Of a stretch of 64,000 nt of DNA, positions 1-64,000 are shown piece by piece (the first letter of the stretch is position 1; the number at the start of each line of letters is the position of its first letter). The DNA is taken from the NCBI RefSeq assembly GCF_900119085.1, contig NZ_FPIQ01000003.1, positions 62,001-126,000 of the forward strand, read 5' to 3'. Source of the stretch: Nitrosovibrio sp. Nv17. GTDB lineage: Bacteria; Pseudomonadota; Gammaproteobacteria; Burkholderiales; Nitrosomonadaceae. The position numbers and the translations under genes were made by a program. The notes below the pieces were generated by a model. It searched no databases and had not been told where the DNA came from. It worked only from the letters and a program-made list of their open reading frames with translations.

Positions 1-1
1 C

Positions 2-109
2 GTCTACCTCAAGCGCCGCAACCGGCGGGTCGCGGACTCCACCCTGTCGGAAGACCAGCGCAGGCAGGCTGAAGCCCTGCTGGAGAAAGGCAAGGGCCGC
101 GACGAATGA
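2..109 (+). CDS. ccmH: CcmH C-terminus (partial, cut by window start)
   Basis: The first 35 codons visible form the charged C-terminal tail of a reading frame that ends in TGA overlapping the ATG of the next gene (ATGA at 106-109). The tail (basic YLKRRNRR stretch followed by a hydrophilic helix rich in Glu, Gln and Arg) matches the end of CcmH/CycL-type cytochrome c maturation proteins, which sit in the inner membrane and reduce or present apocytochrome c thiols. The identification rests mainly on the overlap with ccmI; only the tail can be seen. Confidence 0.6.
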   Translation, partial: VYLKRRNRRVADSTLSEDQRRQAEALLEKGKGRDE

Positions 110-1392
110 CGACATTCTGGGTCGTAGCCGGCGTATTCATCGTCGGTGCGCTGCTGTTCGTGCTGCCTACGCTGTTGAAGAGGAAAAATCCCTCCCTCAA
201 TACGGAACGCGACGCAACCAACATCAATATCTACCGCGATCAACTGGCTGAACTCGAAAGCGACCTGCGCAGCGATATCCTCACGCGCGAGCAGTACGAA
301 TCCAGCAAGCAGGAATTGCAGCAGCGCATGCTGGAAGACATTCCAGAGGCCGGTGCGGCCGGCGCCATGCTTGCTCCGGGAAACCGGGGCAACGTGGCGA
401 CCACCGCCGTCATCGTCCTCGCGATCCCGATCCTGGCGATCTCGCTCTACCTCTGGGTGGGCGACACGCGGGGACTCGTGCCCCAGGTACCCGCCGAGCA
501 CATGCCGCTGGCGGACGACGGCGGCCACCCGAACTTCTCCTCGGTGCTGGACAACCTGACCGCGCGCCTTGCGGAACATCCGGAGGATGCGGAAGGCTGG
601 ACCATGCTGGCGCGCACCTACGGAATCATGCAGCGCTTCCATGAGGCCAAGGAAGCTTACGAAAAGGCGCTCGCCCTGTCGCCCGAGGATGCGGGACTCA
701 TCACAGACTATGCCGATGTCGTCGCCATGACCAACAACGGCAGCCTGGTGGGACAGCCCCGGGAGTTGATCGACCGGGCGCTGCGCCTCGATCCGCGCAA
801 CCCCAAGGCGCTGGCGCTGGCAGGGACAGCCGAGTTCGAACAGGAGAAGTTCGGCCGCGCCGCGGACTACTGGGAACAACTGCTGGCACTGGTTCCGCCG
901 GACTCCGAGCTGGCGCAATCGGTCAAGAACAGCATCGCGGAGGCCCGGTCGCTGGCGGCTGGAAAGGGCAGCATCATGGCACAGGCGCCTGCCGCATCCC
1001 CCCCCGCTTCGAGCGGAGGCGCGGGTGCCGCCGCACCGGGGCCGGGCGGAGGCACCCTGTCGGGCAGCGTGACGCTGGCGCCCGCCATGGCCGGGAAGGC
1101 GTCGCCGAACGACAGCCTCTACATCTTCGCCCGCGCCAAATCGGGGCCGAAGGCGCCGCTGGCAACCCTGCGCCTGCAGGTCAAGGATCTGCCGGCCAGC
1201 TTCACGCTGAACGACTCCATGGCTCGCTCCGGCGTGCAGCTGTCCACCTTCTCCGAGGAAATGGTGGTCGGCGCCAGGATCTCGAAATCGGGCTCCCCCA
1301 TGCCGCAGAGCGGCGATCTCCAGGGACTCAGCCGGCCCATACGCATCGGTGCGTCGGGGATCAGCGTGGTCATCGACCAGGCCCTGCCCTGA
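106..1392 (+). CDS. ccmI: c-type cytochrome biogenesis protein CcmI
   Basis: This 428-residue protein has the CcmI/CycH layout: a first membrane helix at about residues 4-25, a cytoplasmic loop rich in Glu/Arg/Gln (about 30-95), a second helix at about 99-119, then a periplasmic TPR region (about 150-265) and a C-terminal beta-rich domain after a Pro/Gly/Ala linker. CcmI is the chaperone that delivers apocytochrome c to the CcmFH heme ligation complex. The start overlaps the ccmH stop by 4 bases, so the two are translationally coupled. The decaheme cytochrome and the diheme peroxidase in this window would be clients of this pathway (inference). Confidence 0.9.
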   Translation: MTTFWVVAGVFIVGALLFVLPTLLKRKNPSLNTERDATNINIYRDQLAELESDLRSDILTREQYESSKQELQQRMLEDIPEAGAAGAMLAPGNRGNVATTAVIVLAIPILAISLYLWVGDTRGLVPQVPAEHMPLADDGGHPNFSSVLDNLTARLAEHPEDAEGWTMLARTYGIMQRFHEAKEAYEKALALSPEDAGLITDYADVVAMTNNGSLVGQPRELIDRALRLDPRNPKALALAGTAEFEQEKFGRAADYWEQLLALVPPDSELAQSVKNSIAEARSLAAGKGSIMAQAPAASPPASSGGAGAAAPGPGGGTLSGSVTLAPAMAGKASPNDSLYIFARAKSGPKAPLATLRLQVKDLPASFTLNDSMARSGVQLSTFSEEMVVGARISKSGSPMPQSGDLQGLSRPIRIGASGISVVIDQALP

Positions 1393-1518
1393 TCTCGCCG
1401 GAAGGACAGCGCCCTGCTGTCGCGGTCAGCCGCTGACAGGCGCCCAGGGCGGGCAATCCTCACCCCCCGGCAGGGCCCCTTCCCATCGACCCTCGAATGA
1501 AGCGCTGCCGGTCCCGGC

Positions 1519-2529
1519 TCAGCGCAGCCGGTGGTTGGTCCAGAGCGCGGCAGTGAACAGCAGCAGCGCACCTGCCTGGTGCGCCGCCGCCAGATGCAGC
1601 GGCACCACCAGCAGCAGCGTGGCAATGCCCAGGCTGACCTGTATCGCCAGCATGGCCAGGAGCAGGTTGCAGGCAAGCCGCGCCGAGCCCGGCAGCGGCA
1701 GGCTCCTCGATTTGAACCAGAAGAGCGGGATCAGGATCGCGAGGGTCCATGCGATCAGGCGGTGATCGAACTGCACCGTGGCGACGTTCTCGAAGAAATT
1801 GCGGTACCACGGCTCCAGCATGAAGATTTCCGGCGGCACCACGTGCCCGTTCATCAGCGGGAAGGTGTTGTAAGCCCGGCCCGCGTGGATGCCCGCGACG
1901 AATCCTCCCGACAGGATCATGACGAAGATGAGCGCCGTCAACCCCACGGAAAAGCGCTGCAGGCGCCGCAGCCGGATGCTCCCATCCGATATGCCCACCG
2001 GGTACAGCAGATCCAGCGCCACCCGGAACATGGCGGCGTAAATGATGAATGCAAGGCCCAGGTGGGCGGTCAGGCGGTACTGGCTGACGCTGGGATTGTC
2101 CACCAGGCCGCTCTTGACCATGTACCATCCCATCGCACCCTGCAGCCCGCCCAGGACGAGAATGCCCGTGAGCTTCATCCCCAGGGGGCCGTCTATCCCC
2201 CGGCGCGCAACGAAATACGCGAAGGGCAGGAAATAGGCCAGCCCGATCACGCGTCCGAGCAGACGATGGAAGTATTCCCACCAGAAAATGCCCTTGAATT
2301 CCTCCAGGCTCATGCCGAGGTTGATTTTCTGGTACTGGGGCGTCTGGTGATACTTCTCGAACAGTACGTCCCAGTCCGCCTGGCTGAGGGGCGGCAGCGT
2401 TCCGACGATGGGCTGCCACTCGACGATGGATAGCCCGGAATCGGTGAGCCGCGTGACGCCGCCGACCACCACCATGGCGAACACCAGGGCGCAGCAGATC
2501 AACAACCAGGCGGCGATGGATTTTTGCAT
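1519..2529 (-). CDS. ctaA: heme A synthase, COX15/CtaA family
   Basis: A 336-residue polytopic membrane protein with eight predicted helices. It carries the family signatures near the N-terminus ([16 protein letters not shown]) and conserved histidines of the heme pockets ([31 protein letters not shown]), arranged as two similar four-helix halves. The enzyme oxidises the C8 methyl of heme O to give heme A for aa3-type cytochrome c oxidases. It is transcribed away from ccmI; the sequence upstream of its ATG is AT-rich and has no strong ribosome binding site. Confidence 0.9.
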
Positions 2530-2604
2530 GATAAAATAAACGGCTCGTACAAAAAATTCACGACAGCAGCACTCGAATCATGAGGATCATGACCCGCGGA
2601 GGCA

Positions 2605-3048
2605 TCATCGTGCACGCATCAGCCGCTGCTTGTCGCGCAACCATTCCTTCTGCTTCTCAGATTCCCGTTTGTCATGCAGCTTCTTCCCCTTGGCCAGACC
2701 GATCTCGAGCTTGATCTTTCCGCTCTTGTAGTGCATGTCCAGCGGGATCAGGGTATATCCGGCGCGCTCCACCTTGCCGATGAGGCGCGTGATCTCCTCC
2801 TCGTGCAGCAGCAGCTTGCGGGTACGCACCGGATCGGGATGGACGTGGGTGGATGCGGTGGGCAGCGGGCTGATGTGGCAACCGATGAGGAACAGCTCGC
2901 CCTTGCGGATGATGACGTACGATTCCTTTATCTCCACCCTCGCGGCACGGATCGCCTTGACCTCCCAGCCTTCGAAGACCACCCCTGCCTCGTATTTTTC
3001 CTCGATGAAATAATCATGAAAGGCTTTTCTGTTCTGGACGATGCTCAT
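2605..3048 (-). CDS. smpB: SsrA-binding protein SmpB
   Basis: A 147-residue protein with the full SmpB sequence: N-terminal [17 protein letters not shown], the OB-fold core with GWEVKAIR and the LLLHEEEI segment, and the basic C-terminal tail ([15 protein letters not shown]) that enters the ribosomal decoding centre. SmpB binds tmRNA and is needed for trans-translation of stalled ribosomes. A longer open frame continues upstream to about 3588, but the family N-terminus begins at MSIVQNRK, so 3048 is the start. It is divergent from ratA, with about 95 bp of promoter region between them. Confidence 0.95.
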
Positions 3049-3144
3049 GGAGAGGGGAAAAAGAAGTGAGTTCGGCCCGGGTTTCCTGTATTTTAGCAGT
3101 TTTGCCCGGCATCCGCCGACTGGCGCCGCGCCCGGGCCGAATCC

Positions 3145-3582
3145 ATGGCTGAGATAGAAAAATCGGTGCTGGTCGGCTATTCCGCCAGGCAGATGTTCGA
3201 CCTGGTCGACGCGGTCGAGAAATACCCGGATTTCCTGCCATGGTGCGGCGGCTCGTCCGTCGTCCAGAAGGACGAGGCCACCGTGCACGCGACCGTCATG
3301 ATCGACTACCACCACATCAAGCACAGCTTCACCACCGAGAATACCCGCACCCCGCCGGAGCTGATCAACATGACGCTGCTCGACGGCCCCTTCCAGCACC
3401 TGGACGGCCACTGGCGCTTCATTCCCCTGGCCGAGGACGCCTGCAAGATCGAGTTTCGCCTGCACTACACCTTCGCCCACGCGTTCCTGGAGAAGCTGGT
3501 CGGGCCGGTGTTCTACATGATCGCCAACAGCTTCGTGGAGGCGTTCATCGCCCGTGCCGAATCCGTCTACGACAGCTCCTGA
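3145..3582 (+). CDS. ratA: RatA/COQ10-like START-domain protein
   Basis: A 145-residue single-domain protein of the polyketide cyclase/START superfamily, with the typical [15 protein letters not shown] start and the C-terminal long helix ([13 protein letters not shown]). Homologues are annotated either as the RatA toxin, which blocks 70S ribosome association, or as a ubiquinone-binding COQ10-like protein; the sequence does not decide between these. It overlaps the next gene by 29 bases and is divergent from smpB, the standard proteobacterial arrangement. Confidence 0.88.
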
Positions 3583-3889
3583 GGCCACCCTGGAGGTCGA
3601 GGTGGTCTATGCGCTGCCGCACGGCGCGCACGTCAGGCGGCTGCGCCTGCCGGCGGGCGCCACGGCGTGGCAGGCGGTGGAGCGTTGCGGCATCCTCGAC
3701 CTGTGCCCGGAGATCGACCTGGCATGCAACCGTATCGGCGTCTTCGGCAAGCTGGTGGACCCCGACACTATCCTGCGCGATCGCGATCGCGTGGAAATCT
3801 ACCGGCCGCTGCGCATCGACCCCAAGGAAGCGCGCCGGAAACGATCGGAGCGCGCGGCAAAGAAGAGAAGGATTGCCGATACCGGATGA
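3554..3889 (+). CDS. RnfH-family ubiquitin-like protein (RatB)
   Basis: A 111-residue protein with the beta-grasp RnfH core: [29 protein letters not shown] is the first strand pair and helix, and [20 protein letters not shown] is the conserved end. The cellular role of the family is not settled. The start codon lies inside ratA, so translation is coupled. The tail after residue 100 is basic and probably disordered. Confidence 0.85.
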
Positions 3890-3931
3890 GCCCGTCGCCG
3901 TCCAGGCCCCGCACCCGGTCGGGTTTCGCTA

Positions 3932-5421
<1,490 letters not shown>

Positions 5422-5492
5422 GGCACGCTGGACCTGAATCCGGCGCGCCGCCTGTGGCCCGCACCACCGCATCCGCCACTGAAGCCATTCCC

Positions 5493-7055
5493 ATGCACCA
5501 GAAGATACTGATCCTCGACTTCGGTTCCCAATACACCCAGCTGATCGCGCGCCGCATCCGCGAAACGCATGCCTACTGCGAGATCCATCCCTGCGACGTC
5601 GATGCTGCATTCGTCACGGACTTCGCCCCGCAGGGCGTCATCCTCTCCGGCGGGCCGGACTCCGCCACGGTGGACCACACTCTGCGCGCGCCGCAGGCGG
5701 TCTTCGAGCTGGGAGTACCCGTCCTCGGCATCTGCTACGGCATGCAGACCATGGCGGCCCAGCTGGGCGGAGGCGTGGAAACATCGGATATCCGTGAATT
5801 CGGCCATGCCGAGATCGAAATCCAGGGGGATGCCACGCTGCTGCGCGGCATCCAGGACCGTACCCTGCCCGGCCATAGCCCGGCGTTGGACGTATGGATG
5901 AGCCATGGGGACAAGGTCGCCGTGCTTCCGCCGGGCTTCCGGGTCATGGCCTGCAACGCCGCCACGCCCCACGCCGCCATGGCAGACGAGGCCCGCCGTT
6001 TCTACGGCCTGCAGTTCCACCCCGAGGTCACCCACACCCCACAGGGAAGGGCCATCCTCGAGCGCTTCGTGCACGGCATATGCGGCGTCGGCCACGACTG
6101 GACCATGCCCGACTTCATGCAGGAGGCCATCGACCGGATCCGCTCCACGGTAGGAACGGACGAGGTAATCCTCGGCCTCTCCGGCGGAGTCGACTCGGCG
6201 GTCGCGGCGGCGCTCATCCAGCGCGCCATCGGCGAACAGCTCAGCTGTGTGTTCGTCGACAACGGCCTGCTGCGCCTGGACGAGGCCAAGCAGGTCATGG
6301 AAACCTTCGGCCGCAGCCTCGGCGTGAAGGTCATCCACGTGGACGCCAGTGAGGCGTTCCTAGATCACCTGAGCGGCGTGGCCGATCCCGAGCAAAAGCG
6401 CCGCATCATCGGACGGGAGTTCGTCGAGGTATTCCAGCGCGAAGCCGCGAAGATCACCGGCGCACGCTGGCTCGCCCAGGGGACCATCTATCCCGACGTG
6501 ATCGAGTCGGCGGGCGGCAAGACCAAGAAGGCCCACACCATCAAGTCCCACCACAACGTCGGCGGCCTGCCCGATACGCTGCACCTCAAGCTGCTGGAAC
6601 CCCTGCGCGAGCTCTTCAAGGACGAAGTGCGCGAACTCGGCATCGCCCTGGGCCTGCCGCACGACCTGGTCTACCGCCACCCCTTCCCCGGCCCGGGCCT
6701 AGGCGTTCGCATCCTGGGTGAAGTCAGGCGCGAATACGCCGACCTGCTGCGCCGCGCCGATGCCATCTTCATCGAGGAGCTGCGCGCCGCCGGCTGGTAC
6801 GAACAGGCGTCACAGGCGTTCGCCGTGTTCCTGCCGGTCAAATCCGTGGGCGTGATGGGCGACGGCCGCACCTACGAATACGTCGTGGCACTGCGCGTGG
6901 TGAAGACGGAAGACTTCATGACCGCCCACTGGGTGGAACTGCCCTACTCCCTGCTCGCCCGCATATCCAACCGCATCGTCAATGAGGTTCGCGGCATCAA
7001 CCGCGTGGTCTACGACATATCAGGCAAGCCTCCCGCGACGATAGAGTGGGAGTGA
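5493..7055 (+). CDS. guaA: GMP synthase (glutamine-hydrolysing)
   Basis: A 520-residue enzyme that aminates XMP to GMP. The N-terminal class I amidotransferase domain carries GICYGMQ with the nucleophilic Cys at residue 81; the synthetase domain starts with the PP-loop LSGGVDS near residue 230; the C-terminal dimerisation domain ends in PPATIEWE. The open frame continues upstream inside guaB, but [17 protein letters not shown] is the family start. The 3' end of guaA is a known integration site for genomic islands, and accessory DNA begins right after it here. Confidence 0.97.
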
Positions 7056-7149
7056 CGGAACGTCTTTCTGGGGAGCGGTACCGCCAGACCGACATGCCGA
7101 AGCTGGTGCCGAAGAATGTGGCCGTGCCGGCACTGAGTGCGATCGGTTA

Positions 7150-7189
7150 ACAACCGGCAAGGTTGTCACTTGACAACCTTGCCGGTTGT
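7150..7189. promoter_or_regulatory. perfect 19-bp inverted repeat upstream of the HicA-like/HTH pair
   Basis: Arms at 7150-7168 and 7171-7189 are perfectly complementary and separated only by CT; the left arm begins ACAACCGGCAAGGTTGTCA. It ends 20 bp before the next ATG and is not followed by a T-run, so it looks more like an operator or protein-binding cruciform than a guaA terminator. A role in autoregulation by the downstream HTH protein is inference. Confidence 0.6.
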
Positions 7190-7209
7190 CCCCATACTGG
7201 AAACTACAG

Positions 7210-7485
7210 ATGCCCCGTCCTTCTCATCCAAAAAAAGAGGTCGAGGAAGCTCTCAGGCACGCTGAAGGGCAGGGTTGGCGCATCGAAGTCGGCGGCAGCC
7301 ATGCCTGGGGCCGGATTTATTGCCCGTACAACGATGAGGAATGCCGCTGCGGTGAGTTCTGCATTACCAGTGTATGGAGCACGCCGAAGAATCCAGGCAA
7401 CCACGCCCGTGCTTTGAGGCGCGTCGTGGGCAACTGCACTATGCACCGCAAGCAGAACAAGGTTGATGACGGTGCCAAGGAGTAG
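7210..7485 (+). CDS. HicA-like small conserved protein
   Basis: A 91-residue protein with the pattern EEALRHAEGQGWRIEVGG, then a Cys-rich CPYNDEECRCGEFC segment and STPKNPGNHARALRRVV. I recognise this as a conserved small protein family of unknown biochemical role; the helix-strand order and the basic helix near the end are reminiscent of HicA double-stranded-RNA-binding-like toxins. The start at 7210 (MPRPSHPKKE) is chosen because conservation begins there; earlier ATGs lie in or next to the inverted repeat. It is followed four bases later by an HTH protein, a layout common for toxin-antitoxin-like pairs. Confidence 0.6.
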   Translation: MPRPSHPKKEVEEALRHAEGQGWRIEVGGSHAWGRIYCPYNDEECRCGEFCITSVWSTPKNPGNHARALRRVVGNCTMHRKQNKVDDGAKE

Positions 7486-7489
7486 CGCA

Positions 7490-8014
7490 ATGGAGTACAC
7501 TTTCACCTTGAAATATCAGCTTACTGACGGCGACAGCGACCTGGATGCACTGGTCGAGCGCCTGGGTGAAGCCGGCTGTAACGATGCCTTGGTCGGCATC
7601 GGGCAGCCGGGTCGCCTGGCATTGGAATTTACCCGCGAGGCGGTCGATGCATGCGCTGCTGTTCGCAGCGCGCTGACCGATGTGCATCACGCTGCACCTT
7701 CGGTGCGGTTGATCGAAGTGGCGCCGGATCTCGTCGGCTTGACTGATGTAGCTGAGATCGTCGGCATGTCACGGCAGAACATGCGCAAGCTGATGCTGGC
7801 CCATCCAGACAGCTTCCCAGCGCCAGTGCATGAAGGCAGTGCGTCGATCTGGCACTTAGCCGATGTATTGGCTTGGCTGCGGGCCAAGGGCAACTATCCA
7901 TTGGCCGAGGACGTGCTGGATGTGGCCAGGGCGGCCCTTGAGATCAATATAGCCAAGGAAGGATGCCGGTTGCCGCACCTGGCTTCTAAAGAAATTGAGG
8001 GCTTGGTCGGATGA
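7490..8014 (+). CDS. HTH DNA-binding protein, probable partner of the HicA-like gene
   Basis: A 174-residue protein. Residues 1-75 form a ferredoxin-like alpha-beta region (EYTFTLKYQL...ALVERLGEAGCNDALVGIG), and residues 83-135 a MerR/AlpA-like winged helix (LVGLTDVAEIVGMSRQNMRKL, then IWHLADVLAWLRAKG). It starts after a strong AGGAG site at 7478-7482. It probably represses its own operon through the inverted repeat at 7150-7189 (inference). Function beyond DNA binding cannot be stated. Confidence 0.65.
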   Translation: MEYTFTLKYQLTDGDSDLDALVERLGEAGCNDALVGIGQPGRLALEFTREAVDACAAVRSALTDVHHAAPSVRLIEVAPDLVGLTDVAEIVGMSRQNMRKLMLAHPDSFPAPVHEGSASIWHLADVLAWLRAKGNYPLAEDVLDVARAALEINIAKEGCRLPHLASKEIEGLVG

Positions 8015-8514
8015 ATGGCCTTCTTGACCGACTGATTGGTTAGTACGAACGCCTAGGTGTTGGACATCTCTGCCGCAAGTTGCTTGTTCTGTGCGCTCCA
8101 AGGGATCTAGAGATTGAGTGCTGACGGGCAGATAGTCATGTACGCGCAGCGGTCGCAGTAACGACCCTTTTGTCGGACGGTTGTCACCTGCGAGCATTCG
8201 GACTGCGGCCTTGAACGATTTGGTGGCCTCGAGCTTCTTCCCGCTTGGTACGTCGTCGACCTTGTCGGAAAGCACGTGGTTGAGAGTCAGCTTCTTCGTC
8301 CCAGGCAGGTCAAGACCAGAAACCATAGGCTTTTTTAATATATGTCCGACACGCGGATCATCGTCATCGAGAACACTGATCCGGCAGCCGACATCATGGC
8401 CTGCGAGCAATCGCTGATGTTCGGCAAAAACCCGCACCACCGACGCTACGGCTTGTTTCTTCACTTGCCGGAACCTCTCCAGCAGCCGTAGTGACACGAG
8501 CGAACGACGGTCTT
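8015..8514. other. accessory stretch without a confident gene
   Basis: Two weak candidates were seen. On the minus strand a GTG-started frame from 8497 runs back to 7856, but it overlaps the real HTH gene tail to tail and has no recognisable family. On the plus strand 8342-8491 could encode 49 residues starting MSDTRIIVIENTD, without a ribosome binding site. Both may be decayed remnants; I do not call either a gene. Confidence 0.4.
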
Positions 8515-8770
8515 ATGGAGAAGATTAGCAAGTTCCTCACGCGCCTCGGATTCCCCCCCCGCAACACGCGTTGGTCATGGGGGCCCGTTCTGACCTCGGG
8601 GTGCTGCTGACCACGTGGAAAGACGACCTCGATGATTCGGGGCGCTTCGTGCGCGTTCTCCGATGGCCGTCACAAGGACGCTCGTCTTCCGGCCGCAACG
8701 AGCGCATGGACCACTTACGCGCACTATGGTCAGGCGGCCTTGCCGGGTACGCCGTCATTGCCGTTGCGCA
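8515..8770 (+). pseudogene. frameshifted and truncated conserved hypothetical gene
   Basis: The frame from ATG 8515 encodes MEKISKFLTRLGFPPRNTRW and continues to GPVLTSG, then hits a stop. One frame over, the same protein continues as VLLTTWKDDLDDSGRFVRVL and on through GRNERMDHLRALWSGGLAGY to AVIAVAQ. Joined, these look like one protein of a conserved family with an RNxRWSWG motif near the start and an ERxxHxxLxRxGxxGY motif later. A frameshift near 8600 and the IS3 fragment junction near 8770 have destroyed it. Its original function is not known to me. Confidence 0.5.
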
Positions 8771-9360
8771 GGGTGATGAATTCATGGACGTTGAGGAATT
8801 CATCGCGCAGCCGCCCGTTGCATGACTCGATCAGTCCATTGTCCGTGGGCTTGCCCGGCCGTGTGTAATCAAGCTTGATGCCCCGGCGATAGGCCCATTC
8901 GTCCAGGGCCCTGGAGGTGAATTCCGTGCCATTGTCCACGGTAATCGTCTTGGGCCATCCCCGCTCTGCTGCAAGCCGACATGATCTCTGCACGCTGATC
9001 TTGAAGCGCTCCTGCATCCAGGCTGCCAGCTCGTGCCGCCTGGCAGCCTTCAGAGTTTTTTCGCACCACCTCCTGCAGGATCTGCTTGTCCAGTGTCAGG
9101 TCGGCCACGATGCGCCGCAGCCTCGCATTCTCTTCCTTGATCTGCTTGAGCCTGCGCATCTCGCTCACGCCCAACTCCGCGTACTTCTTCTTCCAGGTGT
9201 AGAACGTGGCTTCCGATACGCCAAGCTGCCGGCATACATCGACCACCGTCTGGCCGCCGTCGGCCAGACGCAGCGCGTAAACAATCTGCTCTTCCGTGAA
9301 TCTCGACTTCTTCATCGCTTCTCCTTGCCCCTGCGGGGCCTCGGGAAGCAATCCTACCTC
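8771..9360 (-). mobile_element. decayed IS3-family element (IS407-like), internally deleted
   Basis: From 9315 leftward the OrfA product begins MKKSRFTEEQIVYALRLADG with its HTH and leucine-zipper segment, ending near EVVRK. OrfB then reads in another frame: a short N-terminal piece (MQERFKISVQRSCRLA) is joined directly to the C-terminal DDE region (TITVDNGTEFTSRALDEWAY, then LIESCNGRLRDEFLNVHEF). About 150 residues of OrfB, including the first catalytic Asp, are missing, and the C-terminal end is cut at about 8771. The element cannot be active. Confidence 0.8.
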
Positions 9361-9379
9361 CAGTTCTAACCTGTAGCAA

Positions 9380-9401
9380 TTTTCCGGGAGAACGTCACTT
9401 T
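9380..9401 (+). repeat. left copy of a transposon-end-like inverted repeat
   Basis: TTTTCCGGGAGAACGTCACT at 9380-9399 is closely matched in inverted orientation by two copies at 11138-11178. Multiple short terminal repeats of this kind are typical of IS21-family ends; no IS21 genes are visible between them. The two ends bracket vapBC, a transposase remnant and the DUF2726 gene. Confidence 0.45.
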
Positions 9402-9423
9402 CAATCTTGACCCATCATGGCGC

Positions 9424-9444
9424 ATAGCGATATACTATCGCTAT
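9424..9444. promoter_or_regulatory. vapBC operator palindrome
   Basis: A perfect 9-bp inverted repeat, ATAGCGATA and TATCGCTAT with a 3-base centre, lies 27 bases upstream of the vapB ATG. VapB-type AbrB antitoxins bind such palindromes to autorepress; the assignment is by position and symmetry. Confidence 0.6.
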
Positions 9445-9471
9445 ATACTTCTTAACTCAAGGGGTGACGGA

Positions 9472-9705
9472 ATGTCTATCGGCACTGTCTTTATCAATAA
9501 CCGCACACAGGCTGTCCGACTTCCGGTGGACGTGCGCTTGCCCGAAGGCGTACACAAGGTGGAAGTGCGTGTCAGGGGGCATGAACGCATCATCACTCCA
9601 GTCGGCCAGACCTGGGACAGCTTCTTCTTGGGCGGTCCCACCGTCAGCGACGACTTCATGCCTGAACGCGCCAGCCAGCACCAGCCTGAGCGAGAGTCGT
9701 TCTGA
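9472..9705 (+). CDS. vapB: VapB antitoxin (AbrB/SpoVT fold)
   Basis: A 77-residue protein with the MSIGTVFINNRTQAVRLPVD start of VapB antitoxins: a swapped-hairpin AbrB DNA-binding domain at residues 1-45 and a flexible C-terminal tail that wraps the toxin. It has an AAGGGG ribosome binding site at about 9459 and ends in TGATG, sharing one base with vapC. It should neutralise VapC and repress the operon from the palindrome just upstream. Confidence 0.9.
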   Translation: MSIGTVFINNRTQAVRLPVDVRLPEGVHKVEVRVRGHERIITPVGQTWDSFFLGGPTVSDDFMPERASQHQPERESF

Positions 9706-10115
9706 TGTTGCGCTATCTGCTGGACACCAACATCGTCATTTATGTCTTGAAGCGGCGCCCCATCGAGGTGCTGCCTTCCTTCAATGCCAATGCCAGCCGA
9801 ATGGCAATCTCTTCGATCACCTTGGCTGAGCTTCTGCATGGTGCTGAGAAAAGCAGCCAGGTCAGTAACAACTTGTCAGCGATCGAGGACTTTTGTAGTC
9901 GCCTTGAGGTACTGCCCTACGGCGCCAAAGCTGCCCAGCACTATGGGGCCATTCGCGCCGCCCTGGAAAAATTGGGCCAACCCATCGGGGTGAACGATCT
10001 GCACATCGCGGGCCATGCACGCAGTGAAGGTCTCGTGCTGGTAACGAACAACGTCTCGGAATTCATTCGTGTACCAGCGCTTGAAGTAGAGAACTGGGTT
10101 AGTGCTAGCCAGTAG
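9705..10115 (+). CDS. vapC: VapC toxin, PIN-domain ribonuclease
   Basis: A 136-residue PIN domain. Acidic metal-binding residues are visible in LLDTNIVIYVL (first Asp), ITLAELLHG (Glu) and GVNDLHIAGHA (Asp), with the VTNN element near the end. VapC toxins cleave tRNA or rRNA when released from VapB. All catalytic positions look intact, so the module is probably functional. It sits between transposon-like ends, consistent with acquisition as cargo. Confidence 0.9.
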   Translation: MLRYLLDTNIVIYVLKRRPIEVLPSFNANASRMAISSITLAELLHGAEKSSQVSNNLSAIEDFCSRLEVLPYGAKAAQHYGAIRAALEKLGQPIGVNDLHIAGHARSEGLVLVTNNVSEFIRVPALEVENWVSASQ

Positions 10116-10168
10116 CCATATTAGCCATAAGCGGTATTTGTCAAGCTAGTTGTCGCATTTAGTAAAAC

Positions 10169-10350
10169 TCAAGCCACCTTCTTGAGAGTTGTTTTGGGGG
10201 TTCTGGAGACGGCGCGTCCATTTTCCGGATTCAAGTGCACCACATCGATTCGGGACCAGTTGCGTATTGCTCCAGACCATCTTTCGGGATGTCGGGCATG
10301 GGCGTCCTTGTAGACGGCCTGCCGCGCAGTAGCGCGATGCGCTTGCAGCG
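10169..10350 (-). pseudogene. C-terminal remnant of a transposase
   Basis: Read on the minus strand towards 10169, the frame gives QAVYKDAHARHPERWSGAIR then NWSRIDVVHLNPENGRAVSR and a Lys-rich end. The HPERW and LNPE elements resemble C-termini of integrase-type transposases. No N-terminal part is present and the frame is lost upstream, so this is a fragment. Confidence 0.4.
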
Positions 10351-10420
10351 TTTTGAATGCATCGCCTGAATAGCACCGGGTCCTTGCAATCTCGGCCTGT
10401 TCTGTAAAACAATGTGCGAT

Positions 10421-10954
10421 TTAATCACCGACGGACTTGAGAATAGATTTTAATCGTACAGGTTGAGATGTAATAATAGCCTGGATTGTGGCCTGATCCG
10501 GCAAAGCTTTAACGTGCCATCGAATCATGTGGACGCCTGCTGCTTCCGTTGCACGGTCTTTTTTCCGATCGGCATCGCCACGACCGGCTCTTTCATGGGA
10601 TTTATCGTCAAGCTCAATCACCGCCAGCACTGCCGCATCTTTGCCGCAGACTACAAAATCGTAACTCAACCGATTAATCCGGTTATTCCACTCGTGAAAG
10701 TTAAAGCCTTTATTGACGCCCAAGACCCGAGAAACCTGCACCTGTGCCAAGATAATATGGTCGGGTAAGGCCTTGACCAGACGGTGGTACAGAATCTGCT
10801 CCGGTGTTGAAAGTGGCCGCTTGACGTGGAATGGCCAATGTTGCACTACCTCAACCTTAAAGCGGCGTTTCCTCAGAATCATCACGACCATCAAGGTGAG
10901 GCCTACGATCACGATCACGGTCGAAATGAGAATGTTGACTAGAAGCTCGCGCAT
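10421..10954 (-). CDS. membrane-anchored DUF2726 nuclease-like protein
   Basis: A 177-residue protein with one N-terminal membrane helix (about residues 4-26) followed by a DUF2726 domain: LSTPEQILYHRLVKALPDHI, LSYDFVVCGKDAAVLAVIELDD and KKDRATEAAGVHMIRW. The D...E-x-D pattern (YDFVV, IELDD) and the Lys-Asp-x9-G segment suggest a PD-(D/E)XK-related restriction-endonuclease fold; nuclease activity is not proven for the family. A TTG four codons upstream (10966) could also be the start. It lies alone between transposon remnants. Confidence 0.75.
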   Translation of the reverse strand: MRELLVNILISTVIVIVGLTLMVVMILRKRRFKVEVVQHWPFHVKRPLSTPEQILYHRLVKALPDHIILAQVQVSRVLGVNKGFNFHEWNNRINRLSYDFVVCGKDAAVLAVIELDDKSHERAGRGDADRKKDRATEAAGVHMIRWHVKALPDQATIQAIITSQPVRLKSILKSVGD

Positions 10955-11137
10955 ATTAGTCTTCAAAAATATATCCTACCACCGAGCTCCACTTTCTTCG
11001 CTTCCCCGCTGACTATAGCATTTCAGTCATGTGTATAAGCTGCGTTGGGAAACTCTAATCCTATTGGTCACCTCTACCACTAAAAATGCTGCCCAGCTTG
11101 CCCTTAGCTGGAGTTGACTCTTTTTCGTGGACACTTT

Positions 11138-11178
11138 GACGTTCTCCCGGAAGCCGAATGTGACGTTTCCCCGGAAAA
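11138..11178 (-). repeat. right copies of the transposon-end-like inverted repeat
   Basis: Two tandem copies, GACGTTCTCCCGGAAG at 11138-11153 and TGACGTTTCCCCGGAAAA at 11161-11178, are the inverted counterparts of the single repeat at 9380-9401. Confidence 0.45.
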
Positions 11179-11216
11179 CGGACAGTTTTAAGCCAGAGGC
11201 GGACCGCTTCGTTGGT

Positions 11217-11243
11217 TTGCACTGACCCCCAGGAGTTGGGACA
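11217..11243. mobile_element. orphan IS3-type terminal sequence
   Basis: TGCACTGACCCCCAGGAGTT at about 11218 closely resembles the terminal inverted repeat of IS3-family (IS407-type) elements. No transposase adjoins it. It lies just before the dhaKL stop codon and may mark the right limit of the accessory island. Confidence 0.4.
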
Positions 11244-11253
11244 ATTCAAGACC

Positions 11254-12870
11254 CTAGCATAAATCCTGGAACAATCTTGCAACGGCCTCCGCCCCGGGAT
11301 CGGCATGTCCCTGCAGTTGTTCCGCGCCGATGTAGGCAGCTCTTCCGGCTTGAGCCCTGGGCATGGCGGCCGTGCGGTTGGCCCCTTCTCTCGCGGCGCG
11401 GGCTGCTTCCGCCAGCCCTCGCGGCAAGGCATCGAGGGCGGGCAACAGCGCGTCGATCATGGTCCTGTCGCCCGCTTGCGCACCGCCCACTTCCTGCATC
11501 CTTGCCAACCCGGCCTTGAGCGCTTCTGCCACGCCCTGCCCGCTTGATGCCGCATCCCCCGCGGCGGTGAAGAAGATCGCGAGCAGGACGCCCGAAGAAC
11601 CTCCCATGGTCTGGCTGAGCTCACGCCCCAGCGCATGATAAAGCTGCGCGTCATCCGTCAGCGGAAGCTGATCGAGCTTCTGGATCAAGGCTCTCGCGGC
11701 ACGAGCAAGCGTTGTTCCGGTATCGCCGTCTCCTGCCCTGGCATCGAGTGCGTTCAGGTCCTTCTCGGCAGCAATCAGCGTCCTGCAACACTGGGTGAGC
11801 AGCGCCTCGGTTGCGGGGTCAGCAGAAGGCCTCGGCCGCACGGGAGATAGCCCGTCGGGCAAGGGCACGATGCGCGGCGCCGCGAAGGGCTTGAGCCCTG
11901 GCCAGGTACGCAGGGGCGTTTCCGCGGCCAGCAGTTTTTCGTCCTCGGCGTTCAGCGAATAGAGCGTCAGTGAAAAGCCGTGCATGTCGAGCGCCGTCAT
12001 CACCGCGGCGGGACCGACGATATGGGAAATACGGGGGCCGATGGCGGATCTCCTCAGTTCATCGGCGAGGATCGACATTTCAAGGTTGGTTGTCGAGCCG
12101 AGGTTGTTCAGAAGCGCCGCATGGCGGCCGCCGTTCAGCGTCGGGAGTAGCCTTGCCACGGCCTCGGCCATGGCCTGGCGTGCGCCAATATAGGGCATGC
12201 GCGAAGCACCGGCCTCGCCATGGATGCCCAACCCCAGTTCGATCTGACCCGGGCGGATTCGGTTTTCCTTGGGTGAGCCCGGCACGGTGCAGGTATCGAG
12301 GGACATGCCGATGCTCCTGACATTGGAAGCCGCCCGCTGCGCTGCCGCGGTCACGGCATCGAGGTCGCCGCCGCGCTCGGACACCTGCCCGGCAAGCTTG
12401 TGCACGAAAATGGTGCCAGCGACGCCGCGGGGGCGGCTCATGCCGGGGATGGCAATATCGTCCTGGACGATGACCATCGTGACTCGCTTGCCCAGGGCAC
12501 GCGCGCGCTCGGCGGCAAGACCGAAGTTCAACCTGTCCCCCGTGTAGTTCTTGACGATGAGGACACAGCCGGCATCTCCGGTTACGGCGAGGATTCCCGC
12601 CAGGACCGCGTCGACGGAGGGCGAGGCGAAGACATCGCCGCAGACGGCCGCGGTCAGCATGCCCGGGCCGACGAAGCCCGCATGCGCCGGCTCATGTCCC
12701 GACCCGCCGCCGGAGATGACCGCCACACGGGATTTGTCCCAATCGGAACGGATGACGACCCGGATGAAAGGATACCCGTCCAACCTGACAAGCCGCCCGC
12801 CGGAAGCGGCCACGAGGCCATCTAGCGCCTCCTGGACGATGTCTTCCCTGGAATTGATGAACTGTGCCAT
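11254..12870 (-). CDS. ATP-dependent dihydroxyacetone kinase (DhaK-DhaL fusion)
   Basis: A 538-residue two-domain kinase. The DhaK part (about 1-330) has GGGSGHEPAHAGFVG and GLGIHGEAG, where His217 forms the covalent hemiaminal with dihydroxyacetone. The DhaL part (about 350-538) has DARAGDGDTGTTL, whose Asp residues bind Mg-ATP, and MGGSSGVL. This is the single-chain ATP-using type, not the PTS type. The start MAQFINSRED matches the family; an upstream in-frame start at 12927 would add 19 unlikely residues. It feeds dihydroxyacetone into glycolysis, but no glycerol genes adjoin it. Confidence 0.92.
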   Translation of the reverse strand: MAQFINSREDIVQEALDGLVAASGGRLVRLDGYPFIRVVIRSDWDKSRVAVISGGGSGHEPAHAGFVGPGMLTAAVCGDVFASPSVDAVLAGILAVTGDAGCVLIVKNYTGDRLNFGLAAERARALGKRVTMVIVQDDIAIPGMSRPRGVAGTIFVHKLAGQVSERGGDLDAVTAAAQRAASNVRSIGMSLDTCTVPGSPKENRIRPGQIELGLGIHGEAGASRMPYIGARQAMAEAVARLLPTLNGGRHAALLNNLGSTTNLEMSILADELRRSAIGPRISHIVGPAAVMTALDMHGFSLTLYSLNAEDEKLLAAETPLRTWPGLKPFAAPRIVPLPDGLSPVRPRPSADPATEALLTQCCRTLIAAEKDLNALDARAGDGDTGTTLARAARALIQKLDQLPLTDDAQLYHALGRELSQTMGGSSGVLLAIFFTAAGDAASSGQGVAEALKAGLARMQEVGGAQAGDRTMIDALLPALDALPRGLAEAARAAREGANRTAAMPRAQAGRAAYIGAEQLQGHADPGAEAVARLFQDLC

Positions 12871-13114
12871 TTGGCCGTCCCTGGGTTGGGGCATGAAGAA
12901 GCCCGAATGCGACGCCTCGCCGGGCACCGGAAGATTTTACCCTGCGAAGAACCTGCACGCGTAGCGGCGTGAAGTCATCCCATTCTACGTGGATTCAAGG
13001 GATTTGATGCACAGGCGGCCTGACGCTCCTCCGGAAACTGGGTGGCTTGCAACTGGAGGCATCCTTATACCCCTGAAATATCCGGCAGTACCGCAACATT
13101 TCCCGTCGCAACGC

Positions 13115-13143
13115 TTGACAAGCCCACCGTCATCCCCTACATT
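13115..13143 (+). promoter_or_regulatory. strong sigma-70 promoter
   Basis: TTGACA at 13115-13120 and TACATT at 13138-13143 with exactly 17 bp between them. It points at a stretch with no recognised gene that ends in a terminator at 13405-13439, and beyond it the tRNA-like array. Confidence 0.6.
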
Positions 13144-13149
13144 GCCGCC

Positions 13150-13439
13150 ATTGACGAGAGACAAGGGTCTTCTCGGCCCCAACCCGGGCAACAAGCGTTC
13201 ATCCATGAAAACCGCACTGAACCTACGAATCGCGTTGCAGCCATCAAGCCGCCGGGGCCGCGTTGCGCCCGCCCAGCCGCGTCGTGGCATGGATCGAACC
13301 GTCATTCCCTTTGCGCCCAATCATTTTGACGCATCGGGGCGCGGTGCGCGTGCCATTCCGGAGATGCTGAGGATGTAGTTCGTTTCAGCATCAAAGTACC
13401 AGCAAGCCCGGATTGCACCGCAAGGTCTCCGGGCTTTTT
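13150..13439 (+). ncRNA. candidate promoter-to-terminator transcript
   Basis: A transcript of about 290 nt would start near 13150 and end at the terminator at 13405-13439. It matches no RNA family I recognise. It contains one short frame (13205-13378, 57 codons, beginning MKTALNLRIALQPSSRRGRV) without a clear ribosome binding site, so it may be a small mRNA or a noncoding RNA. Confidence 0.35.
13405..13439 (+). terminator. intrinsic terminator
   Basis: AGCCCGG at 13405-13411 pairs with CCGGGCT at 13429-13435, and the stem is followed by a T-run ending at 13439. Confidence 0.65.
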
Positions 13440-13447
13440 CGTTATCG

Positions 13448-13520
13448 GCCCGCTGGCGGAACAGGCATATGCGCCGGCGTTGGAAACCAGGTTCTCCGAA
13501 CCCGAATCTCTGTGGGGCAC
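13448..13520 (+). tRNA. degenerate class-II-like tRNA unit
   Basis: GCCCGC then TGGCGGAAC and a GCG/CGC three-pair D-stem reproduce the 5' half of a tRNA-Leu/Ser type molecule, and the 3' side ends GGGGC-ACC. The anticodon stem is poorly paired (TGG or GGA in the loop) and the T-arm cannot be folded normally. It is best read as a decayed first unit of the array. Confidence 0.25.
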
Positions 13521-13613
13521 CCGGGCATTGCAGTCGCCGCGCCGGCACAGCGTCCGGAAATGCGGATGGATCTATAACAAACTGGACGTGGTAATCGTTT
13601 GTCGTTGCCCGGC

Positions 13614-13730
13614 GAGGCGAGCGGCCATGCCTTCACCCATGGCCATTGCATCTTTCGTCGGGCTTGGGAATGGCAAGGCGAGCATCTGCAACGTGCCTTC
13701 ATCCCGGTTCGAATCCGGGTCGCCTCCCCT
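13614..13730 (+). tRNA. unusual tRNA-like unit with GCA (Cys) anticodon
   Basis: A perfect T-arm (CCCGG TTCGAAT CCGGG, 13703-13719) is followed by TCGCCTC, which pairs exactly with GAGGCGA at 13614-13620. The anticodon loop CTGCAAC reads GCA (Cys) on a four-pair stem, and a D-stem GCTT/AGGC is visible. Between the 5' acceptor strand and the D-arm lies an extra stretch of about 40 nt containing a seven-pair hairpin (GGCCATG/CATGGCC). No CCA is encoded. Either this is a tRNA with an insertion or the acceptor pairing is fortuitous. Confidence 0.4.
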
Positions 13731-13741
13731 CAATATATGAC

Positions 13742-13817
13742 GCCGCTGTAGCTGAGATGGATTAGCGCGGGTTTGAAGCACCCGAGAGGCAGGCTCGATA
13801 CCTTGCCGGCGGCACCA
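13742..13817 (+). tRNA. tRNA-Phe-like (GAA), CCA encoded
   Basis: Exactly 76 nt. The acceptor GCCGCTG pairs with CGGCGGC (one G-U), the D-stem GCTG pairs with TAGC, T8, A14 and the D-loop GG are present, and the five-pair anticodon stem CGGGT/ACCCG carries loop TTGAAGC, giving anticodon GAA. It ends in A-CCA. The weak part is the T-arm, which needs a bulged T and has loop CTCGATA instead of TTCGA. It may be functional or a specialised array tRNA; standard detectors could score it low. Confidence 0.55.
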
Positions 13818-13899
13818 GTGCAATCGGGGGTAGCTCGGTGAATGGAGCGCCGCGCTTCGAACGCGGAGGCCGAAGATGTGAATCCTTCTTGGCACGCCA
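13818..13899 (+). tRNA. tRNA-like unit with TCG (Arg) anticodon, CCA encoded
   Basis: It begins on the base after the CCA of the previous unit. D-stem GCTC/GAGC, five-pair anticodon stem CCGCG/CGCGG with loop CTTCGAA (anticodon TCG) and a four-pair T-stem (GAAG/CTTC) are clear, and it ends G-CCA. The acceptor can form from GTGC..AA and TT.GCAC only if seven extra bases (TCGGGGG) sit between the acceptor strand and position 8. The T-loop is TGTGAAT. Confidence 0.4.
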
Positions 13900-13976
13900 T
13901 CCCTCTGCCACGCCCAGCCTTGCAGAAGACAGGGGCACGTACCCGGAGAGAGTGTATCTACAAGACAGGGGCTGAC

Positions 13977-14537
13977 ATGGAACCATTGATTTTGACGCTG
14001 GAGCAGTCGGGCCTGCCGCGGGCGTGGGTCTGCATCGAGGAAGCGATCACCTACCATGCCAAACACATGGTGATCTGGTCCGCGGGCGAGCACGTCTGCG
14101 AGTATCGCGGCGGCATTCAGAACGACGGGCGCCGATCGCGTATCGAGACGCAATCCATCCTGACGCTGCGCGGAATCAGCGGGGCAGCGCACCGACCGGC
14201 GGTACCGGCGCTGAGCAACGGCTTGCTGTTTGCCCGGGATCGGCAGGTATGCGCGTACTGCGCACGGCGGTATGACATGCACGACTTGTCATGCGACCAT
14301 GTGATGCCGGTCTCGAAAGGCGGCAGGCACACCTGGACCAACGTCGTGACGGCCTGCCGCGGATGCAACACGAAAAAGGCGGACCGCAGCCCCGAGCAGG
14401 CGCGCATGCCGCTGGCCTACGTACCCTACACGCCGAACCGGCACGAGCACTTCATTCTGCGCAACCGCCACATTCTGGCCGATCAGATGGCATTCCTGCT
14501 GGCGGGCGTTCCGCGCACCAGCCGGTTGCATGCGTAG
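13977..14537 (+). CDS. HNH endonuclease
   Basis: A 186-residue protein whose C-terminal half (about residues 80-145) is a classic zinc-stabilised HNH domain: CAYCARRYDMHDLSCDHVMP, SKGGRHTWTNVV and CRGCNTKKAD, giving the CxxC...CxxC zinc site and the DH...N...H catalytic set. The N-terminal half is a beta-rich region of a family found in many proteobacteria. The start follows AGGGG at 13965. It lies directly downstream of the tRNA-like array in the same direction and may share its transcript. Whether it is a homing, restriction or housekeeping nuclease is not decidable. Confidence 0.85.
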   Translation: MEPLILTLEQSGLPRAWVCIEEAITYHAKHMVIWSAGEHVCEYRGGIQNDGRRSRIETQSILTLRGISGAAHRPAVPALSNGLLFARDRQVCAYCARRYDMHDLSCDHVMPVSKGGRHTWTNVVTACRGCNTKKADRSPEQARMPLAYVPYTPNRHEHFILRNRHILADQMAFLLAGVPRTSRLHA

Positions 14538-14815
14538 CGATGAAGCGGGAAGAGGCTTCCATGGCGGCCCGGGTGGGTGACCGGCCGGCCGAGTCCGCCT
14601 GGACAACGAGCAACACGCTCCTTGAGGCGCCTCCCGCTTTGGCGCTGCTTCCGCCGAGGCCAGCGACGGCAGGCCCGCGAGGCGGCCTTTGCATGGCTTC
14701 TGGAAGACGATCCGGGAAACCGGCCAATAGATTTCAAAAACCAGCGCGCGACGACCGGGAACCCGGCCTTGTGGCCGGAACTCGCCTGTGAGATTCACAT
14801 CCGAGACCGGTGCTG

Positions 14816-14853
14816 AAAAACGGTCCGGCCGCTGATCTCCAGCGGCCGGACCG
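14816..14853. terminator. bidirectional terminator, end of the urea operon
   Basis: A perfect 14-pair stem (CGGTCCGGCCGCTG at 14821-14834 with CAGCGGCCGGACCG at 14840-14853). On the minus strand it is followed at once by TTTTT (14816-14820), so it ends the urease/urea-transporter transcript; on the plus strand a looser T-rich stretch follows. The rest of 14538-14936 holds no recognisable gene. Confidence 0.8.
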
Positions 14854-14936
14854 GTCTCCCTTCTTTTTCTCCTGATGAGGCCTTGCCTGGGACCCCCTGC
14901 CTCATCCCGCCGCGCACGCTGCTTGCGGCGAGGGGA

Positions 14937-15884
14937 TCAATCCGCCCAGTAGCGCGATTTGCCGGCGGCAAACAGGAACATCCACATCGTCAGGACGAAC
15001 GGGAAGGTGAGCGTGGGCAGGCCGATGGGCGCGAGGAAATTGGCCAGCCCGGCGTGGCAGACGACCGTCATGAACCCCGCGATCACCGCCAGCACGGCAC
15101 TGGCGATGTCGGGCTTGAGGAAGACCCATCCCACCGCCATCATGGTCAGCACCGGGTTGAAGGCGTACAATCCCATCTCGATCAAGCCCTTGTCCGCGCC
15201 CAGCATGATGGGGAAGGCCACGCCGATGATGGTTCCGCCCAGCGCCATCAGGGCGCCCCGGAAGGACGTGATGGCAATGCCCACCAGGAACATGATGCCG
15301 ACGATGACGCTGTCGGCGAACATCACCTCGGCGACGCCCTTGGTCAGGGCCGTGAACCACATGTCCGCCGGCATCGCCACGGCGTCGGCCGCCTCGGCGG
15401 GGATGCCGGGTGCCGGCAGGACGGGGCCCCTGGAGAACACGTCGAACGAATACACCGCCACCAGGAACATCCACGACGTCAGGACGAAGGGCGAGGTGGA
15501 AGCGGGAATCTTGTACGGCCCCAGGATCTTCATCAGGGCGGCCAGCACCACACTCGACAGCACCGAGGCGAGCACCACGTACAGCCACAGTTGGGGGGTA
15601 TTCTCCAGAAACAGGAACAGGCAGGGCCCGACCAGGGTACCGTTGAACCCGAACAATCCCGCGTCGATGTCATCCTCGGAAAACCCCAGGAGATACGCTG
15701 CGGCAGTGCTGCTGACGACGCCGACGGTGGCTGCGAGACCCGCCGTGATACCCCCGACATACAACGCGACCAGGAAAACGAGTCCCGTCACGGCGTTGCC
15801 GCAGAAGAACACCTGGCCCACGCCTCTCAGGATCACGCGCAGGGGGCGGGGTATTGCCTTGTCTATCGCTAATGACCATTCCAT
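14937..15884 (-). CDS. urea transporter, UT family
   Basis: A 315-residue integral membrane protein with two homologous halves, each carrying the UT signature: GLFGFNGTLVGPCL in the first and GLYAFNPVLTMMAVG in the second, plus the paired ...FPFVLTMWMF and STSPFVLTSWMF elements lining the pore. UT proteins are channels or facilitators that let urea enter down its gradient. It is the last gene of the urease operon, 112 bp behind ureG, and ends before a strong terminator. Confidence 0.9.
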   Translation of the reverse strand: MEWSLAIDKAIPRPLRVILRGVGQVFFCGNAVTGLVFLVALYVGGITAGLAATVGVVSSTAAAYLLGFSEDDIDAGLFGFNGTLVGPCLFLFLENTPQLWLYVVLASVLSSVVLAALMKILGPYKIPASTSPFVLTSWMFLVAVYSFDVFSRGPVLPAPGIPAEAADAVAMPADMWFTALTKGVAEVMFADSVIVGIMFLVGIAITSFRGALMALGGTIIGVAFPIMLGADKGLIEMGLYAFNPVLTMMAVGWVFLKPDIASAVLAVIAGFMTVVCHAGLANFLAPIGLPTLTFPFVLTMWMFLFAAGKSRYWAD

Positions 15885-15996
15885 TATCGTTACCTCCAGT
15901 ATTTTTATGAGAGATCATTGTGTATGCGGTACCCGTCAGATGCGGCGTTCCGAACAGTGAATCTCGTGCGCTGCCTCCTCCCTCCCGAATGGCAGC

Positions 15997-16650
15997 CTAG
16001 CCGCTCGCTTGCCTGCGCGACGGCTGCGACCGCGCCTCGTCCAGCAGCCCCTGCTTCACGATGAAGTCGATTACCTGGTCGATGCCTTCCCCGGTATGCA
16101 TATTGGTGAAGACGAAAGGCCGCTCGCCGCGCATTTTCTTGGCGTCGCGCGCCATGATCTCGAGGTTCGCACCCACGTACGGCGCAAGGTCGATCTTGTT
16201 GATGACCAGCAGCGCGGAACGCGTGATGCCGGGCCCTCCCTTGCGCGGTATCTTCTCGCCCCCGGCCACGTCGATGACGTAGATGGTCAGGTCGGAGAGC
16301 TCGGGACTGAACGTCGATGCGAGATTGTCGCCGCCGGATTCGACCAGGATGAGATCCAGATCGGGAAAATCCGCGCTCATGCGCGCGATGGCCTCCAGAT
16401 TGATCGATGCATCCTCGCGTATGGCCGTGTGCGGACAGCCACCCGTTTCGACCCCCATCAGGCGCTCGGAGGGCAATGCCTCGGCGCGCAACAGGATTTC
16501 CATGTCCTCCTTGGTATAGATATCGTTGGTAATCACGGCCATTTCGTAGCGGTCGCGCATCCTTTTGCTCAGCACCTCGCACAGGGCGGTCTTGCCGGAG
16601 CCTACGGGGCCACCTATTCCTACGCGCAGCGGATTCGATGATCTTTGCAT
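15997..16650 (-). CDS. ureG: urease accessory GTPase UreG
   Basis: A 217-residue SIMIBI-class GTPase with P-loop GGPVGSGKT near residues 12-20, the nickel-binding CPH motif ([11 protein letters not shown]) and the NKID guanine-specificity motif. UreG hydrolyses GTP to drive nickel delivery through UreE and UreD-UreF into UreC. The C-terminal tail ([10 protein letters not shown]) is longer than usual. It follows ureF after 43 bp. Confidence 0.96.
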
Positions 16651-16693
16651 TTTCTTTCCAGTATGAGGTTATATTTCCGATAGCAACCCAGGT

Positions 16694-17380
16694 TCAGGAT
16701 CGATAGATACGGCTGTACTGCACTTCGTGCTGCATGGAAAGCAAGGACAACCCCGGTGCCCAGTTGCACAGATCATCGTCCTCGAGTTGTTGCGCATGGT
16801 TCGCCGCGGCCTCGATCGGAGGATGCAGCGAAAGCAGCAGCCGCTGACCTGAAACCTGTCCCAGTGGAACCGATTTCACACACACCAGCACCTGATTCTC
16901 CACCATGGAGAACAGCATTCCCAGCACCGCGACCCCGTGCGGCACCGCCAACGCCTCGGCAGCGCAGGCGAAGGCGGTGGGGAGCGGCACCTCGGATTGC
17001 GCCGAAAGGATGTCCAGCAGCGTATCGTCGGCAATCCTCAGATCGGCCACCAGCTTGCCCAGCGAATAACCCATCTGGATGGTCTCCGCACGAAACTCGA
17101 CAGTATCCCTGGAGGCCACGAAACACTCCGTCCAGTAGCTCACCGCCGCCGCATCGCGTGCGGAAAACGCCTTCAGCAGCCGCCACAGGATTGGCGCCTC
17201 GAAATCCGCCACCACACCCAGCGCCTCGGTGATCCAGATGCGGGCGGAGTGCTCGTCCCCGACCGTTCCCGCCTCGATGGCCGCCTCCAGTCCCTGCGAA
17301 TAGGTGTAGGCACCGATAGGCAGGGACGGGCTGGCCAGCTGCAGCAGACGTAGCAGCGAGGCCGAGCCCATCATGCTCAC
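16694..17380 (-). CDS. ureF: urease accessory protein UreF
   Basis: A 228-residue all-helical protein with the UreF signatures SPSLPIGAYTYSQGLE near the N-terminus and the conserved C-terminal HEVQYSRIYRS tail. UreF bridges UreD and UreG and acts as a fidelity factor for nickel insertion. Its start overlaps the ureE stop by four bases (ATGA), so the two are co-translated. Confidence 0.95.
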   Translation of the reverse strand: MSMMGSASLLRLLQLASPSLPIGAYTYSQGLEAAIEAGTVGDEHSARIWITEALGVVADFEAPILWRLLKAFSARDAAAVSYWTECFVASRDTVEFRAETIQMGYSLGKLVADLRIADDTLLDILSAQSEVPLPTAFACAAEALAVPHGVAVLGMLFSMVENQVLVCVKSVPLGQVSGQRLLLSLHPPIEAAANHAQQLEDDDLCNWAPGLSLLSMQHEVQYSRIYRS

Positions 17381-17940
17381 GACCCCTGCCCCGACGGCTT
17401 GTCCGACGGACGATGGATCCGCTGCCGCACCGGAATCGGAGCCAGCGGTCCATGCCCATGGGAGTGGGAATGGTCATGATCATGGGAGTGATCGTGACCA
17501 TCGCCATGGTGATGCCCCCCGCCGCTGTAGGCGCCCGACTCGGGCTCGAACTGCGCGCTCTCCTCCGTGACGGTGGCCCCCAGTCCTTCGATCATCTCCT
17601 TCAGCACGCTGTCCTGCAGGATGCGCAGGAACCCGTCGCCCACCTGGGTCTGCGTGTGGCGATTCCCCAGATGGAAGGCGCAACGAAGCAGGTCACGGGG
17701 CGTCCGGCAGGTGATCCTGTAGGTGGGCTCCTGTGCCGCGACGATCTGCACCACCCTGCCATCCTCGCTTGCCAGCAGATCGTTGTTGCGCAGGACGGTC
17801 CCCCTCTCCGTGAAGATGGCGATCTCCTCCCCCGAGGCAAGCGTGGTGCGCAGGCGGCTGTTTTCCCGCAGCTCGTAAGGCAGAATCAGCTGTGAGAAAA
17901 CCGAATCCGCCTGCGCAATCCTGGTATTGAGGGTAAGCAT
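17377..17940 (-). CDS. ureE: urease accessory nickel chaperone UreE
   Basis: A 187-residue protein with the N-terminal peptide-binding domain (residues 1-75) and the metal-binding domain containing GNRHTQTQ with the conserved dimer-interface His. The tail after residue 140 holds a long His/Asp-rich stretch (HHHGDGHDHSHDHDHSHSHG) that binds several nickel ions in other UreE proteins. It lies seven bases behind ureC. Confidence 0.95.
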   Translation of the reverse strand: MLTLNTRIAQADSVFSQLILPYELRENSRLRTTLASGEEIAIFTERGTVLRNNDLLASEDGRVVQIVAAQEPTYRITCRTPRDLLRCAFHLGNRHTQTQVGDGFLRILQDSVLKEMIEGLGATVTEESAQFEPESGAYSGGGHHHGDGHDHSHDHDHSHSHGHGPLAPIPVRQRIHRPSDKPSGQGS

Positions 17941-17947
17941 GTCGGCC

Positions 17948-19654
<1,707 letters not shown>

Positions 19655-19690
19655 TTTTCTACTCCTCCGTAGGTTGTTGGCGGTACGCCG

Positions 19691-20014
19691 TTATTTCAGC
19701 TTGCCCATCACTTTCTGGTTGAATCCATACACCGCACGGTCTCCGGCGAGCTCGACCAGCTCGACGGTGCGCTCCTGGCCCGGCTCGAAGCGGATCGCGG
19801 TGCCGGCCATGATGTTCAGGCGCATGCCGTAGGCCTCGTCGCGGTCGAACTGCATCGCGGAATTGACCTCGTAGAAGTGGAAATGGGAGCCGATCTGTAT
19901 CGGGCGGTCGCCGCTGTTGGCAGCCTTGATGGTTTTCGTTTTCCTGCCCACGTTCAATTCGATCTCGCCGGGTTGCACGAACACCTCGCCCGGAACCAAA
20001 GGTAGTCTAGCCAT
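19691..20014 (-). CDS. ureB: urease beta subunit
   Basis: A 107-residue jelly-roll protein with the family sequence [34 protein letters not shown] and the C-terminal [13 protein letters not shown]. It forms the UreABC trimer with ureA and ureC, which flank it closely (24 and 36 bp). Confidence 0.97.
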
Positions 20015-20038
20015 TATGGATCTCCTGTTTTTTTGGGT

Positions 20039-20341
20039 TTAGGGTATGGGGTTGTGCACGGTCACCAGCTTGGTGCCGTCCGGGAACGTCGCCTCGATCT
20101 GGATGTCGGGGATCATCTCCGGCACGCCTTCCATGACTTCCGAACGGCTGAGTATGGTCCTGCCCTCCGCCATGAGGTGCGCCACTGTGTGCCCGTCGCG
20201 CGCGCTCTCCAGCATGGCCGCGGTGATCAGGGCTACCGCTTCCGGATAGTTGAGCCGCAGGCCGCGCGCCTTGCGGCGCTCCGCCACCAGTGCCGCCGTG
20301 AATATCTGCAGTTTGTCTTTTTCTCTTGGTGTCAAGTCCAT
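20039..20341 (-). CDS. ureA: urease gamma subunit
   Basis: A 100-residue protein with the UreA start [20 protein letters not shown], the NYPEAVALI motif and the end [14 protein letters not shown]. It is the first structural urease gene after ureD and lies in the usual A-B-C order. Confidence 0.97.
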
Positions 20342-20398
20342 GGTTTCCTCCTCAGTAAAATAACAAGTGCTTCACATCGTCGATCCTGCTTGGCGTCC

Positions 20399-21385
20399 TC
20401 AGGTATTCCACATGCGGGGCACGATCGCCCCCCGGTCCAGCATGCCGGGTCGCAGCAGCCCCCAGACATGCAGCATGATCCGCCGCGCCGTTTCGCTCGA
20501 ATTCCCCAGGTAGCGCGCCACCACCACCGACTTCAGCTGCGAGATGCCCACCTGGCCGGTACCTTGCGCCAGAGCTCCCGCCGCCTCCCGCGCCGCTTCC
20601 AGGACCTCCGCGGGCGCGGGGCGGCCCACTGCGAGCAGGGTCGCGCACACCGTGTTGCCCGCCAGCACCAGCGGACTGCCCATGGCGAAGCTGCCTCCCG
20701 CCAGCCTGAGCCGCTCCAGCCATATCAGCCTGCCGTCGCGGCGGATGCCGATGCGCTGGGCGATCTGCCCTTTCGTGAAGGATTCGCCCGAGGCGGTCCT
20801 GCCGAAACACAGGATTTCGCAACCGATGTAGCTTGCATCCTTCTCCAGCAGCACTTCCTGATCCAGGGCGACGTTCACGTCGTCGAAGAAGATGGTTTCC
20901 TGCGGCACCCATTCGAGCGCCGCGCCGGCGGCCACCTCGAGCCGGACGTGCTGGCGCGAGACGTGCCCATTGGCCCGGTACCACTTGGTCGCACCGGGCG
21001 TGGTGAGCTGCACCTGGGCAGCCGGACCCGCCTTGGCGGAAATCTCCAGATCATCCCCTCCCACCACGCCGCCCGGCGGATGGATCACCACCACGTGGCA
21101 CACCTTCCGTCCCTCGGGATAGAGCGGCTTCTGCACGATCAGCGGCCCGAAATGGCACCGCTCGATCAATCGGGTGGTACCGCCATCCGCCTCGAATCCC
21201 AGGGACAGCCGTGCCTGCAGCGGCGCCTGCGGCAGACCCGCCGCTACCTGCGGCGAGGGCTGGGAGGATACCGGATACAGGCGGCGCGCCGAGGATGCGA
21301 GGTCGCGTCCGTTCGGGTTCGCCGGGCTACCCTGCTGTGTGGTCGGTTGCATCGTCATCCTGTGCGTGGTTGTGCAAAATTTCAT
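20399..21385 (-). CDS. ureD: urease accessory protein UreD
   Basis: A 328-residue protein. After a non-conserved N-terminal stretch of about 55 residues it shows the UreD pattern: RLSLGFEADGGTTRLIERCH, HPPGGVVGGDDLEI, TTPGATKWYRANG and the end LLRPGMLDRGAIVPRMWNT. UreD (UreH) forms the scaffold and nickel tunnel of the activation complex on apo-urease. The long N-terminus suggests the true start could be one of the internal Met/Val codons. Confidence 0.93.
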   Translation of the reverse strand: MKFCTTTHRMTMQPTTQQGSPANPNGRDLASSARRLYPVSSQPSPQVAAGLPQAPLQARLSLGFEADGGTTRLIERCHFGPLIVQKPLYPEGRKVCHVVVIHPPGGVVGGDDLEISAKAGPAAQVQLTTPGATKWYRANGHVSRQHVRLEVAAGAALEWVPQETIFFDDVNVALDQEVLLEKDASYIGCEILCFGRTASGESFTKGQIAQRIGIRRDGRLIWLERLRLAGGSFAMGSPLVLAGNTVCATLLAVGRPAPAEVLEAAREAAGALAQGTGQVGISQLKSVVVARYLGNSSETARRIMLHVWGLLRPGMLDRGAIVPRMWNT

Positions 21386-21409
21386 GGCTTGTCTTTCCCT
21401 GCGCCCGGA

Positions 21410-22756
21410 TCACATCTGCAACTGGAACGACAGCTTGAAGACGTCCACCGCGCGTCCCGTCACCCCCGGCGCGTAGTTGAGCCCCTTGGTGTAAAGGTCT
21501 CCATGCTGGTAGTAGGCGGAAATGCGCGCGTTGAAGCCGTCGATGATGTAGTTCACGCCGGCTTCGATTTCCTCGCGGTTGCTGCTGTTGTTGGGCTGGA
21601 TGCTGGTGAACCGGCCGTAGGGCTGGAACTTGCCGATACCCACCTTGACCGGTATCAGGTAAAGCCCCGTGACGGTCCAGGATTTTCCGTCGAATATGCA
21701 GAAACAGCCCGGATCGGCGAAGGCGGCCGGGGCGTAGTCGGCGTAGAACTGCTTGTATTCTCCATTGACGGTGACTACTCCCGTGTTTTTCGGAAGGACC
21801 TTCTCGAACAGGATGTCGCCCACCAGACCGAGGAAATCGCTGCGGTTGGCAAACGATCCGGCGCCGTTCTTCTGGTAGGAGGCGCCGAACGCGAGGGCCA
21901 GGATGTCGCCCGCCTTGCCGAAGTAGGTGCTGCTGGTGTAGTAGCCCGGATTCTTTTCCGGGTTCAGGAAGTTGTAGGTGAAGCGCCCCGCCCACAGCAC
22001 GTCGTTCCCCTGGTTGGGGCCCAGCGTACGGGACGACTGCAGGCCGCGATACACCCCCACCGCGTAACCCAGGGTGCCGGGGATGAAACCCGGCTCGACG
22101 CTGCCCCAGAAGGTGCCGCCGTCGTCACGACCGTAGCGGCCCGCGCCGCCGCTGCCGAACTTGGTGCTGAAGTCCTGTGAAAAAAACGGCGTTTTGAAGG
22201 CATCGTGGGTCGCCTGGAAGAACGGGCCGCTCAGTTCCCCGCGTTCCGTGGGCACCAGCATGCGTCCGCCCCAGAAATTCACGTAGCGGTTGATCTCGAC
22301 CTTCCCGATCGCGTCCAGGATGTTGTAGGACATCTTGGGATTGTCGTTCGGCCCGGTGTTGTTGCAGAAGAAGCACTCCGTGTTGACTTCGAACTTGACG
22401 TACTCGTGAATCTGCCCGTTGAGGTATACCCGGGCGTTGTCGATGCTGAAGGCGCTGGCATAGCCGTTGCCGGGCCGCTTCTCGGCCCATATGCCCGACC
22501 CCCGGAACCCCATGCCCACGCTGATCCACTTGGTCTCGTCGATCGAGAACTTGGGGCCGCGCGGAACCGCGAAATCCGAATCCGCCGCGCTGGCGGTCGC
22601 CGGGAGCGCGAGGCAGCTCGCCGCCAGGATTGCCGCCGCCATGCGGACAGGAACGCGCCCGATCCTGTCCCAGGTACCGCCGCCGTTCACCAGGATGCCT
22701 CCGGCCGGGATCGGACCACGGCCGTTTTTTTCGTGCCTCTCCTTATGATTTTTCAT
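21410..22756 (-). CDS. outer-membrane porin, probably for urea or other small nitrogen compounds
   Basis: A 448-residue protein: a secretory signal (MAAAILAASCLALPATASAA, about residues 39-58 from the first ATG) followed by alternating beta strands typical of phosphate-selective-porin-like (OprO/P) barrels and ending in aromatic-hydrophobic FQLQM. CFFC and CFC pairs are unusual for a porin and may form disulphides. The first ATG (22756) has AAGGGAG upstream, but a later start just before the signal peptide is possible. It is only 25 bp from ureD and co-directional, so it is probably the first gene of the urease operon. Transport of urea is inference from position. Confidence 0.75.
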   Translation of the reverse strand: MKNHKERHEKNGRGPIPAGGILVNGGGTWDRIGRVPVRMAAAILAASCLALPATASAADSDFAVPRGPKFSIDETKWISVGMGFRGSGIWAEKRPGNGYASAFSIDNARVYLNGQIHEYVKFEVNTECFFCNNTGPNDNPKMSYNILDAIGKVEINRYVNFWGGRMLVPTERGELSGPFFQATHDAFKTPFFSQDFSTKFGSGGAGRYGRDDGGTFWGSVEPGFIPGTLGYAVGVYRGLQSSRTLGPNQGNDVLWAGRFTYNFLNPEKNPGYYTSSTYFGKAGDILALAFGASYQKNGAGSFANRSDFLGLVGDILFEKVLPKNTGVVTVNGEYKQFYADYAPAAFADPGCFCIFDGKSWTVTGLYLIPVKVGIGKFQPYGRFTSIQPNNSSNREEIEAGVNYIIDGFNARISAYYQHGDLYTKGLNYAPGVTGRAVDVFKLSFQLQM

Positions 22757-23164
22757 CCTTGAAAACTCCCTTGTGTTGGTTGATGCGACGTGCACAATCA
22801 TGCAGCGCTTTTCCATGCAAGTCATCAACAGATACCCACAATCCAAAAATTTTGTGTAAGACAATTGATCTATAATTTATTACCACATCCCGCTCCCAAT
22901 ACCCGGATAATCAATGCCACGGCCTGTTTTCGGCGATCACACCGAAAATGGAGGCCAATCAATATGGATATTATCGAAAGTACCACCCCCTATTGTTCTC
23001 GATCCTAACTGGTACACTTGATCAGGCTGTCGAGTCTCCATCCGGCCCAGGATATCTATTATGGATAATCACGAGATAAGCATAGGGTGCAAGGCCCCCG
23101 CCCGGCCATGGCGGAAACATCCGGATTGCCGCCACTCAAGGAACCTGAGGAAGGTGAGGAGCGT
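22757..23164. other. divergent promoter region, porin/urease operon versus sensor kinase
   Basis: This 408-bp AT-richer gap separates the leftward porin-urease operon from the rightward histidine kinase and must hold both promoters. I could not pick out a convincing NikR operator or a -35/-10 pair; TTGTCTTACACAAAA (minus strand, around 22855) is AT-rich and the likeliest region for the porin promoter. No gene is seen. Confidence 0.4.
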
Positions 23165-25141
23165 ATGAAAATCGGTGTCTTCACCAATCTCAGCCTCATC
23201 GTCACTGTGCTGGGACTCGGGCTGCTGATCCTGCTGTCTTCCCAGGTGCTGGACACGCTGGACGAGATCACCGAGGCCGAGCGTCGCAAGTACCGCTCCC
23301 TGCGGCTGGCAAGCGAGCTGTTCCAGAGTTCCGAGGATCTGACCAAGATGGCCCGCAGCTATGTCATTACCGGTGACCCCATTTATGAAAAATTTTTCTT
23401 CGAGATTCTCGACATACGCAACGGCAAGCAGCCACGGCCGCAGGATTACCCGATCACCTACTGGAGCATGACCGAATCCCCCGCCCCCGGCGCGCTTGGC
23501 GAGACCATTTCCTTGATGGACCTGATGCGCCGCGAGGGCTTCAGCGAGCACGAGCTCGACTTGCTGCTGCAGTCGCAGAAGTATTCCGACAATCTGACCA
23601 ACCTGGAAAGGGAAGCCTTCGCAGCCATCAAGGGGCTGTATGACGACGGCTACGGTCATTTCATCGTGGCCGGCGCGCCCGACCGCAATTACGCGATCGA
23701 TCTGCTGTTCGGCAAGCGCTACAGCGCGGAAAAATCCAAGATCATGGAGCCGATCGGCCAGTTCATGCAGGAACTGGACAAGCGCACGCGCACCATGCTG
23801 GACGATCTGCAGATGAAGTTCCAGCGGCAGGTGCTGTTGATCCTGACGGTGCTGTGCGGAGCCTTGTTTCTCGTGGCGATCGCCACGATCTACATGCGCC
23901 GCAACATCCTGCATCCGCTCGCTTCTCTCAGCCGCCAGGCCAGCAGCATCGCGCAGGGCAGCTATTCCACCCGCTGCGATATCGTCACGCACAACGAAAT
24001 CGCCGAACTCGGCGCCGGCTTCAACACCATGGCCAAGGCGATCGAACGGGAAGTCGTGAAATTGCGGCAAGTCAAGGAATCCTTGCGGGAGCGATTGAAG
24101 GAAATCAATTGCTTCTATGCCATCCGCCGGGGAATGGAATCGGGATCCCTGGAGGAGGTCTGCAACACCATTCTGGTACAGCTGATCGCGGCCATGCAGT
24201 TTCCCAATTCCACCAGCATCCGGATCGAACTCGCCGACAGGGAATTCATCTCCAACCAGTATGACAAGGATCACAAGCGTGTGCTGCGCAAGCAGGTCAT
24301 GGTCTACGGCGAGCCGTACGGCTGGATCGACGTGTTTTACAGTGAAGCCCAGCCCTTCCTGCTGCCGGAAGAGCAGAACCTGATCGATGCCATCGGCGAC
24401 GACCTGGGAAAATGGCTGGAACGCAAGCAGGCCGAGGCGCACCTCGCGGAAGAACGGGAACTCAGGGTGCGGGACGCGGCCATACGGGAGTTTGCCGCGC
24501 ACGTGGAGCGGATGCGCGAGGAAGATCGCAAGTACATCGCGCGCGAGATTCACGACGAACTGGGCCAACTCCTGGCAGCCTTGCGCCTGGAAATCTCGCT
24601 GCTGAAAAACGAGGGTGACGGCAGGAACGAAAGAACCCAGATCATTTTGCGCAACATGTCGGAACTGGTGGACAACGCGGATCAGAGCGTGCGCAATGTC
24701 GCCGAGCACCTGCGGCCGGCATCACTCGGACTGGGTATCATATCCGCTCTCAAGAAGCTGACGGATGAATTCAGGAAGCATAGCGGTATAAACTGTATGC
24801 TGCGGCTCATGGACGATCCTGTCGATCTGGAAGAAGACCAGACGGTAGCCATCTTCCGGATCGTGCAGGAGTCGCTCACCAATGTCGCCCGCCATGCCCA
24901 GGCCAGCCGCGTCGAGATCACGCTGTCGCGGGAGGTGGACGATCTCGTCGTCGAGGTGCACGACGACGGCAAGGGATTCGATCCTGCGGATGCCATGGGC
25001 AAGAAATCCTTCGGCCTGCTCGGCATGCGCGAGCGTGCAGCAGTTCTGGGAGGCAGCATCGACATCGTCAGCGTACGAGAGCAAGGGACCACGATACGGG
25101 TACGCATACCCATCAAGGAAAAGGAGGAAACAACCCCATGA
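23165..25141 (+). CDS. NarX/LuxR-type sensor histidine kinase
   Basis: A 658-residue kinase. Helix 1 (about 6-28) and helix 2 (about 222-242) bracket a helical periplasmic sensor; a HAMP domain follows to about 300, then a GAF-like region (about 310-415), a coiled coil and a HisKA_3 dimerisation domain with phospho-acceptor His463 (REIHDELGQ), ending in a HATPase (EVHDDGKGFD, GLLGMRERA). The start at 23165 follows a strong GAGGAAGGTGAGGAG site; an earlier ATG at 23087 has none. It pairs with the response regulator 82 bp downstream. The signal sensed is unknown; the neighbourhood suggests urea, nitrogen or nickel. Confidence 0.9.
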   Translation: MKIGVFTNLSLIVTVLGLGLLILLSSQVLDTLDEITEAERRKYRSLRLASELFQSSEDLTKMARSYVITGDPIYEKFFFEILDIRNGKQPRPQDYPITYWSMTESPAPGALGETISLMDLMRREGFSEHELDLLLQSQKYSDNLTNLEREAFAAIKGLYDDGYGHFIVAGAPDRNYAIDLLFGKRYSAEKSKIMEPIGQFMQELDKRTRTMLDDLQMKFQRQVLLILTVLCGALFLVAIATIYMRRNILHPLASLSRQASSIAQGSYSTRCDIVTHNEIAELGAGFNTMAKAIEREVVKLRQVKESLRERLKEINCFYAIRRGMESGSLEEVCNTILVQLIAAMQFPNSTSIRIELADREFISNQYDKDHKRVLRKQVMVYGEPYGWIDVFYSEAQPFLLPEEQNLIDAIGDDLGKWLERKQAEAHLAEERELRVRDAAIREFAAHVERMREEDRKYIAREIHDELGQLLAALRLEISLLKNEGDGRNERTQIILRNMSELVDNADQSVRNVAEHLRPASLGLGIISALKKLTDEFRKHSGINCMLRLMDDPVDLEEDQTVAIFRIVQESLTNVARHAQASRVEITLSREVDDLVVEVHDDGKGFDPADAMGKKSFGLLGMRERAAVLGGSIDIVSVREQGTTIRVRIPIKEKEETTP

Positions 25142-25223
25142 ACACCGTGACGCCGTGCTGATGCCGGCATATGGACAGAAGACGGTTTTTTTCTGACATC
25201 TCCTCGGATTCTGGAGAATGAGC

Positions 25224-25859
25224 ATGATAATCAGGACGTTCCTGGCAGATGATCATCGGCTGTTTCGGGATGGGCTGAAACGGATCCTTGCCGAAACTTC
25301 GGATATCGTAGTCGTCGGTGAGGCGGCGGATGGCATCGATGCCCTGAACAAGATGCGGCTCGGCGGTTGGGATGTCGCCCTGCTCGACGTGAACATGCCC
25401 GGCATGAACGGCGTGGAAGTGCTCAAGCGGCTCATGAGCGGCAACGCCAAGCATCAGATACTGATGCTGAGCACGTACCATGAGGACGAGTACGCCATCA
25501 GGACGATACGGGCGGGAGCCTCTGCCTACCTCACCAAGAACAGTCCGACCGACCTGCTGATATCGGTGATCCGCCGCCTTGCGAATGGTGGAAGATACAT
25601 TGATCCGGGATTGGCGGAGAAGCTGCTGTTCGACCTCGGACCGACCTCCGCGATTCCTCCACACTCCACGCTTTCCGACCGCGAACTCGATGTCCTCAAG
25701 CTGATCGCGGTGGGGGTGTCCCTGACCGAAATCTCACAGAAGCTGGCGCTGAGCGCCAAGACCGTCAGCACCTATCGCGCACGCATCCTGGGGAAAATGA
25801 ACATGCAGAACAACGCGCAACTGGTGCGCTACGTGGCGGAACACAAGCTGCTGGAATGA
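25224..25859 (+). CDS. NarL/FixJ-type response regulator
   Basis: An approximately 211-residue regulator: receiver domain with acidic pocket DDHR, phospho-acceptor Asp55 (LLDVNMPG) and switch Thr/Lys (STYHEDEY, YLTKNSP), then a LuxR-type HTH (LSDRELDVLKLIAVGVSLTE, AKTVSTYRARI). The ATG at 25224 sits seven bases after GGAG; an ATG at 25218 is too close to it. It should be phosphorylated by the upstream kinase. Repeated near-palindromes CAGGAATTTCCTAC upstream of nikR and of the lipoprotein gene are candidate targets (inference). Confidence 0.9.
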   Translation: MIIRTFLADDHRLFRDGLKRILAETSDIVVVGEAADGIDALNKMRLGGWDVALLDVNMPGMNGVEVLKRLMSGNAKHQILMLSTYHEDEYAIRTIRAGASAYLTKNSPTDLLISVIRRLANGGRYIDPGLAEKLLFDLGPTSAIPPHSTLSDRELDVLKLIAVGVSLTEISQKLALSAKTVSTYRARILGKMNMQNNAQLVRYVAEHKLLE

Positions 25860-25889
25860 AAGACGACGCCAGCAGCCTTCCCCATGCCG

Positions 25890-26390
25890 CTACACCAGCG
25901 CGGCATCCTCCGTATGCTCGGCAGGCTCGTGGGCAGGATGAGCATGCCCGCCATGCGGGACATTGCGGGCGGCATCCCGCTCATCCACGAAATCCACCGG
26001 CAGGAGATGCAGCTTGCCATGCCGCACCCCGCGAGTGGCGATGACGCGCTGGGCAAAATGCTTGACTTTCCGTGTAGATCCGTTCAGCACCACGATCTCC
26101 AGACAGTTGTCGTGGTCCATGTGGACGTGCATCGTCGACACCGTCAGATCATGATGATCGTGCTGGGCCGCGATCAGCAGACTGGCCAGTTCGCTTTCAT
26201 GATGATTGTAGACATAGCTCAGCGTGGCGATGCAGTGGCCTTCGTCCGGCTCTTCCGAATGCACGGTATCGAGCAGATCCCGTATCAGGTCGCGGACTGC
26301 CTCCGAGCGATTGAAATAGCCACGCTTGTGCATGACCAGGTCGAACTGTTCGGCCAGTTTGTCGTTCAGTGATATGGTGAGTCGTTCCAT
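25890..26390 (-). CDS. nikR: nickel-responsive regulator NikR
   Basis: A 166-residue ribbon-helix-helix ACT-domain regulator. The N-terminal RHH reads MERLTISLNDKLAEQFDLVM; the high-affinity nickel site is visible as TMHVHMDHDNCLE (two His and Cys) with an upstream His pair (YNHHESE) supplying the fourth ligand across the interface. The C-terminus has an extra His-rich tail (HGGHAHPAHEPAEH) not found in the E. coli protein. It converges with the response regulator gene. Next to a urease operon its likely role is to match nickel uptake or urease expression to nickel supply. Confidence 0.93.
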   Translation of the reverse strand: MERLTISLNDKLAEQFDLVMHKRGYFNRSEAVRDLIRDLLDTVHSEEPDEGHCIATLSYVYNHHESELASLLIAAQHDHHDLTVSTMHVHMDHDNCLEIVVLNGSTRKVKHFAQRVIATRGVRHGKLHLLPVDFVDERDAARNVPHGGHAHPAHEPAEHTEDAALV

Positions 26391-26473
26391 GGTCCATATT
26401 CTCCATTTTTGTGTCTTTAATTATGGCAACCTTGTGATCCGATTATGAATATAAGTTGAGATGCCGACAAGCG

Positions 26474-26545
26474 TCTGTCAGGAAGCAGCGATACCGGATG
26501 TAGGCATGCGTTAATATCCTGTCAGGTATCCCCTACATGGCTTCA
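26474..26545 (-). promoter_or_regulatory. repeated TCAGG/CCTAC elements upstream of nikR
   Basis: GTCTGTCAGGAAG at about 26473 and CTGTCAGGTATCCCCTACAT at 26519-26538 lie 85-150 bp upstream of nikR. The same arrangement (a half element, then a full element followed by ACATGGCTTC or ACATGACTTC) recurs at 27440-27570, indicating a shared regulator site rather than chance. Confidence 0.4.
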
Positions 26546-26629
26546 TCCTGAAGCGCCTCTCCCGGCATCCCGATACGACGATGGACAGCACAGCGGTTCA
26601 TGCCGGATCCTGCCCGCGTGCCCCCGAAG

Positions 26630-27052
26630 TCAGTTGTAGGCGGATTCATGGCAGGATGCGTCGATCGTCCGGTTCCTGCCTGACTGGCGTGCGGATTCGC
26701 ATGCCAGCCGGCGATGCGCATCCGCCTCCCTGAGGCTTCTGCGGGCGATATTCTCGTATCTGCGTACCCCGGCCTCGGTGTGCGACTTCAGATTCTCCGC
26801 CCGTCGCCCGTACAGATAGCTCTTGCTTTCGTAATGATCGAGCAGTTGCTTCTTCTCCCGGGCTTTCCCCTGCATTTCCCTGGCCAGGTCCTCGAAGTAC
26901 CGGCTCAGGGCGTCATGGTCGTTGCGTAGGCGCGCACTCTCTATCGCCGCCCTGCGTGCGCCCGTATCCTGAACCGCATCATAAAAATGGGTATGTCCGC
27001 AGGAAATCAATGAGAAAAGAAGCAGAATGGCAAGAAGCATTCTTTCCTTCAT
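26630..27052 (-). CDS. small helical lipoprotein
   Basis: A 140-residue protein with a lipoprotein signal MKERMLLAILLLFSLISC, cysteine in an LISC lipobox. The mature part is charged and almost entirely helical (AREMQGKAREKKQLLDHYES, Arg/Glu/Ala-rich), suggesting a coiled coil. No family is recognised. The open frame runs further upstream, but 27052 is the start that places the signal peptide at the N-terminus. Regulatory-looking repeats occur several hundred bases upstream. Confidence 0.6.
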   Translation of the reverse strand: MKERMLLAILLLFSLISCGHTHFYDAVQDTGARRAAIESARLRNDHDALSRYFEDLAREMQGKAREKKQLLDHYESKSYLYGRRAENLKSHTEAGVRRYENIARRSLREADAHRRLACESARQSGRNRTIDASCHESAYN

Positions 27053-27661
27053 GATCGCATTCTTCGCGGATACGGCCTGCCCTTGCCGACGCCGCATTTC
27101 AAATGACTTGCAAAAGCCCCGGGTGGCGCCGAGCAGCTTCTCGGCCATCCGGCCTGCAATACTCTGCAGGCGATGAAATCCGAATGGATGGCCTCGATGC
27201 AGGGTCGTCCGGCACACGATACCGTCGTCGCATCTGGCTCCTGAAGCGCTGCGGCCCAGAGGAAGGAGCGGAAGACCGCACGTTATGATGATGTCAAACG
27301 CAGGGGAAAATTTCCGATGCGAAGGAGCGATGAGAATCTTCATTTCCCTATTCCCGTTTCCATGGATGATATGACATCCACCTATCCCGTGATTCAGCCA
27401 TGGGTGTTGATGGGAATATAGGATAAGTACGTACGGGCGTCTATCAGGAAAGGAAGATATATGTTGTAAGCATATTTCTCCGTTGCGTCAGGAATTTCCT
27501 ACGCCTCTTTCCACCTATTATGGTATGGGCATACGTTGATGCCCTGTCGGGAATTTCCTACATGACTTCCTTGAAATGGGCGTCCGCCGGACCGCATCTC
27601 CGCCGCCATGCCGGGCAGTTCCGGGCCTTCTGCAGGCCGGCCGGATGATGCCGATGAAGCG
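27053..27661. other. gene-free 609-bp region with repeated elements
   Basis: No frame here looks coding. The right part (27440-27570) holds the repeated TCAGGAATTTCCTAC elements described separately; the left part has only the upstream extension of the lipoprotein frame. Confidence 0.5.
27440..27570 (-). promoter_or_regulatory. cluster of CAGGAATTTCCTAC near-palindromes
   Basis: GTCAGGAATTTCCTAC at 27487-27502 and CTGTCGGGAATTTCCTACAT at 27544-27563, plus a half element CTATCAGGAAAGGAAG near 27440. The core AGGAA-T-TTCCT is nearly palindromic, the kind of site bound by dimeric NarL-type regulators. Confidence 0.4.
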
Positions 27662-28048
27662 CTATTCGCTGGATTTCCCGGGGTTGTCCAGAAACAGGGA
27701 CTGCAGCCCCGGGAAACGGACCGGTTCCTCGCGGACCAGCCTGGGCGCCAGCTTCTCAAGTTCGGCTTCCAGTTCCGCGATGCGTCGCGCCAGTGCCGCC
27801 TTGTCCTGCTCCAGTCGCAGGACCTGGCCCTGCAGGCGGGAACGCGCCCAGCGGTTCCGGATCAATGTCGGTGAGGACAACAAGCCGGCGGCCAGCACGC
27901 CCAGGCCCATTGCGACCAGCAACACCAGCGCGAGGGAGCCCTCGAATTGCCACAGGGCCACGGAAACCGTCACCAGCATGTTGTTCTGCAGCGCAAATCC
28001 CACGACACCCGCGGCCAAGGCGATACCAACCATCAGGAAAAAATGCAT
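27662..28048 (-). CDS. LapA-domain inner-membrane protein
   Basis: A 128-residue protein with two N-terminal membrane helices (about 4-24 and 41-63), the ALQNNMLVTVSVALWQFEG link typical of LapA/DUF1049, and a C-terminal coiled coil (LRLEQDKAALARRIAELEAE). LapA proteins work with LapB in control of LPS assembly, though many homologues are uncharacterised. It lies 93 bp downstream of ftsB in the same direction. Confidence 0.75.
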   Translation of the reverse strand: MHFFLMVGIALAAGVVGFALQNNMLVTVSVALWQFEGSLALVLLVAMGLGVLAAGLLSSPTLIRNRWARSRLQGQVLRLEQDKAALARRIAELEAELEKLAPRLVREEPVRFPGLQSLFLDNPGKSSE

Positions 28049-28141
28049 GGATGCTCCCTCCGTAGCCGATTCATGGACCGGAGCCGATCCGAATCGGCGA
28101 ATGCAGGATCTGTCGGTTGCGATTGGATGCCACCGGGCGGG

Positions 28142-28447
28142 CTACCCCCCCTCCGCCGACGGTACCGGTATCGCATCCACCGGCAGATGAAAGAAGATCT
28201 CGTCCTCCCGGATCATGCCCAGTTCGCTGCGGGCTCGCTCTTCGACGGCATCGAGACCCTGTTTGAGGTCTCGTACTTCGGCATCCATCATGGCATTGCG
28301 CAAGTGCAGCTTCCGGTTGACGTCATGCTGGGACTGAAGTTGCCGGTCGAGTTCCCATACCTTGAGCCAGCCCCCCTTTCCCAGCCACAGCGGATACTGC
28401 AGCAGGGCAATCAGGGCAATGATGGCGAGACTCGGCAGCATTTTCAT
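28142..28447 (-). CDS. ftsB: cell division protein FtsB
   Basis: A 101-residue bitopic protein: short cytoplasmic start, one membrane helix (about 5-22) containing [13 protein letters not shown], then a coiled coil ([20 protein letters not shown]) and the conserved [18 protein letters not shown] motif. FtsB joins FtsL and FtsQ in the divisome. It lies downstream of eno, as in most beta- and gammaproteobacteria. Confidence 0.92.
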
Positions 28448-28543
28448 CCGGATGCCTCCAGTCCTTCGCTGAACGGACCGCCCTCGTCGCGGCCCATCTT
28501 CCCGCCCGTACCGCCGGCACGACGGAGGGCGCTCGCCGACACC

Positions 28544-29857
<1,314 letters not shown>

Positions 29858-30033
29858 TCATGCATCCCGTGCGGCGATGCGGCCCACGGGAAGGGTACGA
29901 AGGGCCTGTCCGGCAGCGCGACGGGAACGATGGCAGCCGACCATGCCTGCCCGGCGCACTGCGCGGACGGCAAACCGGGATGATACATGGTCGATATATC
30001 AGTATTGTTAAGAAACGGTCGGGTACTGCCTGC

Positions 30034-31719
<1,686 letters not shown>

Positions 31720-31950
31720 CTATGATACCTGAAAAGACCCGTCCCAACAAATCGAGCGGGGCCGAACCGCAGGGCCGACCGCAGTTTTCCACGCTGATGA
31801 CTTGACGGCGGAGCCGGTCGACACTTACGATGTTCACTGCCATCGGGAATCCGGCCATAGGGCCGCGGCCTTCTGGTCTGCGGCCGCCTCCCGGCAACCC
31901 TGGCGCGCGCCAGCCCTGCTTCCTTCCATCCCATTCCGCCGGAATCGCAC

Positions 31951-33336
31951 ATGCGCACGACAATTTCCCTGCTCACGGCCATCCATATCGCCATTTTCGC
32001 CCAAGCGGCATATTCCGCGGGAGCAGGCCATCACGACACCGTCACATACATACCCACCGTAACCTTCACGCTGCGCACCGACATCGCGGATGGCAAGCTG
32101 GTATTCGTCGGTGAAAGCCGGACGATTGCCGACAGGATCAATCCGGACCTGGCGGTACCCGAAGGCGCCGTGGTGCAGATCAGCCTCGTCAACGGCGATG
32201 GTGCCGTCCATGATATCGCCATACCCGAGTTCAGCGCCAAATCGGACAACATCAGCGTGAAAGGCTCGGCTACCACGGTCGTTTTCAAGGCGAGCCGGTC
32301 CGGCAGCTTCGAGTACCTGTGCACCCTGCCGGGCCACAAGGCGGCGGGCATGTCCGGCCGGCTCGTCGTTGGCGAACCGCAGTCGACCGCACCGGATCAG
32401 GCGATCGAGGTCGCACAGGATCCGCATGAGGTGGGCCCGCCCACAGCCGGCCGAGCTCCCATGAACGTCGCCCTGGAGCTGGAGTCCACCGAAATCGAGG
32501 GCCGCCTCGCCGATGGCAGCACCTACCGCTACTGGACCTTTAACGACAAGGTGCCGGGACCGTTCGTGCGCATCCGGGTGGGCGACACGGTCACCGTCAG
32601 CCTGCGCAACGCGCAGAGCAGCACCCATATCCACTCCGTGGATTTCCATGCAGTCACCGGGCCCGGAGGCGGGGCCGCGGTCACCCAGGCGGGTCCCGGG
32701 CAGACCAGACGCTTCACCTTCAAGGCACTGCACCCAGGACTCTTCGTCTACCACTGCGCCACCCCCATGGTGGCCCAGCACATCACGAACGGCATGTACG
32801 GGCTGATCCTGGTCGAACCGGAGGAAGGATTGCCGAAGGTGGACAGGGAATTCTACGTGATGCAGGGAGAGCTCTACACCGCACAGCGGCACGGTACCCC
32901 AGGCCTGCAGGAATTCTCGCTCGAGCGACTGCTCGCCGAGAATCCGAGCTATCTCACCTTCAACGGCACAGTGGACGCGCTCACCAGGACCCACGGCATG
33001 CGGGCGCGCGTGGGTGAAACCGTGCGCATCTACTTCGGAGTAGGAGGCCCCAACCTGGTTTCCAGTTTCCATGTCATCGGGGAAGTCTTCGACAAGGTAT
33101 ACAACCAGGCTTCGCTGACCAGCCCGCCGCTGCGCGATGTGCAGACGACACTGGTCCCGCCTGGAGGCGCGGCCATCGTGGAATTCAAGGTGGACTACCC
33201 GGGACGCTACATTCTGGTGGACCATGCGCTCTCTCGCATGGAGAAGGGGCTGGTGGGATTCCTCACCGTCGGCGGCGATGCGGATGATTCGATATTCAGG
33301 AGCAACGAGGCGATCGACGCCGCATCGGGACACTGA
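31951..33336 (+). CDS. nirK: copper nitrite reductase with extra N-terminal cupredoxin domain
   Basis: A 461-residue secreted protein (signal about 1-22) made of three cupredoxin domains. The first (about 30-140) has a complete type 1 copper site: His87, Cys124, His129, Met134 (CTLPGHKAAGM). The NirK core follows: THIHSVDFH gives a T1 His, the catalytic Asp and a T2 His, VYHCATPM contains the T2 His268 and T1 Cys269, and SSFHVIG and VDHALSRM supply the remaining His residues. It reduces nitrite to NO. The added domain may act as a built-in electron donor, as in Hyphomicrobium-type enzymes. It is divergent from pyrG. Confidence 0.88.
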   Translation: MRTTISLLTAIHIAIFAQAAYSAGAGHHDTVTYIPTVTFTLRTDIADGKLVFVGESRTIADRINPDLAVPEGAVVQISLVNGDGAVHDIAIPEFSAKSDNISVKGSATTVVFKASRSGSFEYLCTLPGHKAAGMSGRLVVGEPQSTAPDQAIEVAQDPHEVGPPTAGRAPMNVALELESTEIEGRLADGSTYRYWTFNDKVPGPFVRIRVGDTVTVSLRNAQSSTHIHSVDFHAVTGPGGGAAVTQAGPGQTRRFTFKALHPGLFVYHCATPMVAQHITNGMYGLILVEPEEGLPKVDREFYVMQGELYTAQRHGTPGLQEFSLERLLAENPSYLTFNGTVDALTRTHGMRARVGETVRIYFGVGGPNLVSSFHVIGEVFDKVYNQASLTSPPLRDVQTTLVPPGGAAIVEFKVDYPGRYILVDHALSRMEKGLVGFLTVGGDADDSIFRSNEAIDAASGH

Positions 33337-33360
33337 GCGGCAGCGCGATGGGATGCGAAA

Positions 33361-33394
33361 ACCCGGTACGCCCATGAGGAGCCGCGTACCGGGT
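33361..33394. terminator. hairpin behind nirK
   Basis: An 11-pair perfect stem, ACCCGGTACGC at 33361-33371 with GCGTACCGGGT at 33384-33394, 25 bases after the nirK stop. No T-run follows, so it may be a 3' stabiliser or a weak terminator. Confidence 0.45.
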
Positions 33395-33507
33395 CGGGCA
33401 TACCGCCAATGGAGGATGGAAGGTATGAGTCCCGAATCCGTATTCTAGGGGATCCAGGCATGGCGTCCATTGTACCGATGTACAGGACCACCCTGCCAGG
33501 GGTGAGG

Positions 33508-33810
33508 TTACGAAGAGGAACTATCGGTATCGTTCTCTTCCTGCCGGTCCAGGTACAGCACCATGGCCACGATGACCACAACCGGCAGGATGACGTACCA
33601 AGCCAGGGCAGACCCCGGCCCCGCGTCCTGGCCATGAGGCAGTGGAGCGCTCAATATCATGTAGGCATGCCCCAGTGCGACGCAGCCCACGAGAGCAATG
33701 CCTCCGCTCCGCCACTGGCGTGCGAGGGAGCGCCTGTCGAGCCGACCGAGCAACCAGGCCGCGTGATAGCCGATGAAGTAGACCACGCAATAAAAAATCA
33801 GCGCACCCAT
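33508..33810 (-). CDS. small membrane protein of unknown function
   Basis: A 100-residue protein with three predicted membrane helices (about 2-19, 36-54 and 68-87) and a short acidic-Ser tail. No family recognised. It points towards nirK (convergent) and may be unrelated to it; the HAYMILSAPLPHG loop contains two His that could bind metal, but that is speculation. Confidence 0.55.
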   Translation of the reverse strand: MGALIFYCVVYFIGYHAAWLLGRLDRRSLARQWRSGGIALVGCVALGHAYMILSAPLPHGQDAGPGSALAWYVILPVVVIVAMVLYLDRQEENDTDSSSS

Positions 33811-33891
33811 GTGAATGTGCTGGAATATCCGGGCTTCAGTCTCATCATTTGCCCGATCCGCTCGGCTCCGAAAGGGAAAAAAGCGTCTTCC

Positions 33892-34116
33892 TTACCTGCC
33901 TGACTTGCTCTCCACTTCCGCCTTTTTCTCGGATTTTCCGGTGTCATTGTCCTGAGATTCCGACTCCGGTTTTTTCGGCTTGACCGCCTTGGCCTCCTCC
34001 GCCTCGATCCGCTTGATGGTCTTTTCCCAGGGATACTCCCGTGGTTCCGGCTTCTGGGCAAGAACCGGAGCGCAGAGCCATAGCGGCAACAATGTCATGA
34101 GCAACGCCTTTCTCAT
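33892..34116 (-). CDS. small secreted Lys/Glu-rich protein
   Basis: A 74-residue protein with a signal peptide MRKALLMTLLPLWLCAPVLA and a short mature part that is highly charged (EAEEAKAVKPKKPESESQ and a Lys/Glu/Ser tail), probably disordered. A start eight codons upstream (34140) is equally possible; neither has a clear ribosome binding site. No family recognised. Confidence 0.5.
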   Translation of the reverse strand: MRKALLMTLLPLWLCAPVLAQKPEPREYPWEKTIKRIEAEEAKAVKPKKPESESQDNDTGKSEKKAEVESKSGR

Positions 34117-34317
34117 GCAGCTTATGGTCGAACGTGTCATCTGATGATCGTCACTTCGAATCAAAGAGAGCGCGCCGTACTGTCCGGAACGATCCTGACG
34201 CGAAGGTCGTGTACCGGCCAGACGAGGTGAGCCTATCTTATCCAAAACCTCCAGGTACTTCAACCCGCCACGAACGTCGTCCGCTGCCGGCGTACGGTTT
34301 CTGCCTCGCCCCCTTCC

Positions 34318-34467
34318 CTACAAGGGCCTGCGCCCGCTAATGATCCTGAGCAGCACCACCACGACGGCAATCACCAGGAGCAGGTGGATGAATCCTCCCA
34401 TGGTGTAGGAACTCACCAGCCCCAGCAGCCACAGGACAATCAGAATGACGGCGATGGTATACAGCAT
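34318..34467 (-). CDS. Lmo0937-family (DUF5670) small membrane protein
   Basis: A 49-residue protein with two membrane helices: MLYTIAVILIVLWLLGLVSS then TMGGFIHLLLVIAVVVVLLR. This is the whole of the Lmo0937/DUF5670 pattern, including the central G-F-IHLLLV. A strong GAGGAGG site precedes the ATG. The family is common next to CsbD and BON genes and is linked to envelope stress; its biochemical role is unknown. Confidence 0.8.
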   Translation of the reverse strand: MLYTIAVILIVLWLLGLVSSYTMGGFIHLLLVIAVVVVLLRIISGRRPL

Positions 34468-34570
34468 GACAGCCTCCTCTCAAATTCGACCGGATGGCGG
34501 ACGCACCACGCCGTAGCTGCTTGCAGGTACGTACCGCGATCCGGTCCGGCGACGCGTTCAACCGGGCCGT

Positions 34571-34783
34571 TCACAGATCCTTCTGCCGCCTCTCCCACTC
34601 GGCGATCTGCTTCTCCGCTTCTTCCTTGGTAACACCGTAGGACTCCTGGATCTTTCCTGCCAATTGATCCCGCTTGCCGGCGATGACATCGAGATGGTCG
34701 TCGGTGAGCTTGCCCCACTGCTCTCTGACCTTGCCCTTGACCTGCTTCCAGTTGCCTTCCACTTGATCCCAGTTCATTTGCAT
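34571..34783 (-). CDS. CsbD family general stress protein
   Basis: A 70-residue protein with the CsbD pattern MNWDQVEGNWKQVKGKVREQ, WGKLTDDHLDVIAGK and the RDQLAGKIQESYG repeat. Small, hydrophilic and helical; induced by stress in many bacteria, function unknown. It lies between the Lmo0937-like and the BON genes in the same direction. Confidence 0.88.
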   Translation of the reverse strand: MQMNWDQVEGNWKQVKGKVREQWGKLTDDHLDVIAGKRDQLAGKIQESYGVTKEEAEKQIAEWERRQKDL

Positions 34784-34820
34784 GCTCCTTTCATGGTTGA
34801 GTTAATTAAGAATGCCTTCT

Positions 34821-35411
34821 TCAATGCTTGACGCTCAATTCGTTGATGACGTTCTTCACGCCCTCGAGGCCTCGCACGACGGCGGTCGCCTGGTCTATCT
34901 GTGCCTGATTGTCCACGAAGCCGCTCAACTGAACGTCTCCGTCGCGCGTCGCCACGGCGATATCGAAACTCTTCACCGTCTCGTCGGCCAGCAACGCGGC
35001 CTTGACCCGGGTGGTGACGATGGCATCATCTATCTTCTCGCCCACCGTCGTTTCGCCCGTCTTGACGTTCATCCTGTTGTCGACACTCCTCACGCCGTCC
35101 ACGCCACGGGCAAGCGTCAGCGCACGGTCGATCTGGTATTGACTATCCACGAAGCCGCTCATCAGTACCTCCCCCTTCCGCGTCTCCACCGTGATGTCCA
35201 GCCCCTTGACGTCCGGATCGGTGAGCAGTGCCGACTTCACGCTGGCGGTGATGGCGCTGTCATCGACTTCCGTTCCTATCGTGGTCGCCGGGCCGGGCTG
35301 CTGCTCCGGAGGAGGTGCCGGCTTCTCTCCTTCCTTTCCACAACCGGCAAGGGACCAGGATATGGCGAGCGCCATGATCAGAACGGACAGCTCCTTCTTA
35401 TGGGTATCCAT
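34821..35411 (-). CDS. BON-domain lipoprotein (OsmY-like)
   Basis: A 196-residue lipoprotein: signal ending in LAGC (Cys about residue 24), a Pro-rich linker (EKPAPPPEQQPGP) and two BON domains at about 45-115 and 120-196, each with the D-x-x-I-x-x-x-V-K-x-A-L-L start and a G-x-V-x-L/M-S-G-F-V-D core. BON domains bind phospholipid and protect the envelope under osmotic stress. A GGAGAAG site fixes the start at 35411. It begins the small stress operon with csbD and the DUF5670 gene. Confidence 0.88.
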   Translation of the reverse strand: MDTHKKELSVLIMALAISWSLAGCGKEGEKPAPPPEQQPGPATTIGTEVDDSAITASVKSALLTDPDVKGLDITVETRKGEVLMSGFVDSQYQIDRALTLARGVDGVRSVDNRMNVKTGETTVGEKIDDAIVTTRVKAALLADETVKSFDIAVATRDGDVQLSGFVDNQAQIDQATAVVRGLEGVKNVINELSVKH

Positions 35412-35898
35412 ATTTTCTTCTCCAAATGAATTTGATCGGAACCGCGAAAACCCCTTCATTCTTGCAACCAATCACGTTGCGTGACGATCATCTTCCTTTT
35501 TCTTGCACGGCTGATCGGTGCGCTGACGCACACAATCGAAGAACAGGAGAATTCAGCAAGGTGGCTGGCCATGGGCCGGCAGTATCCGCGAAGCAACGCA
35601 TGTATGCCGATCCTCATGCGCGGCAGGTCGTCGGGGAACCCGGTTCGTGCCGCAGCGGGCATGGGCTCATTCGCGGATGGCGGGCGGCCGTTACCTGAAA
35701 AACATGAAACTACGAGGTGTACCGGACGATCGATCGCGCGGCCTCACCCTGTTCTGGCCTTTGATCATCAGATTGACGATCACATACGCCTGCAGCGGAG
35801 AGTAACGATGGGCCGGGTGAATGTCCGTCCGGGCCTCCGGGTTGCGCACCAAAAAACACGGCTGCGGCGGGCCCTGGCTGTGGAGTTTGACAAAACCA
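35412..35898. other. 487-bp region without a gene
   Basis: It holds the promoter of the leftward BON operon and the 3' region of the TonB receptor. No convincing frame, hairpin-plus-T-run or copy of the 17-bp palindrome is present. Confidence 0.5.
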
Positions 35899-38193
35899 TC
35901 ACCACCTGAACCGCACGCCGCCATAAATGGCACGGCCGTATCCCGAATTGAAGAGTGCCGATGCGGCATCGGCGACTCCGGCGGTCATGGTGGTCGAGAT
36001 GTAGCGGGTGTCGAGCAGATTGCGCCCCTCGACGTAGCCGGACCAACCCCTGCCCCGATCGTACGTGACCCTGAAATTCAGGAGCGTGTACGGATCGATC
36101 GTGAGGCTGTTGGCATTGTCGGCGAAGTAGGCCTGCGGCATCCACTCGACGTTGGGGCCGGCCTGGAATCCGCCCGGATGCCGGTAGGACAGCTCGGAAC
36201 GGATGAAGTGCCGCGGCACGCCCGGCAGCCGGTTATGGCCGTAGACGGCATCGCCGTCGAAGAAGAAATCGTTCAGGGTGTAGGCGACGTTGATCCAGAG
36301 ATGGTCCTTGCCCGAGACGATCCCTTTCAGGAGCGCGGCGCCCAGCCCCACCTCGACGCCCTGGTGCACGGTGCGTCCTGCGTTCACCACGGAGCAGAGG
36401 CTCCACGGGGCCGTTCTCAGGCATTGCAGCTCGTTCCTGATCTCGGCGCGGTAGAGCGCGATGTCCCAGGTGAGGTCGGGGCGGCGGCCACGCGTGCCGA
36501 TCTCGTAGGTGGTCGCGGTCTGGGCATTGACGGTCGAACTGGCCGGCATCATGAACGTGTTGGCGTCGAAGGTGGGCACCTCGACGCTGCGTGAGACATT
36601 GGCAAATACCTGCCACGCCGGGTCGATGTCCCAAAGGACGCCGACCTTGGGGCTGAAGTAGGTGTAGGCACGGCGGCCCGATTGGTCGCCGTCGGCCAGG
36701 AAGCGATCCTTCCGGTCTCGCACCGCGTGCAGCAACTGTCCGCCGGCGACGAGCGCGACGTTCGGCAGGAGAAAGAACGAGTCCTCCGCATAGACGGAAT
36801 AGTTCTGGGACCTGTCCAGCGTGGACACGGCCAGCGCGCCCTTCACGGCGTCGGTCTGGTTCACGAATTCCTCGTTGTCGATGCTGCCATTGTGAACATT
36901 CATGCCGGCAACCAGGCGGTTGCGGAAGCCCCTGACCTCCCGGTCGTCGGTCGCGCGGGCGAAGCCGCCGTAGTCGTTGACGTGGTAGTCGATGTACCGG
37001 AAGATCGGATGATCCACGTGGCGATGGTGGCCGAAGATGCCGACATCCACGATGGTGGGGCCGAAGCGCAGCGTGGTCTTGTTGGCAACCCGTACCGAAT
37101 CGATGTTCCGCTGCTGGTCCAGCCGCACGAACTCGGGATCCGCGGCGCGCGGCGAACGCATCGCCACGTTCTTGGGCAGCTCGCCCGGCAGGCGCTGGCG
37201 CCATGAATTCAGGTTCACGTAGAAGCGTGTCTCGGCGCCCGGGGAGAACCGATAGCCGACGTTTGCGCTGCCGCGCTCGAGGTGGCCGTTGCTGTGATCG
37301 CGATACCCATGCTCGCGCTGCGCCGATACGGTTGCGAACCAGTCGAGCGCCCCGCTCGCTCCGCCGGTGCTCGCCTGCCCTTTCACATAGCCGAAGCTGC
37401 CCGCATCCAGGCGCGTGTCGAGACGGGAGGCGTCGTGGCCGGTCGGGGTGACGAAATTGACGGCGCCGCCGAGCGTGTTGGCACCATAGCGCAGCGCATT
37501 GGCGCCCTTGAACACTTCGACATAGCGGTAGGCGCTCGGATCGATCTCGAAGACATCGAACAGGCCATCCGCGGTATTGATCGGGATGCCGTCCAGATAG
37601 GCATTCAGGCCGCGGTTGCCGTAGTTGCGCGTCAACCCGGAACCGCGGATCGATACCCGGTTGTCGATGTTCGACTTGGGCTGCGTGATGACGCCCGGCA
37701 CCCAGCCTAGGACGTCCCGGACGGTGTTGGCGGGCCCGCTCTTGAATTCCGTGTCCGGCACCACCTCGACCGCGCCGGGCGTGCGCTGGATGTCGGCCGT
37801 GGCCTGCGCCGTGTCCGGGACGGTCAGTGTTCCACCGCCGCTCGACGGACCGGCCGTGATGGTGATTTCCGGCAGCTTCTTGACCTCCGCGGAATCTTCA
37901 GTAGCCCGCACGATGCTGTAGCGGCCGGGCGCAATCTCCCTCGCCTCCAGGCCGGTACCGGCCAGCAGGAGGGCAAGCGCCTCGCGTGGCGGGAGATATC
38001 CGGGCGGCGGGAATGACTGTCTATCCTCCATGGCCTCCGCTTCGAACGCGATACTTAGATGATGCCGGGCCGCCAATTGCTGGAGGACCGTGGCGAGCGG
38101 CAGCACGGATTGCTGCGGCTCGGCCGGAACCTGTGCCTGCGCGGCCGGGCCCGCGAGCATGATGAGAATTGGAAAAATACGTAGGCGAACCAT
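35899..38193 (-). CDS. FecA-type TonB-dependent receptor with STN signalling domain
   Basis: A 764-residue outer-membrane receptor. After the signal peptide (about 1-20) comes an STN domain (about 30-105, LATVLQQLAARHHLSIAFEA), the domain through which FecA-like transducers contact FecR. The plug (about 130-240) has VSIRGSGLTRNYGNRG and YVEVFKGANALRYGANTLGG; the 22-strand barrel ends in the aromatic residue of YGGVRFRW. With FecR and FecI directly upstream in the same direction, it is the receptor of a cell-surface signalling system. The ligand is unknown. Confidence 0.92.
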   Translation of the reverse strand: MVRLRIFPILIMLAGPAAQAQVPAEPQQSVLPLATVLQQLAARHHLSIAFEAEAMEDRQSFPPPGYLPPREALALLLAGTGLEAREIAPGRYSIVRATEDSAEVKKLPEITITAGPSSGGGTLTVPDTAQATADIQRTPGAVEVVPDTEFKSGPANTVRDVLGWVPGVITQPKSNIDNRVSIRGSGLTRNYGNRGLNAYLDGIPINTADGLFDVFEIDPSAYRYVEVFKGANALRYGANTLGGAVNFVTPTGHDASRLDTRLDAGSFGYVKGQASTGGASGALDWFATVSAQREHGYRDHSNGHLERGSANVGYRFSPGAETRFYVNLNSWRQRLPGELPKNVAMRSPRAADPEFVRLDQQRNIDSVRVANKTTLRFGPTIVDVGIFGHHRHVDHPIFRYIDYHVNDYGGFARATDDREVRGFRNRLVAGMNVHNGSIDNEEFVNQTDAVKGALAVSTLDRSQNYSVYAEDSFFLLPNVALVAGGQLLHAVRDRKDRFLADGDQSGRRAYTYFSPKVGVLWDIDPAWQVFANVSRSVEVPTFDANTFMMPASSTVNAQTATTYEIGTRGRRPDLTWDIALYRAEIRNELQCLRTAPWSLCSVVNAGRTVHQGVEVGLGAALLKGIVSGKDHLWINVAYTLNDFFFDGDAVYGHNRLPGVPRHFIRSELSYRHPGGFQAGPNVEWMPQAYFADNANSLTIDPYTLLNFRVTYDRGRGWSGYVEGRNLLDTRYISTTMTAGVADAASALFNSGYGRAIYGGVRFRW

Positions 38194-38351
38194 GGCCTCC
38201 CTCTGCGCCAAGAGTATTTGGAATTGGAATCTCTCCGCATAGGACGCACCAAGGGATGGAAAATCGTCACCTGCCGAGATTTCTCCTGCACTGGAGAGAA
38301 GGCGGATGCCGGCTTCCACGATCTAGCGCGGGACTTTGAGGAGCGGAAGAC

Positions 38352-39338
38352 TCAGCAGCAGGACTGGAGCGGTGCCCGGCTGTGCGCGGATGCCGGGGCA
38401 AGCCTGAACCGCCCGGGTGCCGGGCGCTCGACTCGCAGATTCAAGGTGTCTGCAATGATGCGCAGGGTGGTATCAAGTTCGTCGAACTGAAAACGCCCGC
38501 TGACCTGTTTGCCTGCGAGATCGGGAGGGGTCAGGTCGAACTGTACCGCATGGTAGCGCGCCAGTTCCTGGAGAACATCCTGCAGCGCATGCCTGTCGAA
38601 TACCAGCACACCCTGGCGCCAGTTGGCGATCTCGCCTTGCAGCGCGGTCAGCCGCCACTCCCCGTCTCCCGGATGCCCCGTTGCCGCTTCTCCGCCACGC
38701 AGCAGCAGGCTGTGATCCCGGTGGGTGATCTCGACCGCACCTTCCGCCACCTGTACGGTGAGCTTTCCCGCCGTGTCGCGCACCGAGAAGCGTGTGCCGA
38801 CATCGCGGATCTGCGCGCCGGCAGCCATGACCACCAAAGGCCGCCGATCAGATGCCGCCTCCAGGTAAATCTCGCCCTCCTGGAGCTGGATCAGGCGCCT
38901 GAACCAGCTCTCGGTAATGGTCGTGCGCGTCGCCGTATCCAGGCTCAACCGGCTGCCGTCGGCGAGAACGAGGTGCCGCCGCTCGCCCATCCCAGTGTGC
39001 CAGGTCTGGGTGTTGCCGGTCCACCCGTGGTACAGCATGGGCAGTGCCGCCAGCATGAGGGCTGCAAGCGCCCCCTTGAAATGACTGGAATTACAATACC
39101 AGGGACGAGGGCGGCGCGCCCTGATCAACTCACTTGAAAGTCCGCCGCGGAAATGCTCCAGTGATTGCCAGTCGCGTTCCACCCGGGCCCAGGCCGCGCG
39201 GTGATCCGGGCTCGCGGCAAGCCAGTCCGCCAGGGCACGCCGTTCTTCCGCCGAAATTGTGCGGCCCTGCCGAAGGGCGAACCAGTGGCGAGCCGCTGCA
39301 TCGGTGTCGGATTCGTCACGGTCGGGGGGTCCGGGCAT
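38352..39338 (-). CDS. FecR-type anti-sigma factor
   Basis: A 328-residue single-pass membrane regulator: cytoplasmic DUF4880 domain (WFALRQGRTISAEERRALAD), membrane helix at about 86-102, periplasmic FecR domain (ERRHLVLADGSRLSLDTATR and GVLVFDRHALQDVLQELARY) and a C-terminal STN-like region. FecR passes the loaded-receptor signal from the FecA-type protein to the FecI sigma factor. It lies 65 bp behind fecI. Confidence 0.92.
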   Translation of the reverse strand: MPGPPDRDESDTDAAARHWFALRQGRTISAEERRALADWLAASPDHRAAWARVERDWQSLEHFRGGLSSELIRARRPRPWYCNSSHFKGALAALMLAALPMLYHGWTGNTQTWHTGMGERRHLVLADGSRLSLDTATRTTITESWFRRLIQLQEGEIYLEAASDRRPLVVMAAGAQIRDVGTRFSVRDTAGKLTVQVAEGAVEITHRDHSLLLRGGEAATGHPGDGEWRLTALQGEIANWRQGVLVFDRHALQDVLQELARYHAVQFDLTPPDLAGKQVSGRFQFDELDTTLRIIADTLNLRVERPAPGRFRLAPASAHSRAPLQSCC

Positions 39339-39403
39339 GCAATTCTCTCATGTCCTCTCCCCCACAGGACGTTTGGGAGAGGCGTCGTCGCCATGTAACG
39401 CGA

Positions 39404-39910
39404 TTATGACCTGAATTCCGCCAGTATGGCCAAACAGTGCTCGCTCGCACGCTGGATATGGCGTTCCACCGTTTTTTTGGAGATGCCCAGATGCCTGGCG
39501 ATCTCGGCGTGTGTCATGCCGTCGTACCGAAACAGGAGGAATGCATAGTGGACCGGCTCCGGCAGCCGGTTCAAGGCGGACTGCAGGCTTTCCAGCTGCC
39601 TCTGGCCATCGTAGCGCCGCGCCGGATCGTCGAGGATGCTGGCGTCTTCCCCAGTTGTCCGTTCCGCCAGGGCATGCCGGTGCGCGCAGGCCTGCTGGCG
39701 TGCGCTGTCGCGAACCAGGTTGAGTGCCACCGTAAAGAGAAAGGCACGGGGATTCCCGATGCTCGACACGTCCTGCTTGCGCCACCTCAGGTAGATCTCC
39801 TGCACCATGTCCGCCGCCTCGTCCCTGTTTCCCATCTTTCGATGCAGAAAATCGAGCAGTTCCTCACGTATCCGCAGAAACAGTTCATCATTGATACAGG
39901 TAGCGGTCAT
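39404..39910 (-). CDS. FecI-type ECF sigma factor
   Basis: A 168-residue sigma-70 family ECF protein: region 2 (LLDFLHRKMGNRDEAADMVQ, EIYLRWRK, PRAFLFTVALNLVRD) and region 4 (LNRLPEPVHYAFLLFRYDGM, THAEIARHLGISKKTVERHI). It should transcribe its receptor gene after release by FecR. The ATG at 39910 starts the conserved part although no clear Shine-Dalgarno precedes it. Its own promoter carries the 17-bp palindrome, so a second regulator sits above this system. Confidence 0.93.
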   Translation of the reverse strand: MTATCINDELFLRIREELLDFLHRKMGNRDEAADMVQEIYLRWRKQDVSSIGNPRAFLFTVALNLVRDSARQQACAHRHALAERTTGEDASILDDPARRYDGQRQLESLQSALNRLPEPVHYAFLLFRYDGMTHAEIARHLGISKKTVERHIQRASEHCLAILAEFRS

Positions 39911-39942
39911 GGCGGGTATTTCATGGCTGTCCGGGAAGCGTG

Positions 39943-39988
39943 ATTGTGCTGCGCCTGCGCTCGGGAGGGAATGCGGCAAATTGTCGCA
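39943..39988 (-). promoter_or_regulatory. palindrome promoter P1 (fecI-fecR-receptor)
   Basis: Read on the minus strand: palindrome TGCGACAATTTGCCGCA (39988-39972), -35 TTCCCT, 17 bp, -10 CACAAT (39948-39943). Transcription would start near 39936, 26 bases before the fecI ATG. Confidence 0.7.
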
Positions 39989-40084
39989 GAGCAGAGTCTG
40001 CGGCGATCCTGGCTTGCCACGACCATCGTCGCAGCGCCGGGGAAAATGCGTGTCGCCTCGTGTCCCGACGAACCATCCGACGGA

Positions 40085-41299
40085 CTAAGGTAGCTGCTCC
40101 GACATCACAGGAAGCCCCGCTTCCCGCTCCGGCCCGGGTGCGCCCGCAGAGCGCTGTGCCAACCTGTAGAGGGATTCCAGGTTACCCAGCGTCATCGTCA
40201 CGTCCGCACGATAGGTGCCCGGACTCTCCTGGGCCAGCTTCTGGTAGAGCTCCAGGGCTTCCCGAAATGCGGTCTCGGCCTCCTTGTAGCGCCGGCTTTC
40301 GCCGTAGAGCGCGCCCAGGTTGTTCAGAGTCATCGCCATATCGGGCCGATACGTGTACGGGTTTCGCTGCGCGAGGGCGCGATAGAGTTCCAGCGTCTCG
40401 CCGAATGCGGACTCCGCCTTCTGGAACTCCCTCGCATGGATGTGCAACGCCCCAATATTGTTCAGTATGCCCGCCATGTCGGCAAGGTAGGGTTGGCGTC
40501 CTTCCTCCGGCAGTGCGCGGTAGCGTGCCAGCAACCGATCGTATACAGCGGCGGCCTCCGCCGACCGGCGCTCGTCCTGCAGGATCCGGGCCAGGGAAAA
40601 GGCGATTCTGGCGTCATCCGGCTGCAGGGCGTGCGCCTTCTCCAGGTCGGGCAATGCCGCACGGTAGCGGAACCGCAGCATCTCGACCAGTGCCAGGCCG
40701 AAATGGCGCGCTCCCAGCAGCGGCTTCTCCACGGCGGACTCCCTGGATGCCGATCGCAGCAGTTCCGCCGCTTTCTGCAGATCCAGGCGATGCAGCGACG
40801 CCCGGATGGACCGGGCAGCTGGGCCGGGGAGGCGCGCCCTTTCCAGTTGATCCACGAACTCGTCGTAGCGCAGCTTCCACTGCTGCGCCTCCGAGACCAG
40901 ATCCGCATCCGGCCGCGCGCCATCCCGTTCGACCAAATCCGTGACCAGGCGCTTCAGGTGCAACGCGTCCTGACCGAACCTCCGTTCCTGCGCGCTTCCT
41001 GGCCCCAACGTCGCATAGAGGGTATCCAGCAGCACATTCACCGCATCGACCAGGTGCGCCTTGCCGGCACGCGATCGACCCGCCCTCGCGTGCAGCGCAT
41101 GTACCCTGGACATGATCTCCCTGAAGAACCCCGGGGGCAGCTCGCAAGTGGCTGACGGCTGGAAATTTCCCTCCGCATCCACCTGGGAGAATGCCGGTAC
41201 GCAACGCCCGGAAATGCTGGGGGCGTTTTTTGCCGAGACACTTGCCATCGCGCCTGCGAGGGCAAGGAAGGCCAGCATCCTGAAAGAAGGCATGCTCAT
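40085..41299 (-). CDS. secreted TPR-repeat protein
   Basis: A 404-residue protein with a signal peptide (MSMPSFRMLAFLALAGAMAS) and, after a helical central part, TPR repeats from about residue 240 to 385 (ALPDLEKAHALQPDDARIAF, LNNIGALHIHAREFQKAESA, LNNLGALYGESRRYKEAETA). The start overlaps the stop of the preceding fecR-like gene by four bases, so the two are co-translated. TPRs suggest a periplasmic protein-binding partner of that FecR; this pairing is not a standard one known to me. Confidence 0.75.
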   Translation of the reverse strand: MSMPSFRMLAFLALAGAMASVSAKNAPSISGRCVPAFSQVDAEGNFQPSATCELPPGFFREIMSRVHALHARAGRSRAGKAHLVDAVNVLLDTLYATLGPGSAQERRFGQDALHLKRLVTDLVERDGARPDADLVSEAQQWKLRYDEFVDQLERARLPGPAARSIRASLHRLDLQKAAELLRSASRESAVEKPLLGARHFGLALVEMLRFRYRAALPDLEKAHALQPDDARIAFSLARILQDERRSAEAAAVYDRLLARYRALPEEGRQPYLADMAGILNNIGALHIHAREFQKAESAFGETLELYRALAQRNPYTYRPDMAMTLNNLGALYGESRRYKEAETAFREALELYQKLAQESPGTYRADVTMTLGNLESLYRLAQRSAGAPGPEREAGLPVMSEQLP

Positions 41300-42246
41300 T
41301 TCCGATGCTGCCGCAGGGCAATGCGGGCGAGCCAGCCGGTGTAGTGCCGGGCGTAGACCGGCAGCGCATGCTCCAGCAGTTCCAGCGCCGCATCGGGATC
41401 GTCGGCCGGCAGCACGCCGGTGAAGCGCAGTCCCGCCGCCTCCGTATCGAGCCTGAGGTGGCCTTTGCGGTATCGTCCGAGATCGGCGATCACCTGTTCG
41501 AGCGGCGTATCCTCGTACACCAGCCTCGCCTGCATCCAACTCGTCGCAGCAGGCGGCAGCGCCTCGACCTTGCCCATGTGCCTGCTGCCGAGGCGCACGC
41601 TCTGTCCCGCCTCCAAGGAAACGGAATGATCGGGACGGCCATGGCTCGTCACGAGGACGCGTGACTCGATTGCACCGACCAGGCTCTCGCCATCCGATTG
41701 CCCAACCACGTAGCGGGCGCCCTGCGCCCGCGACACGCCATCCCGGCTCTCGACCAGGAACGGCCGCCTGGCCACCCGGCCGTCGGGCGCAACGTTGATC
41801 ATCAGGCGCCCGCTCCGCAGGATCAGGCGGCGCTCGCGCTCATTGAAGGCGATGTCCACGGCGCTTCCGCTGTCGAGCACCAACTGGCTGCCGTCCACCA
41901 GCCGGATCTCCCGGATTTCACCCACGGTGGCACGCTCATCGGCGAGCCATTCGTCCCACGGCAGCGCATACGTCGCGCATACGGTCAGCAGGATGCTCAA
42001 CAGCGAGGCGATGCTTCTGCCTGGGCAGGCGACCTTTCCTCCTGAAACCTCGCTCGCCTCCTGGTTGGCGATCGTCAGCGGCTGCCACAAGCACTGCGCC
42101 TGCTCGTAGAGCGTCCGATGCCGGGGATCCTCCGCCAACCAGGACTCGAACGCCGTGCGCTGCTCGGCGCTGACTTCATGGGCCGACATGTTCACCACCC
42201 AGGCTGCCGCCTGTTCGATCACCGGAAGTTGCCGGGTATCGGCCAT
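41296..42246 (-). CDS. second FecR-type regulator, without a neighbouring sigma factor
   Basis: A 316-residue protein of FecR layout: DUF4880-like N-terminus (AAAWVVNMSAHEVSAEQRTA), a membrane helix near 85-100 (SLLSILLTVCATYALPW), a FecR domain (REIRLVDGSQLVLDSGSAVD) and a C-terminal STN-like domain (LEQVIADLGRYRKGHLRLDT, ALELLEHALPVYARH). An AAGGGAG site precedes the ATG. No ECF sigma gene is adjacent; instead it is coupled to a TPR protein. A palindrome promoter lies about 160 bp upstream. Confidence 0.85.
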   Translation of the reverse strand: MADTRQLPVIEQAAAWVVNMSAHEVSAEQRTAFESWLAEDPRHRTLYEQAQCLWQPLTIANQEASEVSGGKVACPGRSIASLLSILLTVCATYALPWDEWLADERATVGEIREIRLVDGSQLVLDSGSAVDIAFNERERRLILRSGRLMINVAPDGRVARRPFLVESRDGVSRAQGARYVVGQSDGESLVGAIESRVLVTSHGRPDHSVSLEAGQSVRLGSRHMGKVEALPPAATSWMQARLVYEDTPLEQVIADLGRYRKGHLRLDTEAAGLRFTGVLPADDPDAALELLEHALPVYARHYTGWLARIALRQHRK

Positions 42247-42411
42247 GGGAATCTCCCTTGAAGAGAGCGCGCAAGAAGATGGCCGGATCGACGCGGATCG
42301 CGATGCCTGCCCGCACAGGAGGAGGAAACACGGTCGGGCAGAGGCACATGCGCCGATTCGGCCCTCAGATAACCATTCATCATTGATCGCCTCATGAGGA
42401 TGCGTCGATTC

Positions 42412-42457
42412 AGTATGCCTACAAAATGGTGTCATGAAAATGCGGCAAATTGCCGCA
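42412..42457 (-). promoter_or_regulatory. palindrome promoter P2 (fecR2-TPR)
   Basis: Minus strand: TGCGGCAATTTGCCGCA (42457-42441), an almost perfect palindrome, then -35 TTTTCA, 17 bp, -10 CATACT (42417-42412). It drives the second fecR gene starting at 42246. Confidence 0.72.
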
Positions 42458-42649
42458 TGAGACCGATGTCCAATGACATTTAAATATCGTGTCAGGCAAC
42501 TGGAAATCCACAGAGTCCGCAGCAGGGAAATGGCGATAAAGGAAAGAAAGGGTTCGGGACACACGGGGGGTAGTGCCACGAACCCAAAGAGTAAAGGAAT
42601 GATGAAACTTGAAACAACTGCCATGCAACGATGCTGCGGTACTACAACT

Positions 42650-42757
42650 TCAGGGAGACACATGAAACACATGTTTGAAACATACTCTTGCTGCATACTT
42701 CACGTCGATGGAGATTTTCTGCGCCGTCTGCGGCTCCGACCGCGCGTCGATCACCAT
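42650..42757 (-). CDS. possible 35-residue peptide downstream of promoter P3
   Basis: An ATG lies eight bases after the -10 of promoter P3, so the transcript would be nearly leaderless. The frame encodes a 35-residue peptide starting MVIDARSEPQTAQKISID and ending in VCFKHVFHVSP: a charged leader-like part, then a short tail with one Cys and two His. No homologue is known to me and no ribosome binding site is present. It could instead be untranslated leader of the fecR2 transcript. Confidence 0.25.
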   Translation of the reverse strand: MVIDARSEPQTAQKISIDVKYAARVCFKHVFHVSP

Positions 42758-42765
42758 TGGCAATC

Positions 42766-42811
42766 AGGATAGCCCACGATCCTTCCTTTGGGAATGTGGC
42801 ATAATGCCGCG
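42766..42811 (-). promoter_or_regulatory. palindrome promoter P3
   Basis: Minus strand: CGCGGCATTATGCCACA (42811-42795), -35 TTCCCA, 17 bp, -10 TATCCT (42771-42766). It fires towards fecR2 from about 520 bp away, in front of promoter P2, with only a possible short peptide frame between. The rest of 42247-42856 holds no recognisable gene. Confidence 0.62.
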
Positions 42812-42856
42812 CGGCAATGTGACGCACCCATATGTCTTCCATGTTCCGTTCCATGT

Positions 42857-44119
42857 TCATGGTGCGGAATCTCCATTCCCGGTGAAATCATCGACGATGA
42901 TCCTTCCGCCGGATATGACGAGTCCCGGGTATTCCAGGCGTTTGAGATCATGGTCGATGCTGCCCCTGACCGCGATGACGTCCGCCGGCGCACCTGGTTG
43001 CAGGGTACCCAGCAGGGGTATCCCGAGATGCCTGCCGGCCTCGGAGGTTGCCGCGCGCAGCACGTCCAGCCGTTCCATTCCCGCCATGTCCATCATGTGC
43101 ATCAGCTCCTGGGCGTTGATTCCCCAGGGAATGTCGGGATGGGCGATTTCCGCTCCGTAGAGGATCGCGCCACCAAGCCCTGCCCAGATCCCTATGTTAC
43201 GGGCGATGCCGGAACATGCGGAAAGAGTGTCCAGCGTGGTCACCATCACCACGCCCTGGGCCGCCGCTTGCCTGAGCAGTGGCTCGGGGATGGGCTCGCA
43301 GGGCACATGGGCCCACTCGTCGACTCCTGCCTGGACGGCGATGCGCACACCACGCTCCTCGGCCACATGCGCAGTCACCTTGCGGCCATGCTGGTGAGCC
43401 TCCTCCACGATCGCCTTCACGATATCCACCGGGAGCAGCGGCCATGGCTGCCCACGCATGCCGGGAGACGAAGTGGAGCTTCCGTGGCTATGACCGTGGT
43501 CGTGACCGTGACCGTGGCTTGACGCCCAGGGTGCGCCCGCCTCGCCGCCGGGTTCGAGCGCGATCTTGATCACGACGGCTCCATCGGCAATCAGGACACC
43601 TACCGTCTCGCGCGCCTGCTCTGCGGTGGAGATGGGAATCGCGATGCCATCCTGCCCCAGCATGGGAATGGGGTACCCTCCCGGAGCCGTGAGAATCGGG
43701 CCGGAGGTGAACACGCGCAGGTGGCCGTCGCCGCCGGAAGGCCTCCGCACAGGGCCGCCCACGTCGCGCAGCGTGGTGATGCCGTGCTTCAGCACGACCT
43801 TGCCCGGGATCTTCCTGAACAGAAGGTGAGCGTGCAGCTCGATGAAACCCGGCAGGATGGTTGCATCGCCAAGGTCGAGAATTCTCGCATCGGGGAAGTC
43901 GAGCGCGGCCGCCGGACCGATCCCGGTCACCCGTCCTTTCGCCAGCAGTATGGCCGCATTCGCGTGGAAGGCATCGCCGTCGAATATCCGCGCCGCGCGC
44001 AACAGCAGAAGTTCGCCTTGCGCCCATGCCGGGTTGCCCGGGATCATGGAAAACGCCACAGCCGCCGCATACAGGCAGAAAAGAAGATGCCTGCCCCGGT
44101 AAAGAACAACATTCGTCAT
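42857..44119 (-). CDS. secreted metal-dependent amidohydrolase with His-rich loop
   Basis: A 420-residue amidohydrolase-superfamily enzyme with a signal peptide ending near WAQ. Metal-binding features: GFIELHAHLLF (HxH), a Lys in VVIKIALEPG at the carbamate position, and His residues in KVTAHVAEERG and DEWAHVPCEP. Between the Lys and the next His lies an insertion rich in His and Gly (SHGHGHDHGHSHGSS) that should bind nickel, zinc or copper. It is the last gene of the run starting with the PEP-CTERM proteins. The substrate is unknown; relatives hydrolyse imidazolone or peptide-like amides. Confidence 0.82.
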   Translation of the reverse strand: MTNVVLYRGRHLLFCLYAAAVAFSMIPGNPAWAQGELLLLRAARIFDGDAFHANAAILLAKGRVTGIGPAAALDFPDARILDLGDATILPGFIELHAHLLFRKIPGKVVLKHGITTLRDVGGPVRRPSGGDGHLRVFTSGPILTAPGGYPIPMLGQDGIAIPISTAEQARETVGVLIADGAVVIKIALEPGGEAGAPWASSHGHGHDHGHSHGSSTSSPGMRGQPWPLLPVDIVKAIVEEAHQHGRKVTAHVAEERGVRIAVQAGVDEWAHVPCEPIPEPLLRQAAAQGVVMVTTLDTLSACSGIARNIGIWAGLGGAILYGAEIAHPDIPWGINAQELMHMMDMAGMERLDVLRAATSEAGRHLGIPLLGTLQPGAPADVIAVRGSIDHDLKRLEYPGLVISGGRIIVDDFTGNGDSAP

Positions 44120-44171
44120 ATCATCCCCTCTTGTTCGCGATGGATGCTTCCCACATGGCCGGGCGCATCCA

Positions 44172-46109
44172 TCAGAAGCTCGCAGACAGGCCGATCTGTC
44201 CCCAGCGCCCCGGCATGGGATATCCCGGACGATAGGCGTAGTCTTCATCCAGGAGGTTCTCCATGGCCACGAAAATCTCGCCCCGCCTGCCGAGCATCGG
44301 CAGGCGATGGGATACGCGCGCGTTCATGATCACGAAGGAGTCGACCTTTTCTAGATTGGCCGCGCCCGCTTCCCGTGCCCGGCTGAGCGCGGCGATGCTG
44401 GATTGATACTGGGTGTCGACAGTGAGGCGGATGGGGCCCACCTGCCCGCTGATGCCTGCCGTGACGGCGCGCCTGGGCGTATATGGCAGGTTGTCGATCC
44501 CGGGGTCGAGCAGTGTCAGGCCGCCGAACACCGTCCAGCTGGCGGTAATGTTCTGCCGGATCATCACTTCCGCGCCTTTCATCGTGTAGGCGCCCAGGTT
44601 GATGAATTGGGGCGGGGGCGGGACGTTCGGCGGGAACCCGAATACGTAGCGGTTCCTCACCCGGTCGACGAACACGCTGGCGTCGAACTGAGTGGATTCC
44701 CAGGGTGTCAGCCTCACGCCGACCTCGGCGTGGTCGAGTTGTTCCGCGGCGAGCTGCTTCCAGCTCTGGCCCAAAGGAGGAATCAGGGAGGACAGCAGGG
44801 GCGCTTCCAATCCCGGGTAGTTGATGCCGCGCGATACGTTCCCGAACAGGGTGATCTTTTCGGAAATCAGCGACAGGCCGGCATGCGGCGAGGTGCGGGT
44901 GCGGAATTGGCTGTGGTCGTAGACACGGATGCCGATCGCGGGCATGAGCACCCAGCCCCGGCCCAGGTCGACCTGCTGGCTCAGGGCGAAATAGGGCGAG
45001 GTGACTCGGAAAGCCGGCGCATCGAAACTCCCCTGTGGCGCCGGCGCTATCCGGTTGAAACGCACGTCGCCGGAGATCCAGTCGCTGTCCAGACCAGCCG
45101 TGATGGTCCCTCCCTTCCACAGGGAGAATTCCTCCTTCCAGCGCAGGCCGGTCATCTCGAAATTGGAAAGCGTGTCCCCGTCCATGCCCGGCTGGTGCAG
45201 CCAGTTGCCTTCGCCCCGGTTGTGATAGGCACGCAGGCTGCCACGCCAGCCGCCATGATGATGCGAGATGAAGGCGGTGACCATGCCTGCCTCGGTATTG
45301 TACCGGGGCGCCACGGCAGGCGCGGGCACGCGATTGTCGCCCGGATCGCGAGCCCGGTTGCCGACATAGAGAAAGCTGGCGCCCGCGGACCAATGGGTAT
45401 TCAGCTGCAGGCCGACGCGCCCCATCACATTGTTCAGTTCACCGTCCGCATTGGCCCGGTGGCCGCTGGAGCGGGCATGCCCCTGCGCCAGCATGAAATC
45501 CACGTCGCCCCAGCGACCGACCAGGTCCGCCTGTTCGATGAAGGTATTGTAGTAGCCTCCCGATATCCTGCCGCCGACCTGGATGCCGTCTCCGGTGGCA
45601 CGCTTGGTCTCCAGGTTGATGGATGCGAAGTTGTTGCCGTTGACCTGCGGCTGCGGACTCTTGTGGACGGTGATCGACTGCATGCCGTTCACCGGCAGCA
45701 GATCCAGCAGGGGATGATTCCACACGCCCATGTAGAAGGGCACGCCGTCGATATAGGTCTTGATCTCGCTTCCGGGCCGGCTCACACCCATGCCACGGAT
45801 GTAGACGGCGCCCCCCTGGTCTCCCCCGAAACCGCCGACGGGATTGTAGCGGGATATCTGTACTCCCGGCGTGCGGCGCAGCGCCGTGGCCAGGTCGAAT
45901 GCATTCTGGTCGCGCAGCTGGCTCTCCGTGACTACCGCGGACGTGCTGGAAAAGGGATCGATACGGACGTGATCGATGATCGGGTTGGCGGTGACGTCGA
46001 CGGTCGGCAGGGTTGCCCCCGGGGCCGGCGCCACGTCCTGTGCCGGTACGATCCCGGGATAGGCTGCGGCAAGAACGAGGAATGCTGCATTGATCCGGAT
46101 TGCTTTCAT
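44172..46109 (-). CDS. TonB-dependent receptor
   Basis: A 645-residue receptor with signal peptide (about 1-23), a plug with VYIRGMGVSRPGSEIKTYID and GMQSITVHKSPQPQVNGNNF, and a barrel ending GRWGQIGLSASF with terminal Phe. There is no STN domain, so it transports without FecR signalling. It lies between a diheme peroxidase and an amidohydrolase in one direction, suggesting that all three handle one imported compound or metal complex. The ligand cannot be read from the sequence. Confidence 0.9.
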   Translation of the reverse strand: MKAIRINAAFLVLAAAYPGIVPAQDVAPAPGATLPTVDVTANPIIDHVRIDPFSSTSAVVTESQLRDQNAFDLATALRRTPGVQISRYNPVGGFGGDQGGAVYIRGMGVSRPGSEIKTYIDGVPFYMGVWNHPLLDLLPVNGMQSITVHKSPQPQVNGNNFASINLETKRATGDGIQVGGRISGGYYNTFIEQADLVGRWGDVDFMLAQGHARSSGHRANADGELNNVMGRVGLQLNTHWSAGASFLYVGNRARDPGDNRVPAPAVAPRYNTEAGMVTAFISHHHGGWRGSLRAYHNRGEGNWLHQPGMDGDTLSNFEMTGLRWKEEFSLWKGGTITAGLDSDWISGDVRFNRIAPAPQGSFDAPAFRVTSPYFALSQQVDLGRGWVLMPAIGIRVYDHSQFRTRTSPHAGLSLISEKITLFGNVSRGINYPGLEAPLLSSLIPPLGQSWKQLAAEQLDHAEVGVRLTPWESTQFDASVFVDRVRNRYVFGFPPNVPPPPQFINLGAYTMKGAEVMIRQNITASWTVFGGLTLLDPGIDNLPYTPRRAVTAGISGQVGPIRLTVDTQYQSSIAALSRAREAGAANLEKVDSFVIMNARVSHRLPMLGRRGEIFVAMENLLDEDYAYRPGYPMPGRWGQIGLSASF

Positions 46110-46236
46110 GGAATGACCATCGTGGTTGGAAAGAAGTTGATCCGCGGGGCATGCCGGAAACATCCCGAATGCATTCGCCCGCGCCTAAAAGGACGCGGGA
46201 GTCGAATCGGATATTCCCGGGTGCCGCCGGGCTGGT

Positions 46237-48444
46237 TTACCAGGGAAGCAGGCGTTCGAAAGGCTCCAGCGGCTCGGATCGTCCTTCCGCGCCCACGGCA
46301 GGGATCAGCAGGAATTCGTCGCGGCTCAGATCCGGCCCGAGCGGGTTCCCGCCCTCGGTCCTGTAGCCATCTCCCGCATGGCCATGGACGACGGCGAGCT
46401 CGGGATGATCGAAAGGCGCCCGCTCGTACCGGACCCGCTCATCCGTCAGGCTTTTCAGGAAGTTCAGCAAATCCTGCCGGATGCCGGCATCCATCTCCAG
46501 CTCCGGCTGGGGAAACACGAAACCGAACTGCTTGCCGGCCCCTTCGAAGTTGCCGCCCCGCGCATAGAACTCGATCACCTCCTCGAGGGATGCCATGCTG
46601 CCGTTGTGCATGAAAGGGCCGGTCAGCTCCACGTTCCTCAGCGTCGGGATCTTGAAGGTGCTGTCCACGACGCTCAGCATCCGCTTCGTGTCGGGATCGG
46701 CCAGCTCCGCGGAGGCCACCTCCGGCAGCGGCACGAACGCGCTCGTCAGCGAGCGGCAGTCCGTCAGCGGCTGCGCCTGGGGCTGGATGCCGTTGGCCCT
46801 GGTGAAGAAGAGCGGATGATTGTTGTTCAGGCTCATGGCGATGGGCACCTGCAGGTCGCAGGGACGGATTTCCGCGACGGCCGCATCCCTGACGCCTGAC
46901 AGGTTGCCCGTCAGGTATTCGAGGTACTGCTCGGAATAGGACAGGGGATTGCCGAAGGCATCCTGCGCCGCCAGCCCCGGATCCCACTCGTCCTCTCCGA
47001 CGCCCGTCGACGCGAACCCGGTGTCGACGAAACCCGTACCCTTGAAGGTGGGCGTGCGGGTGATGACGTTGTGGGTGGTGCTGATGGTGAAGGTCTCGTT
47101 GCCGAAGGCGCGCGGATTCGATTTCACCAGCCTCGCGTTGGTGTCGACCGCCGCCGCGGTGAACACCGGCCCGATGTGGCACAGATTGCAGTGGGCGACG
47201 CGGAACGCCTGCATGCCGCGTATCTCCGAGGCCGTGAGGTCGATCGGGATCAGGTTCGCGTCGCGCCGGCTGCGATCGAAGGGTGAGTCGTCGGAAACCA
47301 GCGTCGACTGGTACAGTTGCAGCGCCAACCCGAAAAACATGGCGAAATTCGCCTCGAACTGGTTGTAGGCCAGGGGAACCTGGTCTTCCGCGTTCGGCGC
47401 GGGCCGCCCGAAAGGCCCCCGCTGGCCCGAGGACCAGTACTTGGGATTGAACGCCTGCCGCACCAGGTGGACGTAGTAGGTGTTCAGGCCGGGCGCCAGG
47501 TTGCCCGGAGTGCTCATGCTGTAGGCGCCCAGCACGCTGTCGTTCCAATGGACCTTCTGCTTTTCCAGGGGGCGGCGCCACATGAGCTTGCGTCCCAGAT
47601 CGGCCAGGGTCCGCCCCTCGCAGCTCATCTCCACCGGATCGGTGGCAGGCGCCACGGCCTGCGAGGCCAGCGCGGAATTGACCAGGTTCAGACGCTCCCT
47701 GACGACGGCGCCGCCCTGCCTGACCCAGACACCGGCAGCGGAATCGCGTGCGCCCCATTCGCTGCTGCCGTTGAACACGTTGTTGGCGCGCCCATCCCAG
47801 AAGTTGCGGTGGTTGAACACGGCGTTGATGACGGTCGGCGCGTTGCGCTGCATGATCCGGCGCGTGCCGAGGGACCGGACATGAAAGACGGGATCCCCCG
47901 CATGGCGGCAATCGTCGTCGCTGCCCTCGTCCAGGTGCACCTTCCTGAATACGCCGCCGAACGTACCCGCCGACGCGACCACGTCGTCCGACACCCGGAC
48001 GAAGGGCGACTCCCGGTGAGGATCGCTGACCTGCGTCAACGGGAAATCGCGGCGTCTCAGCGTCGAGTTGGGCCCGCGGAGCTGTCCGTCCATACGCTCG
48101 TACATGCCGCCGGACTGGACCATCCCCTTTCCGGTAGGCGATATCTGGTTTTTCACGCGCGCGTCCGCCCCGGCGTGAAAATGGCAGGTGGCGCAGGCCA
48201 TGCCGTCGCTGCCGACAGCGGTATCCCAGAACAGGGCCTTGCCCAGGACGATGGCTTTCCGCTTGTCGATCACGATCGGGTCGGGGCCGTCCAGCAGACC
48301 CGGCACTTCTGGTACGGGGGCACCCTTGAGGGAGACCGGCACCGGTCCCAGGTGGGCGGACGCCTGGAACATCGTTCCCAGGCAGAGCAGCGGCACGCAG
48401 GCAACGGCCAGGATGCGCGCCAGGCTCGTGGAATATGCAATCAT
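46237..48444 (-). CDS. large diheme cytochrome c peroxidase/MauG-like protein
   Basis: A 735-residue secreted protein with two heme c motifs: CATCHFH (Cys84, Cys87, His88) and CNLCHIG (Cys419, Cys422, His423), plus the GPFMHNGS element near the C-terminus that supplies a distal ligand in CcpA/MauG proteins. It is about twice the usual length, with long insertions between the hemes. The start overlaps the stop of the PEP-CTERM gene before it by four bases. Members either reduce peroxide or oxidise residues in a partner protein, as MauG and MbnH do; coupling to a PEP-CTERM protein favours the second idea (inference). Confidence 0.85.
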   Translation of the reverse strand: MIAYSTSLARILAVACVPLLCLGTMFQASAHLGPVPVSLKGAPVPEVPGLLDGPDPIVIDKRKAIVLGKALFWDTAVGSDGMACATCHFHAGADARVKNQISPTGKGMVQSGGMYERMDGQLRGPNSTLRRRDFPLTQVSDPHRESPFVRVSDDVVASAGTFGGVFRKVHLDEGSDDDCRHAGDPVFHVRSLGTRRIMQRNAPTVINAVFNHRNFWDGRANNVFNGSSEWGARDSAAGVWVRQGGAVVRERLNLVNSALASQAVAPATDPVEMSCEGRTLADLGRKLMWRRPLEKQKVHWNDSVLGAYSMSTPGNLAPGLNTYYVHLVRQAFNPKYWSSGQRGPFGRPAPNAEDQVPLAYNQFEANFAMFFGLALQLYQSTLVSDDSPFDRSRRDANLIPIDLTASEIRGMQAFRVAHCNLCHIGPVFTAAAVDTNARLVKSNPRAFGNETFTISTTHNVITRTPTFKGTGFVDTGFASTGVGEDEWDPGLAAQDAFGNPLSYSEQYLEYLTGNLSGVRDAAVAEIRPCDLQVPIAMSLNNNHPLFFTRANGIQPQAQPLTDCRSLTSAFVPLPEVASAELADPDTKRMLSVVDSTFKIPTLRNVELTGPFMHNGSMASLEEVIEFYARGGNFEGAGKQFGFVFPQPELEMDAGIRQDLLNFLKSLTDERVRYERAPFDHPELAVVHGHAGDGYRTEGGNPLGPDLSRDEFLLIPAVGAEGRSEPLEPFERLLPW

Positions 48445-49367
48445 GATAATGATCCGTTCGTCGGGCTGTTTTTTCCAGGACCAGGCGCATGCCGGTGTAT
48501 CCGGTATCGGCGCGACATGGCGCCCAGCAGCCCCAGGCCGGCCAGCAGCATGGCGAAGGACTGGGGTTCGGGCACGGCCGTCACCGACAGGCGCATGTCC
48601 GTGACGGGCAGGCCATGCTCCGTGCCGCCGGCGAAGATGACGTACCAGCCGGGCTGCATGTCGTGGAAAACCAGCCGGGCCCAGTTTCCGCCGACATTCC
48701 CGGAGATTCCTTTTTCATAGGTATCGGACACGCTGACGTCGTGTACGCCCCACAGGATATCCTCGTTCCAGCCGGTACCCTCCGTCGCGAGACGCTGCGG
48801 CCCGCTCATCGCGTAGGCCAGCGTCTCCTTCATGTTGCTGCAGGGCTGATCACCGCTTTCCCCGCAATGGGGAAATCCGCCCATCCACCATGTACCCTTC
48901 TCATCGTCGGCCACCTGCCCCACCGCGTTGAAGGAATGCGGCGTGTCCCAGCCGTTGACCGCAACCTCGTCGGGATCGGAGGCGCCGCCATCGAATGAGG
49001 TATCGCCCGAGGCCCACACGGTCAGCCCCGGCTTGAAGGCTGCGCCGGGATCCACCGGCGCCAGGTGAACGACGACGTCGGTGGCGGCTGTGAGATGAAA
49101 ACGCCACCAGGTATCGCCGAGGTGCGCCCAGGCGGAATTTTCCAGCCTCGGATTGCCGGCGTAATTGCTTCCGGGCATCCCCCCGACCGCCTCCACCCGC
49201 TCGCCGGGAGAAAGGCTGGGAAACGCGCCCGCCCCGTCGCGCCAGTTCTGCAGGGCGACACCGTTCTCGGCCAGACTGAAGGAGGATGCGGTGGCCAGCA
49301 TCCCTGCCAGCACGATGCACGATCCCCTCGATGTTCCCGGCGCGCGACGACCCGTTCTTGCTCTCAC
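48441..49367 (-). CDS. PEP-CTERM protein, family A copy 1
   Basis: A 308-residue secreted protein: basic N-terminus and signal ending near SFSLAENG, a beta-sandwich-like body with DTWWRFHLTAATDVVVHLAP, NGWDTPHSFNAVGQ and GNWARLVFHDMQPGWYVIFA, and a sorting signal VPEPQSFAMLLAGLGLLGAM followed by Arg-rich residues. Exosortase removes such tails. GTG at 49367 follows GAGGGAAAGAG; a GTG at 49415 is the alternative. It is the paralogue of the gene at 49517 and is translationally coupled to the diheme peroxidase. Five Trp/aromatic pairs could be oxidation targets (speculation). Confidence 0.85.
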   Translation of the reverse strand: MRARTGRRAPGTSRGSCIVLAGMLATASSFSLAENGVALQNWRDGAGAFPSLSPGERVEAVGGMPGSNYAGNPRLENSAWAHLGDTWWRFHLTAATDVVVHLAPVDPGAAFKPGLTVWASGDTSFDGGASDPDEVAVNGWDTPHSFNAVGQVADDEKGTWWMGGFPHCGESGDQPCSNMKETLAYAMSGPQRLATEGTGWNEDILWGVHDVSVSDTYEKGISGNVGGNWARLVFHDMQPGWYVIFAGGTEHGLPVTDMRLSVTAVPEPQSFAMLLAGLGLLGAMSRRYRIHRHAPGPGKNSPTNGSLS

Positions 49368-49516
49368 TTTCTCTTTCCCTCGATCCACCGCCGGCTTCAC
49401 GGGACCCGTGTTCACGCCCGATACGGCGCGATCTCCGGAATGCCCGCGAGCGGCTTATCCTTATGTTTCATGGGAGGGAAAAGCCGGGCTCCGGCCTCTC
49501 CTTCCAATCACCCGGG

Positions 49517-50377
49517 TCAATCGGAGCGGCGGCGGCGCGACATGGCGCCCAGCAAGCCCAGGCCGGCCAGCAGCATGGCGTAGGACTCCGGTTCGGGCAC
49601 GGCGGAGACGGTCAGGTTCATGCCGGTGGTGGCCAGGGCATGATCCGCCCCCCCTGCGAAGACGACGTACCAGCCAGGCTGCAGGTTGGTGAAGGACAGC
49701 TGCGCCCAGTTGCTTCCGACAGCGCCCGTGACGCCGCTCTCGTAATCGTTCGTGATGCTGACGTCGAAGGCGCCATGCTGGACGCTCTCGCCCCAGCCGC
49801 CGACAGCCTGGGCGGCACCGGCATTCGCATAGCCGAGGGTTTCCTTCATGTTGCCGTAGACCGTGCCGGTATCGGGATCATGGCTCATCCAGTAGGTGCC
49901 GAAGTCGCCCAACTGGCCCACGGCGTTGAAGGAGTGCGGCGAGTCCCAGCCATTGGTCGCAATCTCGTGATCGACCGCGGATTCACCCCCATCGAACTTG
50001 GCATCGCCCGATGTCCATACGGTGAAGGCCGGCTTGAACGCTGCCTCGGCGGCCGACGGTGCCAGGTGAACGGTCACGTCCGCCGCGCTCGTGAGCTGGA
50101 AAGTCCACCAGGGGGATCCGCCGGCATGAGCCCAGGCCGAGCCGGCCAGCTGGGGATTGGCCGAGTAGTTGCTCTTGGGCAGGTCCCGGGTCGCGTTCAG
50201 CGCGCTACCGGCGGCAAGCGTGGGTGTACTACCCACGCCGCCGTCCCAGTCACGGAAGTCGATGGCATTGTCCGCAAGCGCGGCGGGGCTGAAAGCGATG
50301 ACGAGCGCACTCGCCAGGGCGGTGCGCAGGAAGACGTGCCGGCTGGCCGGGACCTTCTGCTGCTTGATGGATTTCAT
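49517..50377 (-). CDS. PEP-CTERM protein, family A copy 2
   Basis: A 286-residue paralogue of the preceding protein, with AWAHAGGSPWWTFQLTSAAD, FKPAFTVWTSGDAKFDGGES, NGWDSPHSFNAVGQ and SNWAQLSFTNLQPGWYVVFA, ending VPEPESYAMLLAGLGLLGAM-RRRR. The start MKSIKQQKVP follows GAGGGAA. It is the first gene behind palindrome promoter P4, which probably drives the whole leftward run to 42857. Confidence 0.87.
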   Translation of the reverse strand: MKSIKQQKVPASRHVFLRTALASALVIAFSPAALADNAIDFRDWDGGVGSTPTLAAGSALNATRDLPKSNYSANPQLAGSAWAHAGGSPWWTFQLTSAADVTVHLAPSAAEAAFKPAFTVWTSGDAKFDGGESAVDHEIATNGWDSPHSFNAVGQLGDFGTYWMSHDPDTGTVYGNMKETLGYANAGAAQAVGGWGESVQHGAFDVSITNDYESGVTGAVGSNWAQLSFTNLQPGWYVVFAGGADHALATTGMNLTVSAVPEPESYAMLLAGLGLLGAMSRRRRSD

Positions 50378-50473
50378 GGGTGGATTCCCTCGATGACATT
50401 TCAATGAAGACGCCCGCGGTGGCCTCTCGTTCCTGTCGGCCGTCGGGCACGCGGCGCCGATATGGCGCCCATG

Positions 50474-50519
50474 TATGTTACGTCTGCGTGCCTTCAAGTC
50501 AATGTGACAAAATGCCGCA
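50474..50519 (-). promoter_or_regulatory. palindrome promoter P4 (PEP-CTERM/peroxidase operon)
   Basis: Minus strand: TGCGGCATTTTGTCACA (50519-50503), -35 TTGACT, 17 bp, -10 AACATA (50479-50474), about 95 bp upstream of the PEP-CTERM start. The same palindrome could also serve the rightward sulfotransferase: TGTCAA at 50520 and TAAAAA at 50543 are 17 bp apart on the plus strand. Confidence 0.68.
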
Positions 50520-50625
50520 TGTCAACTGGATACGAATCATGGTAAAAAGCTCCCACGTTTCGATCCGTTCCCTGCGCAGTTGCTAGACTCCTGCGTGGGA
50601 ATCTTCTCCGTCGGCGCGCCATATT

Positions 50626-52212
50626 ATGCATATATCATTGTCTGGCAACCAGGCTCGCCTCATTGCAGGACTCATCGAAGAAGCGCGGTCCCACGTCCGG
50701 GCTGAGAGGCTGGAGCAGGCTTCTGAATGCTTCCGGCATGTTCTGGCACTGCAGCCCCGATCGGACATGGCGCTCGCCGGACTGGGACACTGTCTGGGAC
50801 GCATGGGCCATCGCCGCGAAGCCCGCGACCGCCTTCTCCAGGCCGTCCGGCTGCTCCTCCGGGAACGGAAGCATTCCGGCGGGGGCCTCGGCGAATGCGG
50901 GCCGCTACTCGACCTGGCGATTGAACTGCACGGAATCGGTGCCTACAGGGAGTCGCTTGATCCGATCGGCCAGGTACTGAAACGGGAGCCCGCCTCCGCC
51001 CGTGCCCATCATCTCCAGGCACTGACGCTATCGCGGCTGAACGACAACGTGGCCGCCAGGCGATCAGCGTCCCGGGCGCTCGGGCTCGCTCCCGGCGAAT
51101 CCAACGCCGCCATCCTGCTCGCCACGCTGGAGGCGCGATGCGGCGACCTGGATACTGCCCGCATGCGCCTGGAAGCGCTCGTCGAGAACGGATCCGATCC
51201 GCATCGTGCGCGCGCGATGTTCGAACTGGGGCTGGTGCTGGATCGGCTGGGAGAATACGACCGGGCTTTTGACCGCCTGGCAGACTCCGGCAGGATGATG
51301 CTGCATTCCCCCCAGGCGGCGCATTTCGATCCCGAGGCGATATACCGCAGCCTGGAGCAGGAGCGGGAGCAGGTCACGCAGGCTGGGATTGACGCCGTGG
51401 ATACTGCATTCCGGGAGGACGATATGGCGGATCCGGTGTTTCTGATCGGATTCTACCGCTCGGGCACTACGCTGCTGGAACAGGTTCTCAATGCCCACCC
51501 TGCCGTGACCACCAGCGATGAAGCCGCCCTGCTCCCTCAGGTGCTGCGGGAACTCTACCGCCGCTCACCCGGCAGCGGGCTGCACTGGCTGCAGCGGCTG
51601 CAGGCTCTCGGACCGAAAGCGCTCGCGCAATTGCGCCGGTACTATTGGGAACAGGCCCGCATGCGGCTGGGCGAAGGATTGCGCGACCGCATCCTGGTGG
51701 ACAAGACCGCACTCAACACATTGCACGTCGGTTTCATCCACGCACTGTTTCCTCGCGCACGGTTCCTGTTCGCCCTGCGCGATCCACGGGATGTCCGGCT
51801 CAGCAGCTTCATGCAGGCACTCGTCCCCAGCGCACTCACCCTGCATTTGGTGGACTGGGAGGAAGGCGCCCGATTCTACGCATCAGTCATGTATCATTGG
51901 CTCGTGATGCGAAAGCGCCTGAGTCTGGATTGGACGGAGATCCGCTATGAAGACGTCGTGACGGACCTGAGAGCGGCCGTCCTGCCGGCGCTCACCCTGC
52001 TGGGTATCGAATGGATCCCGGAAATGGGGCGCTTCCACGAGCACGCACGGGAACGGGTGATCGCCACGCCCAGCTTCACGGATGTGACGCGTCCGATCTA
52101 TCGCTCCGCAATCGGGCGCTGGCGCAACTACGCCTCCCGCTTCGAAGTGCTCGCGCCGCACCTGAGGCCCTTCGCCCAGGAACTCGGTTATGACTGGCCG
52201 AATCAATTCTGA
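50626..52212 (+). CDS. TPR-sulfotransferase
   Basis: A 528-residue protein with N-terminal TPR repeats (about 10-225; CFRHVLALQPRSDMALAGLG, RAMFELGLVLDRLGEYDRAF) and a C-terminal sulfotransferase domain from about residue 265. The PAPS 5'-phosphosulfate loop FYRSGTTLLEQVL is near residue 275 and the 3'-phosphate motif ALRDPRDVRLSSF follows. TPR-linked sulfotransferases are often found next to TonB receptors; the acceptor may be a peptide, protein Tyr or small metabolite. It is divergent from the PEP-CTERM operon. Confidence 0.87.
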   Translation: MHISLSGNQARLIAGLIEEARSHVRAERLEQASECFRHVLALQPRSDMALAGLGHCLGRMGHRREARDRLLQAVRLLLRERKHSGGGLGECGPLLDLAIELHGIGAYRESLDPIGQVLKREPASARAHHLQALTLSRLNDNVAARRSASRALGLAPGESNAAILLATLEARCGDLDTARMRLEALVENGSDPHRARAMFELGLVLDRLGEYDRAFDRLADSGRMMLHSPQAAHFDPEAIYRSLEQEREQVTQAGIDAVDTAFREDDMADPVFLIGFYRSGTTLLEQVLNAHPAVTTSDEAALLPQVLRELYRRSPGSGLHWLQRLQALGPKALAQLRRYYWEQARMRLGEGLRDRILVDKTALNTLHVGFIHALFPRARFLFALRDPRDVRLSSFMQALVPSALTLHLVDWEEGARFYASVMYHWLVMRKRLSLDWTEIRYEDVVTDLRAAVLPALTLLGIEWIPEMGRFHEHARERVIATPSFTDVTRPIYRSAIGRWRNYASRFEVLAPHLRPFAQELGYDWPNQF

Positions 52213-52304
52213 ATATCGGGATTCGCGGCAATCGATACGAGATCCGCATTCATGGAATTCCTGTATATGACGATATGTTGATGACTCCATGGAAGGATCG
52301 TGCA

Positions 52305-52350
52305 TGCGACGATATGCCGCATTGACCTGCGCATGATGCTGTCCGATACT
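52305..52350 (+). promoter_or_regulatory. palindrome promoter P5 (candidate small RNA)
   Basis: TGCGACGATATGCCGCA at 52305-52321, TTGACC at 52322-52327, 17 bp, GATACT at 52345-52350. No conserved gene lies downstream; only about 165 bases separate it from a strong terminator. Confidence 0.68.
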
Positions 52351-52356
52351 GGCCGC

Positions 52357-52520
52357 ATCACGCCGGAGCGAACAGTGGCGTGCGGCCCGAGCAAGGATCC
52401 GGCCTGACGTTCGTACTCCTTCTATTCTTCCCTTCCTGCGCCTGGCGCTTTCTCGCTCAGGGAAACGCCCATGGTTCATGGCGGCCAACAAGCCCCCTGC
52501 GAGCCGCCATGAACCATTTT
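52357..52520 (+). ncRNA. candidate small RNA of the palindrome regulon
   Basis: Starting about seven bases after the -10 of P5 and ending in the terminator at 52471-52520, a transcript of about 165 nt is predicted. Its only frames are short: a 10-codon GTG frame after GGAG, and a longer GTG frame (52380) that reads through the terminator and is unlikely. It overlaps no gene; the mtrB-like gene ends 56 bases further on the other strand. Confidence 0.45.
52471..52520 (+). terminator. strong intrinsic terminator
   Basis: A perfect 15-pair stem (ATGGTTCATGGCGGC at 52471-52485 and GCCGCCATGAACCAT at 52503-52517) is followed by a T-run (52517-52520, then CTCT). The stem may also stop the convergent mtrB-like transcript. 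Confidence 0.75.
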
Positions 52521-52576
52521 CTCTGCGCCCTTCCCGGCCCGGGTGTGCGCCCGTCGCTGGTTCCGGTCTTTTCCGC

Positions 52577-54646
52577 TCACCAGCTGTAGTATCCCGATAT
52601 GCCGATGAAGTGCACGACCTGGTTTGGATTCTGGCTGAGCCGGGTTCCGTCACTGAAGGTCCAGCCCGTCCAGGTCCACTCGTCGGTACGGAAGCGGTTG
52701 TGGATATAGTCGAGGCGCAGGCCCGCATTCTTCAGCAGCGCGTACTTCGCGTACAGCCGCATGTTGACGAGTTCCGTGGAGATGTTCGGCAGCGAAGCGA
52801 TGGCAGGGCCCGCGAGCGCCCGCTGCCTGTACCGGTCGGTAATGTCGGAATAGTACACGTCGCTCCCGACGTCCAGCCTGTGGCTGGGCTTGCCGTTCGC
52901 GCTCAATCCGAACGAATTGCTGCGGTTGCCCAGTGCTGCCGCCCAGAGCCTTCCGCCAGCCGTGGCCGGATCGGTGCGCGACAACTGCTCCAGGCGGGTT
53001 TCGTTGCGTGAATACCAGAGCGTCGCCTGCCACGCGTCCGAGAACGTGTAGGTCGCATCCAGGGCATAGTCCCGCGACATGCCCGCCTGCGGCCCCAGCC
53101 GGCCGGCGTCCGGATGCCGGTAGTCATCGCGCGATTCACTCATCGCAAACTGCAGCGTCAGCGGATCCATCGGCGTCCAGGTGATCGAGGCGCGTACCCG
53201 GTGGCGCGAGCGGTCCGCGAGATTGATGGGCGATACCAGGTCAGGATAGCCTGGCGTCGCCGTGCCCATGAAGCCGGAGCCGTCGCGATCGCTGTGGATG
53301 TAGGAGATCGATCCGGTGAGCGTCTCGGACATCGAGCGGCGCAGCTCGACGCGGTAGGATCGTTCGTCGGTGCGCGGCCGGTGGCGCACGACGATGGGGA
53401 TGCCATACTCGCGCCGTCTCTGGTCGAAATCCAGGCCGCCGGTGAGACGCAGGCCCGCGGGCAGGGCGTAGCTCGCCTCCAGGCGGGCATTCAAGGTTTT
53501 CATGGAGAACGGCTGGTTGATGCCGAGATAGCCGTAGTTGCCGGTTGCCAAGGGGTTGTAGTCGAGGATGGGCGTCCTGTCGTCGCGATCCTCGTAACGG
53601 ATGTTCGCCAGCAGGGAAAGCTTCGGCAGCGGACGTGCGGTCACGCCGCCTTGCAGCAGCAGGGTGCCCACCCTTCCCCGCAGGCTAGTCCCGATGCCGG
53701 GCGTGAGCAGCGGCACGCCGGCGAAGACGTTGTTCTGGGTGGCGTGCGTGTACGCCGCCTTGAAGGTGCCGCGGGTGGTCGGCGTCAGGTTGTAGCCGCC
53801 CGTCACGAAGACCTGGTGCGACTGGTTGTCGGGCGGTAGCGCGATGGGCGTGTAGGCATTCAGCGCGTTTCCGCCGCCCACGGGGCTGCCGCCCGCGACG
53901 TCGAGCGCCGTGTAGCGATTGTCGTACACGGTGCCGTAGTAGCCGGCGGACACCTGCAGGCGCTTGCCGCCGTAGCCGAGGGTGGCGCCGAACTGCCGGG
54001 TGGTGGAGTTGATCGGCTCGGGAACGAATTCGAAGACTCCCGCCAGGTTGGGACGCGTGCCGCGCCCGAACACGCGCGCGCCGTCCTTTTCCTCGTTGCG
54101 GAAGTACAGCTGCAGGTCCAGCTTCCCCGCGAAGCTCCGGTTGACGCCGAAGCCGACGGCGCTGCGCTCCGTCTTCAGGACATGGGGCTCGCCCGGGCGG
54201 GATGGAAAGGGAATGGCGGGCGTGGGACTGCCGATGCCCGTCACCGCGGTATGCACGGTGAACGGCTCGTAGCGCGGCGTCTGGCTGAAATCGATATGGT
54301 ATCCCCAGCTGCCCTGGCGCCGGTGCTCGAACCGCAACTCGCGGTTGTCGAACCCAAGGTTGCGGCCGGTGAGCCTGAGCCAGGTACCCGACGCGTCGAA
54401 GCGCCTGGCGGCATCCACGTTCAGCAACCCGTAGGCGCCCTCCTCCCGCACGCCGCTGTACTGGCCGAAGCGTATCCCGTCGCTGGACAGGTAGCCTGTC
54501 CCGATCTCGACGGTGCCCCCCGGCCGGGTCAACCGCAACAGGCGCTCGCCATCGGCCCCGGCCTGCGCCGCCGAAGCCAACCCCCAGGATAGCGGCAGTA
54601 CGGCGGCGACCGTGAGCCGGAAGATTCGCCGATATCCCGGACTCAC
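52577..54646 (-). CDS. MtrB/PioB-family outer-membrane beta-barrel (MtoB-like)
   Basis: A 689-residue porin with signal peptide (about 1-29), a body of amphipathic strands with repeated GxFxAxYTHATQN and RAxITWTP-type hairpins, and a C-terminal Trp (ISGYYSW). MtrB/PioB/MtoB proteins form the sheath through which a periplasmic decaheme cytochrome passes electrons across the outer membrane. No Cys is seen, so the N-terminal CxxC of Shewanella MtrB is absent, as expected for a PioB/MtoB type. It starts 12 bp after the decaheme gene. Confidence 0.85.
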   Translation of the reverse strand: MSPGYRRIFRLTVAAVLPLSWGLASAAQAGADGERLLRLTRPGGTVEIGTGYLSSDGIRFGQYSGVREEGAYGLLNVDAARRFDASGTWLRLTGRNLGFDNRELRFEHRRQGSWGYHIDFSQTPRYEPFTVHTAVTGIGSPTPAIPFPSRPGEPHVLKTERSAVGFGVNRSFAGKLDLQLYFRNEEKDGARVFGRGTRPNLAGVFEFVPEPINSTTRQFGATLGYGGKRLQVSAGYYGTVYDNRYTALDVAGGSPVGGGNALNAYTPIALPPDNQSHQVFVTGGYNLTPTTRGTFKAAYTHATQNNVFAGVPLLTPGIGTSLRGRVGTLLLQGGVTARPLPKLSLLANIRYEDRDDRTPILDYNPLATGNYGYLGINQPFSMKTLNARLEASYALPAGLRLTGGLDFDQRRREYGIPIVVRHRPRTDERSYRVELRRSMSETLTGSISYIHSDRDGSGFMGTATPGYPDLVSPINLADRSRHRVRASITWTPMDPLTLQFAMSESRDDYRHPDAGRLGPQAGMSRDYALDATYTFSDAWQATLWYSRNETRLEQLSRTDPATAGGRLWAAALGNRSNSFGLSANGKPSHRLDVGSDVYYSDITDRYRQRALAGPAIASLPNISTELVNMRLYAKYALLKNAGLRLDYIHNRFRTDEWTWTGWTFSDGTRLSQNPNQVVHFIGISGYYSW

Positions 54647-54658
54647 GCCGCATGCCCC

Positions 54659-55630
54659 CTACCGCTGGAACAGGCGCTCGTTGCGCTCGTCCAGGGGACT
54701 GTTGCTGCCGTGGACCTGCGTATGGCAGTTCAGGCAGCCGCGCGCCAGGGTGTTCTTGTCGCGCCCGCCGGTGGCGGCGAGCGATCCGATGCTGCCCTGG
54801 TGGGTGCTGGGCTCGTGGCACTCCTGGCACAGAAAGGGGGTGCGCGATCTGAGCATGCCGGGCGCGGTGGTGCCGTGCGGGTCGTGGCAGATGGCGCAAT
54901 TCTCCTGCACCGGCTGGTGGTTGCGTACGAAGGGACCGCGCTTCTCCATGTGGCATGCATAGCAGGTATCGTTGATGCCGTCGCGCACCATCATGGCAGG
55001 CCCTGCGGATCCATGCGGGTTGTGGCAGTCGGAACAGGCGATCTTGCCCTCCCTGATCGGATGGCGGTAGGGCCGGTTCACCTGGATGCGCTGCGCCTTG
55101 TGGCAGGTGAAGCACACCTCCGACTGGGTCAGGCGGTCGCGCACCCGGTCGTGGGAAGCATGTATCCGGTGACACGAGGTGCAGGCTACGTCCCGGTTGG
55201 CATGATTGCCGCCGGCCCAGTGCATGCGTGAGCCGCCCTGATGGCATCCCAGGCAGGGTTCGCTGCGCTCGTCGGACGACTGGGATGAATCCCTGCCGAA
55301 CCAGCGGTCGGGATACGGATGCTTTTCCGGCGCATCCGCATGGTCGCCGCTTTCGCCATGGCACGCGGTGCAGGTCGGGGTACGGCTGTCGGCCAGGGTA
55401 CCGTGCGCGGTCCGCCCGATGGCAAGGACGGGATACTTCTCGTCTTCGTCGTGACAGCGGGTGCACTTGGCATCGCCCCGCAACACCTTGTCCTGCGCAC
55501 GCACTCCCGCCATCCTGTCGACATCCTGCGCCGCCACAGACGGGAATCCGATCGCCATTCCCAGCGCCAGCGCCGCCGCCAGGCAGAGGCCTGCAACCAT
55601 GATCGGCCATAGGCTGCGCAAACAGATCAC
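54659..55630 (-). CDS. decaheme c-type cytochrome (MtrA/MtoA/DmsE family)
   Basis: A 323-residue secreted cytochrome with exactly ten CxxCH motifs: CTRCH, CTACH, CLGCH, CTSCH, CFTCH, CSDCH, CYACH, CAICH, CQECH and CLNCH. The spacing matches the DmsE/MtrA family. A GTG start at 55630 is used; an ATG ten codons on would also leave a signal peptide. With the MtrB-like porin it forms an outer-membrane electron conduit. No outer-surface MtrC-type cytochrome is encoded nearby, which fits Fe(II)-oxidising MtoAB/PioAB conduits as well as metal reduction. Confidence 0.92.
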   Translation of the reverse strand: MICLRSLWPIMVAGLCLAAALALGMAIGFPSVAAQDVDRMAGVRAQDKVLRGDAKCTRCHDEDEKYPVLAIGRTAHGTLADSRTPTCTACHGESGDHADAPEKHPYPDRWFGRDSSQSSDERSEPCLGCHQGGSRMHWAGGNHANRDVACTSCHRIHASHDRVRDRLTQSEVCFTCHKAQRIQVNRPYRHPIREGKIACSDCHNPHGSAGPAMMVRDGINDTCYACHMEKRGPFVRNHQPVQENCAICHDPHGTTAPGMLRSRTPFLCQECHEPSTHQGSIGSLAATGGRDKNTLARGCLNCHTQVHGSNSPLDERNERLFQR

Positions 55631-55759
55631 CTCGTCCGCACCTTCATCAAAAATATTCTAATGTCATTATCGATGCAACAAAGCCCGCCTGTCGCACATG
55701 AATAATGGAAGAAAATGGCGCGAGCATGGCGCAGATGGCGTCACGGATGACCCGTGCGC

Positions 55760-55805
55760 AGTGTACCGCACACGATATGCTCCGGGAATGCGGCATATTG
55801 TCGCA
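55760..55805 (-). promoter_or_regulatory. palindrome promoter P6 (decaheme-porin operon)
   Basis: Minus strand: TGCGACAATATGCCGCA (55805-55789), -35 TTCCCG, 17 bp, -10 TACACT (55765-55760), about 130 bp upstream of the decaheme start. Its palindrome is identical in sequence to that of P7, placed 46 bp away in inverted orientation. Confidence 0.75.
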
Positions 55806-55851
55806 GCGGACGCTTGCAGCTCATGCCGCTGGCCATTGCGGACCGGGCAAC

Positions 55852-55897
55852 TGCGACAATATGCCGCATTGACGAGCCACCCCTTCCAATCAATACT
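55852..55897 (+). promoter_or_regulatory. palindrome promoter P7 (spermidine-synthase-like gene)
   Basis: TGCGACAATATGCCGCA at 55852-55868, TTGACG at 55869-55874, 17 bp, AATACT at 55892-55897. It fires rightwards, divergent from P6; the first gene starts at 56070. The intergenic region 55631-56069 holds no other gene. Confidence 0.78.
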
Positions 55898-56069
55898 TTA
55901 TGGCCGACGATGGGCCGACGCTCAACCTCGTGGCTGATCGTGCCCGGCCCCTCCACACGCACGCGGGGGACGTCAGCGCGGCCATGGCTGGATCGTAGTC
56001 CCGTCCGCTCGTTCCGCCGCGAGATCGTGTTTTCCGTTCGCTCCCGCTTCCTGACCGATCGGCCACCAC

Positions 56070-57647
56070 ATGACACAGGACCCTTCAAGCCCCCGACCTT
56101 CCATCACCGCCGACTCCCACGGCGATACCGACGCAAGGATGCCGTTATATGTTACGGTCATGATCACCGGCGCAGCGGTGATGGTGCTGGAACTCCTGGG
56201 CGCCCGCATCATCGGTGCATTCTACGGCGTCAGCCTCTACGTCTGGTCCTCCATCATCGCCGTGACCCTCATCGCGCTGGCGCTGGGCTACTACGTGGGG
56301 GGAACCATCGCGGACCGCCTGCCCGGGATACGGCTGCCGCATGTCATCCTCCTGGCGGCAGCGGCCACGCTAGCCATCCCGTTCGCGGCGTCCGCCGTGC
56401 TCGGCGCCACCGACTCGTGGGGCATGCGCATGGGCGCCTTCGCCAGCGCCCTCGTTCTGTTCACCCTGCCCCTGACCAGCCTGGCGATGGTGGGGCCGTG
56501 CGTCATCAAGCGCTCGACATGGAATCTCCGGCACGTCGGCACCGCCTCGGGCGCGGTTTACGCCATCAGTACGGTCGGCAGCGTCGCGGGCACGCTGCTG
56601 CTCGGCTTCTACCTGCTGCCGCAATTCGGCACCCGCAGCGTGATCTTCGCCCTCAGTCTCGGGCTCGTGGCCCTCGCGGCCATCCTGGCGCTGGTGGACC
56701 GCCCCCCCGGCACCCGCCGCTTCGACGGCTGGCCCACACTGGCCGCCGCCGCGCTCCTCGGCAGCCTGACGCTGGCCGGCTTCGCGCAGGCTCGCGACAG
56801 GGTGCCCGGATTCAATCTGATCCACGAAAGCGAGAGCCACTACGGCTGGGTGAGGGTGGTGGTGGACGAGGCCAACGGCTTCCGCCTGCTGCTGTCGGAT
56901 GCTTCTGTCATCAGCGCGGTCGACGAATCAAGCGGCCGCAGCATCCTGGGCTATCAGGCGATCCTGAGGGTGCTGCCGCTGTTCCGGCCGCATACCCGGC
57001 AGGCGCTGCTGATCGGCCTGGGTGGCGGACACGTCGCGCGCGACCTCGCGGCGGCGGGCATCGAGACCGACACCATCGAGATCGATCCGGAAGTCGCCGA
57101 CGCCGCGCGCAATCACTTCGGCTTCCGTCCGACCGGGGCCTTCGTCGTGGGGGACGCGCGCTACGAGATCAAACGCCTGCCGAACCGGTACGACTACATC
57201 ATGCACGACTGCTTCACCGGCGGCTCCGAGCCCGTTCACCTGCTCACCCGCGAGATGCTGCTGGAATTGAAGGCGCTCCTGAAGGACGATGGCATCCTGG
57301 CGCTGAACTACGTCGGATTCGCCTCGGGCGAGGGCTCCCAGGCGGTCGCCGCGGTGCGGCGGACGCTGCAAAGCGTATTCCCCCACCTCCGGGTCTTCAC
57401 CACGGTCAAGAAGGATTTCACCGACTTTGTCTTTCTGGTCTCCCGGCAGCCGCTGGAACTGGACCGTACGAACCACGATGGCGCGCAGTGGCTGCTCGAC
57501 CAGGAATATGCGGGATCCTTCGGCGCGGGCATCATCCTCACCGACGACCACAACCCGCTCGAGCGCTGGCAGACCCGCAAGTCGGAAGCCTATCGTACGC
57601 TCTTCATGGAGCGCATCGACCCGAGGATGCTGATGCTGCTCGGATGA
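56070..57647 (+). CDS. membrane-fused spermidine-synthase-like protein
   Basis: A 525-residue protein: about seven membrane helices (residues 25-235, beginning MPLYVTVMITGAAVMVLELL) fused to a spermidine-synthase-type Rossmann domain with ALLIGLGGGHVARDLAAAG, the acidic IEIDPEVADAARNHF and DYIMHDCFTGG. Such fusions are annotated as MFS/polyamine aminopropyltransferase, but the substrate of the membrane-bound forms is unproven. No ribosome binding site precedes 56070; a start at 56139 (after AAGG) would remove a disordered 23-residue tail. It is under promoter P7. Confidence 0.83.
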   Translation: MTQDPSSPRPSITADSHGDTDARMPLYVTVMITGAAVMVLELLGARIIGAFYGVSLYVWSSIIAVTLIALALGYYVGGTIADRLPGIRLPHVILLAAAATLAIPFAASAVLGATDSWGMRMGAFASALVLFTLPLTSLAMVGPCVIKRSTWNLRHVGTASGAVYAISTVGSVAGTLLLGFYLLPQFGTRSVIFALSLGLVALAAILALVDRPPGTRRFDGWPTLAAAALLGSLTLAGFAQARDRVPGFNLIHESESHYGWVRVVVDEANGFRLLLSDASVISAVDESSGRSILGYQAILRVLPLFRPHTRQALLIGLGGGHVARDLAAAGIETDTIEIDPEVADAARNHFGFRPTGAFVVGDARYEIKRLPNRYDYIMHDCFTGGSEPVHLLTREMLLELKALLKDDGILALNYVGFASGEGSQAVAAVRRTLQSVFPHLRVFTTVKKDFTDFVFLVSRQPLELDRTNHDGAQWLLDQEYAGSFGAGIILTDDHNPLERWQTRKSEAYRTLFMERIDPRMLMLLG

Positions 57648-57662
57648 AAATCTTTTGTCATA

Positions 57663-57708
57663 TGCGACAATATGTCACATTGATTATTCCGATTGCTCCG
57701 CTAATATC
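57663..57708 (+). promoter_or_regulatory. palindrome promoter P8 (PEP-CTERM family B copy 1)
   Basis: TGCGACAATATGTCACA at 57663-57679, TTGATT at 57680-57685, 17 bp, AATATC at 57703-57708, 69 bp before the next ATG. Confidence 0.72.
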
Positions 57709-57776
57709 CTCCTGCGCAGGAGAAAAATCGTTCCGGCGCTTCCGTTATCGACAATCCTAGATTAAAGGGAATATCC

Positions 57777-58580
57777 ATGAACAAGACAATCAGATACGCA
57801 ATGCTCCTCGCCGGCATGACGTCGCTGCCGGCCATGGCACATATCGGCTATGGCGGGCGCGACTTCGGCAGCTTCGACGGCACCCTCGGCGCCTCACAGA
57901 CCATCGCCAACCAGTCGGCCACCGGTAATTTCGGCTGGATCGACGGCACTGATGCCGACTGGGGCGACAGCCACCGTCTGCGCGCCTACCGCTTCACGCT
58001 GACGGAAGACGCGACCGTGAACATCTCATTCCAGGCACAGGTATTCACGCCCGCCCCCACCGAGGCCAATCCCAATCCCACCGCCGTGGAAGGCGGCCTG
58101 ATTCCCGGGTTCTCGCTCTACGCCGGGCTGGCTCACGTTGCCCCGTTCGGCGCGGATCATGACGGCGGAGCCGGTTCGGTCGCCATACGCGACGCGATCG
58201 CGGGCGCCGGCAACACCGAAGGTTCCTTCCGGGCATTGACCGACTGGGCCATCACCAACGACAACAATGATCCCGCCAGCCAGTTCACCTATATCGGCCA
58301 CATCTACGACGGCCTGGGCGTGGACTACGGCACCGGCCTCATTGCCGGCGCCGACGGCGTCGCCGACCAGTACGTGTCGAGAACGTTCTCGCTGGCCGCA
58401 GGCGACTACTCCATCTTCGTCGGGGGCGCCGACTACGCCAACCAGGACATCCTGCCACTGCTGCCCTACGGCGTGTCCGGCACGGTCGCCGTGGTGCCGG
58501 AGCCCGAAGCGTATGCCATGCTGCTGGCCGGCCTGGGCCTGATGGGCGCCATGGTGCGGCGACGCGCCGGCAGAGGCTGA
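57777..58580 (+). CDS. PEP-CTERM protein, family B copy 1
   Basis: A 267-residue protein with signal peptide MNKTIRYAMLLAGMTSLPAM, a body with DADWGDSHRLRAYRFTLTED, GLIPGFSLYAGLAHVAPFGA and AAGDYSIFVGGADYAN, and the sorting tail VPEPEAYAMLLAGLGLMGAM followed by VRRRAGRG. The body is a pre-peptidase-like beta sandwich by its FTLTEDATVNISF strand pattern. It starts after AAGGGA and has its own palindrome promoter. Its tandem paralogue follows. Function unknown. Confidence 0.87.
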   Translation: MNKTIRYAMLLAGMTSLPAMAHIGYGGRDFGSFDGTLGASQTIANQSATGNFGWIDGTDADWGDSHRLRAYRFTLTEDATVNISFQAQVFTPAPTEANPNPTAVEGGLIPGFSLYAGLAHVAPFGADHDGGAGSVAIRDAIAGAGNTEGSFRALTDWAITNDNNDPASQFTYIGHIYDGLGVDYGTGLIAGADGVADQYVSRTFSLAAGDYSIFVGGADYANQDILPLLPYGVSGTVAVVPEPEAYAMLLAGLGLMGAMVRRRAGRG

Positions 58581-58658
58581 CGCAACCAATCCTGGTGTCT
58601 GACCGGGAGAAATCCATCGCCAGTTCAGGCACCAGACCCGGCAGATGACGCCGCCGCC

Positions 58659-58704
58659 TGCGACAATTTGCCACATTGACTTGCCTTCGACCGCAATCGA
58701 TACT
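58659..58704 (+). promoter_or_regulatory. palindrome promoter P9 (PEP-CTERM family B copy 2)
   Basis: TGCGACAATTTGCCACA at 58659-58675, TTGACT at 58676-58681, 17 bp, GATACT at 58699-58704, 85 bp before the next ATG. Confidence 0.75.
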
Positions 58705-58788
58705 GGATACAAGCTTTATCGGCCGTCCATGCGGAAATCCAGGTTCCTGGCCGCGGTCTTACCAGAATAAACAAAGAGGATTCATGCC

Positions 58789-59586
58789 ATGAAAAGATCA
58801 TTACGCATCGCTCTGCTTCTTTCGGGCGTCGCGCCGCTGCCGGCCTTGGCGCACGTCGACTACACCGGTCAGGATTTCGGCACGTTCACCGGATCGACCA
58901 CCGCTTCGTCCACGCTCGCGAATCGGACCGTGGACGGCCACTATGGCTGGGCGGACGCCGCCGACGCCGACTGGGGTGACAGTCACAAGGGGCGCTTCCT
59001 CAGCTTCACGCTGGAAAACGCCGCCAGCGTCACCGTTTCGGTGCAATCGAACACGCTGACGCCGAATCCCCAAGGCGGGGTGCTGCTGCCTGGATTTTCC
59101 CTGTATGAGGGGCTGGCGGCCTATCTCGCCCACGACTATTCCGAACCCGCCTTCGCCTGGCGCGACGCGCAACCGACGCCGGAGAATCCGCTGGCGGCGA
59201 CAGAAGGCTACTGGAATGCGCTGGGCAGCTTCCAGACGGCGAACGATGCCGGCGAGACCAGTTTCCTGACGTTCATCGGCTATGCGGTCGACGGCACCTT
59301 CGCCAACTTTGGCCACGCCAGCACCTTCCCCGGCATTGTCAGCGACGGCGTGGCGGACGGGTTCGTGAGCCAGACCTTCTCCCTGGACGCCGGCACCTAT
59401 TCGCTGGTCGTGGGTGGCGCCACCTATGCCGGGGCCGGCACCAGCGCGGGCAACCGGGCGTACGGCTTCAGCGCCACCCTGGACGTGGCGCCCGTTCCGG
59501 AACCGGAAACCTGGGCCATGCTGCTGGCCGGCCTGGGCCTGGTCGGCACCATCGCCCGGCGGCGCAGTTCCGCCGATCGGAACTGA
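58789..59586 (+). CDS. PEP-CTERM protein, family B copy 2
   Basis: A 265-residue paralogue of the gene at 57777, sharing DFGTFTGSTTASSTLANRTV, GWADAADADWGDSHKGRFLS, LLPGFSLYEGLAAYLAHDYS and the tail VPEPETWAMLLAGLGLVGTI-ARRR. The central loop differs from copy 1. It begins after GAGG and ends just before a strong terminator. Confidence 0.87.
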   Translation: MKRSLRIALLLSGVAPLPALAHVDYTGQDFGTFTGSTTASSTLANRTVDGHYGWADAADADWGDSHKGRFLSFTLENAASVTVSVQSNTLTPNPQGGVLLPGFSLYEGLAAYLAHDYSEPAFAWRDAQPTPENPLAATEGYWNALGSFQTANDAGETSFLTFIGYAVDGTFANFGHASTFPGIVSDGVADGFVSQTFSLDAGTYSLVVGGATYAGAGTSAGNRAYGFSATLDVAPVPEPETWAMLLAGLGLVGTIARRRSSADRN

Positions 59587-59621
59587 GGCTTCACCATTTA
59601 TCGTCGATTCAACCCGCGTTG

Positions 59622-59652
59622 CTCGCAATACCCCGGTATTGCGAGTTTTTTT
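59622..59652 (+). terminator. strong intrinsic terminator
   Basis: CTCGCAATACC at 59622-59632 pairs perfectly with GGTATTGCGAG at 59635-59645 across a CC loop, followed by seven Ts. It separates family B from family C genes. Confidence 0.9.
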
Positions 59653-59667
59653 AGGGAGAAGCACTCC

Positions 59668-60321
59668 ATGACAAAAATGACAAGATCCGTGGTCACGGCG
59701 CTCTCGTTTTCACTTCTGCCTGCCATTCCGCTCCAGGCGCAGGCCGCCAGCAACACATTCGATCACAGTACCTTTTCCATCAGCTACGTCTTCGGAACCG
59801 GCAGCGCGTCCGATCCCTGGGAAACGGTTGCGGTGACTGGCAACGCAACCTCGATCGAGCTGGCGGACTTCTGGTACTGGGAGATCGATGCCACGGGCAA
59901 CACCCTGTCGCTCACCTGGCTCAAGGAACGCGACTACATGAACGATCCTTCCATCGCGCCCTTCATCGGCATCCGCATTTCCGATACAAACGGCCAGTTG
60001 GCGGACATCACCGGCGTATCGATCGCCAATTCAACCTACGTCCCGTCGACCTATGGCAACCTGATAGAAGGCTTCGGTCCCTCGAATCTCGCTTTCGACG
60101 CGGACAACGTCTACATCAACCTGAACACCTCCATGTGGCACAACTTCGAACCGGAACCGGGCAAGATGGGCGACCGGTACCGCGATCGCATCGCGCTCGA
60201 AGTCAGTTTCCAGGCGGCCCCCATCCCCGAGCCGGAAACCTGGGCCATGCTGCTGGCGGGCCTGGGCCTGCTGGGCGGACTGGGCCGCCGCACATCGATT
60301 TTTCCGAGGCATCACGCGTAA
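59668..60321 (+). CDS. PEP-CTERM protein, family C copy 1
   Basis: A 217-residue protein with signal peptide (ending near LQAQA), a body with NTFDHSTFSISYVFGTGSA, SIELADFWYWEIDATGNTLS, YVPSTYGNLIEGFGPSNLAF and DADNVYINLNTSMWH, and the tail IPEPETWAMLLAGLGLLGGL-GRR. It starts 16 bp after a terminator T-run, behind AGGGAG, so its promoter is either unrecognised or upstream with read-through. Function unknown. Confidence 0.85.
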   Translation: MTKMTRSVVTALSFSLLPAIPLQAQAASNTFDHSTFSISYVFGTGSASDPWETVAVTGNATSIELADFWYWEIDATGNTLSLTWLKERDYMNDPSIAPFIGIRISDTNGQLADITGVSIANSTYVPSTYGNLIEGFGPSNLAFDADNVYINLNTSMWHNFEPEPGKMGDRYRDRIALEVSFQAAPIPEPETWAMLLAGLGLLGGLGRRTSIFPRHHA

Positions 60322-60357
60322 CACACCCCATCCTTCCAAAAAGGAGACGATATCATC

Positions 60358-60990
60358 ATGCATACCTATAAAAAATACCTTGGCACCGCGGCCGGCTGTC
60401 TGCTTCTCTCCACCTCATTCGTCCATGCGGCGGACGCCGACACCTTCGACGGCCAGACATTCCGCGTGGACTACGGCGTATCGAACACCGATCTCGCGTC
60501 TTTCTTCGTCATCGGACAGGCTGAGGTAACGGGCAGCGCAAGCGCAGTGGAAGTTGCCAGCCTGTCCAAATGGGCGATCGACACCTCGGACAATACCGTG
60601 ACCTTCACCTGGGACAAGACCGCCGATTTCATGAATTACGGCAGCCCCGCGTTCATCGGCTTCCGTATCTCGGATCTGAACGGCCAGCTCACGGACATCC
60701 TCGACGTCACGGTCACCAATACGGCCTATATCCGTGGTGCCTACGGCAATCTCGTTGAAGGCTTCCTGCCCTCGCACGTCACCTTCGACGCGGACAACAT
60801 CTACGTCAACCTGAACACCTCCATGTGGCACGCGACGCCCATGGCCAGCATGGGCGATCCCTTCCGCGATCAGATCGTGCTTTCCGTGAACTTCCAGGCG
60901 GCACCGATCCCGGAGCCCGAAACCTGGGCCCTGCTGCTCGCCGGGCTGGGCCTGGTGGGCACCTGGACGCACCGGCGCCGCAGCGCCTGA
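60358..60990 (+). CDS. PEP-CTERM protein, family C copy 2
   Basis: A 210-residue paralogue of the preceding gene: DTFDGQTFRVDYGVSNTDL, FIGFRISDLNGQLTDILDV, YIRGAYGNLVEGFLPSHVTF, DADNIYVNLNTSMWH and the tail IPEPETWALLLAGLGLVGTW-THRRR. An AAAAGGAGACG site precedes the ATG and the two family C genes are probably one transcript (36 bp gap). Confidence 0.85.
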   Translation: MHTYKKYLGTAAGCLLLSTSFVHAADADTFDGQTFRVDYGVSNTDLASFFVIGQAEVTGSASAVEVASLSKWAIDTSDNTVTFTWDKTADFMNYGSPAFIGFRISDLNGQLTDILDVTVTNTAYIRGAYGNLVEGFLPSHVTFDADNIYVNLNTSMWHATPMASMGDPFRDQIVLSVNFQAAPIPEPETWALLLAGLGLVGTWTHRRRSA

Positions 60991-61088
60991 TTCCGTTGGG
61001 GTCGTAGCAAAGACGCCGGGGCCGCTCCCTGGGGGCGGCCCTCGTTCGTCTGCGACGACTTTCCGCACGCTCCGAAAGCTTCCCGCCG

Positions 61089-63170
61089 ATGCAGTCCCGC
61101 CGCGCCTGCCGCCCGCGCGATCCGCTCTCTCCTGCCATCCTCAGGCACATGCTGGCCGGAGCATGCCTCGTGCTCGCCGGCAATAACGCAACGGCTCAGG
61201 AGGTGCTGCCGCAAATCAACGTATCGGCCGGCCGCCAGAAGGAGCCGCTGGTGGAAACGGAATCCCTCAAGTGGACCTCCCGCCCCAGCAGCGACGCCGC
61301 CGAATTCCTGCGCGAGAAGCCGGAATTCTCGTACTCCAAGATCGGAGGCACCTCGGGCACCATCTACCTGCGCGGCCTGGGCGGCCCCCGCCTGGGAATC
61401 GTCATGAACGACAGCCTGGAAGCCGCCGCCGCCAACCATGGGACGGATCCCGCCACCTCCTACATCCAGCCCGATGCGCACGACCACATCACCGTGGTGA
61501 AGGGGCCGAACAGCGTGCTCTACGGCTCCAACATGGGTGGACTGGTGATCTTCAACGAAAATCCGAAGAAATTCGAAAAACCGGGCGTGCAGGGCCGCCT
61601 GGCGGGCGGCCTGGGCAGCTTCGGCCGTCGTGACCTGACGGCGGACGTCACGGTGGGCGCACCGCTGGCCCAGCTGCGGGGCGTGGTGAACTTCTCGCGC
61701 GGGGACAACTACAAGGATGGCAGCGGCAGGGAATTCTTCTCCTTCTTCAAGCGGCACTCCGGCAAGCTGGTCGCCACGCTGACCCCGACACGCGACATCA
61801 GCGCGGAATTCAGCGCCGAACAGGGCGACGCCCAGGTGGCTTTTCCCGCCTTTTCCCTGATGGGGGACGGCATCAGCTTCAAACGCGAAATACTGGGCGC
61901 TCGCTTCGTGGTGAAGAACATCGCCGGCCGCTTCAGGAAGCTGGAAGTCCAGTTTTTCGATCGCAAGCTCGACCACCTCATGGACAACTTCACGCTCAGG
62001 CCCGTGACCGTGGAGCACCTCAATCCCAATCCCCCACCGGTGATCACGAATACCAGCCGCAGGACGCTGACGCAGGACTACCGCGGGCGCTCGGCGCGAA
62101 TGGCGGCCACCTTCGACGTGCACGCCAGCACCGAGATGGTCGTGGGCTACGAACACCGGGACGAGCAGTACGTCGGCAGCAATCGTTCGGTGGGAACGTT
62201 CTGCTTCGATTCGAGTTGTACCATCACCAACCTGTTCTCCCCTTTCTACGATCTGCATACCATCAACAACTCGGTGTTCACCGAAGTCACGCACTTAGTG
62301 GACGACGCGACGACCATCAAGCTGGGCGTGCGGCGCGACTACTTCCACACGGCTTCGGGCGAGATGCGCGACTTCCTGGGAACGACCATCTATCCCACCT
62401 CGTACAGCCAGCGCGACGACGTTGCCAACAGCGGCTTCATCCGGGTGGAAAAGGAATTCCTTCCCGCCACCGTCGGCTTCATCTCCATCGCCAACGGCGA
62501 GCGCCCCGCCAGCAACCTGGAACGCGCCAGCTTCAACGGCTTCGGTCTCAGGAAGGAAAAGAACCGAGAAATCAATCTGGGCCTCTCGATCAGCCACCCC
62601 ACCTGGCAGGGGTCCGTCACCGTCTTCGGCAGCCGCGTCCACGACTATATCCTGATCGACCAGGGCATCCGCTCGGCGAACGTGGACGTCGATCGTGTCG
62701 GCGTCGAGTTCGACCTGATCCGCCAGATCGCCCCCAACTGGAAGCTGTTCGGCAACCTGGCGTGGATCCGCGCGGAGAATCTCACCGGCCATGGGCATGG
62801 CTCCGTCCCCCTGGCGCAAACACCGCCCCTGGACAGCCGCTTCGGCGTCATCTTCCAGCGCGGCACGCTGACCGCGACGCTCGGCGGTCGGGCGGTGATG
62901 CGGCAGACACGCATCGATCCCGGCTTCGGCAACTCTCTGGGCATCGACAATCCCGATCCCACGCCGGGCTTCGCCACCGCCAACATGTCAATGTCGTGGA
63001 AGCCGATTAAGCAGGCGCAGCTGAGCATGGGCATGGACAATATCTTCGGGCGCACCTACTACGAGCACCTCAGCCGCAGAATCGGCGACGTCCCACCGGG
63101 CTTCGTCAATTTCGGCCGCCTCAACGAACCCGGCCGCACGGTATGGTTCAGGATGGTGATCAACATGTAG
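61089..63170 (+). CDS. TonB-dependent receptor of the OprC/NosA copper-receptor type
   Basis: A 693-residue outer-membrane receptor. Its plug reads IYLRGLGGPRLGIVMNDSLE, PATSYIQPDAHDHITVVKGP and NSVLYGSNMGGLVIFNENP, a pattern I recognise from OprC/NosA copper receptors (RGMGGxRLGI...PxAYDRITVxKGPQTV). The barrel ends in TVWFRMVINM. Some copper-family ligand residues (the Cys/Met cluster of the plug) are not seen, so the ligand may differ. It follows the PEP-CTERM genes in the same direction, with no palindrome promoter of its own. A start at 61149 would give a tighter signal peptide. Confidence 0.82.
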   Translation: MQSRRACRPRDPLSPAILRHMLAGACLVLAGNNATAQEVLPQINVSAGRQKEPLVETESLKWTSRPSSDAAEFLREKPEFSYSKIGGTSGTIYLRGLGGPRLGIVMNDSLEAAAANHGTDPATSYIQPDAHDHITVVKGPNSVLYGSNMGGLVIFNENPKKFEKPGVQGRLAGGLGSFGRRDLTADVTVGAPLAQLRGVVNFSRGDNYKDGSGREFFSFFKRHSGKLVATLTPTRDISAEFSAEQGDAQVAFPAFSLMGDGISFKREILGARFVVKNIAGRFRKLEVQFFDRKLDHLMDNFTLRPVTVEHLNPNPPPVITNTSRRTLTQDYRGRSARMAATFDVHASTEMVVGYEHRDEQYVGSNRSVGTFCFDSSCTITNLFSPFYDLHTINNSVFTEVTHLVDDATTIKLGVRRDYFHTASGEMRDFLGTTIYPTSYSQRDDVANSGFIRVEKEFLPATVGFISIANGERPASNLERASFNGFGLRKEKNREINLGLSISHPTWQGSVTVFGSRVHDYILIDQGIRSANVDVDRVGVEFDLIRQIAPNWKLFGNLAWIRAENLTGHGHGSVPLAQTPPLDSRFGVIFQRGTLTATLGGRAVMRQTRIDPGFGNSLGIDNPDPTPGFATANMSMSWKPIKQAQLSMGMDNIFGRTYYEHLSRRIGDVPPGFVNFGRLNEPGRTVWFRMVINM

Positions 63171-63361
63171 CCACCGGTACGCCGCTGCATCCACATCCCG
63201 CATTACCGATGAGCCCCATGGTTGGCGGCGGCCACGATGGACTCCAGTGCGTGGCTTGCGATGGACGTCCTATGAAAATGGGGTAGAATCCCTCTCGCGC
63301 AAACCGGCACGGTCATGTTGCCAATCCGTCCGTCCACCCTCCATGCATCCGTGGAGCACGG

Positions 63362-64000
63362 ATGCAGGATGAACCCGGCCGCATGTACGAACCTCGTCAG
63401 GACGCAACATCCCCGATCCTCTTCATGGCCCGCGAACCCGAATGCCTGCTCATCGGCGGCTACTGGCCGGAACTGATGCTGACCGTGCTCGATTTTCTGA
63501 ACCGGGCCGGCTTCATCGTGGACGTGCTCTCGATCCACGCCGGTTTCAAGAAACACCGGCTCGTCCGGCAGCACGTCCTCGCCCGGGACGACGCATCCTT
63601 CCTTGCGGCAGCCACCGACATGATCCGCCATCCCTACGCGCTGGTGGTCCCCTGCGACGATCCCACGCTGGGCAGGATCATGCGCTCCGGCCTGACCGAT
63701 GCGCAGAAATCGGTGCTGCTGCCGGTGATGTCGTCCGATGACTTTATCCACATCTATTCCAAGATCGGACTGAGCCAGATCCTGCGGAAACATGGAATCC
63801 CGACCCCGGATTTCCGTGCCGCGCGTGACAGGCATGAACTCGAGGCTGCGATACGGGAACTGGGCTATCCCGTATTCGTCAAGATCGACGCATCATCGGG
63901 CGGACTGGGGATCTTCGAGGCCACGCATGACGCCGAGGCACGGGCGCTCGCCGGTGGTATCGCGCCGTATCCCGTCCTGGTGCAGAAAAGGGTGCCGGGT
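63362..64000 (+). CDS. ATP-grasp ligase (partial, cut by window end)
   Basis: The first 213 codons of an ATP-grasp protein: an N-terminal Rossmann-like pre-ATP-grasp domain (about 20-130) followed by the start of the ATP-binding lobe, SQILRKHGIPTPDF, ELGYPVFVKIDASSGGLGIF and YPVLVQKRVPG, with the ATP-contacting Lys and Gly-rich loop. The start at 63362 follows GGAG by five bases; ATG 63383 is the alternative. The acid and amine substrates cannot be told. It lies outside the PEP-CTERM cluster and has no palindrome promoter. Confidence 0.8.
   Translation, partial: MQDEPGRMYEPRQDATSPILFMAREPECLLIGGYWPELMLTVLDFLNRAGFIVDVLSIHAGFKKHRLVRQHVLARDDASFLAAATDMIRHPYALVVPCDDPTLGRIMRSGLTDAQKSVLLPVMSSDDFIHIYSKIGLSQILRKHGIPTPDFRAARDRHELEAAIRELGYPVFVKIDASSGGLGIFEATHDAEARALAGGIAPYPVLVQKRVPG

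Follow-up and report, generated by a model that had tools for sequence, protein, structure and literature searches.

A 17-bp palindrome at a fixed promoter distance as the probable operator of a RegA-family regulator in an ammonia oxidiser

Which regulator acts on nine promoters that share one palindrome, and why do genes for metal uptake, surface proteins and extracellular electron transfer stand behind them? The question is raised by a 64-kb stretch of the Nitrosovibrio sp. Nv17 genome (64,000 nucleotides, hereafter the window). We conclude with high confidence that the palindrome, TGYGRCA-N-WW-TGYCRCA, is the operator of a response regulator of the RegA/PrrA/ActR family encoded by regBA on contig C9, with the mechanism and regulon proposed below. 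That it is the site of a RegA-kind redox regulator at one fixed promoter distance is almost certain, and in this ammonia oxidiser RegA is the probable common control of genes for metal uptake, the cell surface and electron transfer. RegA/PrrA, a global redox regulator, has been studied extensively, and its sites have so far been hard to predict. With a strict box that can be scanned for and that keeps one promoter register, RegA regulons would become predictable in a large group of bacteria; for ammonia oxidisers, such a box would point to concrete control by redox state over metal uptake, surface proteins and a possible conduit for extracellular electron transfer.

Palindrome promoters and their genes in the window

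With up to three mismatches allowed, the window had 13 strand matches to the consensus, at 10 places; 100 shuffled windows averaged 0.55 and never exceeded 3. Palindromes were present at all nine positions listed by the first-pass annotation, each followed immediately by TT (9/9); those at 42795 and 52305 depart by one base each from the degenerate pattern. The putative RegA-box promoters are:

39943..39988, minus strand: promoter of the fecI-like gene; palindrome 39972-39988, -35 TTCCCT 39966-39971, -10 CACAAT 39943-39948
42412..42457, minus strand: promoter of fecR2; palindrome 42441-42457, -35 TTTTCA, -10 CATACT 42412-42417
42766..42811, minus strand: second promoter, 549 bp upstream of fecR2; palindrome 42795-42811 (1 mismatch), -35 TTCCCA, -10 TATCCT
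50474..50519, minus strand: promoter of PEP-CTERM/peroxidase genes; palindrome 50503-50519, -35 TTGACT, weak -10 at 17 bp
52305..52350, plus strand: promoter facing a gap (candidate RNA); palindrome 52305-52321 (1 mismatch), -35 TTGACC, -10 GATACT
55760..55805, minus strand: promoter of the MtrAB-type conduit; palindrome 55789-55805, -35 TTCCCG, -10 TACACT
55852..55897, plus strand: promoter of the fused MFS/spermidine-synthase-like gene; palindrome 55852-55868, -35 TTGACG, -10 AATACT
57663..57708, plus strand: promoter of PEP-CTERM gene 57777-58580; palindrome 57663-57679, -35 TTGATT, then AATATC (17 bp) or TAATAT (16 bp)
58659..58704, plus strand: promoter of PEP-CTERM gene 58789-59586; palindrome 58659-58675, -35 TTGACT, -10 GATACT

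The identical geometry claimed for all nine held strictly for seven, in which a hexamer whose second base is A and whose sixth is T lies exactly 17 bp after the -35 (the -10 sequences listed above), and not for 50503 and 57663, which fit better with a 16-bp spacer. At 50503 the 17-bp position reads AACATA and the better hexamer at 16 bp is TAACAT; at 57663 the corresponding pair is AATATC and TAATAT, and six same-genus homologues of this promoter read TTGATT-17-AATACT. For the candidate sRNA at 52351, no Rfam family scored above the gathering score and no terminator was detected. The other promoters precede the following genes, where the operon is deduced from strand and spacing:

39404..39910, minus strand: fecI-like ECF sigma factor, 168 aa
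38352-39338, minus strand: fecR, after the fecI-like gene on the same strand
35899-38319, minus strand: TonB-dependent receptor, after fecR on the same strand
41296..42246, minus strand: fecR2 (FecR, DUF4880)
40085-41113, minus strand: TPR protein, after fecR2
42857..50497, minus strand: likely operon, comprising the next five entries
49517-50497, minus strand: PEP-CTERM, first of the operon (ORF from the first start codon; true start probably inside)
48441-49415, minus strand: PEP-CTERM
46237-48444, minus strand: MauG/CCP-like
44172-46163, minus strand: TonB receptor
42857-44047, minus strand: amidohydrolase
54659-55630, minus strand: DmsE-family decaheme cytochrome of the MtrAB-type conduit
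52577-54646, minus strand: MtrB/PioB-family barrel of the same conduit
56139-57647, plus strand: fused MFS/spermidine-synthase-like gene

The order fecI-fecR-TonB receptor is that of FecI/FecR/FecA surface signalling, from which the window differs in that the sigma gene itself has a putative RegA box.

A fixed register between palindrome and promoter

Across the 2.84-Mb own genome, TGYGRCANWWTGYCRCA occurred at 16 places with at most one mismatch, 11 of them exact, and the reversed pattern at none; the contig of the window has ten of these places, and nine of the ten are the promoters listed above. When both flanks of each own site were profiled without picking an orientation, a -10-like hexamer stood at offset 23 on 10 of 32 flanks, where the average offset had 0.5 (binomial P about 4e-11). 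Twelve of the 16 sites passed a looser test (TT plus at least 3/6 -10 matches), which failed at 50503 and at places on C9, C19 and C52. Among relatives, a -10 exactly 23 bases past the palindrome together with TT directly after it was found far above chance: the offset-23 register was present on 35/104 flanks in the genus and 23/64 in a second genus, and outside the family in 16/67 cases away from regB and 7/20 at regB. In the loci covered, one of the 100 sites examined lay inside a called gene, the opposite of a motif equally frequent within genes, which bears out the earlier view of one motif tied to promoters.

Direct activation had been suggested from the centre near -44, and the fixed register is compatible with direct contact to RNA polymerase. 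In class II activation, CRP at -41.5, the LuxR box at -42.5 and lambda cI at -42 likewise place a dimer site directly upstream of the -35, with sigma region 4 in reach; the protein family here is a different one and the centre lies at -44. Most of the -35 boxes are weak, since among 70 selected promoters the third -35 base is C in 36 and only 12 boxes begin with TTGA, as expected for activator-dependent promoters. This weakness, the palindrome ending exactly at the start of the -35 without overlap, and the mostly upstream-of--35 binding of Acidithiobacillus RegA described in parts of PMC5506826 all speak against the idea that RegA binds but mainly represses, blocking or locking RNA polymerase beside the -35 until a redox change releases it. 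Repression of fdp by a RegA-family protein, as excerpts of PMC7561615 report, and the poor -35 (TGGCCG) at the own regB site favour such a role, which we regard as improbable, although it is the most serious of the competing readings. Activation by RegA is the form of control that we prefer.

Linkage of the palindrome to regBA

The first-pass annotation knew no regulator with this site and saw none encoded nearby. The second statement is literally true because regBA lies on another contig (C9); the first gives way, as the palindrome matches published PrrA and RegR boxes and stands before regBA, and the notion of an unknown regulator was dropped after the genome-wide sites had pointed to a regB-like kinase gene. 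The own site C9:39463 lies just upstream of that gene, with 39 bases between the end of the site and the called gene start, and a regA-like gene comes next; the genome contains one RegA match (E 1e-20). The RegA-like protein P0003 is a RegA-type response regulator with a receiver and a Fis-like HTH; its best NCBIfam model is NF033791 (ActR/PrrA/RegA) with 192 bits, below the cut-off of 250, and its HTH aligns (E 1.5e-10) to 1umq, which we take to be the PrrA effector domain. For the RegB-like protein the best model is NF033792 (ActS/PrrB/RegB) with 270 bits, below the cut-off of 350. The RegB-type kinase gene beside regA encodes both GGxxNPF, presumably the RegB quinone site (74/74 loci), and a conserved cysteine (Cys267, 75/75 aligned rows). 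A quinone site and a redox cysteine are given as RegB features in parts of PMC5506826.

In 80 named regA loci, mostly betaproteobacterial, 67 carried the palindrome with at most one mismatch, and 30 loci carried it exactly. Their 646 kb contained 69 sites, of which 67 stood roughly 1.3-1.7 kb upstream of regA, where regB begins, and the reversed pattern was absent from the same sequence; the RegB frame opened -167 to +291 bases from the site in the 63 loci with both a site and a recognised RegB frame. Thirteen of the 80 loci lacked a site, 12 of these despite covered sequence upstream of regA. At the regB sites the strict -10 test gave no offset-23 peak towards regB, and the looser TANNNT was found at offset 23 in 59/69, but also at offset 18 in 42/69.

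Because RegA is nearly universal in the family (123/125 genomes), presence and absence there are uninformative, and 275 other genomes of the class were used instead. The motif occurred in 51/94 RegA-positive versus 11/181 RegA-negative genomes (Fisher P 5e-19, with genomes counted as independent of kinship), in line with the anticipated co-occurrence with one regulator gene; for the reversed pattern the figures were 10/94 and 11/181. The exact pattern was missing from 43 of the 94 RegA-positive genomes, and the 11 RegA-negative genomes carried the motif nonetheless. Two genomes have RegA and no exact site (G004, G008), and two have sites and no RegA match (G002, G055). In at least 16 of 37 RegA-positive outside genomes, among the matches listed, a site lay 1.0-2.6 kb upstream of regA.

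The PrrA box YSCGGC(5)GWCRMA matched 8/16 own sites exactly and 15/16 with at most one mismatch, compared with 0.0002 of random 17-mers; the RegR box GNGRCRTTNNGNCGC fitted 15/16 with one mismatch and none exactly, and the R. capsulatus RegA box, itself loose, was exact in 11/16. This fit and the presence of the motif at regBA in many genomes argue against binding by another Fis- or NtrC-type regulator, such as the PEP-CTERM response regulator PrsR, with RegA merely sharing the site at regBA. PrsR is encoded in the own genome (C26) and scores above cut-off in 22/23 genus genomes, several boxed targets are PEP-CTERM genes, and NtrC-type sites are also palindromes of 16-17 bp. PrsR-type proteins work with sigma-54; the palindromes here adjoin sigma-70-type -35/-10 pairs at fixed spacing, sigma-54-like sequences (at most two mismatches) occurred on 5/200 site flanks versus 5.2 percent of 2000 random stretches and were thus not enriched, and C26 carries no site out of the own 16. 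PrsR was rejected on the latter two counts, and we hold a regulator of this kind to be very unlikely. Still less credible is class II activation by a protein of the CRP/FNR family: such proteins are common redox regulators and are similarly placed next to the -35, but their sites have other half-sites and another spacing. The palindrome here is odd in length (17 bp) and has GCGRC halves, and the gene linkage observed, from counts made for regBA, is to that locus.

The preferred regulator, RegA, has close counterparts in the RegBA/PrrBA/ActSR/RegSR systems of Rhodobacter and Bradyrhizobium, which share adjacent kinase and regulator genes, a site at the regBA operon and a GCGNC-type inverted repeat, the PrrA and RegR boxes fitting with 0-2 mismatches. 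Those systems differ in a variable 0-10 spacing (PMC5435760), as opposed to a strict 17-bp palindrome with constant spacing in a fixed register adjoining the -35, and in serving photosynthesis or nitrogen fixation rather than FecIR, TonB receptors, PEP-CTERM proteins and a decaheme conduit. PrrA ChIP-seq yielded no strong consensus according to parts of PMC4263372. Parts of PMC5506826 describe Acidithiobacillus ferrooxidans RegA as controlling iron and sulfur oxidation genes, with no common motif and no match to published motifs; the position upstream of the -35 is alike, and here one clear palindrome is seen. A strict palindrome in a fixed -44 register, and tandem 17-bp arrays, are of interest in a family reported to have degenerate sites. 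None of the open-licence matches listed is, by its listing, an account of RegBA in Nitrosospira or Nitrosomonas, and the N. mobilis paper (PMC7308568) contains neither RegA nor RegB as a whole word.

Proposed mechanism and reach of the regulon

We infer a chain that would begin with RegB, a membrane kinase with GGxxNPF and the conserved cysteine, which would signal how oxidised or reduced the quinone pool is by phosphorylating RegA. Bound to the palindrome as a dimer, RegA would cover -52 to -36 with its centre at -44 and contact region 4 of sigma-70; promoters whose -35 boxes are mostly weak and lie 17 bp from the -10 would then be transcribed more strongly. For this Nitrosospira-like ammonia oxidiser the predicted regulon takes in regBA itself, fecI/fecR2, the genes for TonB receptors, for PEP-CTERM proteins and for an EpsA-family regulator, and, confined to two genomes, the MtrAB-type conduit. 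A broader proposal, which we favour somewhat over its negation, is that the beta- and gammaproteobacterial RegA family has one canonical operator previously taken as degenerate: a 17-bp palindrome fused to the -35 at -44, often repeated head to tail with an exact 17-bp period that might let RegA polymerise along DNA. In ammonia oxidisers it would make iron-signalling sigma factors, TonB receptors and surface PEP-CTERM proteins answer to the redox state of the quinones, and in some lineages an outer-membrane electron conduit as well.

The claim that one regulon joins metal uptake and surface proteins with extracellular electron transfer stands for this genome at the level of the motif, and its electron-transfer part is lineage-specific. 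An arrangement similar to that at the window's conduit promoter is present in G109. The decaheme gene is boxed in both own-genus carrier genomes (2/2), versus 0/18 second-genus genomes whose loci were read (3 further carrier genomes left out), and a general decaheme link was discarded. So was a general link to EpsA, with 0/24 further EpsA loci boxed among the matches listed; one EpsA gene of the own genome, on C35, is boxed. Palindromes of this kind were also seen in tandem 17-bp arrays.

The palindrome and its promoter register

All nine palindromes described by the first-pass annotation were found in the window, and the repetition it had observed is correct and exceeds what was claimed: allowing up to three mismatches, the window holds 10 places (13 strand matches), vs 0.55 on average across 100 shuffles. 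In the 2.84 Mb Nv17 genome, 16 places lie within one mismatch of TGYGRCANWWTGYCRCA (11 exact), and the reversed pattern, serving as control, gave zero matches. A three-mismatch site in the window, at 61051-61067, lies 21 bp 5' of a TonB-copper-like receptor gene (61089-63170; score below the model cut-off) and lacks -35/-10 hexamers at the usual register.

TT immediately follows the palindrome at 9/9 window sites. The identical geometry proposed for them held at seven, with the -10 at exactly 17 bp, while at 50503 and 57663 a 16-bp spacer fits better. A good -35 is absent from the places on contigs C9 and C19, and the same geometry recurs outside the window at four sites.

Sites outside the window with the same geometry
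Contig C16: TTCTCG-17-TATCCT
Contig C30, 128107: TTCCCC-17-TACACT
Contig C32: TTCCTT-17-GATAAT
Contig C35: TTCCAC-17-CACACT

Both flanks of every site were scored without choosing an orientation, offset 0 being the -35 start and offset 23 the -10 start with a 17-bp spacer. Peaks of -10-like hexamers at offset 23 were observed in the Nv17 genome (10/32 flanks; mean 0.5 per offset), the same genus (35/104; mean 3.1) and a second genus (23/64; mean 1.8), and TT occupied offset 0 in 13/32, 37/104 and 30/64 flanks, respectively; the binomial statistics for this register treat sites as independent, which those of relatives are not. Smaller peaks occurred in the same genus at offsets 20 (18) and 3 (12). 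Outside the family, such a hexamer stood at offset 23 in 7/20 flanks at regB (mean 0.6; 5 had it at offset 22) and, for sites elsewhere, in 16/67 (mean 1.9; the second-highest peak, 8, being at offset 40).

A promoter test in one orientation (TT plus at least 3/6 -10 matches at this spacing) was passed by 12/16 Nv17 sites and by 70 of 100 sites overall, comprising 16 own, 52 same-genus and 32 second-genus sites, the relatives' drawn from selected stretches of nine genomes (seven same-genus, two second-genus). Promoter base frequencies were computed from these 70, so TT and -10 appear there partly by construction. With the in-house gene caller, a single palindrome among the 100 fell within a called gene; this C52 place fails the promoter test, and the gene call is weak. 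A palindrome with one mismatch at L020:9787-9803 is flanked by genes that are both on the minus strand, lies close to a cytochrome c gene and has no recognisable promoter.

The regBA locus and the probable identity of the regulator

The first-pass annotation knew no regulator with this site; the regulator is very probably RegA. The palindrome at C9:39463 ends 39 bases 5' of the start called for a histidine kinase gene (best NCBIfam model ActS/PrrB/RegB, 270 bits, cut-off 350), which is followed by a gene for a 189-aa response regulator (best model ActR/PrrA/RegA, 192 bits, cut-off 250). Because both scores are below curated cut-offs, three further lines of evidence were used for the assignment: gene order, an alignment of the HTH to the PrrA effector domain 1umq (E 1.5e-10), and the RegB features GGxxNPF (74/74) and a fully conserved cysteine (75/75).

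Among the best 80 of 143 RegA loci in named genomes, the closest, at 80-86 percent identity, belong to Nitrosospira and Nitrosovibrio, and the remainder are mostly from Nitrosomonas with a few other beta- and gammaproteobacteria; Nv17 is thereby placed with the ammonia oxidisers of the Betaproteobacteria. The palindrome (up to one mismatch) is present in 67 of these 80 loci (30 exact) and absent from 13, in one of which (L034) the contig ends too early. Their 646 kb hold 69 sites, 67 at about 1.3-1.7 kb upstream of regA, and no match to the reversed pattern. A RegB frame was recognised in 63 of the loci that have a site, and it opens -167 to +291 bases from the site, which thus lies at the start of regB. 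Under the strict -10 test of the 69 sites, offset 23 did not peak on the side facing regB and reached 12/69 on the opposite side; a conserved TAATGT occurs at offset 23 in 47/69, and TANNNT in 59/69 there and in 42/69 at offset 18. The regB promoter may use the common register with a weaker -10, or a different start.

Within the family, the exact motif and RegA each occur in 123/125 genomes: G004 and G008 have RegA and no exact site, G002 and G055 sites and no RegA match. In a class sample of 276 genomes, the own genome being excluded from the test, the motif was found in 51/94 RegA-positive vs 11/181 RegA-negative genomes (Fisher P 5e-19, kinship ignored), and the reversed control in 10/94 and 11/181. 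Among the places listed, a site lies 1.0-2.6 kb upstream of regA in 16/37 RegA-positive outside genomes.

Published boxes, as given in PMC5506826, are SSGNVRDNHYSNCSS for RegA, YSCGGC(5)GWCRMA for PrrA and GNGRCRTTNNGNCGC for RegR. The PrrA box matches 8 of 16 own sites exactly and 15 within one mismatch (random 17-mers: 0.0002), and 28 and 96 of all 100. RegR fits 15/16 own sites at one mismatch, none exactly; the R. capsulatus RegA box is exact in 11/16, but it is loose. PrrA ChIP-seq did not yield a strong consensus, according to PMC4263372. The present sites would give RegA, whose known sites are vague, a strictly defined box and register.

Boxed genes

The boxed genes, which carry a RegA-type palindrome at the promoter, represent a probable new target set for RegA in ammonia oxidisers.

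Boxed genes and promoters
Window: fecI-fecR-TonB receptor
Window: fecR2-TPR
Window: PEP-CTERM/PEP-CTERM/MauG-like/TonB/amidohydrolase run
Window: decaheme-MtrB conduit
Window: spermidine-synthase-like gene
Window: two PEP-CTERM genes
Window, 52305-52576: full RegA box, promoter without a gene, reading into a gap towards the convergent mtrB-like gene
Elsewhere in Nv17: regBA
Elsewhere in Nv17: BNR-like gene, then TonB receptor
Nv17, L018:8136: relative of the BNR-like gene, no Pfam match
Elsewhere in Nv17: DUF6607 gene
Nv17, L021:1372-2396: EpsA-family (XrtB/PEP-CTERM) regulator gene, RegA-type promoter

The 52305-52576 gap contains short ORFs only, with no terminator and no Rfam match above gathering score. 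None of 24 other EpsA loci examined has a RegA-type site. BLAST grouping of boxed genes yielded a BNR-like group (n=9, two own), a PEP-CTERM group (n=8, two own), two TonB receptor groups (n=5 and n=4), a thioredoxin-like group (n=6; weak AhpC/TSA similarity in 2/3 members scanned) and six second-genus sigma-70 region-4 proteins (all six scanned), probably FecI-like ECF factors. Boxes at the decaheme conduit are confined to Nv17 and G109 (2/2 own-genus carriers); in the second genus, where 20 of 29 matches were retrieved, 0/18 inspected loci have one. At L206, G109 retains a site pair at the decaheme gene, one being TTCCCA-17-TACACT.

Position, tandem sites and mode of action

Judging by position, a RegA dimer over -52 to -36 would contact sigma-70 region 4; the -35 boxes at these promoters are mostly weak. 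By analogy, the signal sensed and whether transcription rises or falls may be as known for the RegA family. Palindromes (up to one mismatch) also abut head to tail, up to four copies per row; of 25 close pairs, 19 have a period of exactly 17 bp. Acidithiobacillus RegA is reported in PMC5506826 to multimerise on DNA, with which the 17-bp tandem sites are compatible. Head-to-tail pairs were seen in relatives at L180:2521-2588, together with 16 more close pairs.
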